A stretch of 64,000 nucleotides of DNA from Knoellia sp. S7-12. Its GTDB lineage: Bacteria > Actinomycetota > Actinomycetes > Actinomycetales > Dermatophilaceae. A model generated the notes under the pieces. That model did no database searches. It was not told where the DNA came from and saw only the letters and a list, made by a program, of their open reading frames with translations. Of the stretch, positions 1 to 64,000 are shown piece after piece (the stretch's first letter is position 1; each line of letters opens with the position of its first letter). Location: assembly GCF_040518285.1 (NCBI RefSeq), contig NZ_CP155449.1, forward strand, positions 124,001 to 188,000, in the 5' to 3' direction. Both the position numbers and the translations under genes were made by a program.

Positions 1-1480
1 GGGCGGTGAACTGGGTCTGGACGTCGGGGATGCCCAGGAGTGGGAAGCCCGTCCCGACACCGTTGGCCTCGGCGAGTGTGTCGTGGACGCGCCGCATCGC
101 CTTCTCGGCCTCCAGGTTGCCGTCGACGTGGAAGTCGAGGAGGACGTCATCCTTGGTCGAGTCGTAGCGGAACGTGCCACGGTTCGGGTCCATGACCATG
201 CCGAGCGAGGGCAGGGTCGCGGCATTGAGCTGGAGGCCGAGGCTGTACCAGTTCTCCAGGCGCGTGGGCAGTCCATCGTTGTCGTCGAGGAGCGAGCTCG
301 CCGACGGTGACCCCTGGACGAGCCCGGCCGACAGCGCGGGGGACCGCACCAGGCCGCCGTCCCCGTTCGTGCCCCACCCCTCGCCGACACTGTCGTCGAG
401 TCGGGGGAGCGTGCCCTCGGCCTGCGCGCGCACGAGAAGCTCCGAGGTCCCGACCGATCCTGCTCCCAGGACGAGCCGGGCGCAGGTCACGGTCCGGCGG
501 CGGACGGTGTCGCCCGCGGCGGTGACGACGCGGACCTCGACGGTGTATCTGCCGGCAGCATTGCGGCCGATGCGCTCCACGACGTGACCGTGATGGATGC
601 GGACCTTGCCGGTGGCTTCGGCCTGCGGAAGGTAGTTGAGGGTCAGGTCGAACTTGGCGCCGTTGGCGTTGCCGTAGTTGCTCTCCCCGATGACTGCCGA
701 CTTGCGGCTGCGGCCCTGGATCTCGGCACGGACGACGTCCCAGTCCCAGATGCCGTCGAGGCGCTCGGTGGCATAGCCAGCGACACGTGCGTGCTCGTCC
801 CAGACTCGGGAGTGCCCGAACGGGCTGCTGCGATAGATGTCTGCTGGCATGGGCGACGCCTTGAGCATCTGCCGCGCCTTCGGATACCACTCTTTGTGCA
901 TCTCGGGTTGGGAGACGGTGGACCCGAAGACGTGCTCGAAGTATTGCTTCGGCGGCTCGAGCAGCACACCGGTGAAGACGATCGACCCACCGCCGACGCA
1001 CGCGCCTCGCCACACCCGGATGTTGTCGTAGTGGACGTCGTCGAAGACCCCGCCGAAGTTGTCGGACGGGACCGGGATGCCCGTGACGCCGGTGAAGCTG
1101 CGTTGGTGCCAGAACGCTCGACCATCGGGCACCGTGTCGCCAGCGTGGATGCGGCGCCACGGGTCCCGCGGCCAACGCGACCCGCGTTCGAGCATGGAGA
1201 CCTGGGCGCCGGCCTGACCCAACCGCAGGGCAGCGACCGCCGCGCCGAAGCCGCTGCCGATGACGAGCACCTCGGAGTGGCTGGGCACGTCAGGGGCAGC
1301 CCGGAAGAGCTCGGGGACCGCCGTCCTGTGGAGCAGATGCGAGGCCCGGTCGAGGAGATTCACCCTGGCTGAGCCGTCCGGCAAAGGGTTGGCATGAGCC
1401 GGCTGCGGCAGCGCCGTCAGGGCTCCAATGCTGGCTGCGCCAGCGAGCAAAGTGCGACGGGGAACGTGTGTGCCAGGCAT
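1..1480 (-). CDS. Tat-exported GMC/cholesterol-oxidase-like flavoprotein, C-terminus cut by window edge
   Basis: Probable FAD-dependent alcohol/sterol oxidase of the glucose-methanol-choline family, acting outside the cell. The N-terminus carries a twin-arginine signal (PRRTLLAG, residues 7-14) and an Ala-rich stretch ending in AHA near residue 30. A Rossmann FAD motif IGSGFGAA lies near residues 74-81 and ERG follows at the end of the second strand. A GGGS segment and a GAGSVGTSELLVRA block closely match Streptomyces cholesterol oxidases from memory. The frame is open to base 1, about 493 codons, so the last part, including the usual His/Asn active site, lies outside. The start is ATG at 1480, because only this start includes the Tat signal. 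The substrate is not proven; a sterol or other hydrophobic alcohol is likely. Confidence 0.85.
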   Translation of the reverse strand, partial: MPGTHVPRRTLLAGAASIGALTALPQPAHANPLPDGSARVNLLDRASHLLHRTAVPELFRAAPDVPSHSEVLVIGSGFGAAVAALRLGQAGAQVSMLERGSRWPRDPWRRIHAGDTVPDGRAFWHQRSFTGVTGIPVPSDNFGGVFDDVHYDNIRVWRGACVGGGSIVFTGVLLEPPKQYFEHVFGSTVSQPEMHKEWYPKARQMLKASPMPADIYRSSPFGHSRVWDEHARVAGYATERLDGIWDWDVVRAEIQGRSRKSAVIGESNYGNANGAKFDLTLNYLPQAEATGKVRIHHGHVVERIGRNAAGRYTVEVRVVTAAGDTVRRRTVTCARLVLGAGSVGTSELLVRAQAEGTLPRLDDSVGEGWGTNGDGGLVRSPALSAGLVQGSPSASSLLDDNDGLPTRLENWYSLGLQLNAATLPSLGMVMDPNRGTFRYDSTKDDVLLDFHVDGNLEAEKAMRRVHDTLAEANGVGTGFPLLGIPDVQTQFTA

Positions 1481-1612
1481 GCTCGGACCTCTCTGTCCGT
1501 TCCGTGGTTCGGGGATTCTGCGAGGTTACTGGCCGACAAGCTCGCTGGCCACCACGATGAGACGGCCACCACGAAGAGAGAGGGGCACGACGAGGAGACC
1601 GGAACCACAGCG

Positions 1613-1641
1613 CTCCCCTCAGCCAACATGGCTGAGGGGAG
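1613..1641 (-). terminator. Hairpin terminator downstream of the carboxyethylornithine synthase-like gene
   Basis: A perfect 12-bp stem (CTCCCCTCAGCC at 1613-1624, GGCTGAGGGGAG at 1630-1641) with loop AACAT. It sits about 35 bases beyond the stop of the minus-strand gene ending at 1675. There is no clear U-tract, as is usual in actinobacteria. Confidence 0.65.
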
Positions 1642-1674
1642 CACGCGGCATACGCGGCGTAGTGGTTTCGGTGA

Positions 1675-2862
1675 CTAGCTGCTCAGGGAAGCCGCGTTCA
1701 CGGGGTACGGGTAGGTCTCTTCGCGATCCTGGAAGGCGAGGATCGCCGGGTTGCGGATCTCGCCGTCCTGGATCTCGACGGCCCGCTCGATCGTCGTCTC
1801 CTTGGCCCACGCGTCAGGACCGGACAGGACCGTGCGCAGGTGCGGCAGCAACGCTTCGCTGTTGACCCACGTCGCCGAGTTCCAGAGATAGGACGGCGTG
1901 TGGTCGACGGCGTAGTAGGTCATGTTGTTGCCGACGGTGAAGGTCGGGTCCTCGAAGCTCGTCGGGCGCGCCCAGCTGAAGCCCATGCCCTCATCGCACG
2001 ACACGTCGACGACGAGACTGCCCGGACGGAACTTGCCGAGATCCTTCTCCTGGAGGAAGGTCCACGGTGACGAGGTGTCCTGCAGCACGCAGTTGACGAC
2101 GATGTCGTTGTCCGCGAGATAGGACGCGAGCGGGATGCGCCCCTCGTTGGTCACGGCACAGGTCTGTGACGGGTCGTCATCGTCATGGTCGAGGTGGACG
2201 ATCTGCACCGAGTGGATCGGCGACGCGACCGCGGCGACCTTGCGGCTCGTGAGCACCCGGACGTCGTCGATGCCCTGCGCACTCAGTGCGGTCACCGCGC
2301 CACGAGCCGTCGCACCGAAGCCGATGACGACCGCTCGCATCCGTCGCCCGTAGGTGCCGGTCGTGCCGGACAGGGCGAGGGCGTGCAGCACCGAGCTGTA
2401 GCCGGCGAGCTCGTTGTTGAGGTGGAACACGTGCAGGAGGAAGCTGCCGTCACGAGCCCAGTGGTTCATGGCCTCGAAGGCGATGAGGGTGAGCTTGCGG
2501 TCGATCGCCTCCTGGGTGAGCGCGGTGTCCTGGACACAGTGCGGCCACCCCCAGACGATCTGCCCGTCGCGCAGCTCCGCAAGGTCCTCGGACTGCACCT
2601 TGGGCTGCAGGATGATGTCGCATTCGGCGATGAGCTCGGCGCGCGTCCGGATCCCACCGAGCTGTCCGGCCAGCGTCTCGTCGGAGACACCGAACGGCAG
2701 GCCGTAGCCCTGCTCGACAAAGATCTGCGCCCGCAGCTCGGGGTCGATCCGGTCGACGTGGTCGGGGTGGATCGGGAGCCGGTGCTCATTCTCCTTGCGG
2801 GAGTGCGCCATCACACCCAGCGTGAGCAGCGAACTGGAGTTGGCCTCAGCGCTTCTTGCCAT
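1675..2862 (-). CDS. N5-(carboxyethyl)ornithine synthase-like / alanine dehydrogenase-fold oxidoreductase
   Basis: A 395-residue NAD(P)-dependent enzyme of the alanine dehydrogenase/PNT superfamily. It resembles actinobacterial proteins annotated N5-(carboxyethyl)ornithine synthase, which reductively join pyruvate to the ornithine side chain. The N-terminal signature AHSRKENEHRLPIHP (residues 19-33) and a nucleotide-binding loop VVIGFGATARG (178-188) are visible. A conserved C-terminal block VVDVSCDEGMGFSWARP is also present. The ATG at 2862 overlaps the preceding small gene by 17 bases and has no obvious Shine-Dalgarno; ATG 2811 is an alternative but would cut close to the signature. Whether it makes carboxyethylornithine or acts on another imine is open. 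Confidence 0.8.
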   Translation of the reverse strand: MARSAEANSSSLLTLGVMAHSRKENEHRLPIHPDHVDRIDPELRAQIFVEQGYGLPFGVSDETLAGQLGGIRTRAELIAECDIILQPKVQSEDLAELRDGQIVWGWPHCVQDTALTQEAIDRKLTLIAFEAMNHWARDGSFLLHVFHLNNELAGYSSVLHALALSGTTGTYGRRMRAVVIGFGATARGAVTALSAQGIDDVRVLTSRKVAAVASPIHSVQIVHLDHDDDDPSQTCAVTNEGRIPLASYLADNDIVVNCVLQDTSSPWTFLQEKDLGKFRPGSLVVDVSCDEGMGFSWARPTSFEDPTFTVGNNMTYYAVDHTPSYLWNSATWVNSEALLPHLRTVLSGPDAWAKETTIERAVEIQDGEIRNPAILAFQDREETYPYPVNAASLSS

Positions 2863-2980
2863 GCAGCGTCGTCTCGATTCCGGTGGCTTCGGCGGCCTTC
2901 GACTTCTTGTCCGCCCGCTTTTCCTTGATGGACTTGCCGGACTTCTTGGTCAACGCGTGGCGTGGTGACTTGTCGGACAT
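2846..2980 (-). CDS. Small, highly basic conserved protein (44 aa)
   Basis: Encodes MSDKSPRHALTKK through HGKKR, a 44-residue Lys-rich protein with no membrane segment. The ATG at 2980 is chosen over a longer upstream start because GAAGGA stands six bases before it. Short Lys-rich proteins of this kind are common, uncharacterised genes in actinobacteria. Its 3' end overlaps the next gene by 17 bases, so the two are probably co-transcribed. Nucleic-acid binding is plausible from charge alone, but nothing else supports a function. Confidence 0.65.
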   Translation of the reverse strand: MSDKSPRHALTKKSGKSIKEKRADKKSKAAEATGIETTLHGKKR

Positions 2981-3073
2981 GATCAGTCCTTCGGTGGGGA
3001 GACCCGAAGGGTCCCGCTGTTCGGAGACTACGCCCCGCTGGGTCCGCCCCACCACGTCTGGAGATGCTCCCGG

Positions 3074-3964
3074 CTAGTAGGCCTGCATCCCCGTGCCCTT
3101 GCGGGTCGTCGCGGTCAGGAACGCGTGCCAGTGCGACTGCGACGTCGTGAGCGAGCCGCCCTTGCCGATCTGCGCGAGCACCTCGTTGGAGTGCTGGATC
3201 GTCTGGTTGCCATAGACCCCGTCGATCCCGGTGCCCTTGCCCCACACGTAGTTGAGCATCGCCTGGATCGAGTTCGTCTGGGTGCCGCTCTTGGACAGCA
3301 CCGACAGGCCCGCACCCGAACGCGAGTTGTCGACGTGGAAGTGGTTGTGGTGAGCGGTGTTGTAGAGGTAGGTCAGCGTGTGCTCGAAGTGCAGGTGCAG
3401 GCTCGCTGCCGCCGCCCAGTACTGGATGCGCACACCGGTCAGCTCCGTGCCCGTCCACGCCTTCCACGTGTCGTAGCGCGCACTGAAGTGGCGGGTCGTC
3501 CCCGTCCAGGCGCTCGCGATGTCGAAGGCGCGACCGTAGTTGTGCAGGGAGACGCAGCCGTCGCCCCGGTCGACGTAGGCGCCGTAGGAGTCGATCCGGT
3601 TCATCACCGGATAGGGCGTGTTCGCGTCCCAGAAGCTCTGCCACACCTTGAGTCGCGAGTGCATCGTCGTGTTGAAGCGGAAGCTCGCTGCCGCACTCGT
3701 CGGCTCGTAGTAGAGCGCGGCGGAGTTGATGGTGTTCTGGTAGGGCATCGTCGTCTCGGTGACACACGCAGCCGCGAGAGCGCCTGCGGCAGAACGGTTT
3801 TCGTCACCTACCGGGCCGGTCCCACGAGGATCTGCGTATGCCGGTGTGCTGGCGATCGCCGCGAACCCGGCGGCCGTGAGCCCACCGAGATTGAGGACGG
3901 CCCGGCGGTTGAGGGGGCTGCGGGTGGCCGAGGGCGCGGGCTGGGGGGTGGACTGCTCGTTCAC
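3074..3964 (-). CDS. Secreted extensin-like / M15-type metallopeptidase fold protein with peptidoglycan-binding-like tail
   Basis: A 296-residue exported protein. A Tat signal is visible (NRRAVLNLGGL, residues 19-29, ending near AYA). The body holds HNYGRAFD (141-148) and HHNHFHVD (205-212), matching the H-x(6)-D and H-x-H zinc ligands of the M15/VanY/extensin-like fold. The C-terminal 60 residues contain IDGVYGNQT, like the core of a PG_binding_1 repeat. Likely role: trimming or binding cell-wall peptides outside the membrane. GTG at 3964 has AGGAG seven bases upstream. A second M15-like protein lies at 47420-48274. Catalytic activity is inferred only from the ligand pattern. Confidence 0.75.
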   Translation of the reverse strand: MNEQSTPQPAPSATRSPLNRRAVLNLGGLTAAGFAAIASTPAYADPRGTGPVGDENRSAAGALAAACVTETTMPYQNTINSAALYYEPTSAAASFRFNTTMHSRLKVWQSFWDANTPYPVMNRIDSYGAYVDRGDGCVSLHNYGRAFDIASAWTGTTRHFSARYDTWKAWTGTELTGVRIQYWAAAASLHLHFEHTLTYLYNTAHHNHFHVDNSRSGAGLSVLSKSGTQTNSIQAMLNYVWGKGTGIDGVYGNQTIQHSNEVLAQIGKGGSLTTSQSHWHAFLTATTRKGTGMQAY

Positions 3965-4102
3965 GTCTGACTCCTGGTGAAGGGTGCTGGGACGGACGAT
4001 TTCAGGCTAGGGGTGCGGCCCAGTTCCTGCCACATATGAGCGTGGGGTCGGCCCGGGATGTGACAAATTCACCTGGCGGAGGTCTTGCTCCGGGCCAATG
4101 CC

Positions 4103-4156
4103 GCACCTACTGCACAGTAAGTGGGGTGATCACCCCACTTACTGTGCAGTAGGTGC
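4103..4156. repeat. 54-bp perfect palindrome (copy 1 of a repeated intergenic element)
   Basis: Two 27-base arms meet at TGATCA with no loop, and every position pairs. It lies between the GntR gene (ends 4208) and the extensin-like gene (starts 3964), both on the minus strand. A diverged second copy sharing the GTGGG..GATCACCCCAC core is at 38377-38427. Probably a terminator or extragenic palindromic repeat. The remaining bases of this 243-bp gap show only weak promoter-like sequence. Confidence 0.8.
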
Positions 4157-4207
4157 TGCGACGTCGCCGGGTGGCCGAGCGAGCGGGCGAGCGGGCGAGA
4201 GGTGCCC

Positions 4208-4858
4208 TCAGGCTGACGCGCGGGGGGTCGTCTGCTCGATGTGGGTGGCGAGGGTGGTTCGCAGCTTTGCCGCCTTGCGCAGCGTCAACAGCGACACGAG
4301 CTCTTCGTGTTCACGCACGAGCCCGAGCATGTGCTGACTGTCGGTCGGCTCACCCAGCCGCCCGAGCCGGACGAAGGCGCCCAGCTGCGCGAGCATCCGG
4401 GACAGGGTCGGCATGCGCGCCACCTCGGCCAATGCCAGGTGGAACTCCTCGTCGAGCCGGAGGAAGGTTTCCGCATCGTCGGCCTCGGCACAGCGCAGCT
4501 GCTTGAGGAGCAGGAGGCCCAGACGGTCGAGGTCGTCCTCATCGCGCAACTCGCAGGCCGCCACTGCTGCGGCTCCCTCGAGGGCGACCCGCAGCGTCGT
4601 GATCTCGCGCCGGTGCTCCGGTGACACGTCGACGACGAGCAGTTGGCGACGCGCCCCGGTCTGCAACAGCCCGTCGCTCTGCAGACGGCGCAGGGCCTCG
4701 CGGACGGGGGTGCGGGACACCGAGTGCTGCTGCGCCAACACCACCTCGTCGAGAGGTGTCCCGGGCGTGAGGGTGCCCGACATGATGTCGTCGAGCACCG
4801 CCAGCCGCACGCGATCGGCCTTGGTCGAAGGCGCGGAGGTCGAAGCCCTGGGGGTCAC
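4208..4858 (-). CDS. GntR family transcriptional regulator (FadR/FCD subgroup)
   Basis: A 216-residue DNA-binding regulator. The first about 75 residues form a GntR winged helix (LDEVVLAQQHSVSRTPVREALRRLQSDGLL is its core, cited in part: SRTPVREALRRLQSDGLL). The rest is a helical FCD ligand-binding domain with the metal-site pattern FHLALAE and a later REHEELVSLL. GTG at 4858 is the start; a longer frame read-through upstream overlaps the VOC gene and is not used. It sits 11 bases after the VOC gene on the same strand, so it probably controls that gene in response to a small organic acid. Confidence 0.85.
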   Translation of the reverse strand: MTPRASTSAPSTKADRVRLAVLDDIMSGTLTPGTPLDEVVLAQQHSVSRTPVREALRRLQSDGLLQTGARRQLLVVDVSPEHRREITTLRVALEGAAAVAACELRDEDDLDRLGLLLLKQLRCAEADDAETFLRLDEEFHLALAEVARMPTLSRMLAQLGAFVRLGRLGEPTDSQHMLGLVREHEELVSLLTLRKAAKLRTTLATHIEQTTPRASA

Positions 4859-4869
4859 GGGCAGTGACC

Positions 4870-5292
4870 CTACTTCGCGAAGATCTGTGACTCGTCGGCG
4901 AAGGCCTTGAACTCCATCGCGTTGCCGGCAGGGTCGAGGAAGAACATCGTCCACTGCTCGCCGGGCTGACCCTCGAACCGCAGATAGGGCTCGATCACGA
5001 ACGTGGACCCTGCGGTCTTCATCTTCTCGGACAGTGCGTGGAAGTCGTCGATCGAGAGCACGGCGCCGAAGTGGGGCACCGGCACCTCGTGCGAGTCGAC
5101 GTGGTTGTGGCCGGCCGGGCCGGGGTGGACCGGCACCTCGTGGGTCACGACCTGGTGTCCAAAGAAGTTCCAGTCGATCCACTGCTCGGCCGAGCGACCC
5201 TCGGACAAGCCGAGGATGCCGCCATAGAACGCCCGCGCTGCGGCGATGTCGTCGACGGGGATGGCGAGGTGGAAACACGGGCGAGCGGTCAC
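4870..5292 (-). CDS. VOC (glyoxalase/dioxygenase-fold) protein
   Basis: A 140-residue vicinal-oxygen-chelate protein (CFHLAIPVDDIAAARAFYGG at the N-terminus, WTMFFLDPAGNAMEFKAF near the C-terminus). This matches the paired beta-alpha-beta-beta-beta units of lyase/dioxygenase enzymes. Candidate metal ligands are His in the first strand and Glu in NAMEFK. GTG at 5292 is chosen because GAGGAG lies six bases upstream; a longer ATG version would start before this site. It is co-directional with the GntR gene, which suggests inducible detoxification or catabolism. The substrate is unknown. Confidence 0.8.
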   Translation of the reverse strand: MTARPCFHLAIPVDDIAAARAFYGGILGLSEGRSAEQWIDWNFFGHQVVTHEVPVHPGPAGHNHVDSHEVPVPHFGAVLSIDDFHALSEKMKTAGSTFVIEPYLRFEGQPGEQWTMFFLDPAGNAMEFKAFADESQIFAK

Positions 5293-5382
5293 GGCATACT
5301 CCTCAGTTGTTGTGTGCAAGTGCATCTAATGTATACATAAGTCCCTCGACGAGGCAACCCTGAGGCGCGTAGCGTCGCGATC

Positions 5383-6147
5383 GTGACCTTCGACATGGCA
5401 GGTGCAGGCGAGGCCTATGGCAGGTTCATGGGTCGCTACTCCGAGCCGCTGGCACCGGTATTCGCCGATTGGGTCGGGGTGCGGCGCGGTGAGCGCGTCC
5501 TCGATGTCGGCTGTGGTCCGGGCGCGCTCAGCGGCGTGCTCATCGACCGCGTCGGCGTCGGCCGCGTTGTCGCAGTGGATCCGTCAGAGCCGTTCGTCGA
5601 GTCGATCCATGGCCGCTTCCCGGACCTCGAAGTGCACCGCTCGCCCGCCGAGCAGTTGCCGTTCACCGATGCCCACTTCGACCAGACGCTCGCTCAGCTC
5701 GTCGTGCACTTCATGCAGGACCCACTGACGGGCATGGCCGAGATGGCTCGCGTGACGCGACGCGGCGGCACGGTCGCGGCCTGCGTCTGGGACCTTGCCG
5801 GCAACCGATCCCCACTCAGCCACTTCTGGGCAGCCGTGCGGCGCCTCGATCCCCACGCGACCGACGAGTCCTGGGCCTTCGGTGCCCGGGAAGGTCAGCT
5901 GGCCGAGCTTGCCACCGACGCGGGCCTCGCGGACGTGGAGTCGTCTGAGCTCGCGGTCACGGTGTCGCACTCCAGCTTCGACGAGTGGTGGGAGCCCTAC
6001 ACGTTGGGCATCGGTCCGGCGGGCGACCATGTCGCGTCCCTGGATGCGGCGGGGCGCGATGCCCTGCGCGAGGAGTGTCGACGGACTCTCCCCGGTGGCG
6101 CGTTCGAGGTCACGGCCGTCGCCTGGGCCGTTCGCGCGCACGCCTGA
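5383..6147 (+). CDS. Class I SAM-dependent methyltransferase
   Basis: A 254-residue Rossmann methyltransferase of the UbiE/Methyltransf_11 type. Motif I is VLDVGCGPGALSG (about residues 39-51). An acidic residue ends strand 2 (VAVDPS), and a post-motif segment TLAQLVVHFMQDP precedes the RGGTVAAC strand. No membrane segment is seen. It starts with GTG at 5383; a TAGCGT -10 element at 5370-5375 ends seven bases before it, so the transcript is probably leaderless. The substrate cannot be read from the sequence. It is divergent from the VOC gene. Confidence 0.85.
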   Translation: MTFDMAGAGEAYGRFMGRYSEPLAPVFADWVGVRRGERVLDVGCGPGALSGVLIDRVGVGRVVAVDPSEPFVESIHGRFPDLEVHRSPAEQLPFTDAHFDQTLAQLVVHFMQDPLTGMAEMARVTRRGGTVAACVWDLAGNRSPLSHFWAAVRRLDPHATDESWAFGAREGQLAELATDAGLADVESSELAVTVSHSSFDEWWEPYTLGIGPAGDHVASLDAAGRDALREECRRTLPGGAFEVTAVAWAVRAHA

Positions 6148-6226
6148 TCGGCATCCCGCCCTTGTGTGTCGACTGGTGGCGCGACAAGGATGAGGGCAGG
6201 AAGTCCACCTCGATCAAGGAGTCCCC

Positions 6227-6658
6227 ATGGCAGGAACAACCCGCACCGCGACGAACCACTGGGAAGGCGACCTCTTCACCGGAAGCGGACAGGTCACGCT
6301 CGAGTCCTCCGGCCTGGGCACGTTCGACGCCAACTGGCCGTCCCGCGCCGAGGCGGCGAACGGCAAGACGAGCCCCGAGGAGCTCATCGCCGCGGCGCAC
6401 TCGTCCTGCTTCAACATGGCGTTCTCCAACGGTCTGGCCACGGCCGGCACCCCGCCGACGACGCTCGACACGACCGCAGCGGTGACGTTCGTGCCCGGCA
6501 CCGGCATCACCGGGATCGCCCTCAAGGTCGTGGGCGCCGTGCCCGACATGTCCGCCGAGGACTTCCAGGCCGCTGCCGAGGACGCCAAGGCCAACTGCCC
6601 GGTGAGCCAGGCCCTCAAGGCCGTCCCCATCACCCTCGAGGCCACCCTCTCCGAGTGA
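6227..6658 (+). CDS. osmC: OsmC/Ohr family peroxiredoxin
   Basis: A 143-residue organic-hydroperoxide reductase of the OsmC subfamily. The conserved peroxidatic segment LIAAAHSSCFNMAFS contains the first catalytic Cys. The second Cys is in AKANCPVSQAL near residue 123, the usual spacing. It protects the cytoplasm from organic peroxides. AAGGAG stands six bases before ATG 6227. Its TGA overlaps the GTG of the MOSC gene by four bases, so both are translated from one message. Confidence 0.9.
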   Translation: MAGTTRTATNHWEGDLFTGSGQVTLESSGLGTFDANWPSRAEAANGKTSPEELIAAAHSSCFNMAFSNGLATAGTPPTTLDTTAAVTFVPGTGITGIALKVVGAVPDMSAEDFQAAAEDAKANCPVSQALKAVPITLEATLSE

Positions 6659-7404
6659 CACGACGTCTGCGTGTCCAGCGGCTCGGCCTCGCCCTGATCA
6701 AGGGCACCCGCCACACGGACCGCGACGAGATCGAGCTCGACCCGCATGGCCCCGTCGGCGACCGCACCTTCTGCCTCGTCGACGGGGCCACGCAACGTGT
6801 GCTGCGCACGGTCGAGAACCCGTCCCTGGTCCAGCTCGTCGCCCAGGACCTCGGTGACCGGCTGGCCGTGACGACCCCGAACGGGCACACGACGGAGGCG
6901 ACGACGCAAGATGCCGCGGACGGCATACAGGTCGCTGACTATTGGGGACGAGGCGCGCGAATTCGCCTGCAGGACAGCGAACTCAGCGCGGCCATCTCTC
7001 AGCACCTCGGACGCGAGGTGGTATTGGCGCGTGCAGAGCGCGGTGACGTCGTCTATGCCGACCCGATCTCCATGGTCACCACAGGTGCATTGCACCGCCT
7101 CTCCGAGGCGATCACAGCCAGCGGGTATGCCGGCCCGCCGGCTCTCGATGTCCGCTTCCGGGCCACTGTCACGGTGGATGCAGACGAGGATCCGGCGCCA
7201 GGCACGCGCGTGCAGCTCGGGTCGGCGATCGTGGAGGTGGGCGAGCCGCTGGAGCGCTGCGCCGTGATCGACCTGGATCCAAACACGGGCGAGCGAGTGC
7301 TCCCGAGGCTGCTCGAGCACGTGCGGAGTGATGACGGACTGCTCTTCGGCGTCGGCGCGCGCGTCGTCCGCCCCGGTCGCGTGACTCGGTTGCTCTCTGA
7401 CTGA
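6655..7404 (+). CDS. MOSC domain protein
   Basis: A 249-residue MOSC (molybdenum cofactor sulfurase C-terminal) protein with the N-terminal beta-barrel segment (RTVENPSLVQL) and the core ERCAVIDLDPNTGE, which includes the family's conserved Cys. Related proteins (YiiM, YcbX, mARC) handle sulfur-ligated molybdenum cofactor and reduce N-hydroxylated compounds. GTG at 6655 forms a GTGA overlap with osmC. Pairing with a peroxiredoxin suggests a detoxification role, but the substrate is not known. Confidence 0.8.
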   Translation: MTRRLRVQRLGLALIKGTRHTDRDEIELDPHGPVGDRTFCLVDGATQRVLRTVENPSLVQLVAQDLGDRLAVTTPNGHTTEATTQDAADGIQVADYWGRGARIRLQDSELSAAISQHLGREVVLARAERGDVVYADPISMVTTGALHRLSEAITASGYAGPPALDVRFRATVTVDADEDPAPGTRVQLGSAIVEVGEPLERCAVIDLDPNTGERVLPRLLEHVRSDDGLLFGVGARVVRPGRVTRLLSD

Positions 7405-7611
7405 GGGTGTCCTCCCCTCCTCGCCTGGGCTAGGCCTCTGGTGCTGCTCTGGGCCGCGCGATACCGACGGCAGCTCTCTTGTGGGAGGGCTCTCAGGGGT
7501 CGTTGTTAGCGTGGTTTCGGTCGGGGTTGCGCCTCGGACCGGCGTAGGGTGCCTAGGCGCGAATTCGGTTGCCAGAGTGGCGAATTCAGCCCAGGTCGCA
7601 GGGCCGAAACT

Positions 7612-7642
7612 CTTGACAACCGAACACCAGTTCGACGAGAAT
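7612..7642 (+). promoter_or_regulatory. Promoter with LexA (SOS) box, apparently leaderless
   Basis: TTGACA (7612-7617) and GAGAAT (7637-7642) form a -35/-10 pair with a 19-base spacer. CGAACACCAGTTCG (7621-7634) lies between them and matches the actinobacterial LexA site CGAAC-N4-GTTCG exactly. The -10 ends six bases before ATG 7649, so the message would start at or next to the ATG. LexA bound here would block RNA polymerase. Confidence 0.7.
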
Positions 7643-7648
7643 TGAGGC

Positions 7649-9376
7649 ATGAGCGAGACACCTGCGACCGACGTGGCGCGACTGCGCGCGGCGTTGGAGG
7701 GTGCCCGTGACGCGCTGGCCTGTGATGCTGCCGGGGTGGGTCCGTTGGGGGACGTGCTGACCCGGTTGAGCGGTCCGGAGCTGGCGGAGTTCATGCGGCT
7801 CGCCGATGACGTGAAGGCGCGTGCGGGGGCCGCCCAGATCAGGGTCACCGCAGAGGCCGCACACCGGGGCGAGTTCACCTCGGCTCGTCGTGGTGTCGGT
7901 TCGGTGCACGGGTGGGTGAGGGACAACGCACCCTCGTTGCGGCAGGACGGCGCGGGCCACATTGCTCAGCTGGCGCAGGATGTGGCGTGCTCGGTGCCGG
8001 GCGGGTTGTGGTCCACCCAAGGTCCAGGTGCGGGGGCCTACGCCGACCCGGACCAGCCCGAAGGCATCGTGTGGGCGCGGGTGATCACCGGGGAGGTCGG
8101 TGCCCGGTTGGGGCTGAAGGTGTTGCGGGAGATCTCCCGGATGGAGGAGATGTTGATGCCGCAGGCTGTGCCGACCGTCGCGAAGGCGATGACTGACTTC
8201 GGGGTGCAGTGGGGCGCTGGTGAGGTCCCGAAGGTGCGGACCGAGATGATCGCCCGGTTCGGGCGCCCGGGTGAACTGGATGATGTGCAGGACCGGTTGC
8301 GCTCGGGGGCCTACCTGTCCAGCCCCCGGCTCAACGACGGTGACGTCACGGCGTACGAGCTGGCGTTGACCCCGCAGCAGGCCGCGATGTTGGAGGCCGC
8401 GATCGGTCCGTTGTCGAGACCTGCACCCAACGAGGTCACGGGGGAACGAGACCTGCGTCCCGCGGGGCAGCGTCGCGCCGAAGCACTGGCCGCGGTGTGT
8501 GGACGGGTCGCAGGTGAGGATGCCGCCGCGAAAGCCACCCCCGGTGGGGCGTCCACCACGGTGCATGTGGGGATCAACCTTGACGACTTGCTGTCCCTTT
8601 TCCCCGACACCGACACCGACACCGACACTGACATGGGCGCCACCGAGACTGAGCACACTGTCGATGCCTCGGCCGGGGCTGGTGCGGGTGTGAAGGCGGG
8701 GTGTGGGCGGGTGATGGTGTCGCGGGCGCAAGCCACGGTGCTGTCACCGGCGATCGTGCGACAGATGGCGTGTGACGCCGACATCATCCCGGTCGTGTTC
8801 GGTGCCGACGGGGAGATCCTCGATGTCGGCCGTGCGGTCCGACTGTTCACCGAGGGTCAACGCCGCGCCCTGTGGCACCGCGACAAGACCTGCACCTACC
8901 CGGGCTGTGATGTCCCGGCGGGGTGGGCCAAAGCGCACCACCTCATTCACTGGGTCGACGGTGGCCCCACGGATCTGGGCTACGCGGCGTTGTTGTGTCA
9001 ACGCCACCACACCCACGTCCACGACAAGCGACTCATCGCCGCCGTGCACCCACCCGACGAGCACGGCGCGTCGGTCACCTGGGACCTGAGTCCGGGGTCC
9101 TACGACCGTGACCTGCCCACACACCTGAACCAGATCCGGCGCGAGCGCGCGAAGCAACGCGCGACCGCGCAACAACGAGCAGCGCAACGAGCCCGCCTCG
9201 ACACCGGACCACCCGACCCCTGGGTCGACCAGCCACCCGAACACGTCATCCAAGCCTGGGTCGAGGAGTGGATGGCCGACGAGCAGGACCGCGAACGCTG
9301 GGAAACCCGGCGCAACGCCGAGTTCGACGACGCCCTCGCCACCATGCTCGACGAAGAACGCACCAACACCGCCTGA
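7649..9376 (+). CDS. DUF222/13E12-type protein with C-terminal HNH endonuclease domain
   Basis: A 575-residue protein of the actinobacterial 13E12 repeat family. DUF222 covers about residues 20-370. The HNH domain follows (CTYPGCDVPAGWAKAHHLIHW, cited in part as CTYPGCD and AHHLIHW, then LLCQRHHTHVH). Both zinc-type Cys and the catalytic His pair are present. An Asp-Thr run of nine residues near 320 is encoded by tandem GACACC hexamers at 8606-8629. The C-terminal 80 residues are Arg/Gln-rich. Genes of this family in M. tuberculosis are known LexA targets, and an SOS box lies upstream here. It stands alone with no partner gene. Its cellular job is not established. Confidence 0.88.
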   Translation: MSETPATDVARLRAALEGARDALACDAAGVGPLGDVLTRLSGPELAEFMRLADDVKARAGAAQIRVTAEAAHRGEFTSARRGVGSVHGWVRDNAPSLRQDGAGHIAQLAQDVACSVPGGLWSTQGPGAGAYADPDQPEGIVWARVITGEVGARLGLKVLREISRMEEMLMPQAVPTVAKAMTDFGVQWGAGEVPKVRTEMIARFGRPGELDDVQDRLRSGAYLSSPRLNDGDVTAYELALTPQQAAMLEAAIGPLSRPAPNEVTGERDLRPAGQRRAEALAAVCGRVAGEDAAAKATPGGASTTVHVGINLDDLLSLFPDTDTDTDTDMGATETEHTVDASAGAGAGVKAGCGRVMVSRAQATVLSPAIVRQMACDADIIPVVFGADGEILDVGRAVRLFTEGQRRALWHRDKTCTYPGCDVPAGWAKAHHLIHWVDGGPTDLGYAALLCQRHHTHVHDKRLIAAVHPPDEHGASVTWDLSPGSYDRDLPTHLNQIRRERAKQRATAQQRAAQRARLDTGPPDPWVDQPPEHVIQAWVEEWMADEQDRERWETRRNAEFDDALATMLDEERTNTA

Positions 9377-9426
9377 CCGGTGGTGGGTCAGTGGTGGGTC
9401 GGTCCGGGTCCACCTATGTCAGACCA

Positions 9427-9930
9427 TCAGCCGAAGGCAGCTTCGGTGAGCTGCTCGGAGGCCTTGGTGAAGAGGTCGTTCAGCTCGCCCGCGGGATAGC
9501 GGGACGCCAGCTCGGCCGCAGCCATAGCGCCACCGAGCAGCGTCGACTGCTTGATCTCCTTGCGCCAGTCCCTGCGCGGGTCGGGCTCCGGGATCGGTGA
9601 GGGGAACGGCCAGCGACGCGGCCAGCCCGTGCCGCACCAGTCGTCGATGTCCTCGAGAAAGGCGTGGTGCGCGGACTCGTCGCGGCCCCCGACGATGATG
9701 ATTCCGCGAGCGGCAAGGAGCAGTAGGGCTCGTCCGGAGTCGATCGGCGGCAGCGGCTGCGGGTTGAGCGGGCTCAGCCGTTCGTGGAAGCGACGCAGAC
9801 CCTGAGGTCCGCCGCCGACGACCTCCCAGACGCGGTCGTCGATCAATGCGATGAAATCGAGCCGGTCGAACCCTGATCGTGCCGTGTGCTGGTGGGCCAG
9901 CGCCTTGATGACATCCGTTGCAGTGGGCAT
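9427..9930 (-). CDS. Hypothetical protein with LNPQPLPP motif
   Basis: A 167-residue protein of unknown function. AGGAGG precedes ATG 9930 by five bases, so translation is well supported. The segment LSPLNPQPLPP recurs in many bacterial proteins of unknown function and may mark a short turn-rich domain. The middle has a hydrophobic strand ALLLLAARGIIIVGG, followed by an acidic/Trp-rich part. No signal peptide or clear membrane helix is present. It is separated from the next gene upstream by about 100 bases. Confidence 0.7.
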   Translation of the reverse strand: MPTATDVIKALAHQHTARSGFDRLDFIALIDDRVWEVVGGGPQGLRRFHERLSPLNPQPLPPIDSGRALLLLAARGIIIVGGRDESAHHAFLEDIDDWCGTGWPRRWPFPSPIPEPDPRRDWRKEIKQSTLLGGAMAAAELASRYPAGELNDLFTKASEQLTEAAFG

Positions 9931-10032
9931 GACACTCCTCCTGAGTTCCGTGACGACCCAGTCGGGTCGTCATGATGAAGGAGGAGGCGAGCGCTGCCCA
10001 GATACCTGCTTCGTGTGCCAGAGGCTGTCCGA

Positions 10033-10980
10033 TCAGTCGCGGGTGGGCAGGCGCTCGTCGAGCCACGCGAGCACGTCGGTCGTGACCTCGTCGCGGATCG
10101 TGTCGTTGAGCAGCTCGTGGCGGCCGTCCGGATAGAGCGTCGTGGTGACGTCGGTGACGCCGGCCGTGCGGTACTTGTCGGCAACCTCGCGAGGACCCTT
10201 GCCGTTGTCGCCGACGGGGTCGAGCTCTCCGGACATGACGAGGATGGGCAGGTCCGGGGGCACGGCGGCAAACGCGCCGCTGCTGTTGACCTGTTGCACT
10301 CCGCCGAGGAGATCGGTGAAGAAGGCAGCAGAGAACACGTTGCCGCACAGCGGGTCTGCGACGTACTTGTCAACCTCGGCCTCGTCACGTGACAGCCAGT
10401 CGAAAGCGGTCCGGTTCGGTTTGAACTTCGCGTTGTACTGACCGAACGTGAGCTTGTCCATGAGCCCGGACGGATGGCGCCGGCCGCGAAGCCGCGCCTG
10501 CACCCCTGACAGCCGCTTGCCGACGGACGCGACGGGACCCGGGTCGCCGGCGGTGCTGCTGAGGATGAGCGCCGCGAGGCGGGCGCCGTGCTGGGCGGCA
10601 TACGCACGGCTGAGGAACGAGCCCATGCTGTGTCCGAAGAGCACGAGCGGGACCCCGGAGTGCTCGGCCTGCGCGAACTCGCTCACCGAGCTGAGGTCCG
10701 AGACGACTGTCGCGAACCCGTCGCGGTCGGCGAAGTAGCCGTGATCGGCAGGCGAGGCCGTCTGGCCGTGGCCCCGGTGGTCGTTTGCGTAGACGGCGTA
10801 GCCAGCACCCGTCAACGCCTCGGCAAACCGCTCGTAGCGCGCCGCGTGCTCGGCCATCCCGTGCGCGATCTGCACGATGCCTCGTGCGGGCTTCTGGGCA
10901 ACAGGCCCATCGGGCAGCCAGCGGTAGGTGTGCAGCGACGTGCCATCTGCGGCACTGACGGCAAGGGTGCTCGACTCCAT
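10033..10980 (-). CDS. Alpha/beta hydrolase, monoacylglycerol lipase/lysophospholipase-like
   Basis: A 315-residue serine hydrolase of the Hydrolase_4 type. The nucleophile elbow is GHSMGS (about residues 114-119), the oxyanion region HGMAEHAARY is at 40-49, and the likely acid and base are Asp in SGELDPVG and His in PDGRHELLND. Such enzymes cleave monoacylglycerols or lysophospholipids in the cytoplasm. AGGAG lies seven bases before ATG 10980. No signal peptide is visible. Chain-length preference cannot be told. Confidence 0.88.
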   Translation of the reverse strand: MESSTLAVSAADGTSLHTYRWLPDGPVAQKPARGIVQIAHGMAEHAARYERFAEALTGAGYAVYANDHRGHGQTASPADHGYFADRDGFATVVSDLSSVSEFAQAEHSGVPLVLFGHSMGSFLSRAYAAQHGARLAALILSSTAGDPGPVASVGKRLSGVQARLRGRRHPSGLMDKLTFGQYNAKFKPNRTAFDWLSRDEAEVDKYVADPLCGNVFSAAFFTDLLGGVQQVNSSGAFAAVPPDLPILVMSGELDPVGDNGKGPREVADKYRTAGVTDVTTTLYPDGRHELLNDTIRDEVTTDVLAWLDERLPTRD

Positions 10981-11124
10981 TGACGGCTCCTGGTGAGGGT
11001 TGGGCTCGGCTGCCGACGCTACCTGCTGGCCGTCGCGAGGGTCAGGTGATGTGACGAGCGCGCCGCCAGGCGAGACGCCTCCTCGTCTTTCCCGCCGTCG
11101 GCCAGGTCTCGAGCCGTGACGAAC

Positions 11125-11172
11125 GAACCCCGCGGGACTCTCACCAGCATGCTGGCAGGTCCCGCGGGGTTC
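11125..11172 (-). terminator. Hairpin terminator of the DEAD-box helicase gene
   Basis: A perfect 14-bp GC-rich stem (GAACCCCGCGGGAC at 11125-11138, GTCCCGCGGGGTTC at 11159-11172) with a 20-base loop that is itself partly palindromic (CAGCATGCTG). It starts 34 bases past the helicase stop. Confidence 0.75.
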
Positions 11173-11205
11173 GCGAAGGTTGGTGCGTGAAGAGGTGGTG
11201 CTGGG

Positions 11206-12765
11206 TCAGCCGCGGTAGCCGCGCGACTGCGACGAGAACGTCGCTGCGCCGCCCGAGCCACTGTTGCCGCCGGAGCGACGCGGGCCACCACTGCGCTGGC
11301 CACCAGCGGAACGCTGCCCACCGGAGGAACGCTGACCGCCACCCGCACCCTGGCCGCCACCGGTGGGCGAGCCACCGCGTGAGGCACCGGAACGAGGGGC
11401 GCCAGAGCGAGGGGCGCCCGAACGCTGGCCGCCGGCGCGAGGGGCGCCGGAGCGAGCGCCACGGGGACCGCCGGAGCGCTGACCTCCGCCGCCACCCCCG
11501 CGCTGACCGCTGCCCTGGGTCGAGGCACCGGGGACGATGAACGCGCCGGGGAAGGTGCGCTCACCCGGTGCGAGCTCGGTGAGGAGCGGGTGAGTGGCGT
11601 TGACCTTGGTCGTGGTCGGCTTGATGCCGGCCTTGCGAGTGAGGTCGCGCACGTCGCGGATCTGGTCGTCCAGCATCAGCGTGACGACGGTGCCCGAGTT
11701 GCCCGCGCGAGCCGTGCGACCGGAGCGGTGCAGGTAGGCCTTGTGCTCGATCGGCGGGTCGGCGTGGATGACCAGGCTGACGTCGTCGACGTGAATGCCA
11801 CGTGCGGCGATGTCGGTGGCGACGAGCGTGTGTGCCGTGCCGGCGTGGAAGGCGTCCATCGTCCGGGTGCGCGCGTTCTGGCTGAGGTTGCCGTGGAGCT
11901 CGACCGCGGGGATGCCCTCGGCGTTGAGCTGACGGGCGATCTTCTTGGCGCGGTGCTTGGTGCGGGTGAAGACGACCTTGCGACCGGGTGCGGCGGTGAG
12001 GTCGACGAGCACCTGCAGGTGGCCGTCGGCCGTGACGTGGAGGACGTGGTGGCTCATCGTCGAGATGGGCGACTGGGCCGAGTCGGCCTCGTGCGTCACG
12101 GGCGAGGAGAGGTAGCGCTTGACGAGGGTGTTGACGCCCGCGTCGAGCGTGGCCGAGAACAGCATGCGCTGGCCCTGGCTCGGCGTGCGGTCGAGGATGC
12201 GCTTCACGACGGGGAGGAAGCCGAGGTCGGCCATGTGGTCGGCCTCGTCGAGGATCGTGATCTCCACGGCGTCGAGGTTGACGTGACCCTGGTTCATGAG
12301 GTCCTCGAGGCGGCCCGGGCAGGCGACGACGACGTCGACACCGCGGGAGATCGCCGAGACCTGGGGGCCCTGGCCGACGCCACCGAAGACCGTCTTGGAC
12401 GTGATGCCCAGCGGCTTGGCGAGCGGGGCCAGTGCCTCGTCGATCTGCGTGGCGAGCTCACGGGTCGGCGCGAGGATCAGTGCACGGGGGCGCTTCGCCT
12501 GCGCACGACGGCCGCCATTGGCGGAGAGTCGCGCAAGGAGAGGCAGGAGGAACGCGTAGGTCTTGCCGGAGCCGGTGCGGCCACGTCCGAGGACGTCGCG
12601 GCCGGCGAGGCTGTCGGGGAGGGTCGCGGCCTGGATCGGCGTGGGCGACAGGATGTCGCGCTCGGCGAGGACACGGACCAGGGCCTCGGGGACGCCGAGA
12701 CGGCCGAAGCCGGCGGTGTCGTCGGAAGAGTTCTGGGCAGGGGTGGTGAGGGTGTCAGTGGACAC
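11206..12765 (-). CDS. DEAD-box ATP-dependent RNA helicase with RG-rich tail
   Basis: A 519-residue RNA helicase. The Q motif (SPTPIQAA), motif I (GRTGSGKT), PTRELA, CPGR, DEAD, SAT, and the C-terminal helicase motifs (ATDIAARGIHVDDV, HRSGRTARAG) are all present. From about residue 430 the tail is a low-complexity run of SGAPR, GGQRSG and GGG units, an RNA-binding RGG-like tail known in related cold-shock helicases. GTG at 12765 is used, with GGAG nine bases before it; a longer ATG frame to 12885 lacks support. It probably unwinds structured RNA during growth at low temperature or ribosome assembly. The gene is divergent from the ROK kinase. Confidence 0.92.
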   Translation of the reverse strand: MSTDTLTTPAQNSSDDTAGFGRLGVPEALVRVLAERDILSPTPIQAATLPDSLAGRDVLGRGRTGSGKTYAFLLPLLARLSANGGRRAQAKRPRALILAPTRELATQIDEALAPLAKPLGITSKTVFGGVGQGPQVSAISRGVDVVVACPGRLEDLMNQGHVNLDAVEITILDEADHMADLGFLPVVKRILDRTPSQGQRMLFSATLDAGVNTLVKRYLSSPVTHEADSAQSPISTMSHHVLHVTADGHLQVLVDLTAAPGRKVVFTRTKHRAKKIARQLNAEGIPAVELHGNLSQNARTRTMDAFHAGTAHTLVATDIAARGIHVDDVSLVIHADPPIEHKAYLHRSGRTARAGNSGTVVTLMLDDQIRDVRDLTRKAGIKPTTTKVNATHPLLTELAPGERTFPGAFIVPGASTQGSGQRGGGGGGQRSGGPRGARSGAPRAGGQRSGAPRSGAPRSGASRGGSPTGGGQGAGGGQRSSGGQRSAGGQRSGGPRRSGGNSGSGGAATFSSQSRGYRG

Positions 12766-13013
12766 GAAAGAGCACTCCAGAGAGTTCTGATGCAGTCGGT
12801 TCTGCCCGGCGCGTACCGAGTCACGACGAAAGATCAACGTCAGTGTTGTCCCCGTCGATTCTCTGAAGTCGCGGCGCATCGGCATCGACAGTGAGAAAGA
12901 AGAAGCAGATCCGAGGCAGAACAGTGCGGACCGCTGAGATCACTCTAGTGCCTCGACCGTGAATCTCCCGCATCGTCAACCCTGCCCGCGGCCTGTTCAC
13001 AGCCTGCCCATGG

Positions 13014-13076
13014 ACAGGCCACGAGTCGCACGTGACAGGCCACGAGTCGCACGTGGGAGGCCACGAGTCGCACATG
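13014..13076. repeat. Three tandem 21-bp repeats in the helicase/ROK intergenic region
   Basis: Units at 13014-13034 and 13035-13055 are identical (ACAGGCCACGAGTCGCACGTG); the unit at 13056-13076 differs at three positions, and a decayed fourth follows. They lie in the 389-bp gap between divergent genes starting at 12765 and 13155. They could be regulator sites or slipped-strand repeats. Apart from the repeats and the ROK promoter, I see only unclear sequence in this gap. Confidence 0.8.
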
Positions 13077-13154
13077 GGCGCCCACGAGGCGCCCACCTCC
13101 TCACCGAGCGGAACGCCGCGCGGAGCATCCCGTCGGTGACCCTAGAATTGCGCC

Positions 13155-14063
13155 GTGGCAATGAAGCTCGTGGCGGGTGTCGACGTGGGGGGAACTCGCG
13201 TCAAGTCGGTGCTGTCCGACTCCGACGGCTCAGTGGTGTTGTCCCACACCGCTTCCACGCCCGAGCGTCCTGGCGAAGCCGTCGTTGACGTCATCTCCGA
13301 CACGGTGGCGACGCTGCTCGATCTGGCCCGCGCCGACGGAGTCGACGGTGCACTCGCGGCTGTGGGCGCCGTGGTCCCGGGCCTCGTCGACGAGACGACC
13401 GGCACGGCCTCGTGGTCGGCCAACCTCGGGTGGCGAGACCTTCCCCTGCGCCAGCGCCTCCAGGACCGTTTCGATGTGCCGGTGGCCATGGGCCACGACG
13501 TCCGGGCAGGGCTGCTCGCGGAGTTCCATCTGGGCGCCGCGCAGGGCGCGCCTGACGCCCTCTTCGTCCCGTTGGGCACGGGCATCGCCAGTGCCCTGCT
13601 TGCCTCGGGACGCGTCGTCGCGGGGTCGGAGTGGACCGGCGAGATCGGCCACGTCATCGTCGAGCCCGACGGACCGGTGTGCGGCTGTGGTCGTCACGGG
13701 TGCCTCGAGGCCGTGGCCAGTGCGGCGGCGCTCGGACGGGCTTGGCGGGAGCTCGGCCGTGAGGGAGACGCTGAGACCCTCAGCCGGGCGGTCGACGCCG
13801 GCGATCCCGAAGCCATCCGCATCTGGGAGGGCGCGATCGACGCGCTCGTCCGGGTCATCGGCCCGGTGTGCGCTGCGGCCGGCACGCGACTCGTCCTCAT
13901 CGGCGGCGGCCTCGCCCTCGCTGGAGCGACGTTGCTGGATCCGTTGCGCGACAACCTCGTCCACGCCATCGGACACGAACGTGTCACCGTCACCCAGGCC
14001 GCCCTCGGCGACCGCGCCGGTGCCCTTGGAGCAACTCTTCTCGCCATGGAGGCCGTCTCGTGA
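13155..14063 (+). CDS. ROK family sugar kinase
   Basis: A 302-residue ATP-dependent kinase. The phosphate-binding DVGGTRVKS is near residues 10-18. The ROK zinc motif CGCGRHGCLE is near 176-185, preceded by GEIGHV. No N-terminal helix-turn-helix is present, so it is a kinase and not a ROK repressor. GTG 13155 lies six bases after TAGAAT (13143-13148), so the message is probably leaderless. Its stop overlaps the PfkB gene by four bases. In this island it most likely phosphorylates an N-acetylhexosamine (GlcNAc or GalNAc) or glucose at C6. The exact sugar is inferred from context. Confidence 0.88.
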   Translation: MAMKLVAGVDVGGTRVKSVLSDSDGSVVLSHTASTPERPGEAVVDVISDTVATLLDLARADGVDGALAAVGAVVPGLVDETTGTASWSANLGWRDLPLRQRLQDRFDVPVAMGHDVRAGLLAEFHLGAAQGAPDALFVPLGTGIASALLASGRVVAGSEWTGEIGHVIVEPDGPVCGCGRHGCLEAVASAAALGRAWRELGREGDAETLSRAVDAGDPEAIRIWEGAIDALVRVIGPVCAAAGTRLVLIGGGLALAGATLLDPLRDNLVHAIGHERVTVTQAALGDRAGALGATLLAMEAVS

Positions 14064-14986
14064 TCTTCACCCTGACCCCCAACCCGGCGATCGACATCAC
14101 GTATGCCGTGCCGAGACTTCACGTCGGCGAGAGCCACCGCGTGTCCATCACGGGAACCCACGCGGGAGGCAAGGGCCTCAACGTCGCCGGAGTGCTGGCC
14201 TGCATGAGCGTGGAACACATCGCCATCGCGGCGGTCGGAGAGCGACACCTCGGGTTCTTTGCCGAGGACGCTGCCCAGCGAGGTATTCGACTGCGAGCCG
14301 TCGAATCGTCCGTCATCACTCGGCGTTCCGTCGCGATCTTCAGCTCAGACGGTCTTGCCACAGTCCTCAACGAACAGGGGTCCCCGCAGCCGCCTGAGGT
14401 CTGGGACGAGCTGACCGGCATCGTGCGCAGCAGTTGCCGACCCGGTGACGTCTTCACTGTCTCGGGCAGCCTGCCGCCCTCGACTCCGGACGACGCCATC
14501 GTGAACCTCTGCACCGTGGCAGCTGAGGCTGGAGCCGAACTCGTCGTGGATGGGCGGGGTCGTTGGGTGACTCAGGTCCTGGAGACGATCCCGGCCCTCG
14601 TGAAGCCCAACGAGTCCGAGGCCGCGTCCATGACCGGCATCGTCGACCCGCTTCAGGCGGCTCACGCGCTCGTCGACGCAGGGGCCTGGGGCGCACTCGT
14701 CTCGCGCGGTGCCGCCGGACTCATCCTCGTCACGGCGACCGGACGGGTCATCGAGGCGCGACCGCGGACGCCGGGTGGAGGCAACGCCACCGGCGCGGGG
14801 GACGCGCTGACTGCCGCGATCTCGGCTGGCCTCCATGGCACGCCGCGCGACGAGGTCGACTGGCCGGAGGTGCTGCGAGTTGGTGTGGCCTGGTCGGCAG
14901 CGGCGGTCCGTCAGACGGTCGCAGGTGTCGTGGACCGGGCCGACGTCGAGAGCCTCCTCGACGACGTCGACATTATCGAGCACTGA
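14060..14986 (+). CDS. PfkB family kinase, tagatose-6-phosphate / 1-phosphofructokinase type
   Basis: A 308-residue sugar-phosphate kinase of the LacC/FruK branch. It has NPAIDITYAV at the start, GGKGLNVAG (about 37-45) and the catalytic anion-hole motif TGAGDALTAA near 245-254. GTG at 14060 overlaps the ROK gene stop (GTGA). The branch converts tagatose-6-phosphate or fructose-1-phosphate to the bisphosphate. The nearby class II aldolase and SIS isomerase make tagatose-6-phosphate (or fructose-6-phosphate) the more likely substrate. No PTS genes are in the window, which argues against fructose-1-phosphate. Confidence 0.87.
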   Translation: MIFTLTPNPAIDITYAVPRLHVGESHRVSITGTHAGGKGLNVAGVLACMSVEHIAIAAVGERHLGFFAEDAAQRGIRLRAVESSVITRRSVAIFSSDGLATVLNEQGSPQPPEVWDELTGIVRSSCRPGDVFTVSGSLPPSTPDDAIVNLCTVAAEAGAELVVDGRGRWVTQVLETIPALVKPNESEAASMTGIVDPLQAAHALVDAGAWGALVSRGAAGLILVTATGRVIEARPRTPGGGNATGAGDALTAAISAGLHGTPRDEVDWPEVLRVGVAWSAAAVRQTVAGVVDRADVESLLDDVDIIEH

Positions 14987-14990
14987 AGAA

Positions 14991-15057
14991 CCGACTTATT
15001 GCCCGTTGGGCCAGTTCGTCGCTGCGCTCCTCACTGGCCCAACGGGCAATAAGTCGG
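14991..15057. terminator. 25-bp stem hairpin, copy 1 of a repeated element (bidirectional terminator)
   Basis: Arms 14991-15015 and 15033-15057 pair perfectly over 25 bases around a 17-base loop. It lies between the convergent PfkB (ends 14986) and aldolase (ends 15059) genes, so it can serve both. A second copy is at 17741-17807 with a compensatory change in the stem. Confidence 0.8.
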
Positions 15058-15058
15058 G

Positions 15059-15892
15059 CTAGGTGTTGGCGAGGAGTCGCAGGAGGCGTTCGGCCTCGTC
15101 GGTGACGGCGTCCCGGGCCGCCCCGATGTATTTGCGCGTGTCGACCGTCGGTGACTGCTCCAGCCGGCGGACCATCGCCACCGTCCACACCTGGTTGAGG
15201 TGGGTTGCGATGTTGACCTTGGTCATGCCGGCGGCCACCGCGGACACGAGCCCGTCATCGGGCACGCCGCTCGAACCGTGCAGCACCAACGGCATCGGCA
15301 CCTGCGCCGCGATTGCCGCGATGAGGTCGATGTCGAGGACGGCGCTGCGTTCGGTCATGGCGTGCGAGCTGCCCACGGCCACGGCAAGGGCGTCCACGCC
15401 AGTCTCGGCCACGAACCGTGCGGCGTCGCCCGGGTCGGTGCGCACACCCGGCGCGTGCACACCGTCCTTGCCGCCGACCTCGCCGAGTTCGGCCTCGACG
15501 CTGATCCCTGCCGCGTGGCACTGATCGACCACGCGCCGGGTCGTCTCGCGGTTGGCGTCGTCGGAGAGCTTGGAGCCGTCGAACATCACCGAGGTGAGCC
15601 CGAGACGCACTGCTTCGTCCACGAGGGCCACGTCCTCGGCGTGATCGAGGTGCACGACGACGGGTTGCGAGCAGGCCTGCGCGATGGCCAGGGTCGCGGC
15701 CGCGATCGGCCGCAGCGACCCGTGGTAGCGCACGCAGTTCTCACTGATCTGCATGACGACTGGCAGCGAAGAGCGCTCTGCCGCAGCGGCATACGCCTCT
15801 GCATGTTCGATCTGAATGACGTTGAACGCCGCGAGGGCGCGACCTGCGGTGCGTGCCTCGGCCAGAAGCGGCGCCAGCGGTGAGAGCGTCAT
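15059..15892 (-). CDS. Class II fructose/tagatose-bisphosphate aldolase
   Basis: A 277-residue zinc aldolase of the KbaY/GatY/FbaA family. The zinc ligand block VVVHLDHAED (about 74-83), SVMFDGSKLSDD, the Glu segment EAELGEVGGKDG, GSSHAMT and the phosphate-binding LVLHGSSGVPDD plus KVNIATHLN are all present. It cleaves a ketohexose-1,6-bisphosphate to DHAP and glyceraldehyde-3-phosphate. The ATG at 15892 shares one base with the stop of the SIS gene (TGATG). Tagatose-1,6-bisphosphate is favoured by context; fructose-1,6-bisphosphate cannot be excluded. Confidence 0.9.
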   Translation of the reverse strand: MTLSPLAPLLAEARTAGRALAAFNVIQIEHAEAYAAAAERSSLPVVMQISENCVRYHGSLRPIAAATLAIAQACSQPVVVHLDHAEDVALVDEAVRLGLTSVMFDGSKLSDDANRETTRRVVDQCHAAGISVEAELGEVGGKDGVHAPGVRTDPGDAARFVAETGVDALAVAVGSSHAMTERSAVLDIDLIAAIAAQVPMPLVLHGSSGVPDDGLVSAVAAGMTKVNIATHLNQVWTVAMVRRLEQSPTVDTRKYIGAARDAVTDEAERLLRLLANT

Positions 15893-16800
15893 CAGCCGGC
15901 GGCGGTCGCGTCTTCGAGGATGATCGATCGGGTGAGATTGCGCGGCTCATCCGGGTTGATGCCGGCAGCGACAGCGCGCGCGAGGCAATAGCGGTGCAGG
16001 CGCACGAGCTCGGCCATCGGATCGATGTCACGGTGCTCGAAGTGCGCACCGGTCGCGCGGACCTGCTGGGCAAGGCCCTCGGGCACCTCCCCGATGGCCC
16101 ACGTGGCGCGGCCAGGAGCGGCGATGCTGATGGGGCCGTGGCGGTATTCCATCGCGGCGTAGGACTCGGCCCAGAACTGCACGGACTCACGCAGCTTGAG
16201 GCCCGCCTCGTTGGCGAGCCCGTTGGTCCAGCCGCGGCCGAGGAAGGTCACCTGCTCCGCGTCGAAGAAGCCGGCGTATGCCGTGTCGTCCGGTTCCGCG
16301 AGCACCGCACGTGCGTCGGCGATCGCCTGATCGAGGGATTCCCCGAGCGAGGCACGCAGGAGCGCGAGAACGGTTGTGGCGAAACGGGTTTGGACGACCG
16401 ACTGCTCGTCGACCTCGGGCAGGAGGATCGTCGACTCGGCCGATTCGGCGACGGCGGTGCCGGCCGTGGCGACGAGGGCGACGTGGGGCGTGCCTGCGGC
16501 CTTGAGCTGCTCGACGACCTCGATGACCTCGCTGGTCGTGCCGGACCGGGTGATGACGACAACGCGGTCATAGCCGCGCGCCAACTGGTGCTCGCTCGCG
16601 GCGAAGGCGTCCGTGACGCCCTGACCGAGGGACTCCCGCAGGACGGCATATGCCTGACCCATGAACCACGATGTGCCGCAGCCGATGGTCGCGACGCGCT
16701 CACCCGGTTTGGGCAGGAGGTCGGCGACCTCGGGCAGTCGCCGGACGACCGCTGCCCAGTCGTCGGGTTGGGTGGCGATCTCCTGCTCGAGAAACGTCAT
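15892..16800 (-). CDS. SIS-domain sugar isomerase/deaminase, AgaS/GlmS-like
   Basis: A 302-residue protein with two SIS domains. Domain 1 has IGCGTSWFMGQ and the phosphate-binding ITRSGTTSEV; domain 2 has FLGRGWTNGLANEAGLKL and the catalytic-region YRHGP. It lacks the glutaminase domain of GlmS, so it should work as a deaminating isomerase (amino sugar-6-phosphate to ketose-6-phosphate plus ammonia) or as a plain isomerase. GAGGAAGG precedes ATG 16800. It is the first gene of an SIS-aldolase pair and is divergent from the DeoR regulator. Confidence 0.83.
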   Translation of the reverse strand: MTFLEQEIATQPDDWAAVVRRLPEVADLLPKPGERVATIGCGTSWFMGQAYAVLRESLGQGVTDAFAASEHQLARGYDRVVVITRSGTTSEVIEVVEQLKAAGTPHVALVATAGTAVAESAESTILLPEVDEQSVVQTRFATTVLALLRASLGESLDQAIADARAVLAEPDDTAYAGFFDAEQVTFLGRGWTNGLANEAGLKLRESVQFWAESYAAMEYRHGPISIAAPGRATWAIGEVPEGLAQQVRATGAHFEHRDIDPMAELVRLHRYCLARAVAAGINPDEPRNLTRSIILEDATAAG

Positions 16801-16917
16801 GAAGCCTTCCTCACGTTCGGGTGGTCTGCGCGAAACTGATTGAGACCTAGCCTAAGTGGGCAAAGACATGCACCACAAGCCCGTGAGGTTGCGCAAAGTG
16901 CGCGATACAGTCCTGCC

Positions 16918-17727
16918 ATGTCTTCCCGCACCGATGCGGCCCGCGAAGCACCACGCCAGCGCGCCTCCCGCCTCTCGGCGATCCTCGACCTGCTCGCCAC
17001 CGAAGGGCGGCTCAGCGTGACCGACGCGGCCGCCCACCTCGACGTCTCCGAGGCGACGATCCGACGCGACTTCGCCGAGCTCTCCCGGCGCCAGCTCGTC
17101 ACCCGCAACCACGGTGGCGTGGTCGCGACGTCGGTGGCCTATGAGTTGCCCTATCGCTATCGCTCGAGCCAGAACGACTCCGGCCTCGACCGCATCGCGG
17201 CGGCGGCGGTGGCCCTCGTCGAGCCGGGCGCCGTTGTCGCCATGAATGGTGGGACCACGACGACGACCGTCGCGCGCAGTCTCACCGCGCGCGAGGACCT
17301 CAGTTCGCGCGGCCTCACGCTGGTCACGAGCGCGCTCAACATCGCGGTGGAGGCCGTCCTGCGCCCGCACGTGCGTTGCGTCTGCCTCGGTGGCATCCCT
17401 CGGCCCGAGTCCTACGAGGTGACCGGACCGTTGGCCACCGCCGGGCTGAGCCAGCTGTGGATCGACGTCGCCATCCTCGGCGTCAACGGTCTGTCGGCCC
17501 GTGAGGGTGCGACATGCCACCACGAGGACGAAGCCGCTGTGTCGCGGCTGATGGTGGAGCGAGCACGTGACGTCATCGTCGTGGCTGCCGAGTCCAAGCT
17601 CGGCGAGCGCGCGTTCACCGAGATCTGTGACGCCTCGCAGATCACCCACATCGTGACGACGGCCGACCGCAAGGACCCGCGCGTCGCCGAGCTGCGGGAG
17701 AGCGGCGCCACCGTCCACTGCGTCTGA
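16918..17727 (+). CDS. DeoR/GlpR family transcriptional repressor
   Basis: A 269-residue regulator. The N-terminal helix-turn-helix reads RLSVTDAAAHLDVSEATIRRD (core LDVSEATIRRDFAELSRRQL). The C-terminal DeoRC sensor has MNGGTTTTTVARSL, a phosphosugar-binding loop, and AAESKLGERAF. ATG 16918 is preceded six bases by TACAGT, so it is likely leaderless; an upstream in-frame ATG at 16840 falls inside the promoter. It is divergent from the SIS-aldolase pair and probably represses the island until a sugar phosphate such as tagatose-6-phosphate accumulates. The 117-bp gap holds two similar TGCGCRAA half-sites that may be its operator. Confidence 0.88.
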   Translation: MSSRTDAAREAPRQRASRLSAILDLLATEGRLSVTDAAAHLDVSEATIRRDFAELSRRQLVTRNHGGVVATSVAYELPYRYRSSQNDSGLDRIAAAAVALVEPGAVVAMNGGTTTTTVARSLTAREDLSSRGLTLVTSALNIAVEAVLRPHVRCVCLGGIPRPESYEVTGPLATAGLSQLWIDVAILGVNGLSAREGATCHHEDEAAVSRLMVERARDVIVVAAESKLGERAFTEICDASQITHIVTTADRKDPRVAELRESGATVHCV

Positions 17728-17740
17728 CCAGTCCCTTCTT

Positions 17741-17807
17741 CCGACTTATTGCCCGTTCGGCCAGTTCGTCGTTGCCCTCCTCACTGGCCGAACGGGCAAT
17801 GAGTCGG
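17741..17807. terminator. 25-bp stem hairpin, copy 2 of a repeated element
   Basis: Arms 17741-17765 and 17783-17807 with a 17-base loop nearly identical to the copy at 14991. One stem pair is G-C in copy 1 and C-G here, and one pair is now a G-U wobble. It lies 14 bases after the DeoR stop and ahead of the glutathione peroxidase promoter. Confidence 0.8.
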
Positions 17808-17835
17808 TTTGAGGGGTCGGGTTAGAGTTCACGGC

Positions 17836-18327
17836 ATGACTGCACAGACCTTCTCCGACTTCTCCGCGACCACCCTCGAGGGGCAGCCCCAGGACCTGAG
17901 TGCCTATGCCGGCCAGGTCGTCCTCGTCGTGAACACCGCCTCCGAGTGCGGCTTCACCCCGCAGTTCGAAGGACTTGAGAAGCTCTGGCAGGCGCACAAG
18001 GACGAGGGCCTCGTCGTCCTCGGCTTCCCGTGCAACCAGTTCGGCGGTCAGGAGCCCGGTGAGGCTGAGGAGATCGGCGCCTTCTGCCAGCGCAACTACG
18101 GCGTGACCTTCCCGATGTTCGACAAGGTCGAGGTCAACGGCGACGACGCGCACCCGATCTTCCAGTGGCTGCGCAAGGAGAAGGGTGGTCTTCTCGGCAG
18201 CAAGATCAAGTGGAACTTCACCAAGTTCCTCGTCGGTCGCGACGGCCAGGTCATCGACCGCTACGCCCCCACCGCCAAGCCCGAGTCCCTCACCGGCGAC
18301 ATCGAGAAGGCCCTCGCCGCGAGCTGA
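17836..18327 (+). CDS. Glutathione peroxidase family protein (Cys type)
   Basis: A 163-residue thiol peroxidase. The active-site segment NTASECGFTPQ has Cys in place of selenocysteine. GFPCNQFGGQEPG supplies the Gln and the resolving Cys region, and WNFTKFLV supplies the Trp and Asn of the catalytic tetrad. Bacterial members usually take electrons from thioredoxin (or mycothiol systems) to reduce peroxides. ATG 17836 lies seven bases after TAGAGT (17823-17828), a leaderless arrangement. It interrupts the sugar island and is likely an independent stress gene. Confidence 0.92.
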   Translation: MTAQTFSDFSATTLEGQPQDLSAYAGQVVLVVNTASECGFTPQFEGLEKLWQAHKDEGLVVLGFPCNQFGGQEPGEAEEIGAFCQRNYGVTFPMFDKVEVNGDDAHPIFQWLRKEKGGLLGSKIKWNFTKFLVGRDGQVIDRYAPTAKPESLTGDIEKALAAS

Positions 18328-18405
18328 CACCTCGCCTCGTGTGTATGAGACCACGTCCTGGCGTGGCCTCAGGCACACAAGGCACGGAGTTCTAGGCTGG
18401 GCGGC

Positions 18406-19341
18406 ATGAACCCCGCAGACCTGGTTGACCTGCACTGCCACGGCGCCCTGGGCCACGAGTTCGGGCGCGATGGCTCCGGGTCGGCTGCTGCGGCCGCGCA
18501 CCACCGGACCGCCGGCATCGGCACTCTCGTCGCCTCGCTCGTCTCGGGGACTCCCGACACCCTCGTCGCCCAGGTCGCGACGTTGGCACCGCTCGTGGCG
18601 TCGGGTGAACTGGCCGGGATCCACCTCGAGGGTCCCTTCCTCTCGCAGGAGCGCCGGGGGGCCCACGACCCCTCGGTCCTCACCGATCCGGACCTGGCCC
18701 TCGTCGAGACCCTAGCCGCGACGTGTGCCGAGGCGGGCGTCCCGGATGCGTTGGTGCAGTGGACGTTTGCGCCTGAACGCTCCGGCTCCGGTGAGCTGAT
18801 CTCGGCGCTGGCGCGACACGGCATACTCCCCGCTGTTGGCCACACGGACGCTTCCGCGTCCGTGGTGACGTCGTCGCTGGCATCGATCGCCGACGCCTGT
18901 GGTCGCCCACCGCTCGTCACACACCTCTTCAACGGTATGCCGGCCTTCCACCATCGCGCGGGCGGTCCCGTTGCCGCGGCCCTCGCTGCTGCGGGACGGG
19001 GCGACTGCGTCGTCGAGCTCATCGCCGACGGCGTGCACCTGGCCCCCGACGTGGTGCGCATGGTCTTCGAAACCGTTGGGCCACAGCAGATCGCGCTCGT
19101 CTCCGATGCGATGGCGGCCACGGGGCTGGGTGATGGCTCCTACGCCATCGGCACCCTCGAGGTCGAGGTTGCCGCTGGCGTCGCGCGGCTCGCCGACGGC
19201 GGCTCGGGCCGGGGGTCGATCGCCGGCTCGACGTCGACGCTCGCCGACTGCGTGCGCTGGGCCGTCGACGTCGTGGGCCTGCCCGAAGCCGACGTCCTCA
19301 CGGCCGCGTCAACGACACCGGCCTCGGTCCTTGCTCGCTGA
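18406..19341 (+). CDS. Compact N-acetylglucosamine-6-phosphate deacetylase (NagA-like)
   Basis: A 311-residue amidohydrolase that should remove the acetyl group from an N-acetylhexosamine-6-phosphate. The metal and catalytic motifs are complete: DLHCHG (8-13), HLEGPF (73-78), GHTDAS, THLFNGMPAFHHR and SDAMAATG. It begins almost directly with DLHCHG and ends at TTPASVLAR, so both terminal pieces that build the usual beta-sandwich of about 380-residue NagA are missing. TAGGCT (18393-18398) seven bases before ATG 18406 suggests a leaderless message. It faces the ngcEFG-like genes, with a terminator at the junction. Confidence 0.85.
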   Translation: MNPADLVDLHCHGALGHEFGRDGSGSAAAAAHHRTAGIGTLVASLVSGTPDTLVAQVATLAPLVASGELAGIHLEGPFLSQERRGAHDPSVLTDPDLALVETLAATCAEAGVPDALVQWTFAPERSGSGELISALARHGILPAVGHTDASASVVTSSLASIADACGRPPLVTHLFNGMPAFHHRAGGPVAAALAAAGRGDCVVELIADGVHLAPDVVRMVFETVGPQQIALVSDAMAATGLGDGSYAIGTLEVEVAAGVARLADGGSGRGSIAGSTSTLADCVRWAVDVVGLPEADVLTAASTTPASVLAR

Positions 19342-19364
19342 GGAGCAGGGGCCGAGGCCGGTGT
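19315..19364. terminator. Hairpin overlapping the nagA 3' end, between convergent genes
   Basis: A perfect 13-bp stem (ACACCGGCCTCGG at 19315-19327, CCGAGGCCGGTGT at 19352-19364). The nagA stop codon (19339-19341) is inside the loop and the upstream arm is coding. It can end transcription from both nagA and the convergent permease gene (ends 19379). Confidence 0.75.
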
Positions 19365-19378
19365 GACGCAGTTGGGCG

Positions 19379-20302
19379 CTACTTGAGGGTGCCTTGCGAG
19401 AGCGATCCCTGCAGTTGACGCTGCGAGACGATGTAGACCACCAGGACCGGGACGATGGTGATGACCACGGCCGCGAAGAGCTGGCCGAAGTCCACGGCAT
19501 ACCCAGCCTGTGAAGCGAAGCGGGCCATCCCCTGCGAGAGGACGTAGTTCTCCTCATTGGTGTTGAGGGCCACCGGCAGGAGGAACTGGTTCCACAGGCC
19601 GAGGAAGTTGAAGATCGAGATGGCGACGATCCCCGGGCGAGCCATGGGCAGCATCACCTGGAAGAAGGTGCGCCACTCACCGGCCCCGTCGAGTTCGGCG
19701 GCCTCGGCGATCTCCTGTGGCAGCGCACGGAAGAACGGAAAGAGGAAGAACACCGTGAAGGGGAAGGCGAACGCGACGTAGGTCGCGATGAGGCCCGGCA
19801 GGGTGTTGAGGAGTCCGGTGTTCTTCAGGACGAAGAACAGCGGCACGATCGCGAGGAAGACGGGGAAGGTCAGACCCGCGAGGATGAGGTAGTAGACGAT
19901 GCCGCTGCCGGGGAAGGGGTAGCGAGCCAGCGAGTAGGCCGCCGCCGATCCCAGGACCATGACGATGACGAGCGCGGACGTCACGACGATGACGGAGTTG
20001 AGCATGTAGTCGCCGATGTTCGAGTCGGTCCACGCACGCACGTAGTTGTCGAAGGACCACTCCTTGGGCAGCGACAGCGGCGACTGGAAGATCTCACTGG
20101 TCGTCTTCCAGGACGACAGGAAGACCCAGACGAGCGGAAGCACGACGATGACGGTCCAGAGCGACAGGACGAGGTGCGACGCCACGGAGACCGTGCGTTC
20201 TCCCTTGGACACGGCGACGTTGTCGCTCGGGTCCTTGGTCTTGCCGTTGCTGTTGCTGGGGATGTCCGTGGTGTGGTCGGTGGAGTTCTCGGTGGTGCTC
20301 AT
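19379..20302 (-). CDS. Carbohydrate ABC transporter permease (NgcG/MalG type)
   Basis: A 307-residue inner-membrane permease with six predicted helices after a 40-residue polar, Ser/Thr/Asn-rich N-terminus. The EAA loop that docks the ATPase reads EIAEAAELDGAGEWRTFF. The end QRQLQGSLSQGTLK is typical of MalG-type permeases (the last residues reach into the substrate path in MalG). ATG 20302 shares one base with the upstream permease stop (TGATG). No ATPase gene is present, so a shared MsiK-type ATPase encoded elsewhere is expected. Confidence 0.9.
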   Translation of the reverse strand: MSTTENSTDHTTDIPSNSNGKTKDPSDNVAVSKGERTVSVASHLVLSLWTVIVVLPLVWVFLSSWKTTSEIFQSPLSLPKEWSFDNYVRAWTDSNIGDYMLNSVIVVTSALVIVMVLGSAAAYSLARYPFPGSGIVYYLILAGLTFPVFLAIVPLFFVLKNTGLLNTLPGLIATYVAFAFPFTVFFLFPFFRALPQEIAEAAELDGAGEWRTFFQVMLPMARPGIVAISIFNFLGLWNQFLLPVALNTNEENYVLSQGMARFASQAGYAVDFGQLFAAVVITIVPVLVVYIVSQRQLQGSLSQGTLK

Positions 20303-21276
20303 CAGCGGTCCTTCCCACCGGTGAGGCGGTTGACGAGGAAGACGGTGGCGGCGAACAGCAGTGTCAAGACCGCCAGCACGACGCCCATGGCGCTCGCCAG
20401 GCCGAACTGACCCTTCTTGAAGGCGGTGTTGAACAGGTCCTGGGTGATCGTCAGGGTGGAGTTCTGTGGGCCGCCACTCGCGTTGAGGGCTGCCATGTAG
20501 ACGAAGGCGTCGAGCGCGAGGATGCCGAGGTAGATGTAGGCGGTCTGGATGGTCTCGCGCACCATCGGCAGCGTGACCATCATCGTCATCCGCACCCGCC
20601 CGGCCCCATCGACGCGGGCGGCGTCATAGAGCTCAGCAGGAATGCCCTTGATGGCCGCGATGAACAGCACCATGTAGAAGCCGACGAAGCCCCAGATGAT
20701 GACGAACATCGTCACCGGCATGGCCGTCGAGACCTCGCCGAGCCAGGCGAAGGACTCGAACCTGTCCAACCCGAGCGAGGTGAGAACGCCATTGACCAGC
20801 CCCGCCGACGGGTCGAACATCTGCGCCCACACGAGGCCGATGACGATCGCGGGGATCGTGTAGGGGAAGAACGACACGATCCGGTAGAGGGACGAGCGGC
20901 TGAGACCGCGGACGGCACCGGTGCCGGCACCGCCGACGGTGACCATGGTGGCCAGGGCGAGGGCAAGCACGATCGTCGTGAAGGGGACGACCAGGGCGAG
21001 GAACAGGTTGTTGCGGACGGCCTTGAGGAAGATGTCGTCCTTGAGCAAAGCCTGATAGTTCGCGAACCCGATGAAGTCGAAGGTGTCGCTGAACCCGCTC
21101 CAGTTCGTCAGCGAGTAGATGAACGCCTGGGCGAACGGCCACAGCACGAACATCGTGTAGAAGGCAAAGGGGATGCCGAGGGTGACGAGGAGGAAGCCCT
21201 TGCGCGCCAACGGCATACGCCGGCGTCGTGGCTTCTTCGTCACGGTCGCCGTGGTGGGGGGGATCACTGCGGTCAT
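20302..21276 (-). CDS. Carbohydrate ABC transporter permease (NgcF/MalF type)
   Basis: A 324-residue permease with six helices; a basic cytoplasmic stretch KKPRRRR precedes helix 1. The EAA loop is present (ELYDAARVDGAGRVRMTMMV). AAGGA is eight bases before ATG 21276; an in-frame ATG 48 bases upstream has no such site. It forms the transport channel together with the gene ending at 19379 and receives sugar from the binding protein encoded upstream. Confidence 0.9.
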   Translation of the reverse strand: MTAVIPPTTATVTKKPRRRRMPLARKGFLLVTLGIPFAFYTMFVLWPFAQAFIYSLTNWSGFSDTFDFIGFANYQALLKDDIFLKAVRNNLFLALVVPFTTIVLALALATMVTVGGAGTGAVRGLSRSSLYRIVSFFPYTIPAIVIGLVWAQMFDPSAGLVNGVLTSLGLDRFESFAWLGEVSTAMPVTMFVIIWGFVGFYMVLFIAAIKGIPAELYDAARVDGAGRVRMTMMVTLPMVRETIQTAYIYLGILALDAFVYMAALNASGGPQNSTLTITQDLFNTAFKKGQFGLASAMGVVLAVLTLLFAATVFLVNRLTGGKDR

Positions 21277-21327
21277 GGGTGCTGTCCTTGTTTCCAGGGG
21301 CTCAGAGCAAGGGGATCGGGGCAAGGC

Positions 21328-21365
21328 TGTGCCCGGCCTGGCGCTGACGCGCCGGGCCGGGCACA
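21328..21365 (-). terminator. Intercistronic hairpin between binding protein and permease genes
   Basis: A 17-bp stem with one G-U pair and loop TGAC, lying 8 bases after the binding-protein stop and 52 bases before the permease start. Hairpins at this place usually stabilise or partly terminate the message so that the binding protein is made in excess. Confidence 0.7.
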
Positions 21366-21372
21366 GGAGTCA

Positions 21373-22791
21373 CTACTTGACCTCGACCTTCTTGACCTGG
21401 GCGTCGTTGGCGACCTTGTCGGTGATGCTCTGCATCTGCTTGGTGAGAGCGGCTGCATCGATCTGGCCCGACAGGAAGGCGTTCCACGGAACCAGCTGGT
21501 CCTGGTTCATGCCGTAGATGTCGGTGAAGTTCCACGTGAAGACGTCATCGCCGGCGTCGGCGAGCATCTTGCCCTGCGACTGCAGGGCGGTGGAGCCGAA
21601 GCCATCGGCGGGGACGGTGTCCTTGACGATGGTCGACGACAGCTTCGTCTTGGCGAAGTTCGTCGCAGCCTCCTTGGAGAGCATCGTCCGGAGAAGCTCC
21701 TTGCCGCCAGCCGCGTTCTTGGCCTTGCTCGGCACGATGAACGGCTCACCGGCGGCCGAGTGGAGCGCGGTGTAGGGCAGCTTCGAGCCCGACGTCAGCG
21801 TCATCTCTGGGGCGCCGGTCATCTTGAAGCCCGCCTTGGTCTGCTTCATCATCTCGTTCTCGATCCACGAGCCCGAGGGGTAGAGCAGGGCGGCCTCGCC
21901 CTGGCTCCACTGCGCCTGGGCTGCGGTGAACTGGGTGCCACCACCGCCGGGCTTGATGTAGCCGTTCTTGACGATGGTCTCGAGTGCCTTGAAGACACCT
22001 TGGACCTGCGGCAGCGACCAGCAGTCGGGCTTGAGGTTCTCGAGGGAGAGGCGGACGTCGTCGCCGCCCTCCTTGATCGCGGAGGCGATCGAGAGCGTCA
22101 GGTAGTACGTCGCGGCCTCCTTGCCCCAGACGAAGAGGAACTTGCCCTTGGCCTTGGCAGCGGCGCCCAGGGCGATGGCCTCGTCCCAGGTCTTGGGTGG
22201 GGTCCAGCCGTTGGCCTCGAACAGGGCGGCGGAGTACCAGACGGCATAGACGGTCTGGACGTAGTTGATGGCGACGAGCTTGCCGTTGATCGTGCCCGGG
22301 GCCTCGACGCCCGGGTAGAGCGTGTCCTTGATGGTCGTGCCCTCGAGGTTCTTGGCCTCGAACACGTCCTTCAGGTCTACGAGCTGGTCGGCGATGGTGT
22401 TGATGCCGATCGCGTTCGCACCCGAGTTGTCGATGAGGTCCGGCGGGTTGCCCCCGACGAATCGCGGCTGCAGCTCCTGGGCGATCTGGGTCGACGGCTT
22501 GACCGTGAAGGTGCTGCCGACCTGGTTCTTCTGCGCCAGCGTGGCCGCGAAGGTCACGTAGTCGAAGCCGTAGCCGCCGTTGAAGATGACCGCTTCGACG
22601 GTCGACTTCTCGACCATGCCGAAGGGGTTCTTGTCGGACTTGGCGCCGCCAGCGCTCGGGCTCGCGCCCGAGTCGTCATCGCCGCCGCCCGTTGCACAGC
22701 CAGCCAGGGAAAGGGCCGGGATGGCAAGTCCACCCACGGTCACGAACTGAAGGAGCGTGCGCCGATCCACCGGCTTACCTCGAGGATTCAT
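21373..22791 (-). CDS. ngcE-like: Sugar-binding lipoprotein, NgcE-like (N-acetylglucosamine/chitobiose type)
   Basis: A 472-residue extracellular solute-binding protein of family 1. The signal has both a twin-arginine pair (DRRTLLQF) and a lipobox LAGC with Cys 32, so it is a Tat-exported lipoprotein. Blocks such as FVGGNPPDLIDNSGAN, NYVQTVYAVWYS, FVWGKEAATYY and SWIENEMMK match Streptomyces NgcE from memory, which binds N-acetylglucosamine and chitobiose. ATG 22791 has AGGA a few bases upstream. A promoter is visible at 22871-22899. It leads the three-gene transporter operon. The true ligand could also be GalNAc or a chitin/host glycan fragment. Confidence 0.87.
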   Translation of the reverse strand: MNPRGKPVDRRTLLQFVTVGGLAIPALSLAGCATGGGDDDSGASPSAGGAKSDKNPFGMVEKSTVEAVIFNGGYGFDYVTFAATLAQKNQVGSTFTVKPSTQIAQELQPRFVGGNPPDLIDNSGANAIGINTIADQLVDLKDVFEAKNLEGTTIKDTLYPGVEAPGTINGKLVAINYVQTVYAVWYSAALFEANGWTPPKTWDEAIALGAAAKAKGKFLFVWGKEAATYYLTLSIASAIKEGGDDVRLSLENLKPDCWSLPQVQGVFKALETIVKNGYIKPGGGGTQFTAAQAQWSQGEAALLYPSGSWIENEMMKQTKAGFKMTGAPEMTLTSGSKLPYTALHSAAGEPFIVPSKAKNAAGGKELLRTMLSKEAATNFAKTKLSSTIVKDTVPADGFGSTALQSQGKMLADAGDDVFTWNFTDIYGMNQDQLVPWNAFLSGQIDAAALTKQMQSITDKVANDAQVKKVEVK

Positions 22792-22870
22792 GCATTCCTA
22801 CTTCCGGTCCCGGGCGGACACTGACCACCCGTCATTGGGCAACACAGTGATGGTGTGTCGTAATTGCCAT

Positions 22871-22899
22871 ATCGTGCTTGGAGTGATCAAGTGTGTCAA
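22871..22899 (-). promoter_or_regulatory. Promoter for the NgcEFG-like transporter operon
   Basis: On the minus strand TTGACA (22899-22894) and CACGAT (22876-22871) are separated by 17 bases, giving a 5' leader of about 75 bases before ATG 22791. The spacer contains TTGATCACT, part of an imperfect palindrome that may be an operator. The surrounding 150 bases are clearly more AT-rich than the neighbours. Confidence 0.6.
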
Positions 22900-22943
22900 G
22901 GATCTGCCTCCAATCAAGCACAATCACTCAAAAAGGGGCCCTT

Positions 22944-24920
22944 GTGACTAGTTCACACTCCGGTTACGTGCGCCGACAGTCTGTCACCGTGGCGGGCTCA
23001 ATGGCAGGGCTTGCGAGCTCTTTGCCCGCTTTGAGACCGGTGCGTGACCAGACGACCACTCGCGTGAGTGACGAGGCGCCCGCCGACATGGTGGAACGTG
23101 TTTCTCGCGGTGCCCTCGCGTCACCGCTCCCATATGGCGTGATGAGCGACTACGGCCGCGCCGACGACACCCTTGAGCTGCCGGCGATCGAACTGGGCAA
23201 TGGCCAGCTCCGAGTCATGGTCCTCCCCTCGCTCGGCGGTCGGATCTGGTCGCTCCTCTCCGAGGCTGATGCAGGGGGTTCCGAGCCACGCAGTCGTGAG
23301 TTGGTGCACCGGAACTCAAGGCTGCGCTGGGCGAACTTCGGACTCACCGACGCGTGGTTCGCTGGCGGCATCGAGTGGAACCTCGGCTCGACCGGCCACG
23401 GCACCACCTCCAACCGGCCGATGCATGCCGCCATCCTCGACACGTCCCTCGGGCCGGTGGTGCGCCTGTGGGAGTGGGAGCGGACGCGCGACCTCGTCCT
23501 CCAGGTCGACCTCTGGCTCAGCGGTGCGCGGCTGATGGCCTCCACCCGCGTGCTCAATCCGGACCCCGAGCCCAAGCCCCTCTACTACTGGACCAACATC
23601 GCGGTTCCCGAGACGCCGGGGACACGGGTCCTCGTGCCCGCCGAGTCGGCGTGGCGCACCGACTACACCGGCGTGCTGGACCGGGTGTCGATCCCGTTCC
23701 CGGACGGCGCCGTTGACATCAGCCGGACCAGTGCCAGCCGCCATGCCGCTGACTATTTCTATGAGGTGGGGGACCAGGAGGGCGCCTTGGTCACCGCCGT
23801 CGAACCCGACGGTCGCGGCATCGGTCAGACGTCCACCCGGGAGCTACGCGGCCGCAAGATGTTTCTCTGGGGGCACGGCAACGGGGGCCAGCGCTGGCAG
23901 GACTGGCTCGGCGTTCCCGGCAGCCGATACCTCGAGATCCAGGCCGGCGTCTGCACGACCCAGCTCGAGCACGACCTCCTTGACGGTCACGCGAGCAGGA
24001 CGTGGACCGAGGCCTTCGTTCCACTCGCTCTCGACCCCTCCGTGGTCTCGGGGGACTACACAACGGCGGCGTATGCCGCCCGGCTGGCTGTCCATGACGC
24101 TGCACCTCCAGCGTGGCTGGCTGACCAGCACAGTCAGTGGCTGCGCGACGTCGCCGACGTGACTCCGACCCAGCTGATCCACGTCGGATCCGGTTGGGGG
24201 CAGGCGGAACTCGCACTCCGAGGGGCGGCCGCACTCCCGGGCACACCCTTCCCGGAGGTCGACGACGAGAGCCTGCCGTTCGTCCGCTTCGCTTCGTCGC
24301 CAGCAGACGGGCGAGATGGACCCGAGGTGTTCGACGACATGTCGTCAGAGCGCCCGACCCTGCCGGTGGTCTCGGACCGATGGCTGGCGCGATTCGAGGA
24401 GTGTGAAGCGCGAGCGACGGGCTGGTGGGTGCCGTATACGTTGGCGACCGCACGTCACCTGAGAGGTGACCTCGAAGGTGCGCGCACGGCATACGCGCGA
24501 AGTGTTGAACGTCAACCCACCGCGGTGGCGTTGCGTGGGTTGGCGCTGATCTCAGGCGACTCCGGCGAACGTGCCGAGCTGTATGCGCGAGCGCTGGCGC
24601 TCACTCCGGAGGATCGCCGCCTGGCTGTCGAGTGGCTTGTCGTGCTGCGTGATGGCGGTCAGCCGCAGGACGTGGTGACTGCGGTCGCCGCCCTGCCCGA
24701 GGCCGTGCGGACCCACGGCCGCGTCCAGCTCCATCTGGCGCAGGCTCTGGCCATGCTGGGTGACGATGGCGCGGCCTTGGACATCCTCGAGGACCTTGAG
24801 GTGCCCGACCTCGCCGAGGGCGACCAGGCGCTGTCCGACCTGTTCTCCCGACTGCGTCCCGGTGAGCCGATTCCTGCGCGACTGGACTTCCGCATGACGC
24901 CGGAGGAGGGGCCCGAGTAG
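22944..24920 (+). CDS. DUF5107 domain protein with C-terminal TPR-like repeats
   Basis: A 658-residue protein. The first about 380 residues carry the DUF5107 fold, a galactose-mutarotase-like beta-sandwich (VMVLPSLGGRIWSLL, GGIEWNLGSTGH, LYYWTNIAVPE). The rest holds helical pairs with Ala/Leu spacing like TPRs (ARTAYARSVERQPTAVALRG). GTG 22944 has AAAAGGGG six bases before it, so longer starts are dropped. No signal peptide is seen. DUF5107 proteins often neighbour actinobacterial sugar-transporter genes; their activity is unproven, though carbohydrate binding or hydrolysis is likely from the fold. It is divergent from the transporter operon and may share its control. Confidence 0.8.
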   Translation: MTSSHSGYVRRQSVTVAGSMAGLASSLPALRPVRDQTTTRVSDEAPADMVERVSRGALASPLPYGVMSDYGRADDTLELPAIELGNGQLRVMVLPSLGGRIWSLLSEADAGGSEPRSRELVHRNSRLRWANFGLTDAWFAGGIEWNLGSTGHGTTSNRPMHAAILDTSLGPVVRLWEWERTRDLVLQVDLWLSGARLMASTRVLNPDPEPKPLYYWTNIAVPETPGTRVLVPAESAWRTDYTGVLDRVSIPFPDGAVDISRTSASRHAADYFYEVGDQEGALVTAVEPDGRGIGQTSTRELRGRKMFLWGHGNGGQRWQDWLGVPGSRYLEIQAGVCTTQLEHDLLDGHASRTWTEAFVPLALDPSVVSGDYTTAAYAARLAVHDAAPPAWLADQHSQWLRDVADVTPTQLIHVGSGWGQAELALRGAAALPGTPFPEVDDESLPFVRFASSPADGRDGPEVFDDMSSERPTLPVVSDRWLARFEECEARATGWWVPYTLATARHLRGDLEGARTAYARSVERQPTAVALRGLALISGDSGERAELYARALALTPEDRRLAVEWLVVLRDGGQPQDVVTAVAALPEAVRTHGRVQLHLAQALAMLGDDGAALDILEDLEVPDLAEGDQALSDLFSRLRPGEPIPARLDFRMTPEEGPE

Positions 24921-24925
24921 GCCGT

Positions 24926-25552
24926 TCAGGCGGGGGTGAGGATGCGGAGCGAAGACTCGATGGCCACATCGTTCCAGCGGTCCGCAGAGCCGAGCATGTA
25001 GTGGCCGAGCAGGCCCATGTCCACCAGCTCCGCGTGAGCAGCGACCGGCCGGGCGCGCTCGACGAAGTGTCGGGTCTGGGCGATCGATGTGATCCGGTCC
25101 CGGCGACCGTGGGCGGCGATGAGGGTTTTGCCGACGAGCGTTCGCACCGGGTCGGTGCTGGACCACCACGGGGCCAGGCCGACCACTCCCGCAACGGACG
25201 CGTCGTCGGCGACCTGGACGGCGACGCGGGCACCCATCGAGTGGCCGAGCAGGATCACGGGGACGTCGCCGTGGGTGTCGCGCACCTGGTCGAGCGCCCA
25301 CTGGGCGTCGGCCGCGCGTTCGCGCCCGCCGTTCCAGCCGCGCTCGCGGTATCGCAGCAGCCACACGCTCGCACCACCCTCGTGGGCGCGGTCGGCGATG
25401 GAGCGCGCCATCCATGCAGAGCGCTGCCACGACGCACTTCGGCCGTCGACCTCGGCGTGCGAGTTCGGCTTGCCGCCATGAAGCATGAGGATGACCGCGT
25501 TCGGGCGTGCGGGCGCGTCGAAACGGGTCAGTGAGGGTGTTGCGGTGGGCAC
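24926..25552 (-). CDS. Alpha/beta hydrolase
   Basis: A 208-residue hydrolase. Strand and oxyanion segment VILMLHGGKPNSH, nucleophile elbow GHSMGA, and late Asp (HGRRDRIT) and His (GLLGHYMLG) complete the triad. The short cap is typical of dienelactone-hydrolase-like or bacterial esterase members. GTG 25552 follows a purine-rich GAAGAAGAG. Its stop is only five bases from the stop of the convergent DUF5107 gene, leaving no room for a separate terminator. The substrate is unknown. Confidence 0.82.
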   Translation of the reverse strand: MPTATPSLTRFDAPARPNAVILMLHGGKPNSHAEVDGRSASWQRSAWMARSIADRAHEGGASVWLLRYRERGWNGGRERAADAQWALDQVRDTHGDVPVILLGHSMGARVAVQVADDASVAGVVGLAPWWSSTDPVRTLVGKTLIAAHGRRDRITSIAQTRHFVERARPVAAHAELVDMGLLGHYMLGSADRWNDVAIESSLRILTPA

Positions 25553-25598
25553 GTCTCTTCTTCGGAGTCGCAGCGGGCAACGGATGGGTCGGCGGCCA

Positions 25599-25901
25599 TC
25601 AATCGGTTGCTTCGATCCGCTGTGCGTGTCGACGCGCTCGGCGGCGCCGCGAACTTCGAACGCCCCACAGCTCGCGCGCGACCCCTATGGCGGAAGCGAT
25701 GGCCGCACACGCGGCTCCGCTGACCGCAGCCACACCCAACCAGTCTGACGCGGATTCGAAGGGGTAGAGCGTGATGTCGTCTTCAGCGATCCCGATCCGG
25801 CGAACAGGCACGAGGTCGCCCACGCTCTCGGCGGCTCCAGGGCATTCGACGACGGAGAACTCGGCGGGCAGCCCGGCACGAGTCCCGTCTGACCGAAACA
25901 C
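25599..25901 (-). CDS. Possible small membrane protein (100 aa)
   Basis: A weakly supported frame starting at GTG 25901. It would encode a 100-residue protein with one hydrophobic helix (WLGVAAVSGAACAAIASAIG) and an Arg-rich C-terminus, the pattern of a single-span protein with a cytoplasmic tail. No Shine-Dalgarno is evident. A competing frame (25685-25951) has less protein-like composition. The stretch from 25902 to 26051 otherwise shows only a promoter and leader for the next gene. Confidence 0.4.
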   Translation of the reverse strand: MFRSDGTRAGLPAEFSVVECPGAAESVGDLVPVRRIGIAEDDITLYPFESASDWLGVAAVSGAACAAIASAIGVARELWGVRSSRRRRARRHAQRIEATD

Positions 25902-26051
25902 CGTGCGAACGCCGGGCTGAGGCGGCGTGACATGCGATCACCATCGGCCATGGATCACATGGCGGCGGGCGCGGCTGCGAACATGTCCCTTGCGAAGTTC
26001 GGCCTCGGGCTCCAGAAGTCCTGCTGACACGTCCTACGAGAAGAGATCACG

Positions 26052-26789
26052 ATGACCGAGCTCGTCCACCTGTCGATTGACGATGCCGTCGCGACGATCA
26101 CCCTCGACAGTCCGCAGAACCGCAATGCCCTGAGCCGGCAGCTCGTCGCCGAGCTCACGGCCCACCTCGAGACGGCGGACGTCGACCCGGAGGTGCGGGT
26201 CATCCGGCTCCGATCGGCCCATCGGGTCTTTTGCGCGGGCGCCGACCTGTCCGAGGCGTCGAAGGGCCAGAGCGGGGCCACCGCTGCCCTCGTCGCCATG
26301 CTGCGCCGCATCGTCACGGCCGACACCCCGGTCGTCGTCGAGCTCGCCGGTCCGGTTGTTGCCGGTGGACTCGGCATCGTGGGCGCGGCCGACATCGTCA
26401 TCGCGGCGGACGACGTCACCGTGCAGCTGACGGAGGTCCGACTGGGGCTCGCCCCGGCCGTCATCTCGTTGACCCTCTTGCCTCGCCTGACCTCGCGGGC
26501 GGCGTCCGAGCTCTTCCTGTCAGGTCGACGCATCACGGCTGCTGAGGCTGCCGCGGCTGGCTTCATCACCCGTGTGGTCGCACCCGAGGGTGTGTCGGCG
26601 GAGGTCGACACCGTGGTCGCCGACCTCGCGCGCGGCACCACGCAGGGACTGCGCGAGACCAAGCGGCTCCTCAACAAGGACCTGCTCGCCCACATCGACG
26701 CCCAGGGCGACGAGATGGCCGAACTCTCCGAGCGCCTCTTCAACAGCGACGAGGCCAAGGCCGCGATGAAGGCCTTCCTCAAGCGCTGA
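26052..26789 (+). CDS. Enoyl-CoA hydratase/isomerase (crotonase) family
   Basis: A 245-residue crotonase-fold enzyme. The oxyanion-hole segment CAGADLSEA and the second GGGLG-like segment AGPVVAGGLGIVGAADIVIA are present. The positions of the two catalytic Glu of classical hydratase are partly changed (VQLTEVRLGLAPA keeps one). It may be a hydratase, isomerase or another CoA-acting member. AAGAGA lies six bases before ATG 26052. No fatty-acid or ring-cleavage neighbours identify the pathway. Confidence 0.85.
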   Translation: MTELVHLSIDDAVATITLDSPQNRNALSRQLVAELTAHLETADVDPEVRVIRLRSAHRVFCAGADLSEASKGQSGATAALVAMLRRIVTADTPVVVELAGPVVAGGLGIVGAADIVIAADDVTVQLTEVRLGLAPAVISLTLLPRLTSRAASELFLSGRRITAAEAAAAGFITRVVAPEGVSAEVDTVVADLARGTTQGLRETKRLLNKDLLAHIDAQGDEMAELSERLFNSDEAKAAMKAFLKR

Positions 26790-26892
26790 CCCAAGCCCGA
26801 ACGACTGGACATGGCTGCGGGTTCAGGCGCTTCTGCCTTCGCCGACATGGGCCGCGCCGCAAGTCGACAACCAACCGGCCTAGGGTGCACTC

Positions 26893-26922
26893 GTGAGCAG
26901 CGGTGAGGGGTCAAGCGCGTGA
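26893..26922 (+). CDS. Candidate leaderless 9-residue upstream ORF of the TauE/SafE gene
   Basis: GTG 26893 lies six bases after a TAGGGT -10 element (26881-26886), so the transcript should begin there. The frame encodes MSSGEGSSA, and its TGA overlaps the exporter's GTG (GTGA). The exporter also has its own Shine-Dalgarno (GAGGGG) inside the short ORF. Coupled translation is therefore possible. Confidence 0.45.
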   Translation: MSSGEGSSA

Positions 26923-27746
26923 AGCAAGTTCACGATGGCGCGACCCTGGCCTCGGTAGTTCCCCCGAACCGACGGTGGATGGCCGCGGCCGGCGCAGGGG
27001 CTGGAGTCGGTGTTCTCGGCGGGATGATTGGCCTTGGTGGGGCCGAGTTCCGCCTGCCCTTGTTGATCGGGATGTTCGGCTTCCTGGCCCTACAGGCTGT
27101 CATTGTCAACAAGGCACTGAGCCTGATCGTGGTGGCCACCGCCCTGCCGGCCCGGTTGGTGTCGGTTCCACTGGCCGAGCTTGCCCCGCACTGGTCCATC
27201 GTGGTGAACCTGTTGGCCGGGAGTCTGGTCGGCGCCTACCTCGGTGCGACCTGGGCCACTCGGATGGCCACCCGCACCCTGTACCGGGTGCTCGCCGTCC
27301 TGCTGGTGCTGATCGCCGTGGCCCTGCTGGCAACACACCTCGGACACGTCCAACCCGCCGACCTCGACGGACCAGCTCAAGCCATCGCCGGAGTCCTTGC
27401 CGGCGCCGGGATCGGGATCGTCGCCGCGCTCATGGGCGTGGCGGGCGGCGAGCTGCTCATCCCCGCCATCGTGTTGCTCTACGGCATGAACATAAAGATT
27501 GCCGGCAGCCTCTCCTTGGCTGTGTCCTTGCCGACGATGCTGGTCGCGTTCGCCCGCTACAGCAGGGACAAGTCGTTCACCGTCCTGGCAGCGAACAAGA
27601 CCTTCGTACTCGCCATGGCGGCCGGGTCCATCATTGGCACCGTAGCCGGCGGAGCGCTCCTCGGCGTGGTGCCCGCCGCGGTACTCGTCCCACTCCTGGC
27701 GTTGCTTCTCCTACTCTCCGCGCGCAAGGTCTGGCAACACGGGTAA
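26919..27746 (+). CDS. TauE/SafE family sulfite/organosulfur exporter
   Basis: A 275-residue membrane protein with about eight helices in two related halves. Each half begins with a Gly-rich motif (GGMIGLGGAEFRLPLL near residue 35; MGVAGGELLIPAIVLL near 178), the signature of the family. Members move sulfite, sulfoacetate or other small anions. GTG 26919 has GAGGGG eight bases upstream and overlaps a tiny upstream ORF. No sulfur genes adjoin, so the substrate is open. Confidence 0.88.
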   Translation: MKQVHDGATLASVVPPNRRWMAAAGAGAGVGVLGGMIGLGGAEFRLPLLIGMFGFLALQAVIVNKALSLIVVATALPARLVSVPLAELAPHWSIVVNLLAGSLVGAYLGATWATRMATRTLYRVLAVLLVLIAVALLATHLGHVQPADLDGPAQAIAGVLAGAGIGIVAALMGVAGGELLIPAIVLLYGMNIKIAGSLSLAVSLPTMLVAFARYSRDKSFTVLAANKTFVLAMAAGSIIGTVAGGALLGVVPAAVLVPLLALLLLLSARKVWQHG

Positions 27747-27836
27747 CGCCTGACAAACACGTCCGCTATTGCCGCTGACGTGCCGGTGGCGAACAAATCA
27801 CGCTTCGCCTAGCCGCCAGGGTGCAAGTCTGGGCAC

Positions 27837-28097
27837 ATGACGAACGCCGACGCCGCCTCACGCCTGCTACCTCGCTGGAGCAGCCGACTGCTCCTGGCAG
27901 CCGTCCCAGTCTGGGTCGCCTCGTCAGTCTTCGTTTGGTGGGTGCTCGGCGTGAGGTTGGACGCCGCCGACAGCATACGTGCTGAGCCAGCGTGGGTGAC
28001 TCTCTGGGACGGTCCCGCGTTAGTCCTGGCTGTCTGCGCCTTCTTGACTATCTGCACGTGCCTGGTCCTTATGGTCCGCGCCGCTCGTCGAGCCTGA
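27837..28097 (+). CDS. Small two-helix membrane protein (86 aa)
   Basis: An unrecognised 86-residue protein with two strongly hydrophobic helices (LLLAAVPVWVASSVFVWWVL; LVLAVCAFLTICTCLVLMV) and a basic C-terminus. There is no Shine-Dalgarno before ATG 27837, but AAGTCT six bases upstream could be a leaderless -10. It is a stand-alone gene between the exporter and the DUF1801 gene. Confidence 0.55.
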   Translation: MTNADAASRLLPRWSSRLLLAAVPVWVASSVFVWWVLGVRLDAADSIRAEPAWVTLWDGPALVLAVCAFLTICTCLVLMVRAARRA

Positions 28098-28231
28098 GGC
28101 AGCCGCAGAACGGGGATCATCCGTTCATGCCGCAGAGCGTGCACCAGGATGGTTCGATGGCGGCAGGGGATCGATGAGGCGTCCCAGACACGGGCACACC
28201 CGACGACCCGACGCCCGACGGAAGGAGCCTC

Positions 28232-28615
28232 GTGGCTAGCACCGCGTCGGACGTCGACCGATACATGAACGATCTCCGGCACCCGTTGAAAGCAGGAGTG
28301 GTGCAGTTGCGCACTGCCATCCTGGCCTCCAACGCAGCCATCACCGAACACGTGAAGTGGAATGCGCCCAGTTTCTGCTACGGCGGAACGGACCGCGTGA
28401 CGTTCCGCCTGCACCCTGAGGCGCGTCTGCAGCTGATCTTCCATCGCGGGGCCACCACACGAGATGACACTGCAGGCTTCGTCTTTGACGACCCGTCGGG
28501 ACTCATGAAGTGGCTGGCTCCGGACCGAGCCGTCGTCGACCTCCCGAGCCTTGACGCAGTGGCCGACCACCAGCAACAGGTGGTCCTACTCGTCAACCGG
28601 TGGGTAGTCGCCTGA
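28232..28615 (+). CDS. DUF1801 domain protein
   Basis: A 127-residue YdhG/DUF1801-type protein. It begins with the family's repeated start DVDRYMNDLRHPLKAGVVQLRTAI and has a central EHVKWNAPSFCYGG, the conserved core (KW-x-APSF). The fold is related to the iron-chaperone frataxin, but the family's function is not established. GTG 28232 has AAGGAG five bases before it. Confidence 0.82.
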   Translation: MASTASDVDRYMNDLRHPLKAGVVQLRTAILASNAAITEHVKWNAPSFCYGGTDRVTFRLHPEARLQLIFHRGATTRDDTAGFVFDDPSGLMKWLAPDRAVVDLPSLDAVADHQQQVVLLVNRWVVA

Positions 28616-28675
28616 CCCTCCCTTGAGCGCCCCGGAGACCGCTTGTCAACGCGCGCCCATGCCACGGATGTCGCG

Positions 28676-28969
28676 CTAGTCGCCGAGCCAGACCATCACG
28701 GAGTCGTGGGTGCCTCGGCAGGTCTCAGCCATGACTCGGAGGCGGAGGAGGCCGCGGAGTTCGGGCCCTGGCTTCGCCTCGGGGATCGCCTGCTCGATGT
28801 CAGCCAGCAGAGCAGTCCTGACATCGACGGCCATCTCCGTATCGGCGTACGGGTCGATCCGGCTCAAGGTGGGGAGATCCCAGCTGTCGTCACGCCCGAA
28901 CGAAGACTCATCGATGAACCGGTCGAAGTCGCCTGCCGCGTCGAACGTGCCACCCGAGGGGTCCGGCAT
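28676..28969 (-). CDS. Hypothetical acidic protein (97 aa, start uncertain)
   Basis: Unrecognised. From ATG 28969 the frame encodes an acidic 97-residue protein (DPSGGTFDAAGDFDRFIDES, DIEQAIPEAKPGPELRG). The same frame stays open and protein-like upstream (ending IYIELRDGDGRPIRR) up to the stop of the TrkA gene, so the true start may be further upstream with a rare codon. It follows the potassium-uptake genes on the same strand and may be the last gene of that operon. Confidence 0.6.
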   Translation of the reverse strand: MPDPSGGTFDAAGDFDRFIDESSFGRDDSWDLPTLSRIDPYADTEMAVDVRTALLADIEQAIPEAKPGPELRGLLRLRVMAETCRGTHDSVMVWLGD

Positions 28970-29031
28970 TCGCCTGATTGGCCGGCCGTCACCGTCTCGC
29001 AGCTCTATGTAGATGTCGCGCCCCGCGTCCC

Positions 29032-29700
29032 TCAGTCTTGGTCGGAGAAGGCCTCGACCCTTCGCCGCTCGCCCGAGACGATGATGAGGTCGCCCTCGCT
29101 GACGACGGACGTCGGGGTGGCGTAGGAGAAGTCCTTGCCGACGGTCTTGATACCGACGATGGTGACGCCGTACTTCTGGCGGATGCCCGTCTCGGCGAGG
29201 GTTCGGCCGAGGATGCTGCGGGGGGGTGCGGTCTTGACGATGGCGTACCCGTCGTCGAACTCGATGTAGTCCTGCATCCGGCCGCGGACGAGGTGTGCGA
29301 CGCGCTTGCCCATGGCGTGCTCGGGGCGAACGACATGCGAGACGCCAACCTGCGAGAGGATTTCTCCCTGCGAGGTCGTGACTGCTTTGGCCCAGATGTC
29401 CGTCACGCCGAGTTTGCGCAGCACGAAGGCAGTGAGGACGCTGGCCTCGAGGTTGCTGCCGATGCCGATGACGGCCTTGGTGAAGTCGCCGACGCCGAGC
29501 TGTTCCATTGCCTGCAGGTCTGTCGAGTCGGCCTGGACGACGTGCGTCCAGCGGCCTGCGAGGTCTTGGACGAGCTTGGGGTCCTGGTCGATGGCGAGCA
29601 CCTGTACGTCGTCGCGTTCCAGCTCGTCGGCGAGGGATTTCCCGAAGCGTCCGAGCCCAATGACGACGACGCCTCCGGACTGTGCAATTTTCTTAGCCAA
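29032..29700 (-). CDS. ktrA: TrkA/KtrA-type potassium uptake regulatory subunit
   Basis: A 222-residue cytoplasmic gating ring protein. The RCK-N Rossmann motif VVVIGLGRFGKSLA is at about residues 10-23, with an acidic strand end (LAIDQDP). The RCK-C domain fills the last 80 residues (GVTIVGIKTVGKDF, SEGDLIIVSG). TTG 29700 is selected: it overlaps the channel gene by eight bases and gives the normal family length, while the upstream ATG reads through the partner's coding region. It binds nucleotide and possibly c-di-AMP to gate the channel. Confidence 0.85.
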   Translation of the reverse strand: MAKKIAQSGGVVVIGLGRFGKSLADELERDDVQVLAIDQDPKLVQDLAGRWTHVVQADSTDLQAMEQLGVGDFTKAVIGIGSNLEASVLTAFVLRKLGVTDIWAKAVTTSQGEILSQVGVSHVVRPEHAMGKRVAHLVRGRMQDYIEFDDGYAIVKTAPPRSILGRTLAETGIRQKYGVTIVGIKTVGKDFSYATPTSVVSEGDLIIVSGERRRVEAFSDQD

Positions 29701-31054
29701 TGAGGGGGGCTCCTTCGGGGTAGCGGTAGCGGCGGTTCCGCTCCCGCAGAGCAAGTGCTGACACCAAGGTGATGGGTCCGAGTCGTCCGAGGAACATCAG
29801 TGCCACCAGGACGAATTGTCCCGGGTCGCCAATCTTGGGCGTGATGCCGGTGGACAGTCCTACTGTGGCGAATGCAGAGGTCGTCTCGAACAGCACGTCG
29901 CGGAACGGCAGGTCGGTGAGTTCTGTGAGGACCATCGTGCCACCGATGACGGCGGCAACGCCGAGCAGGGCAACGGTGACGGCCTGACGGATGACCCGGT
30001 GTTCGATGCGTCGGTCGAAGGCGATGACGTCGTCGTCGCCACGCACCTCAGCGACGATGACGAAGAACAGCACGATGAACGTGGTGACCTTCAGGCCGCC
30101 GGCGGTACCGGCAGAGCCGCCGCCGATAAACATCAGCATGATCGTTCCGAGCAGCGTCTCGTCGGTGGCAGCCCCGTAGTCCCAGGCATTGAAGCCGGCG
30201 GTGCGTGGCTGGACGGCGTGGAACCAGCCGCCAAGGAGTTTGCCGAGTGGGTCGAAGGGCCCGAGGGTGCCGGGGTTGCCCCACTCGGCCAGGGTGATGA
30301 ACGCCGTGCCGCCGACGAGAAGGACCACGGTCATGAGGAGGGTGAGTCGGGTGTGGAGACTCCAGGAGCGGGGCTGGCGGTTGCGGAGCAGTTCCATGAG
30401 TACGGGGAACCCGAGACCACCGATGATGATGGCCACGGAGATCGGCATCAGCACGAATCCGTCGCCGAGGAAGCCCATGAGGTTGTCGCTGAACAGGGCG
30501 AACCCGGCGTTGTTGAACGCCGACACGGCATGGAAGAGGCCGTGCCAGGCCGCGGTTCCCCACGAGTCGTCGTACTCGGCCCGGAACCGCAAGGTGAGGA
30601 CCACGGCTATGGCACTCTCGATCACCACGGTGATGAGGAACACCCCACGCAGGACCCGGCGCACGTCTCCAAGACCGAGACTCTTTGTCTCGGCCGCCGC
30701 AGTCAAGCGGGTGCGGAGTCCCATCCGACGCGAGAGAAGCAGCGCGATGAGCGACGCGAGAGTCATGATCCCGAACCCACCAACCTGTATCAACGCCAAG
30801 ATGACCACCTGACCCGGCACCGTCCAGTAGGTGGCAGTGTCGACCACCGTGAGGCCTGTGACGCACACAGCGCTGGTCGCCGTGAACAATGCCGTGACGA
30901 ACGGTGCCCCGCCCTCATCGGCACGTGACGTCGGCAGCATCAACAACACTGTGCCGATTGCACCGGCCGCCGCGAACGCGAACGTCACCACCTGCGCAGG
31001 GTGCCGAAAGAACGGCTTGCGGCGGGAGCCAGGGCTGACTCGGCGAAGGAACAC
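29693..31054 (-). CDS. ktrB: TrkH/KtrB-type potassium channel subunit
   Basis: A 453-residue membrane protein with about ten helices in four M1-P-M2 repeats. The four selectivity-filter loops are visible: SAVCVTGLTVV, SAFNNAGFALF, PRTAGFNAWD and FATVGLSTGITP, each with the single key Gly. It imports potassium, driven by sodium or membrane potential. GTG 31054 starts the gene; the SD is weak. It lies 88 bases downstream of the ligase gene, on the same strand, and is coupled to ktrA. Confidence 0.9.
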   Translation of the reverse strand: MFLRRVSPGSRRKPFFRHPAQVVTFAFAAAGAIGTVLLMLPTSRADEGGAPFVTALFTATSAVCVTGLTVVDTATYWTVPGQVVILALIQVGGFGIMTLASLIALLLSRRMGLRTRLTAAAETKSLGLGDVRRVLRGVFLITVVIESAIAVVLTLRFRAEYDDSWGTAAWHGLFHAVSAFNNAGFALFSDNLMGFLGDGFVLMPISVAIIIGGLGFPVLMELLRNRQPRSWSLHTRLTLLMTVVLLVGGTAFITLAEWGNPGTLGPFDPLGKLLGGWFHAVQPRTAGFNAWDYGAATDETLLGTIMLMFIGGGSAGTAGGLKVTTFIVLFFVIVAEVRGDDDVIAFDRRIEHRVIRQAVTVALLGVAAVIGGTMVLTELTDLPFRDVLFETTSAFATVGLSTGITPKIGDPGQFVLVALMFLGRLGPITLVSALALRERNRRYRYPEGAPLIG

Positions 31055-31141
31055 CGGCCAAGGATGTCAGGTCCCGTCGCTTGAAGCAGATGTTCGACAG
31101 TCCCGGCTTGAAGGATGGGTGTCGCACAAGGAACTGACGGT

Positions 31142-32728
31142 TCAGGGGCGGAGGAGAGCGCGGAGGGACTGGATCGTGTCGGCCTCGGCGGCTGGCTTGG
31201 CGTGGAGATCCGAATCCTGGCCGGGTGCGCCGTCGACGCGGTAGCGCTTGACCCGGGCGAAGCGCAGCGCGACGCCGCCCGGATAGCGCGACGACCGCTG
31301 CACCCCGTCGATGGCGATCTCGACGACGATCTCGGGCCGCATCATCAGCGCCCATCCGTCGTCATCGACGGCGTAGTCGGGGAACGTCTCGGTTTGCCAG
31401 CGCAGCAGCTCGTCGGTGAGTCCTTTGAACGTCTTGCCCACCATGACGAAGCCCCCTGCCGGCCCGAACTCGCCCTCGGGGTCACGCGCTCCGAGGTGGA
31501 GGTTGGACAGCCACCCCTTGCGACGGCCGGACCCGCGCTCGACGCCGAGCACGACGAGGTCATAAGTGTGCACCGGCTTGACCTTGACCCAGTGCTTGCC
31601 GCGCCGCCCCGCCGCATAGGTCGTGTCGATGCCCTTGACCATGACGCCTTCATGGCCGGCGGCCAGCGCATCTGCCGCGATCCGTTCTGCGACAACGGGA
31701 TCCGTGGTCACCTCACCAGCGATCCGGTATGCCGGCGCCACGCGTTCCAGCACGGCCAACCGTTCCGTGAGTGGTCGGTCGATGAGATCGTCGCCGTCGA
31801 CATGGAGCACGTCGAAGAAGCGCGGCGCGAGCACCTGCTCACGCATCACGTCGGCCCGCTTCTCATCAGAGCCGAAGCGGCTCATCGTGTCCTGGAACGG
31901 TCGTGGTGAACCGTCGTCATCGAGCATGAGCGTCTCGCCGTCGAGGATGATCGACTCGATCGGCAGAGCGAGGGCGACCTCGACGATCTCGGGCACCCGC
32001 GCGGTGATGTCGGCGAGCGACCGGGTGTAGACACGAACGTCAGAACCGTTGCGGTGCACCTGGATGCGCGCACCGTCGAGCTTGTGCTCGACCGACGCCT
32101 CGCCGGTCACCGCCAGCGCCGCGGCAACATCAGCCGCCGTCGACGCCAGCATAGGCTGGACCGGCGTGAGCACCGCGAGCCCCACATCGGCCAGCGCCCC
32201 GGGAGACTCCAGCGCCAGACGCACTGTCCCAGCCAACGACCCGCTGAGCATCACGGCACGACGCACGTCCGCCAGCGGCAGCCCCACGGCACGGGCCAAC
32301 CCGTCGGTGAGCACTCCCTCCAGGGCACCCGTGCGCATCTCGCCCGTGAAGGCACGCACAAGGTAGTCCTGCTCGACGGCGGTGGCCCGCTCGAACAGCG
32401 AAACCAGCGCCTCACTGCGCGCGTTCACGGACCCGACACCCGCCAGCCCGGCGGCGCGGTCCAGCACCGCGTCAACGTCCAGCACGGTCAGCGATCCCTC
32501 AGCAGCCGGGCTCGCCGTCTCACGCGCCGACAGCACAGTCCGGTAGCCGAGCCCGATCGACCCCTGACGGATCCGCCCCAGGAGCAAACCGACCGCGGTC
32601 TCGACTTCTCCCGTGGTCAGGTCGCGCAGCACCCCGGCCAGTACCTCGGTTTTGGTGGTTCGCGAACGCGTCGCGGCGAGAGCGTCGGCCGCGTCGACAA
32701 GGCGAGCGAGCGGCATACCGGACGTCAC
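31142..32728 (-). CDS. ligB: ATP-dependent DNA ligase (LigB type)
   Basis: A 528-residue ligase. The N-terminal DNA-binding domain fills the first about 190 residues. The adenylation motif I KLDGAR is near residues 216-221 (Lys 216 is the nucleophile). Later motifs include DGETLML, EGVMVKG and WVKVKPVHTYDLVVLGVERG, and an OB-fold C-terminal domain follows. Mycobacterial LigB has the same length and plan. GTG 32728 has AGGGG seven bases upstream; the downstream ATG 32716 is an alternative. It is a back-up nick-sealing enzyme. Confidence 0.9.
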   Translation of the reverse strand: MTSGMPLARLVDAADALAATRSRTTKTEVLAGVLRDLTTGEVETAVGLLLGRIRQGSIGLGYRTVLSARETASPAAEGSLTVLDVDAVLDRAAGLAGVGSVNARSEALVSLFERATAVEQDYLVRAFTGEMRTGALEGVLTDGLARAVGLPLADVRRAVMLSGSLAGTVRLALESPGALADVGLAVLTPVQPMLASTAADVAAALAVTGEASVEHKLDGARIQVHRNGSDVRVYTRSLADITARVPEIVEVALALPIESIILDGETLMLDDDGSPRPFQDTMSRFGSDEKRADVMREQVLAPRFFDVLHVDGDDLIDRPLTERLAVLERVAPAYRIAGEVTTDPVVAERIAADALAAGHEGVMVKGIDTTYAAGRRGKHWVKVKPVHTYDLVVLGVERGSGRRKGWLSNLHLGARDPEGEFGPAGGFVMVGKTFKGLTDELLRWQTETFPDYAVDDDGWALMMRPEIVVEIAIDGVQRSSRYPGGVALRFARVKRYRVDGAPGQDSDLHAKPAAEADTIQSLRALLRP

Positions 32729-32818
32729 GACGTGACCCCTGCGCGAGGTGCGTGGCACCGGAACTCCATGGCCACGATGTTAGGCGTGGACGGTGACAGC
32801 GGCTGGGCGATCGACGAG

Positions 32819-34050
32819 CTAGCGACGATCGTGGGTTCCAGCGTGGGTCAGCACGCCGAGCGCGAGCAGGAGACCCGCACCCACGAACAGTGCGCCTGCC
32901 CCGTCGACCCCGTGCACCTGAGCGAGCCAGCCGCTGGCCAGGGCAAACGGGATGAAGAGGGCCCAGGTGACCGTGCCCACGCCGGAGGCCACGCCCGCGC
33001 GGATCGCGGAGGGGACGGACTCGTGGAGCAGTTGGGTCGCCCGCACCGCGAGGACGCCGAGGGCCAGCCCCATCGTCACCTGCGCGGCCATGACGGCTAC
33101 GAGTTGGGAGACGAGGGCCAGAGGGAGCGGTGCGGCTGCCAAGAGCACGGCAAAGCCGACCACCGCGCTGCGTCGGTGCCACGGGATGCGACCCGCCAGC
33201 CAGCGCCGAAGCCGATGGTCGAGACGAGGGCGGCCCAGTAGGGCCCATAGAGCGGCGCGGGTGCATCGACAGCAGTCAGCCACCGTGGCCCGAACTCGAA
33301 GACAGCCTGGAGGAGCATGCCGGTGGCCGCGCCCAGGAGGATGGCGTTGCGAACCGTTGCACCTCGCGTCATGGCCCGCATGGTGTGCCGCGTCTGCTCC
33401 GCGATGCTCGTGCCGGTGTTGCTGCGGTGGAGTTGAGGCTCACGGAAGCGCAGCAGGAAGACGATGGACAACAACGTGACGGGGACCGTGGCGAAGTAGG
33501 TCGCGCGTGGGGACAGCCATCCCGCCACGAGCCCGCCGAGGACGGCGCTCGCGACCAGGGAGGTGCTCTCCTGAGCCCTGATCCGACCCAACCATCGGTC
33601 GAACGTCTCGCCGGACCCCGTGGCCTCCAGCAGGGTGTCGTAGAGAACGCTGTCGACAGTCCCGGACGCCATGGCGAAGTAGACGCCAAGGAAGACAGCC
33701 GAGACCACATAGGTGCCCACACCCTGACTCAGCCCACCGATCAGGGTGCTGGCGGCAAGGGCAACGCCGGCCAGCGCCATCAACCGGGTGCGGCTCCATC
33801 GGTCGGCCGCGACCCCGGAAGGAATCTCGAGGAGTGGCACGGTCGCCGCGTAGACCGCCGCCATGATGCCGATCGTGGCGGCCGTGAAACCAATGCCGGA
33901 CATGAAGAGCTTCTCGACCGGCACCCAGAGGACGAACGCCTGGAGTGCGACGCCCACCTGCAACGGTCGGAGGCGACGGGCCAGAGCTGCGGTCGAACTC
34001 GTCGGGTCGGGGGTCTCGACCGGCAGCGCGGCGGGTGATGTCGACATCAC
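32819..34050 (-). pseudogene. MFS transporter, disrupted by a frameshift
   Basis: Two frames together give a normal 12-helix, about 410-residue major-facilitator transporter. The N-terminal part (from 34050) runs through SGIGFTAATIGIMAAVYAATV and EIPSGVAADRWSRTR to about position 33210. There the sense continues in another frame (RRWLAGRIPWHRRSAVVGF, then helices to 32819). One base seems to be missing near 33205-33220. The start GTG/ATG has AGGAG upstream and twin TetR operators precede it. Either a real null mutation or a sequence error. Likely a multidrug-type exporter when intact. Confidence 0.8.
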
Positions 34051-34062
34051 GCTTGCTCCTTG

Positions 34063-34103
34063 TTAGGGATCGTTACCTTGCAACGTAGGGGAACGTTCCC
34101 TAA
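34063..34103. promoter_or_regulatory. Twin TetR operator between divergent MFS and TetR genes
   Basis: Two inverted sites: TTAGGGATCGTTACCT (34063-34078) and GGGGAACGTTCCCTAA (34088-34103). The second includes a perfect 12-bp palindrome GGGAACGTTCCC. The sites are also inverted relative to each other. The TetR -10 TAACAT overlaps the second site, so binding should repress both genes. Confidence 0.7.
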
Positions 34104-34113
34104 CATGTCAAAC

Positions 34114-34764
34114 ATGAGCCCTACAACTTCCCAGCGAGCAACACGTCGGCCGGCGAGTGAGACCCGCGAGGGCATTCTCGGGGTGGCCCAGGAGCTCTTC
34201 TACTGGGATGGGATCCGGGCAACGGGCGTGGACCGGCTGGCGGCCGAGGCCGGGGTCGCCCCCACTGCGCTCTATCGCCAGTTCGGCTCCAAGGACGGTC
34301 TCATCGCGGCGTACATCCAGGGCGTCGCCGACGCCTACCGCGACTTCATCCTCGAGGAGACGTCGACCCAGCATGGGACCCCGCGCGAACGCATCCTCCG
34401 GCTCTTCGACGCCACCCTCGCCGCGGTGCAGCCGGAGCTGTGCCGGGGATGTCCGTTCCTCATTCTCCTCGCTGAGATTCCTGACTCCTCGGTCGAGGCG
34501 CACCAGATCGCCGTCGCCACGAAGCAATGGGTTCGCGAGCAGCTCCACAGTCTCGTGCGGGAACTCGTGGGCGTGACCCGGAGCCCACGCCGACAGCGGG
34601 ACGGTGAGGTCCTCGGCGACCAGCTCGCGCTCGTCCTCGAGGGGATCTACGGGTCGGTCCAGGCGCTCGGCGCGACCGGCCCGGCCAAGCACGCGCGCCT
34701 GACGGCCGAGGTGCTGCTGGACGCCTTCGAGGTGGCCCGGCCTTCCGGCCGCGCGCGCCGTTGA
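34114..34764 (+). CDS. TetR family transcriptional repressor
   Basis: A 216-residue regulator. The helix-turn-helix VDRLAAEAGVAPTALYRQFGSKDGLI (core GVAPTALYRQFGSKDGL) follows helix 1. The C-terminal domain has a CRGCPF pair of Cys that could sense ligand or redox state. ATG 34114 lies seven bases after TAACAT, so it is likely leaderless; ATG 34105 is an alternative. It faces the MFS gene across two palindromic operators, the classic layout of an autoregulated efflux repressor. Confidence 0.87.
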   Translation: MSPTTSQRATRRPASETREGILGVAQELFYWDGIRATGVDRLAAEAGVAPTALYRQFGSKDGLIAAYIQGVADAYRDFILEETSTQHGTPRERILRLFDATLAAVQPELCRGCPFLILLAEIPDSSVEAHQIAVATKQWVREQLHSLVRELVGVTRSPRRQRDGEVLGDQLALVLEGIYGSVQALGATGPAKHARLTAEVLLDAFEVARPSGRARR

Positions 34765-34786
34765 TCCGCATCAACCGCGTCCCGAC

Positions 34787-34894
34787 TCAATCGGCCCGGA
34801 GGGCCTTCCAGTCGAAGGCGAGCATCCCGTAGGCGAACGTGTCGGTCCGCCCGAGGTCGCGGTGCAGGCCTCGACGGGGCGTGCGGACGATCAC
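34787..34894 (-). CDS. Short ORF (35 aa) translationally coupled to the VOC gene
   Basis: GTG 34894 overlaps the stop of the VOC gene (GTGA) and opens a 35-codon frame ending FAYGMLAFDWKALRAD. The composition is protein-like and the coupling is of the same kind seen in real operons here. It may be a small protein or the surviving tail of a larger lost gene. No family is recognised. Confidence 0.4.
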   Translation of the reverse strand: MIVRTPRRGLHRDLGRTDTFAYGMLAFDWKALRAD

Positions 34895-35313
34895 TCCGCA
34901 GCGGGCTGTTCGCCGGCGATGTTGACCATCCAGGCGATGCCGAAGCGGTCGGAGAGCACGCCGAACTCGTCGCCCCAGATCTGCTTCTCGAGCGGCATCT
35001 GCACCTGGCCGCCCTCGGAGAGCTTGTCCCAGAAGCCGTGTAGCTCGTCGCTGTCGTCACCGGAGAGGCTGATCGAGATCGAGGAACCCTGAGAGGCGGG
35101 CATGCCCGGAGGCGTGTCGGAGGCCATGAGGGTGAGGCCGCCCGGGGCCACGAGCTGGGCGTGCATGACGCCGTCCGCGTTGGCCTCGCCGGGGTCGCCG
35201 TACTCACCAAAGGTGGAGATGGTGAGTTCTCCGCCGAGCACGGACGAATAGAACTCCATCGCCTCGCGCGCGTTGTCCTGGAACTGGATGTAGGGATTCA
35301 GTGTGGTTGCCAT
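34891..35313 (-). CDS. PhnB-like VOC family protein
   Basis: A 140-residue protein of the PhnB/3-demethylubiquinone-methyltransferase-like VOC group. It shows NPYIQFQDNAREAMEFYSSV at the start, GGELTISTFGEYGDPG, and WGDEFGVLSDRFGIAWMVN at the end. The function of this group is mostly unknown. ATG 35313 has TACGTT seven bases upstream on the coding strand (35321-35326), so it is likely leaderless. A short coupled ORF follows. Confidence 0.82.
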   Translation of the reverse strand: MATTLNPYIQFQDNAREAMEFYSSVLGGELTISTFGEYGDPGEANADGVMHAQLVAPGGLTLMASDTPPGMPASQGSSISISLSGDDSDELHGFWDKLSEGGQVQMPLEKQIWGDEFGVLSDRFGIAWMVNIAGEQPAAE

Positions 35314-35364
35314 AAAAGTCAACGTAGACCCGCACACCGACAGCCGAAAGGGCCTCGGACACAC

Positions 35365-35406
35365 GTATGCCGGGAGTTCACCAAAGAAGGTGAGCTCCCG
35401 GCATAC
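35365..35406 (-). terminator. phoX terminator hairpin built from the CGGCATAC octamer
   Basis: An 18-bp stem (35365-35382 with 35389-35406, one G-U pair) and loop AAAGAA, starting 28 bases past the phoX stop. Both ends carry the over-represented octamer GTATGCCG/CGGCATAC. Confidence 0.75.
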
Positions 35407-35433
35407 GCAGTGGTTCAGTCAGTCAGGCGAGCG

Positions 35434-37446
35434 TCACTTGCCGTGGCGGCGGAACGCGTGGATGACGCCGGGGCGGGGCTGGCCGTCTCCGCGGTAGGGG
35501 AACTTCGAGATGACGTTGTCGGGTGAGGCGCCGTCGATCTCACCGGGGTGCTGCACCGCGACGATGACCGAGTCCTGGCTGAGGATCGTCGGGCCACAGG
35601 TCTCGGCGCCGACCGGCACCGAGAGGAACTGCTGGAGCTTGCCCTTGTCCGTGCCCTCGAGCGGCATGACATAGAGCCCGTCGCAATGGCCGAGCTTGTT
35701 GCCATCAGTGGAGATCCACAGGTTGCCGGCCTTGTCGAAGGCGACGTTGTCGGGGCAGCTGATCGGGCTGACCTCGGACTTGTCGTAGCCGTTGAAGTAC
35801 GTCTGCGGGTCGGCGGGGTCGCCGGCCATCAGGATGATCTTCCAGGTGAAGGTCAGCGCACCGTGGTCGCCACCGGCCTCGGTGAACTCGGTGACGTGGC
35901 CGTGCTTGTTGTTCGCGCGCGGGTTGGCCTCGTCGATCTGCTGCGGTGTGCGGGAAGTGTTGTTGGTCATCGCGGCGTAAACGCGGCCGTTGACCGGGTT
36001 GGGCTGCACGTCCTCGGGGCGGTCCATCTTGGTCGGGCCGACCTTGTCGGCGGCCAGGCGCGTCCAGATGAGGACGTCCTCGACCGAGAATCCGGGGACC
36101 TTCGACACGCCACCGACGACGAGCGGCAGCCACTGACCGGTGCCGTCGTACTCACCGTCAGCCGAACCGTCACCGGTGAGCTTGGCGACGTAAAGGTCTC
36201 CCTCGGAGAGCAGGGTGAGGTTGTGCTTCTTGTCGCCCTCCTTGTACTTGTTCTTGGAGAGGAACTTGTAGATGTAGTCGAAGCGCTCGTCGTCACCCAT
36301 GTAGGCCGCAACGCGACCATCGGGGGTGAGGATGACCTCGGCGCCCTCGTGCTTGAAACGACCCAGAGCGGTGTGCTTCACCGGGGTGGAGTTGGGGTCC
36401 TCGGGGTCGACCTCGACGATCCAGCCGAAGCGGTTGACCTCGTTGGGCTCCGTGGTGACCTGGAAGCGGTCGCGCACGCGCTCCCAGCCACGGCCGCCGG
36501 AGGTGATGCCGTAGCGCTTGAGCTTGCCCTCGGGGTCCGGGGCGCCAGTGGCGTTGAAGTACTGGTTGAAGTTCTCCTCGCCGGAGAGGTAGGTGCCCCA
36601 CGGGGTCTCGCCACCGGCACAGTTGTTGAGCGTGCCGAGCACGTGCTTGCCGGTGGTGTCCTCGCTCGTCCTGAGGTGGGCGGAGCCCGCGGCCGGGCCG
36701 TCCATGGCGATGCTCGTGTCGGTGTGAATGCGACGGTTGCGCTTGCCACCCTGCACCCAACGCCACGCCGAGTTCGCGTTGCGGCGGGCGACCTCGGTGA
36801 TGGTGATGCCGTGTGCGGCGAGGACGATGTTGAGCTGCTCGTCAGTGAGGTCGGCCGACGACTTCACGCCACGGAACATCAGCTCGTCGTTGGTGTACTC
36901 GTTGTTGAACGCGAGCAGGCCCTTGTGTGCGCCCTTGTTGCCCGCTCCACCATGCATGAACTGCGTGTAGTCGGCGTTGTAGCCGGCCTGCTCGCGCTGC
37001 GCGGCCGCCGTCTGGTTGTCGAAGTCGAACGCCGGCGTGTTCGCGAACAGCGGGTCGCCCCAGGAGATGATCGGCGCCCAGTCGAAGCCCGCGGGGACCT
37101 TGACGGCGTCGGTGGTGGCCGGCGTCGGCGCGATGCCGGTGAAGCCGAGGGCGCTGCCCTTGCCGGGCTTGCCGGGCTTGCCAGCGGCAGGCGACGCGGG
37201 AGCGGCGGCGACGGACGGCATACTCCACGCCGTCAGGCCGACCACAGCGGCACCGGCGCCACCGACGCGCAGAGCCGCGCGGCGCGAGACACCCGCGGCG
37301 ACGATGTCACCGAAGTACTCGTTGTCGGAGGTGTTCGGCACCGGCTGGTCGCAGGCGTCGCCACAGCGGTACTGACAGGTCATGGAACTGCGTCCACCCT
37401 CATGGGAGCGGACAAACAGGGGAAGCAGGCGGGCGGGAGTGGTCAC
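35434..37446 (-). CDS. phoX: PhoX family alkaline phosphatase, Tat-exported
   Basis: A 670-residue secreted phosphatase of the PhoX (DUF839) family, which uses calcium and iron to release phosphate from organic esters. The Tat motif SRRAALRVGG (about residues 54-63) lies after an unusually long N-terminus that includes four Cys (CQYRCGDACDQP). Characteristic blocks are GLLAFNNEYTNDELMF, NCAGGETPWGTYLSGEENFNQ and PDGRVAAYMGDDERFDYIYKF. GTG 37446 has GAAGGA seven bases upstream. A candidate PHO box is 95 bases further up, so phosphate starvation probably induces it. Confidence 0.9.
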   Translation of the reverse strand: MTTPARLLPLFVRSHEGGRSSMTCQYRCGDACDQPVPNTSDNEYFGDIVAAGVSRRAALRVGGAGAAVVGLTAWSMPSVAAAPASPAAGKPGKPGKGSALGFTGIAPTPATTDAVKVPAGFDWAPIISWGDPLFANTPAFDFDNQTAAAQREQAGYNADYTQFMHGGAGNKGAHKGLLAFNNEYTNDELMFRGVKSSADLTDEQLNIVLAAHGITITEVARRNANSAWRWVQGGKRNRRIHTDTSIAMDGPAAGSAHLRTSEDTTGKHVLGTLNNCAGGETPWGTYLSGEENFNQYFNATGAPDPEGKLKRYGITSGGRGWERVRDRFQVTTEPNEVNRFGWIVEVDPEDPNSTPVKHTALGRFKHEGAEVILTPDGRVAAYMGDDERFDYIYKFLSKNKYKEGDKKHNLTLLSEGDLYVAKLTGDGSADGEYDGTGQWLPLVVGGVSKVPGFSVEDVLIWTRLAADKVGPTKMDRPEDVQPNPVNGRVYAAMTNNTSRTPQQIDEANPRANNKHGHVTEFTEAGGDHGALTFTWKIILMAGDPADPQTYFNGYDKSEVSPISCPDNVAFDKAGNLWISTDGNKLGHCDGLYVMPLEGTDKGKLQQFLSVPVGAETCGPTILSQDSVIVAVQHPGEIDGASPDNVISKFPYRGDGQPRPGVIHAFRRHGK

Positions 37447-37539
37447 GTCAGGTCCTTCGTCCAGGGAATGGCACGGATGGATCAGGCAGGGTGTGCCGGA
37501 TGTCGACGCTATGGAGTGCGCAGGCCCAATGCCTCACGC

Positions 37540-37561
37540 TGCGGTGAACACCGGGTGACGC
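37540..37561 (-). promoter_or_regulatory. Candidate PHO box upstream of phoX
   Basis: On the minus strand two adjacent 11-base direct repeats, GCGTCACCCGG and TGTTCACCGCA, match the PhoP direct-repeat unit known in Streptomyces (core GTTCACC). The box lies about 95 bases before phoX. It is also about 80 bases before the divergent VOC gene. Confidence 0.5.
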
Positions 37562-37641
37562 CTTGTCGACCAGCCGACGGCGTCAAGGTCAGGGGCGGGT
37601 CAAGAGGAGTGCGGTAGGCAGGCATGCGGTAGGCAGGTGTC

Positions 37642-38370
37642 ATGTATCTCGAGAACGTCGTCGTCGATGCCCAGGACCCCCAGCTGCTGGGCCGCTTCTG
37701 GGAGTCGTTGCTCGGCTGCAGGACCCTCACCGATGAGACGGCAAACTTCGAGACCCGCCTGAGCGTGCCGGGCGGGCCCACCCTCGACCTGTGTTTCGAG
37801 CTGGTCACCGAGCCGCCTGTGCCGAGCCCGCGACTCCACCTCGAGGTCTACGGCGGTGCACCGGACGAGCAGTCGCAGGTCGTGGAGCGGGCGCTCGCGC
37901 TCGGTGCCCGCCATCTCGACATCGGCCAGCGCGACGTGCCCTGGGTGGTTCTCGCCGATCCCGAGGGCAACCCGTTCTGCGTCATGGAGGACCGACCGGA
38001 GTATGCCGTGTCGGGACCGTTGTCGTCCCTGCCGCTCGACAGCGCCGATGTCGAGCGTGACCTGAGGTTCTGGTCCGAGCTCTCCGGCTGGGTGCCGGCG
38101 GACAGCGCGATGCCGGGCGCGCTGCGTCACCCGAGCGGGCGGGGGCCGTTGCTCGAGCTGTGCCCCGAGCCGCGACCCAAGGGGGCCGACGAGAAGAACC
38201 GTGTGCACCTCGACCTCCGGCTCGAGGCGGGTGAGGACGCGGACGAGGCGTTCACCCGCCTTCTCGACCTGGGCGGTCGCGAGTTCGTCCACGACTGGGG
38301 TGATCTGCCCTGGCGGGTCTGCCTCGATCCCTCGGGCAACGAGGTCTGCCTCCTCCCCGCCCGGCCATGA
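37642..38370 (+). CDS. Tandem VOC (glyoxalase-like) protein
   Basis: A 242-residue protein made of two related glyoxalase-like halves. Each ends with the same pattern (VPWVVLADPEGNPFCVM near residue 105; LPWRVCLDPSGNEVCLL near 232) and each has an LGRFWESLLG-like helix (RFWSELSGW in the second). The metal-ligand positions look partly lost, so it may bind rather than turn over a ligand. The start ATG 37642 follows a 13-bp direct duplication (TGCGGTAGGCAGG twice). It is divergent from phoX. Confidence 0.8.
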   Translation: MYLENVVVDAQDPQLLGRFWESLLGCRTLTDETANFETRLSVPGGPTLDLCFELVTEPPVPSPRLHLEVYGGAPDEQSQVVERALALGARHLDIGQRDVPWVVLADPEGNPFCVMEDRPEYAVSGPLSSLPLDSADVERDLRFWSELSGWVPADSAMPGALRHPSGRGPLLELCPEPRPKGADEKNRVHLDLRLEAGEDADEAFTRLLDLGGREFVHDWGDLPWRVCLDPSGNEVCLLPARP

Positions 38371-38376
38371 CAGTGC

Positions 38377-38427
38377 CACCCACTGCACCGCAAGTGGGCG
38401 ATCACCCCACTCACGGTGCAGTGGGTG
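38377..38427. repeat. Imperfect palindrome, copy 2 of the 4103 element
   Basis: Arms CACCCACTGCACCG (38377-38390) and CGGTGCAGTGGGTG (38414-38427) pair perfectly, and the interior keeps AGTGGGCGATCACCCCACT. It is related to the 4103 palindrome through compensated changes in the arms. It lies between convergent genes and overlaps the stop of the HprK-like gene, so it probably ends both transcripts. Confidence 0.8.
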
Positions 38428-39472
38428 CGTGCAGGAGGCCGAGCTCGATGAGTGTCGCGATCCCGTCGTCGACTGCCCGGGCTGCGTCCGGGTGCTCACC
38501 CAAGGCGGCGACCACTGCGGCATACGCGGCGTCTCGTGACATGGGAGCGGCTGCGACGCGCCACAGGACCTCGCCCACCGGCCCGAGCCGGACCGGCGTC
38601 TCGTCGATGAGGACGAGCGTGCCGCCATCGCCGTGCACAGCATCACGCCACGGCGCTCGCACGATCAGGCCGTCCGGCGAGTTCGGGACCGGCGGAGTGG
38701 AGGTCCAGGGGTGCCGCTCGGATCGCGATCCCGCCGCGTCGGGGTCGAGGAGGGCGCCGAGCAGTTCGACGCAGTCGCCGATCTCGCTGTAACGCAACAG
38801 ATACGGCCCGCCGGAGCCACTCGCGAGCTCGGCCAGTCGGTGCAGTGGCCGGTCGAGCAGGGGCAGGGAGGAGGACTGTGCGATGACGGCGAGCATTGCA
38901 TCGACCAGGGGCAGCTCGACGAGTTCGGGAACCGTGCGACCGGGGTCGCGTTCCAGGACGACAAGACCGGTCAGGTATGCCGGCTCGCTCGCCTTCCGCA
39001 GTCCGAGCTCGTCGGGGCTCCACTCGCCTTTGTCCCACGGCGCGGCCGGATCGGTGATGACCGAGACCGGCTTTGGGTAGGGCGCCACGCGACCGTCCTC
39101 CTCGATCGCGACGGTCTCGTCCGAGAGGTAGCCGAAGTGGCGCCCCAGCACCCGCGAGGCCGTCGACTTGCCGGCACCGGACTGACCCACGAGCGCGATC
39201 GCTCGATCTCCGCGGCTGACCCCGGCCGCGTGGAGCAGCACAGCCGAGCCACGCCGACGCCGAAGGGAGGCCAGCGTGATCTCGCGTGACACGGCATACG
39301 GATCGCTGTCGGTGACGAGGAAAGGTTCGACGCCGACGTCCCTGGCCCCAAGGCCCCGGACGCGACAGCGCTCCCAGAGGACGTGCAGGCGCTCGCGGGC
39401 ACCGGCGTCGAGCTCCCTGGTGTCGAGGGACCACCGCGCGCCGAACGCGTCAATCACGTAGTCCTCATTCAC
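38411..39472 (-). CDS. HPr kinase-like P-loop protein fused to a PqqD-like domain
   Basis: A 353-residue protein. A Walker A motif GQSGAGKSTASRVLG lies near residues 98-112, with the HprK-type layout of a serine kinase core. The last about 65 residues (VRLGPVGEVLWRVAA through DGIATLIELGLL) match the PqqD winged helix, which in peptide-modifying pathways binds precursor leader peptides. GTG 39472 has GAGAGG eight bases upstream; a longer ATG frame is not needed. No precursor-peptide gene was seen nearby. Possible roles are a protein/peptide kinase or a surface-polysaccharide accessory protein. Confidence 0.75.
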   Translation of the reverse strand: MNEDYVIDAFGARWSLDTRELDAGARERLHVLWERCRVRGLGARDVGVEPFLVTDSDPYAVSREITLASLRRRRGSAVLLHAAGVSRGDRAIALVGQSGAGKSTASRVLGRHFGYLSDETVAIEEDGRVAPYPKPVSVITDPAAPWDKGEWSPDELGLRKASEPAYLTGLVVLERDPGRTVPELVELPLVDAMLAVIAQSSSLPLLDRPLHRLAELASGSGGPYLLRYSEIGDCVELLGALLDPDAAGSRSERHPWTSTPPVPNSPDGLIVRAPWRDAVHGDGGTLVLIDETPVRLGPVGEVLWRVAAAPMSRDAAYAAVVAALGEHPDAARAVDDGIATLIELGLLHAPTAP

Positions 39473-39566
39473 GGTCCGAATCCTCTCAGGAGTGGCTCTT
39501 GGGATGTGGTCCTCACGTGATGGTCGGGGTGATACTGGGGTCGCAGACGCGATTCGAGGAGGGTTC

Positions 39567-40337
39567 ATGACCGACATCGACACCGGGACCGCGGTGGGTT
39601 CGCACCCGCAGGAGGTCCTGCTCCAGGAAGTCGGGGGAGTGCTCTCGTCGGTCGACGAGATGCACGACTACGTCGTCAGGGTCGTTCACTCCGTCCGGAA
39701 CCACGTGACCGGGTGCGACGAGGTCGGCATCACGCTGCTCGTCGACGGCCGGCCGAGCACCGTGGCCTACACGACGGTGACGACTCTCGAGATCGACGCT
39801 GTGCAATATCAGCTCGACGAGGGCCCTTGCCTCGAGGCCGCCCGGACGCAGACCGAAGTGTTGGCGTCGCTCGGTGGCGAGCTCGGCGAGGGCTCTGCGG
39901 ACGCGCGATGGCCGCACTTTGCCGAGGCGGTGCGGCGTGATGGGATGCGCTCGCTCCTGGCCCTGCCGCTCGTGAGCGGAGACGTGTGCGTCGGCGCCCT
40001 CAACCTCTATGGCCACGCGCCCGATGCCTTCGCGGCCTTCGAGGCCTCACTCGTCCGCACTGCCGCCAGCCGTGTTGCGGACGCCATCGTCGCAGTGCTC
40101 CAGCTCGATGGCGCACAGCGCCTTGCCGGCCAGCTCGAGCAGGCCATGGCGAGCCGAGCCGTCATCGAACAGGCCAAGGGCGCGATCATGGCAATGCGTG
40201 GCGTCGACGAGCACGCATCGTTCGAGTGGCTGCGCGAGACCTCGCAGACGCGCAACATCAAGGTGCGCACGCTGGCCGAGCAGGTCCTGGCGGGCCTCGT
40301 GGCAGCAGAGGTCCCTGCTGACGATGTCACTGCCTGA
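39567..40337 (+). CDS. GAF-ANTAR transcription antitermination regulator
   Basis: A 256-residue regulator. A GAF sensor (residues about 30-165, with DEGPCLEAARTQTEV and LLALPLVSGDVCVGALNLY) is followed by an ANTAR domain (LEQAMASRAVIEQAKGAIMA through LAEQVLAG). ANTAR domains bind paired hairpins in RNA and prevent termination. ATG 39567 has GAGGAGG five bases before it. Four other ANTAR proteins occur at 51-57 kb. The signal and RNA target are unknown. Confidence 0.88.
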   Translation: MTDIDTGTAVGSHPQEVLLQEVGGVLSSVDEMHDYVVRVVHSVRNHVTGCDEVGITLLVDGRPSTVAYTTVTTLEIDAVQYQLDEGPCLEAARTQTEVLASLGGELGEGSADARWPHFAEAVRRDGMRSLLALPLVSGDVCVGALNLYGHAPDAFAAFEASLVRTAASRVADAIVAVLQLDGAQRLAGQLEQAMASRAVIEQAKGAIMAMRGVDEHASFEWLRETSQTRNIKVRTLAEQVLAGLVAAEVPADDVTA

Positions 40338-40378
40338 TGGTCTCCAACTCAGCAGGCGCAGCGCACTAGAGTCGTTTC

Positions 40379-41497
40379 ATGGCCCGCCCGCACCTCGCTG
40401 CCCTCGCCGAGGACGCGTGGAACCGTCGCAAGAGCGACACGCTGCGTGACCGCGGCTGGGGCACCAAGATCGTTCCGCACACGGGCTACGGCAGCGTCGC
40501 CTTCGTGCGCGTCCTCGCCAGGGTCCTCATGTCACGCGACCCGTTGCGCAAGGTCTCCGGTGATGCGGCCGGCTCGGTCCAGTCGCTGAAGTCGGCCGAG
40601 GAGGAGACCCGCGGCTGGCGGGCGTTCGTCACCGCGCCGGCGATCGACGTGCCCGTGACGGTCCGCATCGGCGAGCGCGAGATCGATGGACGCACCGACC
40701 GTTCCGGGCTCGTCGACCTCGTCGTCCACGGCCACGGGCTGGGTCCGGGATGGCACCAGGTCGAGATCACCTCACCCCAGGCGGCCCCCCGTCACGCGTC
40801 GGTTCTCATCATCGGCACGCGCCAGACGTTCGGCCTCCTCAGCGACATTGACGACACGGTGGTCACGACGTCCCTGCCGCGCCCCTTCATCGCCGCCTGG
40901 AACACGTTCGTCAAGGCCGAGGGCACCCGCAGCCCGGTGCCCGGGATGGCGACCTTCTATCGCGAGCTCACCGACTCGCACCCGGGCATGCCCGTCATCT
41001 ATCTGTCGACGGGCGCCTGGAACGTCGCGCCCTCGTTGACCCGCTTCCTGCGTCGCAACGGCTACCCGCCGGGCCCGATGCTCCTCACCGACTGGGGGCC
41101 GACCCACACGGGCTGGTTCCGTTCGGGTCAGGACCACAAGCGGTCAGCGCTGGCCCGCCTCGCCCGCGAGCTGCCCCACGTGAGGTGGCTGCTCGTCGGG
41201 GACGACGGCCAGAACGACCCCAAGATCTACACCGAGTTCGCCGGGCGGCGGCCCGATTCGGTGCGCGCCATCGCCATCCGCCAGCTCACTGTGGGCGAAC
41301 AGGTTCTCTCGCACGGCATCCCGCTCGCCAACGACGACCTCGCTCCCGCGCCGACCGAGGACATCGCGGCGCCCGTGGTGCGTGCCCAGGACGGATACGG
41401 CCTGGCCCGACTCGTCGCCCCGATCGTCGACGGGGACCCCATCGACCACGAAGCGGGCGCGCGGGCGCTCGAGGCCTCCGACATGTGGGGAGTGTGA
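40379..41497 (+). CDS. App1-like phosphatidate phosphatase domain protein (DUF2183)
   Basis: A 372-residue cytosolic protein with an HAD-type App1/DUF2183 catalytic domain. Its signature is SDIDDTVV (about 152-159), with YLSTGAWN and LVGDDGQNDPKIY as later motifs. Yeast App1 is a phosphatidate phosphatase; bacterial members are uncharacterised. TAGAGT (40367-40372) six bases before ATG 40379 indicates a leaderless message. The Fpg/Nei gene follows four bases after its stop. Confidence 0.85.
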   Translation: MARPHLAALAEDAWNRRKSDTLRDRGWGTKIVPHTGYGSVAFVRVLARVLMSRDPLRKVSGDAAGSVQSLKSAEEETRGWRAFVTAPAIDVPVTVRIGEREIDGRTDRSGLVDLVVHGHGLGPGWHQVEITSPQAAPRHASVLIIGTRQTFGLLSDIDDTVVTTSLPRPFIAAWNTFVKAEGTRSPVPGMATFYRELTDSHPGMPVIYLSTGAWNVAPSLTRFLRRNGYPPGPMLLTDWGPTHTGWFRSGQDHKRSALARLARELPHVRWLLVGDDGQNDPKIYTEFAGRRPDSVRAIAIRQLTVGEQVLSHGIPLANDDLAPAPTEDIAAPVVRAQDGYGLARLVAPIVDGDPIDHEAGARALEASDMWGV

Positions 41498-41501
41498 AGC
41501 G

Positions 41502-42362
41502 ATGCCCGAGCTGCCCGAGGTCCAGGCGCTGGTCGACTTCCTCGGGGCGCGCACGGCCGATCTGGCCGTGACGGGTGTCGAGCTCGGGTCGATCTCGGTG
41601 CTCAAGACCTTCAACCCGCCACCGGAGGCGTTGGTTGGTGCGCCCATCGACGCGGTCTCACGGCACGGCAAGTTCCTCGACCTCGACTGCGGCGGAACGC
41701 ATCTCGTCTTCCACCTCGCCCGTGCCGGGTGGTTGCGCTGGTCCGACGCCCTGTCGTCGACGCGGCTTCGCCCGGGCAAGTCGCCGATCGCGCTCCGGGT
41801 TCGCCTGTCGGACGGATCCGGCTTCGATCTCACCGAAGCCGGGACGAAGAAGTCGCTCGCGGCATACATCGTGTCGTCGCCGACCGATGTGCCCGGGATC
41901 GCGCGGCTGGGACCGGACCCACTCTCAGATGCATTCTCGCTCAGCGTTTTTCGCGAGATCCTCGCCGGTCGCAATGCCCAGCTCAAGGGTGTCCTGCGCG
42001 ACCAGTCGATCATCGCCGGGGTCGGCAACGCCTACTCCGATGAGATCCTCCACGTCGCCAAGCTGTCGCCGTTCGCGATGGCGGCCAAGCTCGACGCCGA
42101 CCAGACAGAGCGCCTGTATGCCGCGTTGCGCGACACGCTGTCCGCTGCGGTCGGTGCCGCGACGGGCAAGCCCGCGGCACAGCTCAAGGACGCCAAGCGG
42201 CAGGGGATGCGCGTGCACAGCCGCACCGGCGAGGTGTGTCCCGAGTGCGGCGACACGGTGCGCGAGGTGTCGTTCGCGGACTCGTCGCTGCAATATTGCG
42301 CGACCTGTCAGACGGGCGGCAAACCGCTCGCTGACCGGCGCACGAGCAAGTTCCTCAAGTAG
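41502..42362 (+). CDS. Fpg/Nei family DNA glycosylase
   Basis: A 286-residue base-excision repair enzyme. It begins MPELPEVQAL, with catalytic Pro 2 and Glu 3. The H2TH helix region DQSIIAGVGNAYSDEILH and a four-Cys zinc finger (CPECGD ... YCATCQT) near the C-terminus are intact. It removes oxidised bases and nicks the strand. GGAG precedes ATG 41502, which is four bases after the App1-like stop, so both are probably one operon. Confidence 0.92.
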   Translation: MPELPEVQALVDFLGARTADLAVTGVELGSISVLKTFNPPPEALVGAPIDAVSRHGKFLDLDCGGTHLVFHLARAGWLRWSDALSSTRLRPGKSPIALRVRLSDGSGFDLTEAGTKKSLAAYIVSSPTDVPGIARLGPDPLSDAFSLSVFREILAGRNAQLKGVLRDQSIIAGVGNAYSDEILHVAKLSPFAMAAKLDADQTERLYAALRDTLSAAVGAATGKPAAQLKDAKRQGMRVHSRTGEVCPECGDTVREVSFADSSLQYCATCQTGGKPLADRRTSKFLK

Positions 42363-42389
42363 CTTTTGCTCCCCATGAGGGTTTCTGGT

Positions 42390-42420
42390 GGGTCCGGAGG
42401 GTTCATTGCCCTCCGGACCC
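42390..42420 (+). terminator. Hairpin terminator of the App1-like/Fpg operon
   Basis: A perfect 12-bp stem (GGGTCCGGAGGG, CCCTCCGGACCC) with loop TTCATTG, 28 bases after the Fpg stop. Confidence 0.8.
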
Positions 42421-42525
42421 TTCACCTTCCCTCCGGTCGATCTGGGTCGGTGCTTGCTGACACTTCACTCGATGTCTTTGTGGGATTCCCCCGGAGGTCG
42501 CTGACGCACCGAGAGGCTGGGCGGC

Positions 42526-44172
42526 ATGGAGACCACTCGTCGTAATGCCCTGCGCGCCGGCCTCGCCGCCGGCTCCGCCGCCCTCGTCCCGGGCGCCATC
42601 CTTCTCGACCAGCGGCCGAGCGCCGCCGCCGTCATCCCGCGCTCCGACCCGTTCACCCTCGGCGTCGCGAGCGGCGACCCGGAACCCGACGGCTTCGTCA
42701 TCTGGACCCGTCTCGCGCTCGAGCCGCTCGCCGCGGACGGACTGGGGGGTATGCCGTCCTCGACCTACCAGCTGAACTGGCAGGTCGCGACGGACGAGCG
42801 TTTCGAGAACGTCGTGAAGGCCGGGGCGACCGCCGCCACCCCGGCGTCGGCTCACTCCGTCCACGTCGAGGTCGCTGGGCTGCAGCCCGGTCGCGAGTAC
42901 TGGTACCGCTTCCGCCTCGGCAAGCACGTCTCGCGGACCGGTCGTGCGCTCACCACCCCGGCCCTGATGAGCTCACCGTCGTCGCTCGAGATGGCGTTCG
43001 TGTCCTGCTCGAACCTGCCGGCCGGCTACTTCACGGCCTACCGTCGCATGGCGGAGGAGCGTCCGGACATCGTGCTGCACCTCGGCGACTACCAGTACGA
43101 GGGCGGCGGCACCGGCATCGGACGCCAGCACGCCGGACCGGAGACCAAGACGTTGGCCGGCTACCGGCAGAGGCACGCGCAGTACAAGACCGACCTCGAC
43201 CTGCAGGAGGCGCACGCCGTCGCACCGTGGCTCGTCGTGTGGGACGACCACGAGGTCGACAACAACTACGCCGACGACCTCGCCGACCGGCCCGTCGAGC
43301 AGCCCGGCTTCCTCGACCGGCGCGCCGCGGCCTACCGGGCCTACTACGAGAACATGCCGCTGCGCCGTCGCTCGGTGCCCGCGGGTCCGGATCTCGACCT
43401 CTATCGGCGCAGCGGGTGGGGCGACCTCGCGACGTTCCACATGCTCGACACCCGTCAGTACCGGTCCAACCAGGCGTGCGGTGACGGCTACAAGAACTGT
43501 CCCGAGGCCGACGACCCGACGCGCTCGCTGCCCGGGTTCGAGCAGGAGAAGTGGCTGCTCGACGGGTTCCGCGACTCGCGCGCCCGCTGGGACATCATGG
43601 GCCAGCAGGTGTTCTTCGGTCGCCGCGACAACAACCCGGACCCGGCGACCACCACCGTGGGGATGGACGCCTGGGACGGCTATCGCGCATCGCGCCAGCG
43701 GATCACCCAGGGCTGGGTCGACGCCGAGGTGCGCAACCCCGTCGTCCTCACGGGTGACGTGCACGCGCACTGGGCCAGCGACCTCTACCTCGACTACGAC
43801 GAGGCCGCGAGCACCAAGCCGGTCGGCTCGGAACTCATCACGTCGTCGATCACCTCTGGTGGCAATGGTTATGACGAGGCTGACGGAACCCACCCGTGGG
43901 CCGAGTGGAACCCCAACCTGCGGTTCTGGACGAACCTGCGTGGCTACGTCTCGACGACGATCACCCCGACCGAGATGACGGCGCGCTTCCGTTGCGTGCC
44001 GCGGGTGACGGAGCCGGGCGCCGAGGCGTTCACCCGCGCGACGTTCGTCCTCGAGGACGGGGTACGCGGACTCCAGCAGACCCAGGCAGCGCCGGTGCAG
44101 TCGTTGCGGTCGGCCCGCACCGATGAGCAGAAGATCGCCGACACCATCGCGTCCGAGACCCACAGCTCCTGA
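42526..44172 (+). CDS. phoD: PhoD family alkaline phosphatase/phosphodiesterase, Tat-exported
   Basis: A 548-residue secreted phosphatase. The Tat motif TTRRNALRAG begins at residue 3. The N-terminal PhoD_N domain (FTLGVASGDPEPDGFVIWTRL) and the metal centre are visible: VSCSN, HLGDYQYEG, WDDHEVDNNY and VVLTGDVHAHW. It releases phosphate from di- and monoesters. GAGGCT (42513-42518) seven bases before the ATG gives a leaderless layout; the 15 bases up to and including the ATG are identical to those before nagA. With phoX it gives the cell two phosphate-scavenging enzymes. Confidence 0.92.
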   Translation: METTRRNALRAGLAAGSAALVPGAILLDQRPSAAAVIPRSDPFTLGVASGDPEPDGFVIWTRLALEPLAADGLGGMPSSTYQLNWQVATDERFENVVKAGATAATPASAHSVHVEVAGLQPGREYWYRFRLGKHVSRTGRALTTPALMSSPSSLEMAFVSCSNLPAGYFTAYRRMAEERPDIVLHLGDYQYEGGGTGIGRQHAGPETKTLAGYRQRHAQYKTDLDLQEAHAVAPWLVVWDDHEVDNNYADDLADRPVEQPGFLDRRAAAYRAYYENMPLRRRSVPAGPDLDLYRRSGWGDLATFHMLDTRQYRSNQACGDGYKNCPEADDPTRSLPGFEQEKWLLDGFRDSRARWDIMGQQVFFGRRDNNPDPATTTVGMDAWDGYRASRQRITQGWVDAEVRNPVVLTGDVHAHWASDLYLDYDEAASTKPVGSELITSSITSGGNGYDEADGTHPWAEWNPNLRFWTNLRGYVSTTITPTEMTARFRCVPRVTEPGAEAFTRATFVLEDGVRGLQQTQAAPVQSLRSARTDEQKIADTIASETHSS

Positions 44173-44232
44173 CCTGGGCTCGAGTGTGAACGCGGCGAAC
44201 CGTGCACATCGTGATCGCGTAGCGTCGTGGGC

Positions 44233-44571
44233 ATGAGTGACTTCTCCCAGATCCAGGTGACCGACCTCGCTGACGACGCGGTCGTCCTCGACATCCGCGA
44301 GCAGGACGAGTGGGACCGAGGACACGCGCCGGGCGCGTTGCACATCCCGATGAGTGAGCTCCCGGCCCGGGTCGACGAACTCGCGCCATTCCTCGAGCGA
44401 GAGGAGACGGTCGTCGTCACCTGCCGCAGCGGTGGCCGCGTGACGCGGGTCCTGCCGTGGATGGAGCAGCAGGGCTACGACGTCGCGAACCTCGACGGGG
44501 GCATGCGCGCTTGGCACTCCGCGGGCAAGCCGATGGAGACCCCTGACGGCAGCGCCCCTCAGGTCCCCTGA
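44233..44571 (+). CDS. Rhodanese-like sulfurtransferase
   Basis: A 112-residue single-domain rhodanese. The active-site loop TCRSGGRVTRV carries the persulfide Cys, and the N-terminal VVLDIREQDEWDRGHAPGALHIP is the conserved entry signature. It transfers sulfane sulfur in the cytoplasm. TAGCGT (44220-44225) seven bases before ATG 44233 supports this start over the in-frame GTG at 44227. The partner is unknown. Confidence 0.9.
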   Translation: MSDFSQIQVTDLADDAVVLDIREQDEWDRGHAPGALHIPMSELPARVDELAPFLEREETVVVTCRSGGRVTRVLPWMEQQGYDVANLDGGMRAWHSAGKPMETPDGSAPQVP

Positions 44572-44592
44572 CCGACAAGAAGCAACCGCTGT

Positions 44593-44638
44593 GTATGCCG
44601 TGGGGCACCGTTCTCGTGAACGGTGCCCCACGGCATAC
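44593..44638. terminator. 21-bp stem hairpin between convergent genes, ends in the octamer
   Basis: Arms 44593-44613 and 44618-44638 pair perfectly with loop TCGT. The arm ends are GTATGCCG and CGGCATAC. It serves both the rhodanese gene (ends 44571) and the M20 gene (ends 44658). Confidence 0.85.
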
Positions 44639-44657
44639 GCCGGTGTGAAGGAAACGG

Positions 44658-46205
44658 TCAGGCGCGGAAGCGCGCGAACACCTCGTACATGAAGTCGGTC
44701 CCGGTGGCGAGGGCGTCGACAAAGATGCGTTCGTCGTTGCCGTGCATGCCGATGAGCTGGTCGTTGTCGATGACGTAGGGGTAGACGCCGTAGCCGGGGA
44801 TGCCCTTGGCGCGCCACGGCCCTAGGCTCGTGCCTGCCTCGAACAAGGCCGGGGTGAAGATCGCCTCCGGGTAGGTCTTGACCGACGCCTGCGAAATCCC
44901 TTGGAAGAGAGGGGTGTTCACGTCGGCCGGCGGGGTGGCCCACCGCTTGTCGAGCGCCGCGAGGGTCTGCTCCTCGGTCTCGCCGGCGACCCCGGCGAGG
45001 GTGACCTCGATGTCACGCTCGTCCATGAGTGAGCGCACCTTCGCGAGGAAGTCCCGAGGCTTCTGCCCGCCGGGGATCCCGCGACAGTTCACCCGCACGT
45101 GAGCCTCCGACGGGATGACGTTCTCCTTGTAGCCCGCGTCCTCGATGACGAACGCCATGGTCGTGCGGAGCAGCGCGGAGTGCAGGTAGGTGTAGTCCGT
45201 GAGCTTCACGACGAGGGCCGCCGCGCGCTCGAGGGAGCGCTGGCTGCGGGCCTTGAGCATGAGGCGCAGGGCGCTGGCGAGCTTGCGGTCGTCGGTGGCG
45301 CGGGCGAGCGCGTCGAAGTAGGCCCGGGTGACCTCGGTGAGGTGCACGGGAGCCTTGAAGTCGCCAAGCTCAGCCACGGCACGCGACAGTCCCACGATCG
45401 CCGAGTCCGGCATGGGCTTGCTCGAGTGAGTGGCGGTGCCGCGAGCCCGCAGGTCGAGGTTGAAATAGACCTTGTCCTGGCGGGTCACCGTGATGAGCAT
45501 CGGTGTCGTCTTGTCCGACTGGGCGAGGAACCAGCCGCCCTCGGTGAGGACCATCCCGCAGTCGACCCTGTCCCAGTGGTTCGCGGTGAGCCAGCCGGAT
45601 CCATAGCTGCCGGCTTCCTCGTCGCAGTCGGTGAGGACGATGATGTCGCGGTCGAACTCGGCACCCTCAGAGAGGTGGCGGAGCATGGCGGCGATGGAGG
45701 CAGCGTTCGCACCCTTCATGTCGAGGGCGCCGCGGCCATAGATCTCACCATCCTTCACGGTCCCGGCAAAGGGGTCTACGGTCCAGTTCTCGCGCTCCAC
45801 GGGGACGACATCCGAGTGGCCGAGGAGGAGCAGTGGCTTCTGGGTGGAGCCGGCCTTGCCGGGGATGCGGGCGATGAGGTGGACGTTGTCGGGCTGCGGC
45901 GTCGGGATGATCTCGGCGGGCACCCCTGCGTTCTCCCAGACGGTCCTGAGCCACTCGGAGTGGGGGCGGGTCTTGCCGCCCTCACCGAAGTTCTGGGTGT
46001 CAAAACTGATCATCTTCTTGAGCAGGGCGAGTGCGTCGAGGGGTGCTGCGGCCGAGGCTGCGGCCCGGCCGGCGCCCGGGGTCGCGCCCGCCCGCAGCCG
46101 AGACCCGGCCGTGGTGCCGAGGGTGGCGAGGGCCGCGACTCCTCCGGCGCTGGCGACGAGGGTGCGGCGGTTGACGTGCGTTCCGGAACGGTGTTCCTGG
46201 TCCAT
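44658..46205 (-). CDS. M20 family metallopeptidase, Tat-exported
   Basis: A 515-residue secreted zinc peptidase of the ArgE/DapE/carboxypeptidase G2 family. The Tat motif NRRTLVASAGG is near residue 12. The metal-site motifs LLGHSDVVPVE, IYGRGALDMKG and DEEAGSYGSG are complete, and the last His is in GMHGNDERIF. AGAAG/GGAG precedes ATG 46205. It may cleave N-acyl amino acids or dipeptides outside the cell. It is the only gene between two hairpins. Confidence 0.88.
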   Translation of the reverse strand: MDQEHRSGTHVNRRTLVASAGGVAALATLGTTAGSRLRAGATPGAGRAAASAAAPLDALALLKKMISFDTQNFGEGGKTRPHSEWLRTVWENAGVPAEIIPTPQPDNVHLIARIPGKAGSTQKPLLLLGHSDVVPVERENWTVDPFAGTVKDGEIYGRGALDMKGANAASIAAMLRHLSEGAEFDRDIIVLTDCDEEAGSYGSGWLTANHWDRVDCGMVLTEGGWFLAQSDKTTPMLITVTRQDKVYFNLDLRARGTATHSSKPMPDSAIVGLSRAVAELGDFKAPVHLTEVTRAYFDALARATDDRKLASALRLMLKARSQRSLERAAALVVKLTDYTYLHSALLRTTMAFVIEDAGYKENVIPSEAHVRVNCRGIPGGQKPRDFLAKVRSLMDERDIEVTLAGVAGETEEQTLAALDKRWATPPADVNTPLFQGISQASVKTYPEAIFTPALFEAGTSLGPWRAKGIPGYGVYPYVIDNDQLIGMHGNDERIFVDALATGTDFMYEVFARFRA

Positions 46206-46358
46206 GCGACTTCTCCGATCAGACGACGTTGTGCTGACCGCTTCGACGCTGCGTCGTTACGCGCAGGTAGTCACCCAAGGCCGGGTCAGGGTCGTTGAAC
46301 GGGCCGTCCCGGAGGTGCGACCGGTCGGTTCATCGCGGTGATCGGTCGGGTCACGTCG

Positions 46359-47264
46359 TCATTGGGTCAAGGGCTGGATGGCGCTCGTGATGCGCACCTG
46401 GTCCGGCGAGAGCCACGGGCGGACGATCTCGAGGATTCGCGCCCGCGTCGCCGCGTCGACGAAGGTGGCCTGGGCGTCGAGCGAGCCCTGGGAGTCGCCG
46501 GCCGTGCTGAGCAGGCCGATCTCCCTGCTTTGCGTGCTCAGCGCCTCTTGTGCGGCAGTAATGTCGGCCTCGGTCGGCAGGTCGCGCTGCTCGACACAGA
46601 GCCCGCCCTTCCAGACCGTGCGGATCTCACGGTGGGCGGCGGCAGCATCTCCGGTCACGAGCACGTTGAAGAGCGTCGACCCGTCCGAGACCCACGAGCC
46701 GACGTAGCCGTCGAGGGTGGGCAGCAGGGTCGAGAGTGCGTTGGTGTCCACCTCGGGTCCGCTGACCCTCTTGCTGCCACCGTCGGCATACGGGTCCTCG
46801 CAGAGCTGGGGGAAGCCGGCCTGACCCGGTGAGGGTAGGGAGATCCCGGCCGGCGGCTTCTGCTGGAGGGGCTGGGTGAGGGTGAACGTGCCCAACTTCC
46901 CGGTCTGGGGGGCGAAGTGGCCGATCGCCCACACCGTCCCGTTGCTCCAGGTGACTCCGCTGGCGCGCTCTGGCGTGAGGGTGTCCCAGTCGATCTCACC
47001 GACCAGGGTGGGGCCGCCACACTGGGGCGGATAGGACTCTGCGACCCCGCCCACGCACAGCTCGACCGGGCCGTCAGCCGTGCGCTGCATGAGCATGCCG
47101 CTGGCGACGAGGGTCTCGTCGGGGTCGATGACCTGATCGTTCGGTGTTGATACCGACGCGGAGGGCTCCTCGCCAGCCCGGGGGTCCGGCCGCTCGGAGC
47201 CGCACCCGGCCAGGGCCGCAGCGGTGACCATCGTGAGTCCCCAGGTCATGAGTTGCCGTCGCAT
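46359..47264 (-). CDS. Hypothetical lipoprotein
   Basis: A 301-residue lipoprotein of unknown function. The signal MRRQLMTWGLTMVTAAALAGC ends in a lipobox LAGC, then a Ser/Pro/Asp-rich linker. The body shows a possible two-disulfide domain (CVGGVAESYPPQCGG) and no catalytic motif I recognise. ATG 47264 is chosen because longer frames place the signal internally. It is divergent from the I36-M15 gene. Confidence 0.75.
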   Translation of the reverse strand: MRRQLMTWGLTMVTAAALAGCGSERPDPRAGEEPSASVSTPNDQVIDPDETLVASGMLMQRTADGPVELCVGGVAESYPPQCGGPTLVGEIDWDTLTPERASGVTWSNGTVWAIGHFAPQTGKLGTFTLTQPLQQKPPAGISLPSPGQAGFPQLCEDPYADGGSKRVSGPEVDTNALSTLLPTLDGYVGSWVSDGSTLFNVLVTGDAAAAHREIRTVWKGGLCVEQRDLPTEADITAAQEALSTQSREIGLLSTAGDSQGSLDAQATFVDAATRARILEIVRPWLSPDQVRITSAIQPLTQ

Positions 47265-47419
47265 GCGAGTTGGACGCACCAAGGGCCGCTGCGGTTCCGC
47301 ACGCGAAGCCGCAGCGCAACCGCAGTGGTTTCGCAGCGGCATACCGGACTCTCTGGATTGCGGGCACACGCCCGAGACCGGCGGGACCCACCGTCTCGCC
47401 CTGACGAAGGAGAGCCTTG

Positions 47420-48274
47420 GTGAAGAAGAAGATCGCGTATGCCGGTCTCGCCGGAACGCTGCTCAGCGCGGCCGTGCTGACCGCGACTGCGCCCACTGCG
47501 CAGGCCGCTGCTCGTGACGGTGTCTGTCAAGCAGGGGAGTTCTGCCTCTACTACAACAGCGGTCAGCTCGGGTCGGTCTCGGACTTCGCGGGGTCGATCG
47601 ACGACTACGGCGCCTCACAGCCGGAGTGCTACGACTTCAAGGGTGCGGGTGACGGCAAGGGCCTGTGCGTGAAGAATGCTGCCGCTTCGGTGTGGAACCG
47701 CACCTCGGGCAACGCCACGGTCTTCTTCAACAGCGGCTATGGCGGCGCGAGCCAGAGCATCGGCAGCGGCGTCAAGGCCAACCTCAACGCGACCCTGAAG
47801 AACCAGAACGCCTCACACCGCCTCGGGGGGTCGACGGGCAGCAGCTATGGCGCTCCGGGCACCAACCCGCACCCCGAGGCGATCACACGGGCGCCCAACG
47901 CGACCGCACGCACCCAGTTCGTCGACAACGAGATCGCCCGGCTCACGGGTGAGACCCAGTGCTTCGTCGGTGACTACCGCTCCTATCAGGCGTCGACGTC
48001 GAACCACAACACGGGGAACGCGCTCGACTGCACGATCTCCAGCACCATCGGCACCTACCCGAACGCCACCCAGAAGGCCCAGGGCTGGAAGCTCGCCGAG
48101 TGGCTCAGGCAGTATGCCGTCCGCCTCGAGGTCCGCTACGTCATCTGGGACGGGAAGATCTGGAGCGTCGGCAGGTCTGGCGAGGGCTGGCGGACCTACA
48201 CCGGTGGCTCGGGTGTCACCGGTGGTCACTACGACCACGTGCACGTGTCGATCCAGAACCGCTACGGCGACTGA
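47420..48274 (+). CDS. Secreted protein: peptidase-inhibitor I36 domain plus M15-like domain
   Basis: A 284-residue exported protein with a Sec signal (KKKIAYAGLAG through AQAA). Residues about 30-110 are an I36-type beta/gamma-crystallin-like inhibitor domain (GVCQAGEFCLYYNSGQLGSVSDF, cited in part as GEFCLYYNS). After a Gly/Ser linker comes an M15-like domain with HNTGNALDC and HYDHVHVSI, which keep the H..D and H-x-H ligands. GTG 47420 has AAGGAG eight bases upstream; TTG 47417 is an alternative. An inhibitor and a wall-peptidase-like domain in one chain is unusual. Confidence 0.75.
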   Translation: MKKKIAYAGLAGTLLSAAVLTATAPTAQAAARDGVCQAGEFCLYYNSGQLGSVSDFAGSIDDYGASQPECYDFKGAGDGKGLCVKNAAASVWNRTSGNATVFFNSGYGGASQSIGSGVKANLNATLKNQNASHRLGGSTGSSYGAPGTNPHPEAITRAPNATARTQFVDNEIARLTGETQCFVGDYRSYQASTSNHNTGNALDCTISSTIGTYPNATQKAQGWKLAEWLRQYAVRLEVRYVIWDGKIWSVGRSGEGWRTYTGGSGVTGGHYDHVHVSIQNRYGD

Positions 48275-48291
48275 CGGATCGTTCACCGTTC

Positions 48292-48336
48292 GGGCGACAC
48301 GGCATACGCCGTTATTCGGATGTATGCCGTTCGCCC
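48292..48336 (+). terminator. Bulged hairpin terminator carrying the octamer on both arms
   Basis: Arms 48292-48307 and 48322-48336 pair except for one bulged C. CGGCATAC is at 48300-48307 and GTATGCCG at 48322-48329. It follows the I36-M15 gene by 18 bases and precedes the AAA promoter. Confidence 0.7.
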
Positions 48337-48360
48337 TAGACATGCGGATACGGTGCCATC

Positions 48361-49578
48361 GTGGACCCCATCCGGAACCCCTATGCCCCAGGCGCTGGCC
48401 AGCGCCCGCCCGAGCTCGCCGGTCGTGACGAACAGCTCGACGCCTTCGAGGTCGTGCTCGAACGCATATCGCGGGGGCGGCCCGAGCGCTCGATCGTCCT
48501 CACCGGGCTGCGCGGCGTCGGCAAGACGGTGCTGCTGAATGCGTTGCGGTCAACGGCTGTTCGCGCCAAGTGGGGGACGGGCAAGCTTGAGGCGCGTCCC
48601 GACCAGTCGCTGCGCCGGCCGTTGTCGTCGGCCCTGCATCAGGCGGTCCGCGAGCTGGGCCACCCCAGTGACGATGAGGTGCAGCACGTGCTCGGCGTGA
48701 TCAAGGCGTTCGCCCAACGTGATGCACCGGCCGGCACGAAGCTGCGGGAGAAGTGGAACCCCGGCATCGATGCGCCCGCCGCCTCTGGACGCGCGGACTC
48801 GGGCGACATCGAGATCGACCTGGTCGAGCTGCTCACCGACGTCGGTGGGCTGGCGTCCGACACCGGTCGTGGGATCGCCGTCTTCATCGACGAGATGCAG
48901 GACCTCGGGCCGGATGACGTGTCGGCGCTGTGCGCTGCGTGCCACGAGATCTCCCAGTCGGGACTGCCCGTGATCGTCGTGGGTGCGGGGCTGCCGCACC
49001 TGCCGGCGGTGCTGTCGGCGTCAAAGTCATACTCCGAGAGGCTCTTTCGCTACTCGCGCATTGACCGACTGCCCCGTGCGGCGGCCGACGCGGCACTGGT
49101 CCTGCCCGCGGAGGAGGAGGGCGCGGCATACGAGCAGGAAGCTCTGGACGCGATGTATGCCGCGACCGGCGGCTACCCCTACTTCATCCAGGCCTACGGC
49201 AAGGCGGCGTGGGACCGCGCGCCGAAGTCGCCGGTGACGGTGGAGGACGTGCGGGTCGCGGCACCCGAGGCCGAGTCCGAGCTGGCGGTCGGGTTCTTCG
49301 GGTCGCGGTTCGAGCGGGCGACGCCGGGGGAGCGGGAGTATCTGCGCGCCATGGCCGACGTCGCTGTCGCCATCAGTGAAGGTGGTGAGGAGGAGCTTGA
49401 CGAGATCGAGTCCGTGCCCACCTCAGACGTGGCCACCCACCTCAGCCGCAAGCCCCAATCCCTCTCTCCTGCAAGGGATGCACTGCTCAAGAAGGGCCTG
49501 ATCTATTCGGGAGAGCGGGGGCGCATCGCGTTCACCGTCCCGCACTTCGGCCGCTACCTGCGGGAGCAGACCGGGTGA
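48361..49578 (+). CDS. AAA ATPase (STAND/MalT-like ATP-binding protein)
   Basis: A 405-residue P-loop ATPase. Walker A is GLRGVGKT (about 50-57) and Walker B is IAVFIDEMQDL (about 172-182). A sensor segment PVIVVGAGLPHLP follows. The C-terminal winged helix ends LLKKGLIYSGERGRIAFTVP. Related proteins are actinobacterial orphan ATP-binding proteins with helicase-loader-like cores. TACGGT (48349-48354) six bases before GTG 48361 suggests a leaderless message. It overlaps the next gene by four bases. A decayed copy of its 3' end lies at 50937-51030. Confidence 0.83.
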   Translation: MDPIRNPYAPGAGQRPPELAGRDEQLDAFEVVLERISRGRPERSIVLTGLRGVGKTVLLNALRSTAVRAKWGTGKLEARPDQSLRRPLSSALHQAVRELGHPSDDEVQHVLGVIKAFAQRDAPAGTKLREKWNPGIDAPAASGRADSGDIEIDLVELLTDVGGLASDTGRGIAVFIDEMQDLGPDDVSALCAACHEISQSGLPVIVVGAGLPHLPAVLSASKSYSERLFRYSRIDRLPRAAADAALVLPAEEEGAAYEQEALDAMYAATGGYPYFIQAYGKAAWDRAPKSPVTVEDVRVAAPEAESELAVGFFGSRFERATPGEREYLRAMADVAVAISEGGEEELDEIESVPTSDVATHLSRKPQSLSPARDALLKKGLIYSGERGRIAFTVPHFGRYLREQTG

Positions 49579-50507
49579 TTCGCGAGTACGAGCCTCCGTC
49601 GCCGGAGATCCTGCAATGGGTGGCACGCCGCGTCCATCCTCGCGCCCGCGTCACCGCCATCGCGTCCTTGCCTGGCGGGATCACCGCCGCCATGGACCGA
49701 ATCACCGTCGATGCACCGACCGGGGTCGAAGATGTCGTGCTGCGCCGGTGGCCGGGAGAGAACTGGGCGCAGGGCTTGGTGGCGCGCGAGGCCTCAGCGC
49801 TCGCGGCCGTGCGTGGCCGGGTGCCGGCACCTCACCTCATCGCGATGGACGAGGATGGCACCGAGACCGGGGTCCGGTGCTCGCTCACATCTGCCCTCAC
49901 GGGGCAGCCGGACCTGGCCCCGGCAGACATGCACTCCTGGTTGAGCCAACTCGCGACGACGCAGGCCGCGATCCACGCAGTGCCCGATCACCCTCCGACC
50001 CGGTGGGACGGTTGGTACGACGATGGCGCTGTCACGTCTCTGCCGGACCGCCATGGCGCGCGGCACCGCCCACTGGACTGGCTGGCCGACCACGGGCTGC
50101 GTGAGGCCGCCCGCGATGCTGCTTCAGGGCCGCTCGTCGATGAGAGGGTTCTGGTCCACGGCGACTACCAGCACTTCAACGTGCTGTGGTGTGACGGTCA
50201 GCTCAGCGGCGTCGTGGACTGGCCGAACGCGGGGACTGGCAACCGGGGCAGCGACGTCGGACACTGCCGGTTGAACCTGGCGGTGTTGTTCGGCACAAGG
50301 ACGGCTGCGGACTACCTGGCGAGCTACGAACGGGTTGCGGGCGTCCGGGTGGACCGGCGTGCTGACCTGCGAGCGTTGCTCTGCTTCGACCGCGAATGGC
50401 TGCGCTTCATTCCGCGCCAGGTAGCCGGTCGCGCTTCGCTCGACCTTGCGGGGATGACCGGTCGAGTTGCTGCGGTGATCAGTAGTGCTCTGGACGGGAT
50501 CAGCTAG
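49575..50507 (+). CDS. Aminoglycoside phosphotransferase (APH) family kinase
   Basis: A 310-residue small-molecule kinase. The catalytic loop HGDYQHFNVLW (about 190-200) and the magnesium-binding VDWPNAGTG are intact, and the N-terminal lobe has VVLRRWP as the ATP-binding Lys/Arg region. Members phosphorylate antibiotics, choline, homoserine or sugars; resistance cannot be assumed. GTG 49575 overlaps the AAA stop (GTGA), so the two proteins may act together. Confidence 0.85.
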   Translation: MIREYEPPSPEILQWVARRVHPRARVTAIASLPGGITAAMDRITVDAPTGVEDVVLRRWPGENWAQGLVAREASALAAVRGRVPAPHLIAMDEDGTETGVRCSLTSALTGQPDLAPADMHSWLSQLATTQAAIHAVPDHPPTRWDGWYDDGAVTSLPDRHGARHRPLDWLADHGLREAARDAASGPLVDERVLVHGDYQHFNVLWCDGQLSGVVDWPNAGTGNRGSDVGHCRLNLAVLFGTRTAADYLASYERVAGVRVDRRADLRALLCFDREWLRFIPRQVAGRASLDLAGMTGRVAAVISSALDGIS

Positions 50508-50534
50508 CCACGGGTGCCCGTTCGGGACAGTCGC

Positions 50535-50840
50535 TCAGTCTTTCGGCACCGCCGCGATCAGCACACTCAGTGCGCTCGCCTGGTCCGCCAGTCGAACACC
50601 TTCGGGTGAGCGACGCTGTCCACACCCTCGTCGCCTGCTGGTCGACGAACGCTTGGTAGCGCGGTCCTCGTTCAGGTCCATGAAGTAGCGCACGAACACG
50701 CCCTTGAACTGCTTGGCGTTGTCGTCGCAGGTCGCGTCGACGGCGTCGCACTTCTCGGTCAGCACGCCGTCGGTGACCAGCGCCGGCGAGGTGATCGCCG
50801 AGTCGGCCATCCGGCGCACGGTCGCGAACACCTGGGCGTC
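50535..50840 (-). pseudogene. Remnant of a GH76-like glycoside hydrolase
   Basis: The minus-strand frame reads MADSAITSPALVTDGVLTEK, then CDDNAKQFKGVFVRYFMDL, which resembles the middle of GH76 alpha-mannanases (the LTEKC..KQFKG block). The sense then moves to a second frame (FVDQQATRVW), so there is at least one frameshift. Both ends are missing. It is a decayed fragment in a 719-bp gap without intact genes. Confidence 0.65.
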
Positions 50841-50936
50841 GCCGGGCGCCCGTCAGAGCTCCAGGCCGGCACCCCTAAAGAGACCTTGGTTGTAGCTCAG
50901 ACGGTGCCTCCGTTGTTGGCGCAGGCACCCGAAGGG

Positions 50937-51030
50937 TGCCCTCCTCAAGAAGGGGCTCATCTACTCCGGTGGCGCGGACAGATCGCGTTCACCGTGTCTC
51001 ACTGTTGTCGCTACCTTGCGCGAGCAGAAC
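50937..51030 (+). pseudogene. Decayed duplicate of the AAA gene 3' end
   Basis: This stretch copies the end of the AAA gene (49475-49570): LLKKGLIYSG in one frame, then IAFTVSHCCRYLA after a one-base shift. Only the last about 30 codons are left. The other parts of 50508-51226 hold the GH76 remnant and nothing else I can name. Confidence 0.7.
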
Positions 51031-51226
51031 GCCTGGGTCTCAGTGTCAGCGAGGAACGATCTTGACACGGGTCGGCTAAGAACCGATCTGACGGTTGATG
51101 GCCGCCGCCCGATCTCGACCACAGGGTCACGGCCCGCGCGGCTCGAGGCTCAGAATCGACCGGTTACCGCGCGGGCGAGTCTCAGAGTCGCTCCCGGCTG
51201 GCACTTCCCAGTGGTTTGTGCGAGCC

Positions 51227-51952
51227 CTATCGGCTGGTGGTGAGGTCCGGGTGGCTGCTGGGGTCGGTGACCACGGCGTGCGCGACATCGCTGAGGCGGT
51301 GGTTCTCGCGCCGTGAGTACTGCCGCAACATGACGAACGCGGCGTCGACATCGATGCCATGCATGCGAGCCAGGGCACCCTTGGCCTGTTCAATGACGAT
51401 GCGACTGTTGAGCGCGCTCTGGAGCTGCTCCGTGAGCACCTCCGAGTTGCGGATGGCGCGCTCCTGAAGGAGCCCGATGGTCGCGATGTCGGCCAAGGCC
51501 TGGACGATCCGGACGTCCGTGGGTTCGAGTTGCCCGGACTCATGGCTGAACAGGTTCAACGCGCCGATGACCCTGTGGCGGTGTCGCAACGGGAAGGCGT
51601 GGACGGACTGGAACCCTGCGGCGATGGCACGCGGTGCGAAGAGCGGCCAACGCTCGTTTGCGGCGTTCAAGTCTGTGTTGATCACGGGCTCGCCCGTGCG
51701 GAAGCAGTCCAGGCACGGGCCCTCCTGGTACTGCAGCTGGAAGAGCTCCAACAACTTGACCGACTCCGCCGAGGAGGCCATGTATTGCAGCTTGCCGTGA
51801 GGATCTGCGAGCAGGAGACCGGCGGAGGCCGAGGCGCTCACGTCGGCAGTGTGCGCCGTCAGGGTCTCGAGGAACTCGATGATGTCAAAGTCGTCGACGA
51901 GAGTGTCAGCCAACTCGACAAAGACCTCCGCCAACTGTTCCACAACGATCAT
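51227..51952 (-). CDS. GAF-ANTAR regulator
   Basis: A 241-residue antiterminator-type regulator. The GAF sensor includes QYQEGPCLDCFRTGEPV and VHAFPLRHRHRVIGALNLF. The ANTAR domain covers about residues 165-225 (LQSALNSRIVIEQAKGALAR, with LSDVAHAVV). It is a close relative of the protein at 56402-57118 (both start with LAEVFVxLADxLVDDFD). ATG 51952 has GGAGG nine bases upstream. It is 49 bases downstream of another GAF-ANTAR gene on the same strand. Confidence 0.88.
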   Translation of the reverse strand: MIVVEQLAEVFVELADTLVDDFDIIEFLETLTAHTADVSASASAGLLLADPHGKLQYMASSAESVKLLELFQLQYQEGPCLDCFRTGEPVINTDLNAANERWPLFAPRAIAAGFQSVHAFPLRHRHRVIGALNLFSHESGQLEPTDVRIVQALADIATIGLLQERAIRNSEVLTEQLQSALNSRIVIEQAKGALARMHGIDVDAAFVMLRQYSRRENHRLSDVAHAVVTDPSSHPDLTTSR

Positions 51953-52001
51953 GCTGGGCCGCCTCCCCATCTGGGCTGTGGGCAGACATGAATCGCGGTA
52001 T

Positions 52002-52736
52002 TCATGGAGTGTCCCTGTCGAGTCGAATTCTACCGCTCACGATGTCTTTGGCAACATCACTGATGTAGCGATCTTGGGCGTAGGCATAGCCGCGGATTCG
52101 GGCCATGGCCTCATCGATGCTGACCCCGAGATCCACCATCACCATGCCCTGTGCCTGGTAGACCTCAACGCGGTAGGCCAGGACGTCGTCAAGGTCCATG
52201 GCCGGGTGGCTTTGCTCGGAGCCGTTCTGTCCGTCCACCAGCACATCCATCGCCAGGTCGGCGAACGTGAACGCTTGGTTGAGGGCCTCCTCGCTCAACG
52301 GACCGGGCTCGTCACGGTAGACGTCCAGTGCCCCGGCACGTGCGGCACCGACCTGCAACGGAAAGGCAAAGACGGCTCGCACACCGTGCTCGTGCGCGGC
52401 CGGCGCATAGCCGGGCCAGCGTGGTAGCCCGTGGGCAAGCAGGTCAGCGACCAGCACTGGGCGGCGGGAGGCGTAGGCGTCGATGCAGGGGCCCTCCCCG
52501 TGGGTGAACTGCAACTCCTCCAGCGCCCTGGATGCTGGGCCGGACACCGCAATGGTGCCGCCCTGGTTGACGTCGGTCAGCAGGCTCAGTCCGACGCCGG
52601 TCGCAGGCAACGCTCGGGACAGGGCTGAGCACAGGCGCTCCAGCCGACCGATAGCGCCAGGAGCCGCATCCGCCGAACGTGGCTCCTCGTCGATGAGCTG
52701 GTTGGCCCTGGCGAATCTGCCCTGTGGGTCATCCAT
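52002..52736 (-). CDS. GAF-ANTAR regulator
   Basis: A 244-residue regulator. The GAF part has GLSLLTDVNQGGTIAVSG, THGEGPCIDAYASRRPV and VFAFPLQVGAARAGALDVYR. The C-terminal ANTAR domain is slightly atypical (VEVYQAQGMVMVDLGVSIDE, ARIRGYAYAQDRYISDVAKDIV), with the conserved A-x-GM core. ATG 52736 overlaps a 13-residue upstream ORF that has a better Shine-Dalgarno; an in-frame GTG at 52778 is the other candidate start. It is first in a tandem with the gene at 51227. Confidence 0.82.
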   Translation of the reverse strand: MDDPQGRFARANQLIDEEPRSADAAPGAIGRLERLCSALSRALPATGVGLSLLTDVNQGGTIAVSGPASRALEELQFTHGEGPCIDAYASRRPVLVADLLAHGLPRWPGYAPAAHEHGVRAVFAFPLQVGAARAGALDVYRDEPGPLSEEALNQAFTFADLAMDVLVDGQNGSEQSHPAMDLDDVLAYRVEVYQAQGMVMVDLGVSIDEAMARIRGYAYAQDRYISDVAKDIVSGRIRLDRDTP

Positions 52737-52770
52737 GCCAACCGCCGGTGGTGGGCGCGGGGTTTTGCAT
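52729..52770 (-). CDS. Candidate 13-residue leader ORF upstream of GAF-ANTAR
   Basis: ATG 52770 has AAGGGTG six bases upstream and encodes MQNPAPTTGGWHG. Its TGA lies five bases downstream of the regulator's ATG, in a different frame (ATGGATGA), so ribosomes could pass from one to the other. No other evidence. Confidence 0.35.
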   Translation of the reverse strand: MQNPAPTTGGWHG

Positions 52771-52948
52771 GGTTTCACCCTTCGTCAGCCAAGGGCTGAG
52801 TTTGCAGTCGCAGTCAGCGGACTGGCTTGGGTTCCATGGTTCCGCGCGTCTGACCCTAGTGGTTGCGGAGACTGGGGGGCGTGAGCGCTGCCGGTCGTCT
52901 CGCCGATTGTCCTGACGAGTGCGTCGACCAACGTGGGAATGGTGCATT

Positions 52949-53632
52949 TCAGCGTCCGAGACCAACGCGGTCAACCTTGCGGTGGAAGCGCATCCCGGCC
53001 ACCCCGCCGAGCAGGGCGCCGGCCAGGCTCGCAATCGCAACGACGACCAGGGCGATGATGCCGCCGTTGGTCAGGGCGCCTCCATCAACGGGGATCCTTG
53101 GGAAGCTGTTGAGATCGCTCAGCACGTCGAACCTGCTGCCGGCCACGGCAGCAACACCAGCCACCCCAAGGGCGATCACCGCCGCCCACAGCCAGACGGC
53201 AAGACCCTGTTGGAGGCCGTTGAAGCGCGACATCCTGCCGGCGACATAGCCACCGCAGAAGTAGGCCACAAAGAGGATGACGAGCAGGATGATGCCTCCG
53301 ATGAGGCCGACCGTCCCGGGATCGTTGGCGGCACCGGCCACCGCAGTCTCCGGGTCGGCCCCGGTGCTGACGCCGACGGCCGTGCCCGCCGCGACGACCA
53401 TGGCGGTCAGGAGCACGGCGACGCCGGTGGCGGTGAGCCATCCAAAGAACGCGGAGCCGACCTTGATGCCGCCATAGGCCTCCTGCTCCCGCGCCAGAAT
53501 CTCGCCACGGTCACGCTCCACCGAGTTCGGCGCGTATGCCGCGTACGAGCGGCTTCCGTCGTCGTACTCGTTCCGTCCTGGGCCGGTGTCACCTCGATCC
53601 GAGTCGGCGGTGGAATCCCTCTGTTGATTCAT
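52949..53632 (-). CDS. Integral membrane protein of unknown function
   Basis: A 227-residue protein: a polar, Asp/Arg-rich N-terminus of about 60 residues, then four hydrophobic helices (FFGWLTATGVAVLLTAMVVAAG; IGGIILLVILFVAYFCGG; VWLWAAVIALGVAGVAAV; GIIALVVVAIASLAGALLGG, all in the same order) and a short basic tail. Gly-Gly patches such as CGGYVAGRMSRF suggest helix packing. AAGGAG precedes ATG 53632 by six bases. It is divergent from whiB, and a GGGTAA element upstream suggests stress-sigma control. Confidence 0.75.
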   Translation of the reverse strand: MNQQRDSTADSDRGDTGPGRNEYDDGSRSYAAYAPNSVERDRGEILAREQEAYGGIKVGSAFFGWLTATGVAVLLTAMVVAAGTAVGVSTGADPETAVAGAANDPGTVGLIGGIILLVILFVAYFCGGYVAGRMSRFNGLQQGLAVWLWAAVIALGVAGVAAVAGSRFDVLSDLNSFPRIPVDGGALTNGGIIALVVVAIASLAGALLGGVAGMRFHRKVDRVGLGR

Positions 53633-53713
53633 GACATCTCCTTGCCAGAATGGTGGTGTCGTCTCCGTGCACTTACCCCAGAACCAGAGTGTCGAATCAT
53701 GCGTCGGTGCGAC

Positions 53714-53739
53714 GTTTGGCCGGGCCCTTATTGGGGAAT
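53714..53739 (+). promoter_or_regulatory. SigB/SigF-like promoter for whiB
   Basis: GTTT (53714-53717) and GGGAAT (53734-53739) are 16 bases apart, close to the known actinobacterial general-stress consensus GTTT-N(13-17)-GGGTAT. Transcription would begin about 30 bases before whiB. Confidence 0.5.
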
Positions 53740-53778
53740 AGGACAAGGGTGGATTCCCGGCCCTTGGAGGCGAAGACG

Positions 53779-54066
53779 ATGCCAGGCGAAAGACCGCTAC
53801 CCCGCCCCCTTCTTGATGTGTACGAATGGCAGGACAGGGGGGCCTGCAGGGGCGAGGCCGCCATTCTGTTCTTCGAGCCCGAGCTCGGTCATCGCGCCCG
53901 CGGCAAGGAGCGGGAAGCCCTGGCCAAGAGCATCTGTCGGCGATGCCCGGTGATGGCTCAGTGCCGCGCCCACGGTCTTTTGGTTGAGGACCACGGGATC
54001 TGGGGCGGCTTGACGGCTCGTGAGCGAGTGGCCATGCGCGGCAACGGCCAACGGGACATTGCCTGA
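53779..54066 (+). CDS. WhiB family iron-sulfur transcription factor
   Basis: A 95-residue redox-sensing regulator. The four cluster Cys are in RGACRG and CRRCPVMAQC, followed by the GIWGGLT turn and a basic C-terminal stretch (ARERVAMRGN) that binds DNA together with the sigma factor. ATG 53779 is chosen because GGAGG lies about eight bases upstream; the frame extends further but reads the promoter. Position next to ANTAR and sigma genes suggests a stress or development role. Confidence 0.92.
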   Translation: MPGERPLPRPLLDVYEWQDRGACRGEAAILFFEPELGHRARGKEREALAKSICRRCPVMAQCRAHGLLVEDHGIWGGLTARERVAMRGNGQRDIA

Positions 54067-54107
54067 CCCTCGGTGAGCCTGGCGTGGGGAAGCGCCGGCT
54101 GGGTTGG

Positions 54108-54908
54108 CTAACGGTTCCTCTGAGGTTTGGAGGCGGAGCGGGCCGCTTGTTCGTCGTACGCGTCCAACGTGGCGTCGGCGTGCTTGCCCCGATCGATGGT
54201 GGCCACGAGTTCGTCGGCGAGATCGCGCAACTTGCGATTGCGTCGCATACTGACCGTGCGAAGCAGGTCGAAGGCTTCCTGCTGGGTGATGTGGTGTCGC
54301 TCCATCAAGATGCCCTGGGCCCGGCCTATGACCGCGCGAGACTCCAGACCAACGCGCAACTGGTCGGCAAGGTCCCCCGCGGTTCGCTCGGCGGCCTCGA
54401 TTCGCGCCTGCGCGGTCAAGGACATTGCGGCGTGACCGGTGGCCGTGAGCACCGTGTCGATGGCGGCATCGGTGAAGGCGCCGGGATGCGATGCATAGAG
54501 CGTGAGCGAACCGTTTGTGTGTCGCTCGCTCCACTGGGGTAGAAGGAGCAGTGCGGGGGCGAACACAGCCAGACCCACCGAAAGGACGGAGCCCACTCCC
54601 AGCCGGTCGGCGGTGGATGCCAGCGCCGGTCCGCCGCGAGTGCTCTTGAGATCCGACATGGTGGCGGTGGACCAACCACCCTTGGCCGCGACGTCACATG
54701 CGGGACCGCAGCGCTGGCTGAACTGGATGGCGTCAAGCTGTGCCGCCACCGCGTCGCTGGACCACAACGAGCGCGGCCGGCTACCCCGTGTCACCATGGT
54801 CAGGGAGGCTCTGGCAAAGGTGGGGCACACCTGCAGCGCCACACGAGCCAGCTCCACGAGAGCCGACCACACGGGATCGTCAAGGGTCGCCGCCTCGTGC
54901 GCCGACAT
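54108..54908 (-). CDS. ANTAR-domain regulator with degenerate GAF-like sensor
   Basis: A 266-residue regulator. The sensor part has a GAF-like pattern (FSQRCGPACDVAAKGGWSTA, SVGLAVFAPALLLLP). The ANTAR domain near the C-terminus reads LRVGLESRAVIGRAQGILME, then DLLRTVSMRRNRKLRDLADELV. A Ser/Asp-rich tail follows. The start is uncertain: ATG 54908 has no clear Shine-Dalgarno, and an open frame continues upstream to 55052. It is convergent with whiB. Confidence 0.8.
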   Translation of the reverse strand: MSAHEAATLDDPVWSALVELARVALQVCPTFARASLTMVTRGSRPRSLWSSDAVAAQLDAIQFSQRCGPACDVAAKGGWSTATMSDLKSTRGGPALASTADRLGVGSVLSVGLAVFAPALLLLPQWSERHTNGSLTLYASHPGAFTDAAIDTVLTATGHAAMSLTAQARIEAAERTAGDLADQLRVGLESRAVIGRAQGILMERHHITQQEAFDLLRTVSMRRNRKLRDLADELVATIDRGKHADATLDAYDEQAARSASKPQRNR

Positions 54909-55021
54909 CTCGGTGCAGGCGACGCCTGGCAGAAGTCGAACGGGTCGATCGGGCAAGCCATCATGTGGTGGCGCAGCCCGCGATCCCTGAAGGTGGGGAC
55001 GATCTCGCCCGGTGTGGATGG

Positions 55022-55312
55022 TCATGCCAACCTGCCCCAGGTCACACTGCACGGAACCGCACGGCGATCCAGCTCGGACACGATGCGCTGCTTCGCGTCG
55101 TTCAACGCAATGAGGTCCGGATTGATCCTCGCTCGGTGGCCATCACGCTGAAGTGCTGGAGTCGCGCGCATGGCTTCCTCGATCAGTGCGAGATCCCCGA
55201 CCAGCTCCGGCACAGAGGTGCAGAGAGGATTCTCATCGGGGGCGATCACCCGGGAGGGCACGAGCCGACGGGACAATCGGAAGTGAGTGGAGCCAACTGG
55301 AGGTGCTGACAT
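55022..55312 (-). CDS. Hypothetical protein (96 aa)
   Basis: Unrecognised 96-residue protein from ATG 55312, with GGAAGG a few bases upstream. It has a basic first third (FRLSRRLVPSRVI) and an amphipathic helical middle (ELVGDLALIEEAMRATPAL; LIALNDAKQRIVSELDRR). It ends 114 bases before the ANTAR gene on the same strand and may be co-transcribed. Confidence 0.5.
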   Translation of the reverse strand: MSAPPVGSTHFRLSRRLVPSRVIAPDENPLCTSVPELVGDLALIEEAMRATPALQRDGHRARINPDLIALNDAKQRIVSELDRRAVPCSVTWGRLA

Positions 55313-55513
55313 CAATCTGCCTTCCCACGGTTCTCGCAACGAGTGGTCACCGAGGTCTGGGATGGCCGAGATTCAACAAGTTCACTCTAGACCGGTGGGC
55401 ACGTGCACGGTAGATGCGCTTCAGCTCATTTTGACGGCTTGGCCGCCAGCACTGCCGACCCGAGACGTGGCATCCCGGGACAGGATCGGCGACAATGCGT
55501 TCAGGAGGCAGAC

Positions 55514-56353
55514 ATGCCAGTCGCAGCTGAAGCCGACACGATTGAGACCGGTGCTCATGTCGTCCATTTGTACGAAGATGACGCTGACCTCATCGCCACC
55601 CTCGGCGCGCACGTTGCCGCCGCGATCGGAGCTGGTGACGCCGCGCTCATCATCGCGACACGCGACCATCGCGATGGGCTGGCCGCTCACCTCGAGGCCG
55701 GTGGTCTCGACGTCGAGGAAGCCCGGAGGGACCAGACGTATGTGACCTTTGACGCGGCTGACACCCTTGCCCGGTTCTGCATCGATGGAGAGATCGACGC
55801 CGACGAGTTCCGCTCCGTGATCGGTGCCGCCATCCGCAGCGTCAGCCAGCACACCGGACGAGCAGTTCGCTGCCATGGCGAGATGGTGGCCCTCCTCTGG
55901 GACGCGGGGACAGTCACTGCCGCGCTCGAACTCGAAAACCTCTGGAACGTCCTCGGCAGCGAGTTGGGCTTCTCTCTTCTGTGCAGCTATCGCACACAGT
56001 CGGTGGCCGGTCCCGAGCACGCACAGGCCCGACAGGCCATCCGCCACCTGCACTCCGACGTGCTCCACTCCGACACCGATGTTCTTCGTTCTCCCCGTTC
56101 CGGACAACCCCGCAGCATCGAGAAGCCATCGACTCGAGCTGCACTGACCACGCCGTGGTGGTTGCACCTGACGCTCGAGGTCCATCTGGCCACCGGCATG
56201 GTCGCCGCACAGTTCGGGACAGACACGGCCAAGGCCCTGGACCACCTCCGGCGTCATGCGATTGACAACGGGGAAATCCTGGAGGTCGTCGCTCGCGCCG
56301 TCGTCACACGAGAGCTACGGCTCCACTCTCCACCATCGCAGGGAGAGCCCTGA
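55514..56353 (+). CDS. MEDS-domain sensor fused to an ANTAR-like domain
   Basis: A 279-residue protein. Residues about 10-175 form a MEDS sensor (HVVHLYEDDADLIATLG, RAVRCHGEMVALLWDAG, ELGFSLLCSYR), a domain first seen in the dichloromethane regulator DcmR that resembles a RecA/KaiC-like fold without ATP motifs. The C-terminal 60 residues (LEVHLATGMVAAQFGTDTAK through LEVVARAVV) fit the ANTAR helix pattern. AGGAGG precedes ATG 55514. A serine/proline-rich linker joins the domains. Confidence 0.78.
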   Translation: MPVAAEADTIETGAHVVHLYEDDADLIATLGAHVAAAIGAGDAALIIATRDHRDGLAAHLEAGGLDVEEARRDQTYVTFDAADTLARFCIDGEIDADEFRSVIGAAIRSVSQHTGRAVRCHGEMVALLWDAGTVTAALELENLWNVLGSELGFSLLCSYRTQSVAGPEHAQARQAIRHLHSDVLHSDTDVLRSPRSGQPRSIEKPSTRAALTTPWWLHLTLEVHLATGMVAAQFGTDTAKALDHLRRHAIDNGEILEVVARAVVTRELRLHSPPSQGEP

Positions 56354-56401
56354 GAGCGAAAGGGTGCGCCGCGCCGGATGGGGCAGCCGGGGGGGGGAGG
56401 G

Positions 56402-57118
56402 TCACGTGATCGGCTGATCGGTGGCAATCGCTTCGAGCAGTTCGGCGGCGACGTCGGTGAGGCGGCGTTGCGAAGCACGAGCCCGTGTGCGCAGGATCTG
56501 GAAGGCCTCGTCGGCACTCGTTCCTTCAAGCTGAGCGATCGCCCCCTTGGCCTGCTCGATGATGACTCTGCTGTTCAAGGCACCCTGTAGCTGGTCGCTC
56601 AGGGCTTCGGCGCGGGTGAGGCCGCGGTGTTGCAGGATGGCGATGGTCGAGATGGCGGCAAGGGCCTGCAGCACTCGTTGATCGGCCGCCGTGTAGTCGC
56701 TCTCTGCGGGACCGCACAGGTTCATCACGCCGATGACGGTGTCACGCAGCTTCATGGGGAAGGCATGCACGGAGTGGATACCGGCCTCGACTGCTGCCGG
56801 GGCGAACGTGGGCCATCGTTGTGCAGCCGCGGAGAGATCGGCATCCACGATGGGTTTGCCCGTGGCGTAGCAGTCGACCGAAGGACCGTCCGCGCCCCGG
56901 AGCTGGAAGAGGTCGAGTACTGCCGCCGTCTCGTGGGATGACGCGAGATAGTGCAGTTGGCCCAGATGGTCGTCGAGCATGAGGACGACCGCGTCGGCGC
57001 CGCTGATCGACGCGGCATGGGCCGTCAAGTCGTGGAGGAAGTCGATCGCATCGAAGTCGTCGACGAGGTTGTCCGCGAGGTCGACGAACACTTCGGCGAG
57101 CTCATCGGTGGAGATCAT
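56402..57118 (-). CDS. GAF-ANTAR regulator, paralog of the 51227 gene
   Basis: A 238-residue regulator. The GAF sensor (VVLMLDDHLGQLHYLASS, DGPSVDCYATGKPIV, VHAFPMKLRDTVIGVMNL) and ANTAR domain (LQGALNSRVIIEQAKGAIAQ, LTDVAAELLE) line up along the whole length with the 51227-51952 protein. The conserved GPC of the GAF is GPS here. ATG 57118 has GAGGGA upstream. It is divergent from the sigma factor. Confidence 0.88.
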   Translation of the reverse strand: MISTDELAEVFVDLADNLVDDFDAIDFLHDLTAHAASISGADAVVLMLDDHLGQLHYLASSHETAAVLDLFQLRGADGPSVDCYATGKPIVDADLSAAAQRWPTFAPAAVEAGIHSVHAFPMKLRDTVIGVMNLCGPAESDYTAADQRVLQALAAISTIAILQHRGLTRAEALSDQLQGALNSRVIIEQAKGAIAQLEGTSADEAFQILRTRARASQRRLTDVAAELLEAIATDQPIT

Positions 57119-57335
57119 GAAGGGCGTCCCTCGTTCCTCGCGTTCGACGCTGCCTGACGCATCTTCTCAGTCTGCACAACGGCAAGCCATTGTGTGTGCC
57201 AGTCCACAGCACTCGCGCGTCGCGCCAACACTGCCATTCTGTGAATCCTTGGGGCCAGGGGTTGTGGTCCGGTCCTGTCGGTGGTTGTGTGGGAACACAG
57301 AGAAAACCTGTGGTCCAGCAGTGGTGCCATCCGTC

Positions 57336-57351
57336 CTCAGTCGCGACTGAG
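57336..57351 (+). promoter_or_regulatory. 16-bp perfect palindrome at the sigma-factor ribosome site
   Basis: CTCAGTCGCGACTGAG is self-complementary and ends 11 bases before ATG 57363, its last bases joining the Shine-Dalgarno GAGAGG. It could be a protein operator or a small RNA hairpin that hides the ribosome site. Confidence 0.55.
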
Positions 57352-57362
57352 AGAGGATCACC

Positions 57363-58190
57363 ATGGCCGGCACGACCACTCGCCCGTCGCCTCCCGCCCC
57401 TGAAGATTCCCGCACAGGGGGCTGCAGTTGGCGCCACAACCCCGAGCATGATCGCGCGGAGTTCCTGCTCGCCACAGCGCAAACGTGCGGTGACGAGGCC
57501 ACCCGGCAGCGACTTCGCGACGATGCCGTGGTGTTGACGCTGGATCTTGCAGACGGGGTGGCTCGTCGCTACCGCGGTCGGGGAGTGGAGGGCGACGACC
57601 TCATCCAGGTCGGGCGGCTGGCGCTTGTCAAGGCCGCCCAGGGCTACCGGCACGACCGGGGAAGCGGGTTCCCGGCATACGCGATTCCCACCATCTCGGG
57701 AGAGATCAAGCGCTACTTCCGCGACCACGGCTGGGTCGTCCGTCCGCCGAGGCGGATCCAGGAGCTGCGCGCCGAGATCGCACGGGAAGAGGGCCACCTC
57801 CGACAGATCCTCTTGCGCGAGCCGACCGACCACGAGCTAGCGGATGCACTCGACGTCGAGCTGGCGGATGTCCGTGAGGCGAGGCGGTGTTCGTTGAGCT
57901 ACAACGCCCTCTCTCTGGACGTGCCGGGCGCAAGCGAGGCGGCGGGGGCCTACCTCCTCACGGTGGCGCACGTCGATGAGTTGGTAGCGGATCGCGACGC
58001 CCTAGGTCGGGCGGTCGCCGGGCTCACCCCGCGAGAACAGCTGATCGTCAGGCTGCGGTTCGTCGACGGGCTGACCCAGCTCGAGATCGGCGAGTCCATC
58101 GGACTCAGTCAGATGCAGGTTTCTCGGCTGCTCAACGTCATCCTCGCTCGCCTTCGCGACGCGCTGGAGGATTTGCCCATGACCGCTTAG
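57363..58190 (+). CDS. SigB/SigF/SigG-type RNA polymerase sigma factor
   Basis: A 275-residue alternative sigma factor. Region 2 contains GDDLIQVGRLALVKAAQGY and FPAYAIPTISGEIKRYFRD. Region 3 has REPTDHELADAL, and region 4 has LTPREQLIVRLRFVDGLTQL with the helix-turn-helix IGESIGLSQMQVSRLL. These are the hallmarks of general-stress sigma factors in actinobacteria. GAGAGG precedes ATG 57363 by seven bases. No anti-sigma or anti-anti-sigma gene adjoins. Its 3' end overlaps the convergent GCS2 gene by 53 bases. Confidence 0.9.
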   Translation: MAGTTTRPSPPAPEDSRTGGCSWRHNPEHDRAEFLLATAQTCGDEATRQRLRDDAVVLTLDLADGVARRYRGRGVEGDDLIQVGRLALVKAAQGYRHDRGSGFPAYAIPTISGEIKRYFRDHGWVVRPPRRIQELRAEIAREEGHLRQILLREPTDHELADALDVELADVREARRCSLSYNALSLDVPGASEAAGAYLLTVAHVDELVADRDALGRAVAGLTPREQLIVRLRFVDGLTQLEIGESIGLSQMQVSRLLNVILARLRDALEDLPMTA

Positions 58191-59268
58191 ATGTCGGACC
58201 TCGATCCGTCGGTGGTCCGACGACGAACGCCTGCAATCCCGCTCTCGACGTGGGGTCCACAAGTCGCCGCTGCCGCTGTGCGAAGCCGCCATCGCGCACC
58301 AAGCGGTCAATGGTGTCACGCACGCGCGCGAGGTCGCCGTTGGCTTCGAGGGCATCGCTGATCGCAGCAAGCAGGGATCCGACCACCCTCTCGGCGGGAG
58401 CAAGCTGCCCGCTCGCAGGGTCGACAAGTTGCTCGGTGAGGCCGTGTCGGGCGGCGCGCCATGCCGCTGCTCGCAGTGCCAGGGTGGACACGTCCACGGG
58501 CGCCGTGGCGCGCGCGATCGCGGTCTCCACGAGTGCTCGACAGAGCGCAGCCACGGCGACCGCAATGCCCGGCTCCGGGCACACGTCAGTCACGCGGATC
58601 TCCACTGTGGGAAAGGTCGCCGACAGTCTGGCGTCGTAGTAGAGCATCCCCTTGTCGAAGGCCCCACCGGCGTCGATGACCTGCTGGGACGCCCGGCGAT
58701 ACGTGTCAACATCTCCCCAGGCCTGAGTGGGTCCGGCTGTCGGCAGCTGGGACAACACGACTGATCGAAAGCTTGCGTAGCCCGTGTCGCGGCCCTGCCA
58801 GTAGGGCGAGTTCGCCGCCAGCGCGGTGAGGACTGGAAGCCACGCACGGATGCGGTCAAGCACGACCACACCTTCCTCCGGAGAGTCGATCGCCACGTGC
58901 ACGTGTGTGCCGCAGGTGAGTTGGTGGTCGGCGAGCTGTCCGAACTCGTGACCGATCCGGGCGAAGCGTTCCGAGACGGTCGGGGTCGGTGCATGGACAC
59001 CCGGCCACGTTCCGGACGCGATGACGACCGCGCCCAGCGATCCGGCCAGATCAGCGACCCGGCGTCGGAGTAGCGCGAGATCAGCTTCGAGCTCGTCCAT
59101 CGTCGAGCAGACTCGCGATGCGATCTCCACCTGCTCCTGCTTGAACTCGGTGGCAAGCGCAGGGTCGTCGGCTCGGGCCACCAGCATGGGCCCGCGCGCG
59201 ACAGGTTCCCCCGTGAGCGCATCGGCCAGGATGAACTCCTCCTCGACGCCGAAGGTGCGGCCGGTCAC
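58138..59268 (-). CDS. GCS2-family carboxylate-amine ligase (YbdK/EgtA-like)
   Basis: A 376-residue ATP-dependent ligase of the glutamate-cysteine ligase type 2 family. It begins FGVEEEFILADALTGEP, with the Mg-binding GVEEE. The central segment LTCGTHVHVAI and the later TVEIRVTDVCPEPG are the other ligand blocks. The family joins the side-chain or alpha carboxyl of Glu-like acids to an amine. ATG 59268 overlaps the stop of the gene upstream (ATGA). It is last in a four-gene operon that suggests a specialised product rather than glutathione. Confidence 0.88.
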   Translation of the reverse strand: MTGRTFGVEEEFILADALTGEPVARGPMLVARADDPALATEFKQEQVEIASRVCSTMDELEADLALLRRRVADLAGSLGAVVIASGTWPGVHAPTPTVSERFARIGHEFGQLADHQLTCGTHVHVAIDSPEEGVVVLDRIRAWLPVLTALAANSPYWQGRDTGYASFRSVVLSQLPTAGPTQAWGDVDTYRRASQQVIDAGGAFDKGMLYYDARLSATFPTVEIRVTDVCPEPGIAVAVAALCRALVETAIARATAPVDVSTLALRAAAWRAARHGLTEQLVDPASGQLAPAERVVGSLLAAISDALEANGDLARVRDTIDRLVRDGGFAQRQRRLVDPTSRAGLQAFVVGPPTDRGPTSKRSWANPPARREGERG

Positions 59269-60251
59269 CGCAGGCTTGACCGACCGGTCGACCAGGCCCG
59301 CCCCACTTCGTCGGCGAACCGTCCGCCGAGCAGCTGGCTGGCCTGGATTCCGAACACGAGGTCAGGGGCCAGCTCGGGCTCCTGCGCCAGCAGCGGCGCG
59401 ATGACCTCGCGTCGCAGGATCTGTTCGTGAACGGCGTCCGCCTCGACGTGCTCTGCGTAGTAGTGCTCCGTGGCCGGACCGCAACGCAGGCGCTGCGCAG
59501 CCCGGACAAGTCGAGCCGAGCCCGGAGACGACGTCAGCTCGATGACGGCGAACTGTCCCACCGACGCTGCTCGCAGCTCCCGGCGCAGCCCGCACAGGGA
59601 CATGAAGTTCACCTCGGCGAGGACGGATCCAGAGATCAGGTCGACGAGTTCGCCGTAGCCCGACGCCAGTCCGAGTTCCTGCATCATCTCGGCATAGAGC
59701 TCCGAGTGCATGTCGCTCGCGCGGCCAGCGCCGTACTCGTCGTGTTCGACGGCGACCAGGCCGGCCTTGGCGCGCCCGTCCATGCGGGACACCACCAGCA
59801 CTTGGGGGTCAGCCTCTTTGAGGTGGTAGGCCGACCGGTGTGTCACGTACTCCGCGAACTGCTCACGCGTGCCTTCCCTCGCGAGGTGGTGCGAGATGCC
59901 GCGCTCGCCAACAGGCTCGGACAACAGCCCAGCGATCTCGGCCTCGACGTCGTCACCTCCGGCGACATCCAGGCGAAGCTGCTCGAGGAAGATCGCCTCG
60001 AGCTCGAGTCGGAAGCCGACAAGGTCGAGGTCCCACTCCATCGAGTCGGGCACCCCGTCGAAGCCCCGATAGTGCAGCTCGTAGCAGACGTACAACGCCA
60101 GCTGGAGGTCGTCGCCATACGGGTCGCTGCTGGGAGGTGACGAGAGCGGCATACGTGTGCGTCCGGCGCAGTGGTCGATCACGGCCTGGGAGATCGGTCC
60201 TCGCCCCGAAGGCAGGTGCGGAGCGAGGCGCCGGGTGTTCGTGGCGGTCAC
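59265..60251 (-). CDS. Heme-oxygenase-like iron-containing redox enzyme (HDO family)
   Basis: A 328-residue member of the iron-containing redox enzyme/Haem_oxygenas_2 group. Candidate diiron ligands are in AYHLKEADP, VEHDEYGAG followed by a His in ASDMHSEL, and YYAEHVEADAVHEQ. Related heme-oxygenase-like diiron enzymes are known to cleave C-C or N-containing substrates in natural-product routes. GTG 60251 overlaps the CDGSH gene stop (GTGA); longer starts are excluded by this coupling. Substrate unknown. Confidence 0.83.
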   Translation of the reverse strand: MTATNTRRLAPHLPSGRGPISQAVIDHCAGRTRMPLSSPPSSDPYGDDLQLALYVCYELHYRGFDGVPDSMEWDLDLVGFRLELEAIFLEQLRLDVAGGDDVEAEIAGLLSEPVGERGISHHLAREGTREQFAEYVTHRSAYHLKEADPQVLVVSRMDGRAKAGLVAVEHDEYGAGRASDMHSELYAEMMQELGLASGYGELVDLISGSVLAEVNFMSLCGLRRELRAASVGQFAVIELTSSPGSARLVRAAQRLRCGPATEHYYAEHVEADAVHEQILRREVIAPLLAQEPELAPDLVFGIQASQLLGGRFADEVGRAWSTGRSSLR

Positions 60252-60469
60252 GAGCCCTCCACCCGACCGGCGCGCACCTTGATCCGGTGGCTCGTGTCGC
60301 AGAACGGTGCCGTCCGGCTCCGTCGACAGGTGCACAGGGCCACGACGCGGCGCTCGGACCGGACCGTTGTGCCGTCCGCCATGACGACCTCGACCGGGCC
60401 CTCCACGAGGACCGGTCCCTCGTCGGTGACCACGACTCGGGTTGCCGACTCGTCAGCGAGTCGCGTCAT
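60248..60469 (-). CDS. CDGSH iron-sulfur domain protein
   Basis: A 73-residue protein with the complete 2Fe-2S motif CTCRRSRTAPFCDTSH (C-x-C ... P-x-C-D-x(2)-H), the 3-Cys/1-His ligand set of the family. It is a small electron or cluster donor. ATG 60469 overlaps the methyltransferase stop (ATGA), and its stop overlaps the diiron enzyme. It is a natural redox partner for the diiron protein. Confidence 0.9.
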   Translation of the reverse strand: MTRLADESATRVVVTDEGPVLVEGPVEVVMADGTTVRSERRVVALCTCRRSRTAPFCDTSHRIKVRAGRVEGS

Positions 60470-61248
60470 GTCGAGGTTTCGACTCGGGAACGGTTGCGCG
60501 TCGTGAGCCAAGCCCTGACACTCTTGGTTCCCCTGATGACCACCAGCTCCTCGTCGTCCTGGCCCTCGACAATGAGGCCGCGGTTGCGCAGCATCTCGGA
60601 TCGAGCACGCATCACCGGGCCGAAGGGTTCACGTTCACGCCGCACGATATCGACAACAAGGCCGCTTGCCGTCAGGCGCTCCACAGAACGTCCCTCGTCG
60701 GACACCGTGGAGTGCACCAACAACAGGCTGCCCCCGGGGCGGAGCCAGGCAAAGGTCTCGTCGCAGATCCGGTCCAGCAGCTGCCGCCCGCCGGGGCCGG
60801 CGTCCCAGCACCGTGACTCCGCATGGCCGGACAGACGCCGGGTGCGGGACGGGATGTACGGCGGGTTGCTCACGACCACGTCGAACTCTTCGTCGGGCCT
60901 CAAAGCGCTGTACAGATCGCCGCGCAGCACTCTGACCGGTATGCGGTGGCGTCGGCCGTTGATCCACGCGTTCGTGGTCGCGCGGTTTGAGATGTCAGTG
61001 GCGGTGACGTCGCGTGCGCCGTCCAGGCCGGCGGCGACGGCCAGGGCGCCGGTGCCCGTGCAGAGGTCCAGCACCGTTGCCCCGCGTGCGAGCTTGAGAT
61101 GGCGCAATGTGTCGGCGAGAAGCCACGTGTCCGCCCGGGCCTGGTAGCACCCCGGCAGTCGAAGCAGTGAGGGCCGCGGGATGGATCGGGGCAGGGCCTG
61201 CCCCGCCGATGACCACGTCAAGGTCGAACCGGTTGATCGGGGGCCCAT
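60466..61248 (-). CDS. HemK2/MTQ2-type N5-glutamine or small-molecule methyltransferase
   Basis: A 260-residue SAM enzyme. Motif I is VLDLCTGTGALAVAAG and the catalytic NPPYIPS motif is the signature of amide-N methyltransferases such as PrmC and MTQ2. CTGGAGG lies four bases before ATG 61248, so longer upstream starts are dropped. It is first in the four-gene operon and may methylate a protein or the operon's product. Confidence 0.87.
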   Translation of the reverse strand: MGPRSTGSTLTWSSAGQALPRSIPRPSLLRLPGCYQARADTWLLADTLRHLKLARGATVLDLCTGTGALAVAAGLDGARDVTATDISNRATTNAWINGRRHRIPVRVLRGDLYSALRPDEEFDVVVSNPPYIPSRTRRLSGHAESRCWDAGPGGRQLLDRICDETFAWLRPGGSLLLVHSTVSDEGRSVERLTASGLVVDIVRREREPFGPVMRARSEMLRNRGLIVEGQDDEELVVIRGTKSVRAWLTTRNRSRVETST

Positions 61249-61492
61249 GATTCCTCCAGTAGCGCAAGGTCGTGATCGCAAGGACGCGTTGGGGTTTGGT
61301 ACCCCGTGTGGGCTTGGTTCATGCGGCATGCGAACGCGAGATGTGGATGCCGAGGTGCCGGATCGCCACGAATACCGACGCCCAGACCCGTCGGGGTGTG
61401 GCCATTCGTTCACCAGGAGGTGGGTGGGCAGGGGTCTCGTCACATGGGATCGATGTCCCACCAACACACCGTGAGATCCCCCCTCCAGCGAC

Positions 61493-61517
61493 GTTTGCGC
61501 AGGTCAGGACGGGGTAC
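61493..61517 (+). promoter_or_regulatory. SigB/SigF-like promoter of the DUF3618 operon
   Basis: GTTT (61493-61496) and GGGTAC (61512-61517) are 15 bases apart, one mismatch from the general-stress consensus. The start point would be about 55 bases before ATG 61580. The rest of the 331-bp gap from 61249 shows a GGGGTACC palindrome near 61298 and nothing else clear. Confidence 0.55.
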
Positions 61518-61579
61518 CAACAAGTGTCGGCGGTTCTACAAACCGCCGGTCCAGCACTCGGCAGAGAACAGGAATGGAC

Positions 61580-62389
61580 ATGAGCGACACACATGGCATG
61601 ACCGGTACGACAGACACGACCGGTACGACAGACACGACCGGTACGACAGACACGACCGGGACCACAGGCGCGACGATTGACAGCACCCGCGAGCTCGGTG
61701 CCTTGGAGGTTCCCCCCGCCGGGACCACCCACGCGGCCGCCACCAGCACCAACGCCCCGTCGAACTCCGGTGACACGAAGGACGTTGCCAAGGAGGAAGC
61801 CCTCGCGACCGGGGCGCACGCAAAGGATGGTGCGATGCATGTTGCGGAGGTCGGCATGGACGAGGTCAAGAACGTGGCCCATGAAACGAGCCAGCAGGCC
61901 AAGCATCTGTGGCAGCAGACTCGCACTGAACTCTTGGACCAGAGCGCCCAGCAGCAGACCAGGGTCGCCGAGGGATTGCGTGCCCTCAGCCAAGAGCTGT
62001 CCAGCATGGCCAGTGGTTCCGAACAGCAAGGCGTCGCCACGGACTTGGCCAAGCAGGCATCTGAGCGGGCGGGCGATGTGGCCGGCTGGTTGGATCAGCG
62101 CGATCCCGGCTCCATCGTCACGGAAATGAAGCAATTCGCACGCCAGCGCCCGGGAGCATTCCTCGCAACGGCTGCCGTCATCGGGCTGGTCGGAGGTCGA
62201 CTGAGCCGCGGTCTCGCGGCCGATTCTCAGGACCAGGCCAGCACGAGTGCGGCGCCGGACGCGAGTGGCGGGTGGGTCGCGCCCGTGGATGCCAGCACGG
62301 AGAGCCACACGATGTACGGCTCTCCCAGCGGCGCCGCGCCTGTCGCTGGCGACCCGTTGACCGACACCCCACGAGAGTTCACGAGATGA
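61580..62389 (+). CDS. Stress-operon protein with Thr-rich repeats and one membrane segment
   Basis: A 269-residue protein of unknown family. It begins with a Thr/Gly/Asp repeat (TGTTDT three times) followed by a long, polar, helical stretch with Lys/Glu/Ala/Gln periodicity (about 60-190). Then comes a short hydrophobic segment FLATAAVIGLVGGRLSRGLA and a flexible tail. This plan resembles proteins that often precede holin-like and DUF3618 genes. AGGA lies six bases before ATG 61580. Its stop overlaps the next gene (ATGA). Confidence 0.7.
   Translation: MSDTHGMTGTTDTTGTTDTTGTTDTTGTTGATIDSTRELGALEVPPAGTTHAAATSTNAPSNSGDTKDVAKEEALATGAHAKDGAMHVAEVGMDEVKNVAHETSQQAKHLWQQTRTELLDQSAQQQTRVAEGLRALSQELSSMASGSEQQGVATDLAKQASERAGDVAGWLDQRDPGSIVTEMKQFARQRPGAFLATAAVIGLVGGRLSRGLAADSQDQASTSAAPDASGGWVAPVDASTESHTMYGSPSGAAPVAGDPLTDTPREFTR
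61601..61654 (+). repeat. Three perfect 18-bp tandem repeats inside the gene
   Basis: The unit ACCGGTACGACAGACACG occurs at 61601, 61619 and 61637, with a diverged fourth unit after it. It encodes TGTTDT. The unit number is likely to vary between strains by slippage. Confidence 0.85.
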
Positions 62390-62808
62390 ACCCCCAAGAG
62401 CCTGATGTCGATGACCCACAGGCTCGGTCACTGAGCAATGTCGGAGACCTGTTCGCCGACATCACCCGAGACCTGTCGACCCTGATCCGACAGGAGACGG
62501 AGCTTGCCAAGGCAGAGATCCGCCAGTCGGCCATGAAGGCAGGCAAGGGAGCCGGAATGCTCGGCGGGGCCGCCCTTGCCGGCCACTTCATGCTGATGTT
62601 TCTGTCGATTTCACTGTGGTGGGGTCTGGGCAACGAGATCGGCCGAGGTTGGTCGGCACTCGTGGTGGCGGCCGTGTGGGCCGTCATCGCAGCAGTGCTT
62701 GCCCGCATCGGGCGGAGCGAGATCAAGCAGGCCAAGGGAATTCCACAAACGACACAGACAGCGCGGGAGATCCCCGACGCGCTCAAAGGGAACGAGGACA
62801 AGCGATGA
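62386..62808 (+). CDS. Phage holin superfamily (Actinobacterial PF07332-type) membrane protein
   Basis: A 140-residue protein with two central helices (GAGMLGGAALAGHFMLMFLS; WSALVVAAVWAVIAAVLARIG) after an amphipathic TLIRQETELAKAEIRQSAMKAG. The name comes from a distant resemblance; no phage genes are present. Such proteins probably shape or protect the membrane under stress. ATG 62386 and the following stop are both coupled by four-base overlaps. Confidence 0.85.
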   Translation: MNPQEPDVDDPQARSLSNVGDLFADITRDLSTLIRQETELAKAEIRQSAMKAGKGAGMLGGAALAGHFMLMFLSISLWWGLGNEIGRGWSALVVAAVWAVIAAVLARIGRSEIKQAKGIPQTTQTAREIPDALKGNEDKR

Positions 62809-63380
62809 CGAACAACCCAGATGAGATCCGTCGAGAGATCGACCAGACCCGCGGCCAGTTGAGCAGTGATGTGAACGCGCTGTCCGAGACAGTGAGCCCG
62901 TCCAATGTCGCTCGCAGACAGGCCAACAAGGTGAGCAGTGCCGCGACGTCGGCCAAGGACCGTGTGATGGGCACAGCCGAAGACCTGCGCAGCAGCGGTT
63001 CGGACGCGGCGTCCGGTGTGGGTCACGCGCCCGGTGCCGCCGCCGACAAGGCGCGTGACAAAGCCCGTGGCAACCCCTTGGCGGCCGGGATGGTGGCTTT
63101 GGGTGTGGGTTGGCTCGTCGGCTCCATGCTCCCGGCGTCAGAGAAGGAGAAGCAGGCGTCCGCTGCACTCAAGGACAAGGCCCAGCCGCTCAGGGACGAG
63201 GCAAAGAGCCTCGCGCAGGACACCGTCCACGAGTTGCAAGAGCCTGCCGAGAAGGCTGGCCAGAGTGTCAAGGAGGCGGCGATGGACGCCAAGGACAATG
63301 TCGCCCAGGAGGGTCGGTCCACGGCTGACGACGTCAGGCATCAGGCACAGGATTCGGCAGACACCGTTCGATCGTCCTGA
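62805..63380 (+). CDS. DUF3618 domain protein
   Basis: A 191-residue protein. Residues 5-50 carry the DUF3618 signature (PDEIRREIDQTRGQLSSDVNALSE). One membrane helix (LAAGMVALGVGWLVGSML) lies near residue 100. The C-terminal part is a long Ala/Lys/Glu/Asp-rich amphipathic helix like LEA or apolipoprotein repeats. ATG 62805 overlaps the preceding stop (ATGA). It is last of three coupled genes under a stress-type promoter. Function not known; membrane association is likely. Confidence 0.87.
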   Translation: MTNNPDEIRREIDQTRGQLSSDVNALSETVSPSNVARRQANKVSSAATSAKDRVMGTAEDLRSSGSDAASGVGHAPGAAADKARDKARGNPLAAGMVALGVGWLVGSMLPASEKEKQASAALKDKAQPLRDEAKSLAQDTVHELQEPAEKAGQSVKEAAMDAKDNVAQEGRSTADDVRHQAQDSADTVRSS

Positions 63381-63392
63381 TCAACACGTGGC

Positions 63393-63422
63393 GAGGCCCC
63401 AGCGCAAGGAGATTGGGGCCTC
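63393..63422 (+). terminator. Hairpin terminator of the DUF3618 operon
   Basis: A 9-bp stem (GAGGCCCCA at 63393-63401, TGGGGCCTC at 63414-63422) 12 bases past the stop, with a 12-base loop. Confidence 0.65.
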
Positions 63423-63530
63423 ACCGGTTCCTCAAGGTTGGTGAAGACCCGCTGCGGTCTCAGGTATCTGGCACGCCCCTGAGCTCTCCTCACTCTCGAG
63501 AACCCATTGGTTTCGAGGTAGGAGGTCGAC

Positions 63531-64000
63531 ATGCCCGGTTGGTACGTCCACATGGAGGCTGCGCACGACACGGCGGCCCGGCTCCGGACGGGTGCGGTGC
63601 CCGGCGGCTTCCCGATCTCGGTCGGTGACGCCCAGGGGATCGGCGAGCACTGCCACACCTGGCGCAACTACCTCGAGCTCGGTTCGCTCGGGCCGGACCT
63701 GTTCTATCTGCTTCCCGACTTCAAGAACACGACCGGCCAGGTCATCCGGCAGGTCGTGCAGTGGGCTCTGGACGTGTGGGAGGTCCTCGACGCAGAGTTC
63801 GTGGCCAAGTGGGAGAAGTGGATCGATCCCATCTCGACCAACCAATCGCAGCTCGCGTCGCAGTTGACCGGCGGCCTCTCGACCCAGCTCGCACAGGTTC
63901 TCGACGAGCTCACGTCCGCCATCATGTCGGCCTTCAAGGGACTGCTCGCCGAGATGGGCGACTGGTTCGGAGTGCTCACGTCCGGTGTGCCACAGGCGTT
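63531..64000 (+). CDS. Large protein of unknown function, N-terminal part only
   Basis: An open frame from ATG 63531 (AGGAGG six bases upstream) to the right edge, 156 codons. It starts MPGWYVHMEAAHDTAARLR and continues with CHTWRNYLELGSLGPDLFYL and TGQVIRQVVQWALDVWEVLD. The early His and the LGPDLFY segment recall zinc-dependent phospholipase C-like proteins, but this is only a resemblance from memory. No signal peptide is seen. The rest is outside the window. Confidence 0.7.
   Translation, partial: MPGWYVHMEAAHDTAARLRTGAVPGGFPISVGDAQGIGEHCHTWRNYLELGSLGPDLFYLLPDFKNTTGQVIRQVVQWALDVWEVLDAEFVAKWEKWIDPISTNQSQLASQLTGGLSTQLAQVLDELTSAIMSAFKGLLAEMGDWFGVLTSGVPQA

Follow-up and report, generated by a model that had tools for sequence, protein, structure and literature searches.

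The octamer GTATGCCG, present in thousands of exact copies in the genome of Knoellia sp. S7-12, is best explained as a DNA uptake sequence, i.e. a self-label for the preferential uptake of DNA from kin by natural transformation, a reading to which we assign a probability of roughly 60%. This role was not named in the first-pass annotation of the 64-kb stretch of DNA analysed here (the window), and it suits the word better than the roles listed there. The copy number, the strong conservation within Knoellia and the existence of dialects together make the word look like a bacterial 'self' uptake label, and the hallmarks of uptake sequences found here include the copy number, the lack of replichore bias, inverted pairs forming stem-loops and the presence of uptake genes.

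A recount on both strands of the window gave 18 copies as GTATGCCG and 22 as CGGCATAC, the same 40 copies as reported earlier, whereas 2.4, 1.3 and 1.9 copies are expected under models of order 0, 2 and 3, respectively, close to the earlier figure of about two. Among window 8-mers with at least 8 occurrences, the word ranks first in over-representation under orders 2 and 3. All 40 GTATGCC heptamers precede G, as had been noticed before; because the word is saturated in this way, the order-6 Markov expectation (36.7) is uninformative, and this model was dropped as a test of the excess. GTATGCCG is an ungapped, asymmetric octamer that differs from its own reverse complement. The bases flanking it show weak preferences, and words one base away from it show no general enrichment in the S7-12 genome. 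Rfam (gathering threshold) and tRNA scans over the window gave no matches.

According to the gene calls, copies lie in a MOSC-domain gene, also recognized by Pfam (6921-6928, minus strand; 7125-7132, plus), and in genes for an alpha/beta hydrolase (10596-10603, minus), a class II aldolase (15787-15794, minus), an ABC permease (19495-19502, minus), a DUF5107 protein (24071-24078, plus; 24487-24494, minus), an ATP-dependent DNA ligase (31727-31734, plus; 32711-32718, minus), PhoX (37216-37223, minus), a glyoxalase-like protein (38001-38008, plus), a PhoD-like protein (42749-42756, plus), an inhibitor I36-like protein (47437-47444 and 48112-48119, both plus), an AAA ATPase (49124-49131, minus; 49155-49162, plus) and a haem-oxygenase-like protein (60147-60154, minus). 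Two copies are noncoding (1646-1653, minus; 14101-14108, plus), and no gene was called at a third site (41860-41867, minus). Further copies, located by word count, are found on the plus strand at 3836-3843, 16276-16283, 18935-18942, 38975-38982, 42116-42123 and 53534-53541, and on the minus strand at 5292-5299, 18819-18826, 21211-21218, 38518-38525, 39292-39299, 46784-46791, 47337-47344 and 57673-57680. The ten example positions of the first-pass annotation agree with this map, but its first site begins at 1646, not 1647; of the host genes it named, the MOSC gene stands, but the frame at 18406-19341, which had been taken for NagA, has no Pfam family at 1e-5. The copy-free region described at 24.5-31.7 kb is real: between the sites at 24,487 and 31,727, 7.2 kb (24495-31726) lack the word, and a hydrolase, an enoyl-CoA hydratase, TauE and TrkH are among the products of the genes called in this region.

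The remaining six copies form three pairs on opposite strands, each building a strong stem-loop. The first (35364-35407; 76-nt fold, -44.4 kcal/mol, z -9.1) has the word at both arm ends, with the left arm at 35365-35372 (plus) and the right arm at 35399-35406 (minus). The second (44593-44638; 76-nt fold, -54.6 kcal/mol, z -8.2) likewise carries it at both arm ends, in 21 contiguous pairs (left arm, 44593-44600, plus; right arm, 44631-44638, minus), and the third (48292-48336; 56-nt fold, -33.0 kcal/mol, z -6.3) contains it in both arms (left, 48300-48307, minus; right, 48322-48329, plus). These structures had been described as terminators, but none is among the U-tract terminator-like sites.

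In the 4.16-Mb genome of S7-12, GTATGCCG occurs 2,805 times and the reversed-word control 79 times. In a 504-kb sample, 204 coding copies were observed against 23.1 ± 4.5 in 40 synonymous shuffles, an 8.8-fold codon-aware excess (custom gene caller covering 79% of the bases; locus L186 excluded owing to its overlap with L037). Both comparisons, proposed in the first-pass annotation, speak for an excess. The earlier statement that the word occurs in every reading frame does not hold within the window, where, according to the gene calls, the coding copies of either orientation fall in frames 1 and 2 and never in frame 0, but it holds in the 504-kb sample, where all six frame classes are enriched. 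In the same sample, the frame classes encoding Tyr-Ala and Ala-Tyr account for 153 of the 204 coding copies, and the word is denser in noncoding than in coding DNA, although some 'noncoding' copies may sit in genes missed by the caller.

Copies on the same strand shun each other within approximately 1 kb, whereas copies on opposite strands do not. The spacing sets comprised S7-12, a second Knoellia genome (G006), which shares orthologous stretches with S7-12 so that the two sets are partly dependent, and '16 other genera', i.e. 16 genomes including Knoellia remsis and excluding the mixed-dialect genomes G011, G034, G020 and G054; the 152 control octamers for same-strand repulsion include GTATGCCG and its shifted overlap, which gave the two lowest values. 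On opposite strands, 45 pairs have starts separated by 8-60 bp, as against 15.8 expected under a random model with uniform site placement that ignores genes, and some close pairs are perfect stem-loops, as is also the case for the GGATGCCG word described below. Since the repulsion is confined to the same strand, we infer that the word acts with direction or on one strand, and its action is probably orientation-specific. A role in chromosome organization through polar motifs, raised in the first-pass annotation, is not supported, as replichore polarity is absent: over all assumed origins, co-orientation of 304 sites ranged from 0.444 to 0.556, and no strand skew by replichore of the KOPS/FtsK type was found for GTATGCCG. 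The word is spread genome-wide, with Poisson-like counts per 5 kb.

All nine Knoellia genomes are rich in GTATGCCG (1,971-3,277 copies), as are 28 of the 51 other genera of the family (939-4,724 copies; reversed controls, 54-454), and none of 426 distinct genomes outside the family is. Within the family, a close sister genus (G009) lacks abundant copies, and many sister genera have neither the word nor a detected dialect. Counts in 43 genomes identified two one-base dialects, namely GGATGCCG, which reaches 3,816 copies in one and 3,949 in the other of two sister genera (G024, G033), and GTATGCGG, with 1,204 copies in another genus. The GGATGCCG genera are nested among GTATGCCG genera in a quick tree of one competence protein, which united G024 and G033 with a support of 90, below its 95 mark. 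Mixed words occur in further family genomes, such as GTATGCCG together with GTATGACG in G011 and G034; the survey of dialect words covered 42 genomes, with 8-60 kb from each and 400 kb from S7-12. For G055, G030 and G047, GTACGCCG was considered as a possible dialect word but rejected because it is also common outside the family, in loci of Kribbella, Marmoricola and Hamadaea.

The sites are strongly conserved within Knoellia. In the sister species G006, 56 of 61 aligned sites are intact (92%), as against 31% of same-composition and 36% of flanking octamers, and in a further Knoellia genome (G002) the figures are 17 of 20, 23% and 25%, respectively. Across six genome pairs from different GTATGCCG genera, 26 of 52 sites are intact (controls, 14-24%), and for the mixed-dialect pair G011/G034 the intact sites number 4 of 13 for GTATGCCG (control, 19%) and 3 of 10 for GTATGACG (control, 22%). 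Conservation of GGATGCCG between G024 and G033 is not above chance (4 of 20 sites intact; same-composition octamers, 20%; identity, 79%), and most of its copies therefore postdate the split. Site-by-site replacement of one word by another was considered but not adopted: over six partly overlapping genome pairs, 4 of 15 aligned GTATGCCG sites have become GGATGCCG in a dialect genome, and 2 have kept GTATGCCG. The codon-aware excess, the conservation, the restriction to one family and the dialects bear out the earlier suggestion of selection on the DNA itself.

Genes for a predicted DNA-uptake apparatus (ComEC, ComEA and Tad) are present. ComEC was found in 50 of 51 family genomes; this survey and that of secretion ATPases covered 51 of 60 genomes, four from Knoellia and five incomplete ones being omitted. 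S7-12 carries canonical ComEA and Tad-1 genes, and its tad-2 Flp frame looks interrupted. Two tad-like loci, tad-1 and tad-2, occur in the family, and com, tad-1 and tad-2 genes were found both with and without GTATGCCG. No gene tracking the word was detected in the com locus (40 loci), tad-1 (29 loci) or tad-2 (11 loci); ComEA architecture (ComEA recovered in 38 of the 40 loci) and the presence of ComEC and secretion ATPases (51 genomes each) do not track it either. All 29 tad-1 loci contain tadA and tadB, but in four of them no adjoining tadE or tadF was found, namely in the dialect genomes G033 and G027, in G055, and in G034, where the contig ends. This is a lead rather than a result; the third dialect genome, G024, has tadE/tadF in tad-1. 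A plasmid search with tadA gave no match.

The closest parallel is the DNA uptake sequence (DUS) of Neisseriaceae, which is read by the minor pilin ComP. Excerpts of PMC3630211 report 943-5,918 DUS copies, eight dialects, two dialects within one genome, inverted DUS pairs and five family genomes without DUS; GTATGCCG shares the thousands of exact copies, the inverted-pair stem-loops, the one-base dialects, the two dialects per genome and the word-less relatives, and its copies lie on both strands, without polarity and, where coding, in all frames. It differs in being an unrelated word of monoderm actinobacteria that have Tad/Flp genes, with no receptor among the loci examined. The neisserial core CTG given in these excerpts is missing from GTATGCCG and its named dialects on either strand, and near-miss copies, enriched in Neisseria according to the same text (PMC3630211), are not generally enriched in S7-12. 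The uptake signal sequence (USS) of Pasteurellaceae is also an unrelated word, whose orientation has no effect on uptake in Haemophilus influenzae (PMC1939737, in part), and the flank preferences of GTATGCCG are only weak. Repulsion confined to the same strand is a feature of GTATGCCG that the consulted portions of these sources do not describe for DUS or USS. Transformation of Micrococcus luteus depends on both of its tad loci (PMC4322843, in part) and on comEA/comEC (PMC8467076, in part), and comEA-comEC and two tad-like loci are likewise present in the GTATGCCG family; a term search of the main text available for PMC4322843, PMC8467076 and PMC12849477 did not find 'uptake sequence'. Among the open-licence literature matches listed, neither an uptake sequence in Gram-positives nor natural transformation together with Intrasporangiaceae was found.

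The main rival is a Chi-like signal, in which a helicase-nuclease of the AdnAB, AddAB or RecBCD type would read one strand during break repair and switch to recombination. Like Chi, GTATGCCG is an asymmetric, over-represented and conserved octamer with an excess in coding DNA, and it is possibly directional; the orientation-specific repulsion up to about 1 kb would be natural for a directional reader, as each orientation would serve one approach direction and thus produce same-strand spacing. We nevertheless consider this explanation unlikely, since the word has no replication polarity under any assumed origin, occurs in stem-loop pairs and is patchy within the family, the many sister genera without word or detected dialect being difficult to reconcile with a signal that serves repair in general. 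We know of no report of stem-loop pairs as a Chi feature, and, if recombination proved to be the role of GTATGCCG, the word would represent a Chi-like signal without polarity, a kind that, to our knowledge, has not been described. Leading-strand polarization is among the known properties used for Chi detection (PMC8022716, in part).

Recognition by an abundant chromosome-binding protein, with the word multiplied by selection for nucleoid organization, segregation or repair and unrelated to uptake, would agree with the genome-wide, Poisson-like distribution and the conservation in Knoellia, yet it is still more doubtful given the missing polarity, the absence of the word from close sisters such as G009 of genera in which it is dense, and the whole-genome dialects and site turnover between sister genera. 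Methylation or restriction-modification, with the word enriched as a self mark, could generate lineage dialects through changes in methylase specificity, but it is very improbable for an ungapped asymmetric octamer, and restriction sites are usually avoided in genomes rather than enriched. HIP1 of cyanobacteria is another abundant octamer and is palindromic, which GTATGCCG is not. We give almost no credence to codon or dipeptide bias, or a mobile repeat, as the source of the excess: the predominance of Tyr-Ala and Ala-Tyr frames hints at the former, but of the 204 coding copies only 23 are accounted for after synonymous shuffling, every frame class is enriched and noncoding density exceeds coding density. 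The flanks of the word are less conserved than the word itself and show only weak base preferences.

If GTATGCCG is an uptake sequence, the Tad/Flp pilus, ComEA and ComEC may recognize it on extracellular DNA, and each orientation could, for example, set the strand or fragment side that is threaded in. Transformation and homologous recombination would then spread and repair the copies, keeping thousands of them exact both inside and outside genes; if the preference of the reader shifted, a new one-base dialect would arise genome-wide, and loss of specificity would let the copies decay. We infer that the word raises uptake, that its hosts are transformable and which protein may be its reader. 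Counting against this reading are that no gene at the loci compared tracks the word, that GGATGCCG is conserved only at chance level between G024 and G033, the figures for the mixed pair G011/G034, the strand-specific repulsion, which differs from the picture in H. influenzae, the interrupted look of the tad-2 Flp frame in S7-12 and the lack of general enrichment of near-miss words. The fuller proposal, that a Gram-positive family independently evolved a directional uptake code with lineage dialects read via a Tad/Flp-type apparatus, is more tentative, and we rate it slightly below even odds. In the literature searched, as far as its accessible text goes, uptake sequences belong to two Gram-negative families, Neisseriaceae and Pasteurellaceae. 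The present case would be a third, independent one, in high-GC Gram-positives and with several dialects, and the reader could be sought through a natural experiment, the comparison of sister genera that differ in dialect. It would also imply that the widespread actinobacterial com and tad genes, whose roles are mostly predicted, are in active use, and would open a practical transformation route for Knoellia, Intrasporangium, Phycicoccus and Tetrasphaera.

The 49-kb Tetrasphaera phage TJE1 contains two copies of GTATGCCG and two of the reversed control, a weak comparison given its GC content of 0.58. Depletion of the word in horizontally acquired DNA is only suggestive. The two lowest-GC stretches of 20 contain 3 and 5 copies and accessory-looking genes, and copy number correlates with GC content (r = 0.58 over the 20 stretches).

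The octamer GTATGCCG occurs 40 times in the window (18 copies on the plus strand and 22 on the minus strand), where order-2 and order-3 Markov models predict 1.3 and 1.9 copies, respectively, and GTATGCC lacking the final G is absent from the window. The whole Knoellia sp. S7-12 genome (G000; 4.16 Mb in one contig) contains 1,406 and 1,399 copies on the two strands, compared with 33 and 46 of the control word, i.e. the same letters read backwards. Copy counts in 100 stretches of 5 kb are Poisson-like (mean 3.02, variance 2.88). The excess is not a coding effect. In a 504-kb sample of this genome containing 304 copies, 204 were coding, compared with 23.1 ± 4.5 after synonymous codon shuffling inside genes (maximum of 32 in 40 runs), and all six frame/orientation classes exceeded the shuffles (6 vs 0.2, 19 vs 4.4, 88 vs 11.9, 9 vs 0.55, 65 vs 4.6, and 17 vs 1.3). 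The density was 0.96 per kb in noncoding and 0.51 per kb in coding DNA, a comparison qualified by the gene caller's coverage of 79% of the bases. Flanking preferences in this sample are weak: counted from the start of the word, A is favoured at -8 and -9 and T at +18 (119/303 vs a background of 16%), and A is hardly ever found at +8.

Knoellia is placed by NCBI in the Intrasporangiaceae (Actinomycetota), and all nine Knoellia genomes are rich in the word (1,971–3,277 copies). Among other genera of the family, 28 of 51 contain 939–4,724 copies, with reversed controls of 54–454 and a lowest word-to-control ratio of 2.5 (G023), and the remaining 23 contain 7–293. The maximum in 38 genomes from other families of the order was 167 (control, 184). 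A phylum scan covered 396 genomes, including four family members, three of which are rich; in the other 392, four of which overlap the order-level survey, the maximum was 386 copies, in a 7.5-Mb genome with a control count of 176. In named loci of 14–22 kb, the word was found 11 times in Knoellia remsis, 22 in Phycicoccus elongatus, 10 in Intrasporangium oryzae, 13 in Humibacillus xanthopallidus, 12 in Terrabacter sp. Root85, and 16 in Ornithinimicrobium cavernae; no copy was present in those of Dermacoccus abyssi, Intrasporangium flavum, and an uncultured Phycicoccus or in 12 kb of Janibacter indicus. The highest density outside the family, a mild excess, was in G367 of the phylum scan (161 copies in 1.8 Mb; control, 30), about one-eighth of that in G000.

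Some genomes poor in GTATGCCG carry a one-base variant, or dialect, in its place. GGATGCCG is present in 3,816 and 3,949 copies in G024 and G033, respectively, compared with 260–1,336 across the 41 further genomes, and GTATGCGG in 1,204 copies in G027 (8–459 in the other 42). In small samples, GAATGCCG accompanies GTATGCCG in G020 (24 and 14 copies, respectively, in 35 kb), and GTATGACG and GTATGGCG accompany it in G011 and G034. A clear dialect was recognized in 3 of the 23 poor genera and in none of the others that were sampled. In a quick version of the ComEC tree, G024 and G033 were paired (support 90) and nested in a clade with three GTATGCCG genomes; GTATGCCG itself was found on basal as well as derived branches. 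The simplest reading is that the word is ancestral, with several losses and some dialect changes. G009, sister to the Knoellia entries in this tree, contains only 29 copies of GTATGCCG but 1,336 of GGATGCCG, more than the 260–1,027 counted in the remaining non-dialect genomes, and may have a dialect that is weak or in decay. GTATGCGG also recurs 17 times on one strand, every 60–61 bases, at G010:C17:129291-130273, resembling a CRISPR or other direct-repeat array, and GTACGCCG is frequent in several actinobacteria within and outside the family (G055, G030, and G047; loci L113, L131, L141, and L145).

In 73 kb of alignment between G000 and its sister species G006, at 84% identity, 56 of the 61 copies were intact, compared with 31% (1,767/5,631) of same-composition octamers and 36% (42/117) of octamers ten bases to either side. 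The corresponding values for K. remsis (G002, identified through an exact 3-kb match to its named contig; 25 kb, 79% identity) were 17 of 20, 23%, and 25%. Between different GTATGCCG genera, 26 of 52 copies summed over six pairs (75–79% identity) were intact, compared with 14–24% of same-composition octamers. Two comparisons point in the opposite direction: only 4 of 20 GGATGCCG copies are common to G024 and G033 (control, 20%), and the mixed genomes G011 and G034 share 4/13 and 3/10 copies of two words (controls, 19 and 22%). Copies are therefore firmly maintained within the genus, retained more often than chance predicts across GTATGCCG genera, and subject to turnover in the dialect lineages. 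Such high turnover alongside abundant copies suggests an active drive and not a set of old, fixed sites, although it is not proof.

Replichore polarity is absent, the co-oriented fraction being 0.444–0.556 over every assumed origin. Opposite-strand pairs whose starts are separated by 8–60 bp show a roughly threefold excess (45 vs 15.8 expected; 881 sites), and some form perfect stem-loops, with strong folds at 35.4, 44.6, and 48.3 kb of the window; no U-tract terminators were called at the pairs in the window. GGATGCCG genomes contain stem-loops of the same type made of their own word. Consecutive copies lie more often on opposite strands than on the same one: pairs of neighbours on one strand account for 101/281 in G000, 105/305 in the sister species (400 kb), 91/243 in 16 other genomes, and 30/79 for GGATGCCG. 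In the pair correlation of the 881 sites, same-strand pairs were depleted at 60–250 bp (24 vs 54.0 expected), 250–500 bp (34 vs 70.2), 500–750 bp (41 vs 69.7), 750–1000 bp (55 vs 69.1), and 1000–1500 bp (108 vs 136.4), with ratios near 1 beyond 1500 bp, whereas opposite-strand pairs showed no overall depletion. The same-strand share at 60–1000 bp was 115/347 (0.33), compared with a mean of 0.543 (sd 0.065) for 152 frequent octamers; the deficit is seen when both copies lie in one gene (16 same-strand vs 40 opposite-strand pairs) and also among the remaining pairs (36 vs 66). GGATGCCG alone (85 sites) showed a like but small trend (10 vs 19.7 same-strand pairs at 60–750 bp). Same-orientation copies within ~1 kb thus seem to be redundant whereas opposite-orientation copies do not, which fits selection by a directional or strand-specific reader.

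We think that GTATGCCG is a putative uptake sequence. It would be recognized extracellularly, recognition would favour DNA from kin, and transformation would multiply and repair its copies. The word matches the DNA uptake sequence of Neisseriaceae (PMC3630211) in copy number, in showing no polarity, in forming stem-loop pairs, in having dialects, and in being absent from scattered relatives. The orientation-specific spacing, in contrast, is at odds with Haemophilus influenzae, in which uptake is reported to be unaffected by the orientation of its sequence (PMC1939737); a Chi-like recombination signal, whose reader would account for such spacing, therefore stays the main rival. However, polarity is described as one property used for Chi detection (PMC8022716) and GTATGCCG has none, and the word is missing from close sister genera. 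An uptake word with dialects is already known as a kind; if the uptake reading holds, the lineage, word, apparatus, and orientation rule would be new. No Gram-positive uptake sequence was among the matches listed (in one case 20 of 643) from titles and abstract openings of open-licence papers.

Transformation of Micrococcus luteus is reported to need two tad loci (PMC4322843) and comEA/comEC (PMC8467076). ComEC is present in 50 of 51 family genomes, and the ComEA encoded in the com locus of G000 is canonical, combining SLBB and helix-hairpin-helix domains. The tad-1 and tad-2 loci are widespread in the family; tadA and tadB were found in all 29 tad-1 loci, with adjoining tadE and tadF in 25. 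None of the ComEC, ComEA, tad-1, and tad-2 genes sorts word-bearing from word-less genomes. No tadE/tadF was found beside tadA-tadB in L191 (G033), L193 (G027), and L210 (G055), two of these three genomes carrying dialects. In L191 (~3600-4725), a 375-aa frame of PDWQRQLFQK-like repeats lies 3' of tadB in the tad-1 locus. The short tad-2 Flp pilin frame of G000 (L176, ~13724-14215; C1, ~680.7-681.2 kb) diverges from its relatives about halfway, whereas that of G006 and K. remsis (G002) is whole; just upstream of it in L176 are, judged by eye, a TetR-regulator-like and two small multidrug-resistance-like frames. Three ANTAR-domain proteins, two with GAF domains, are clustered at 51227-55052 of the window.
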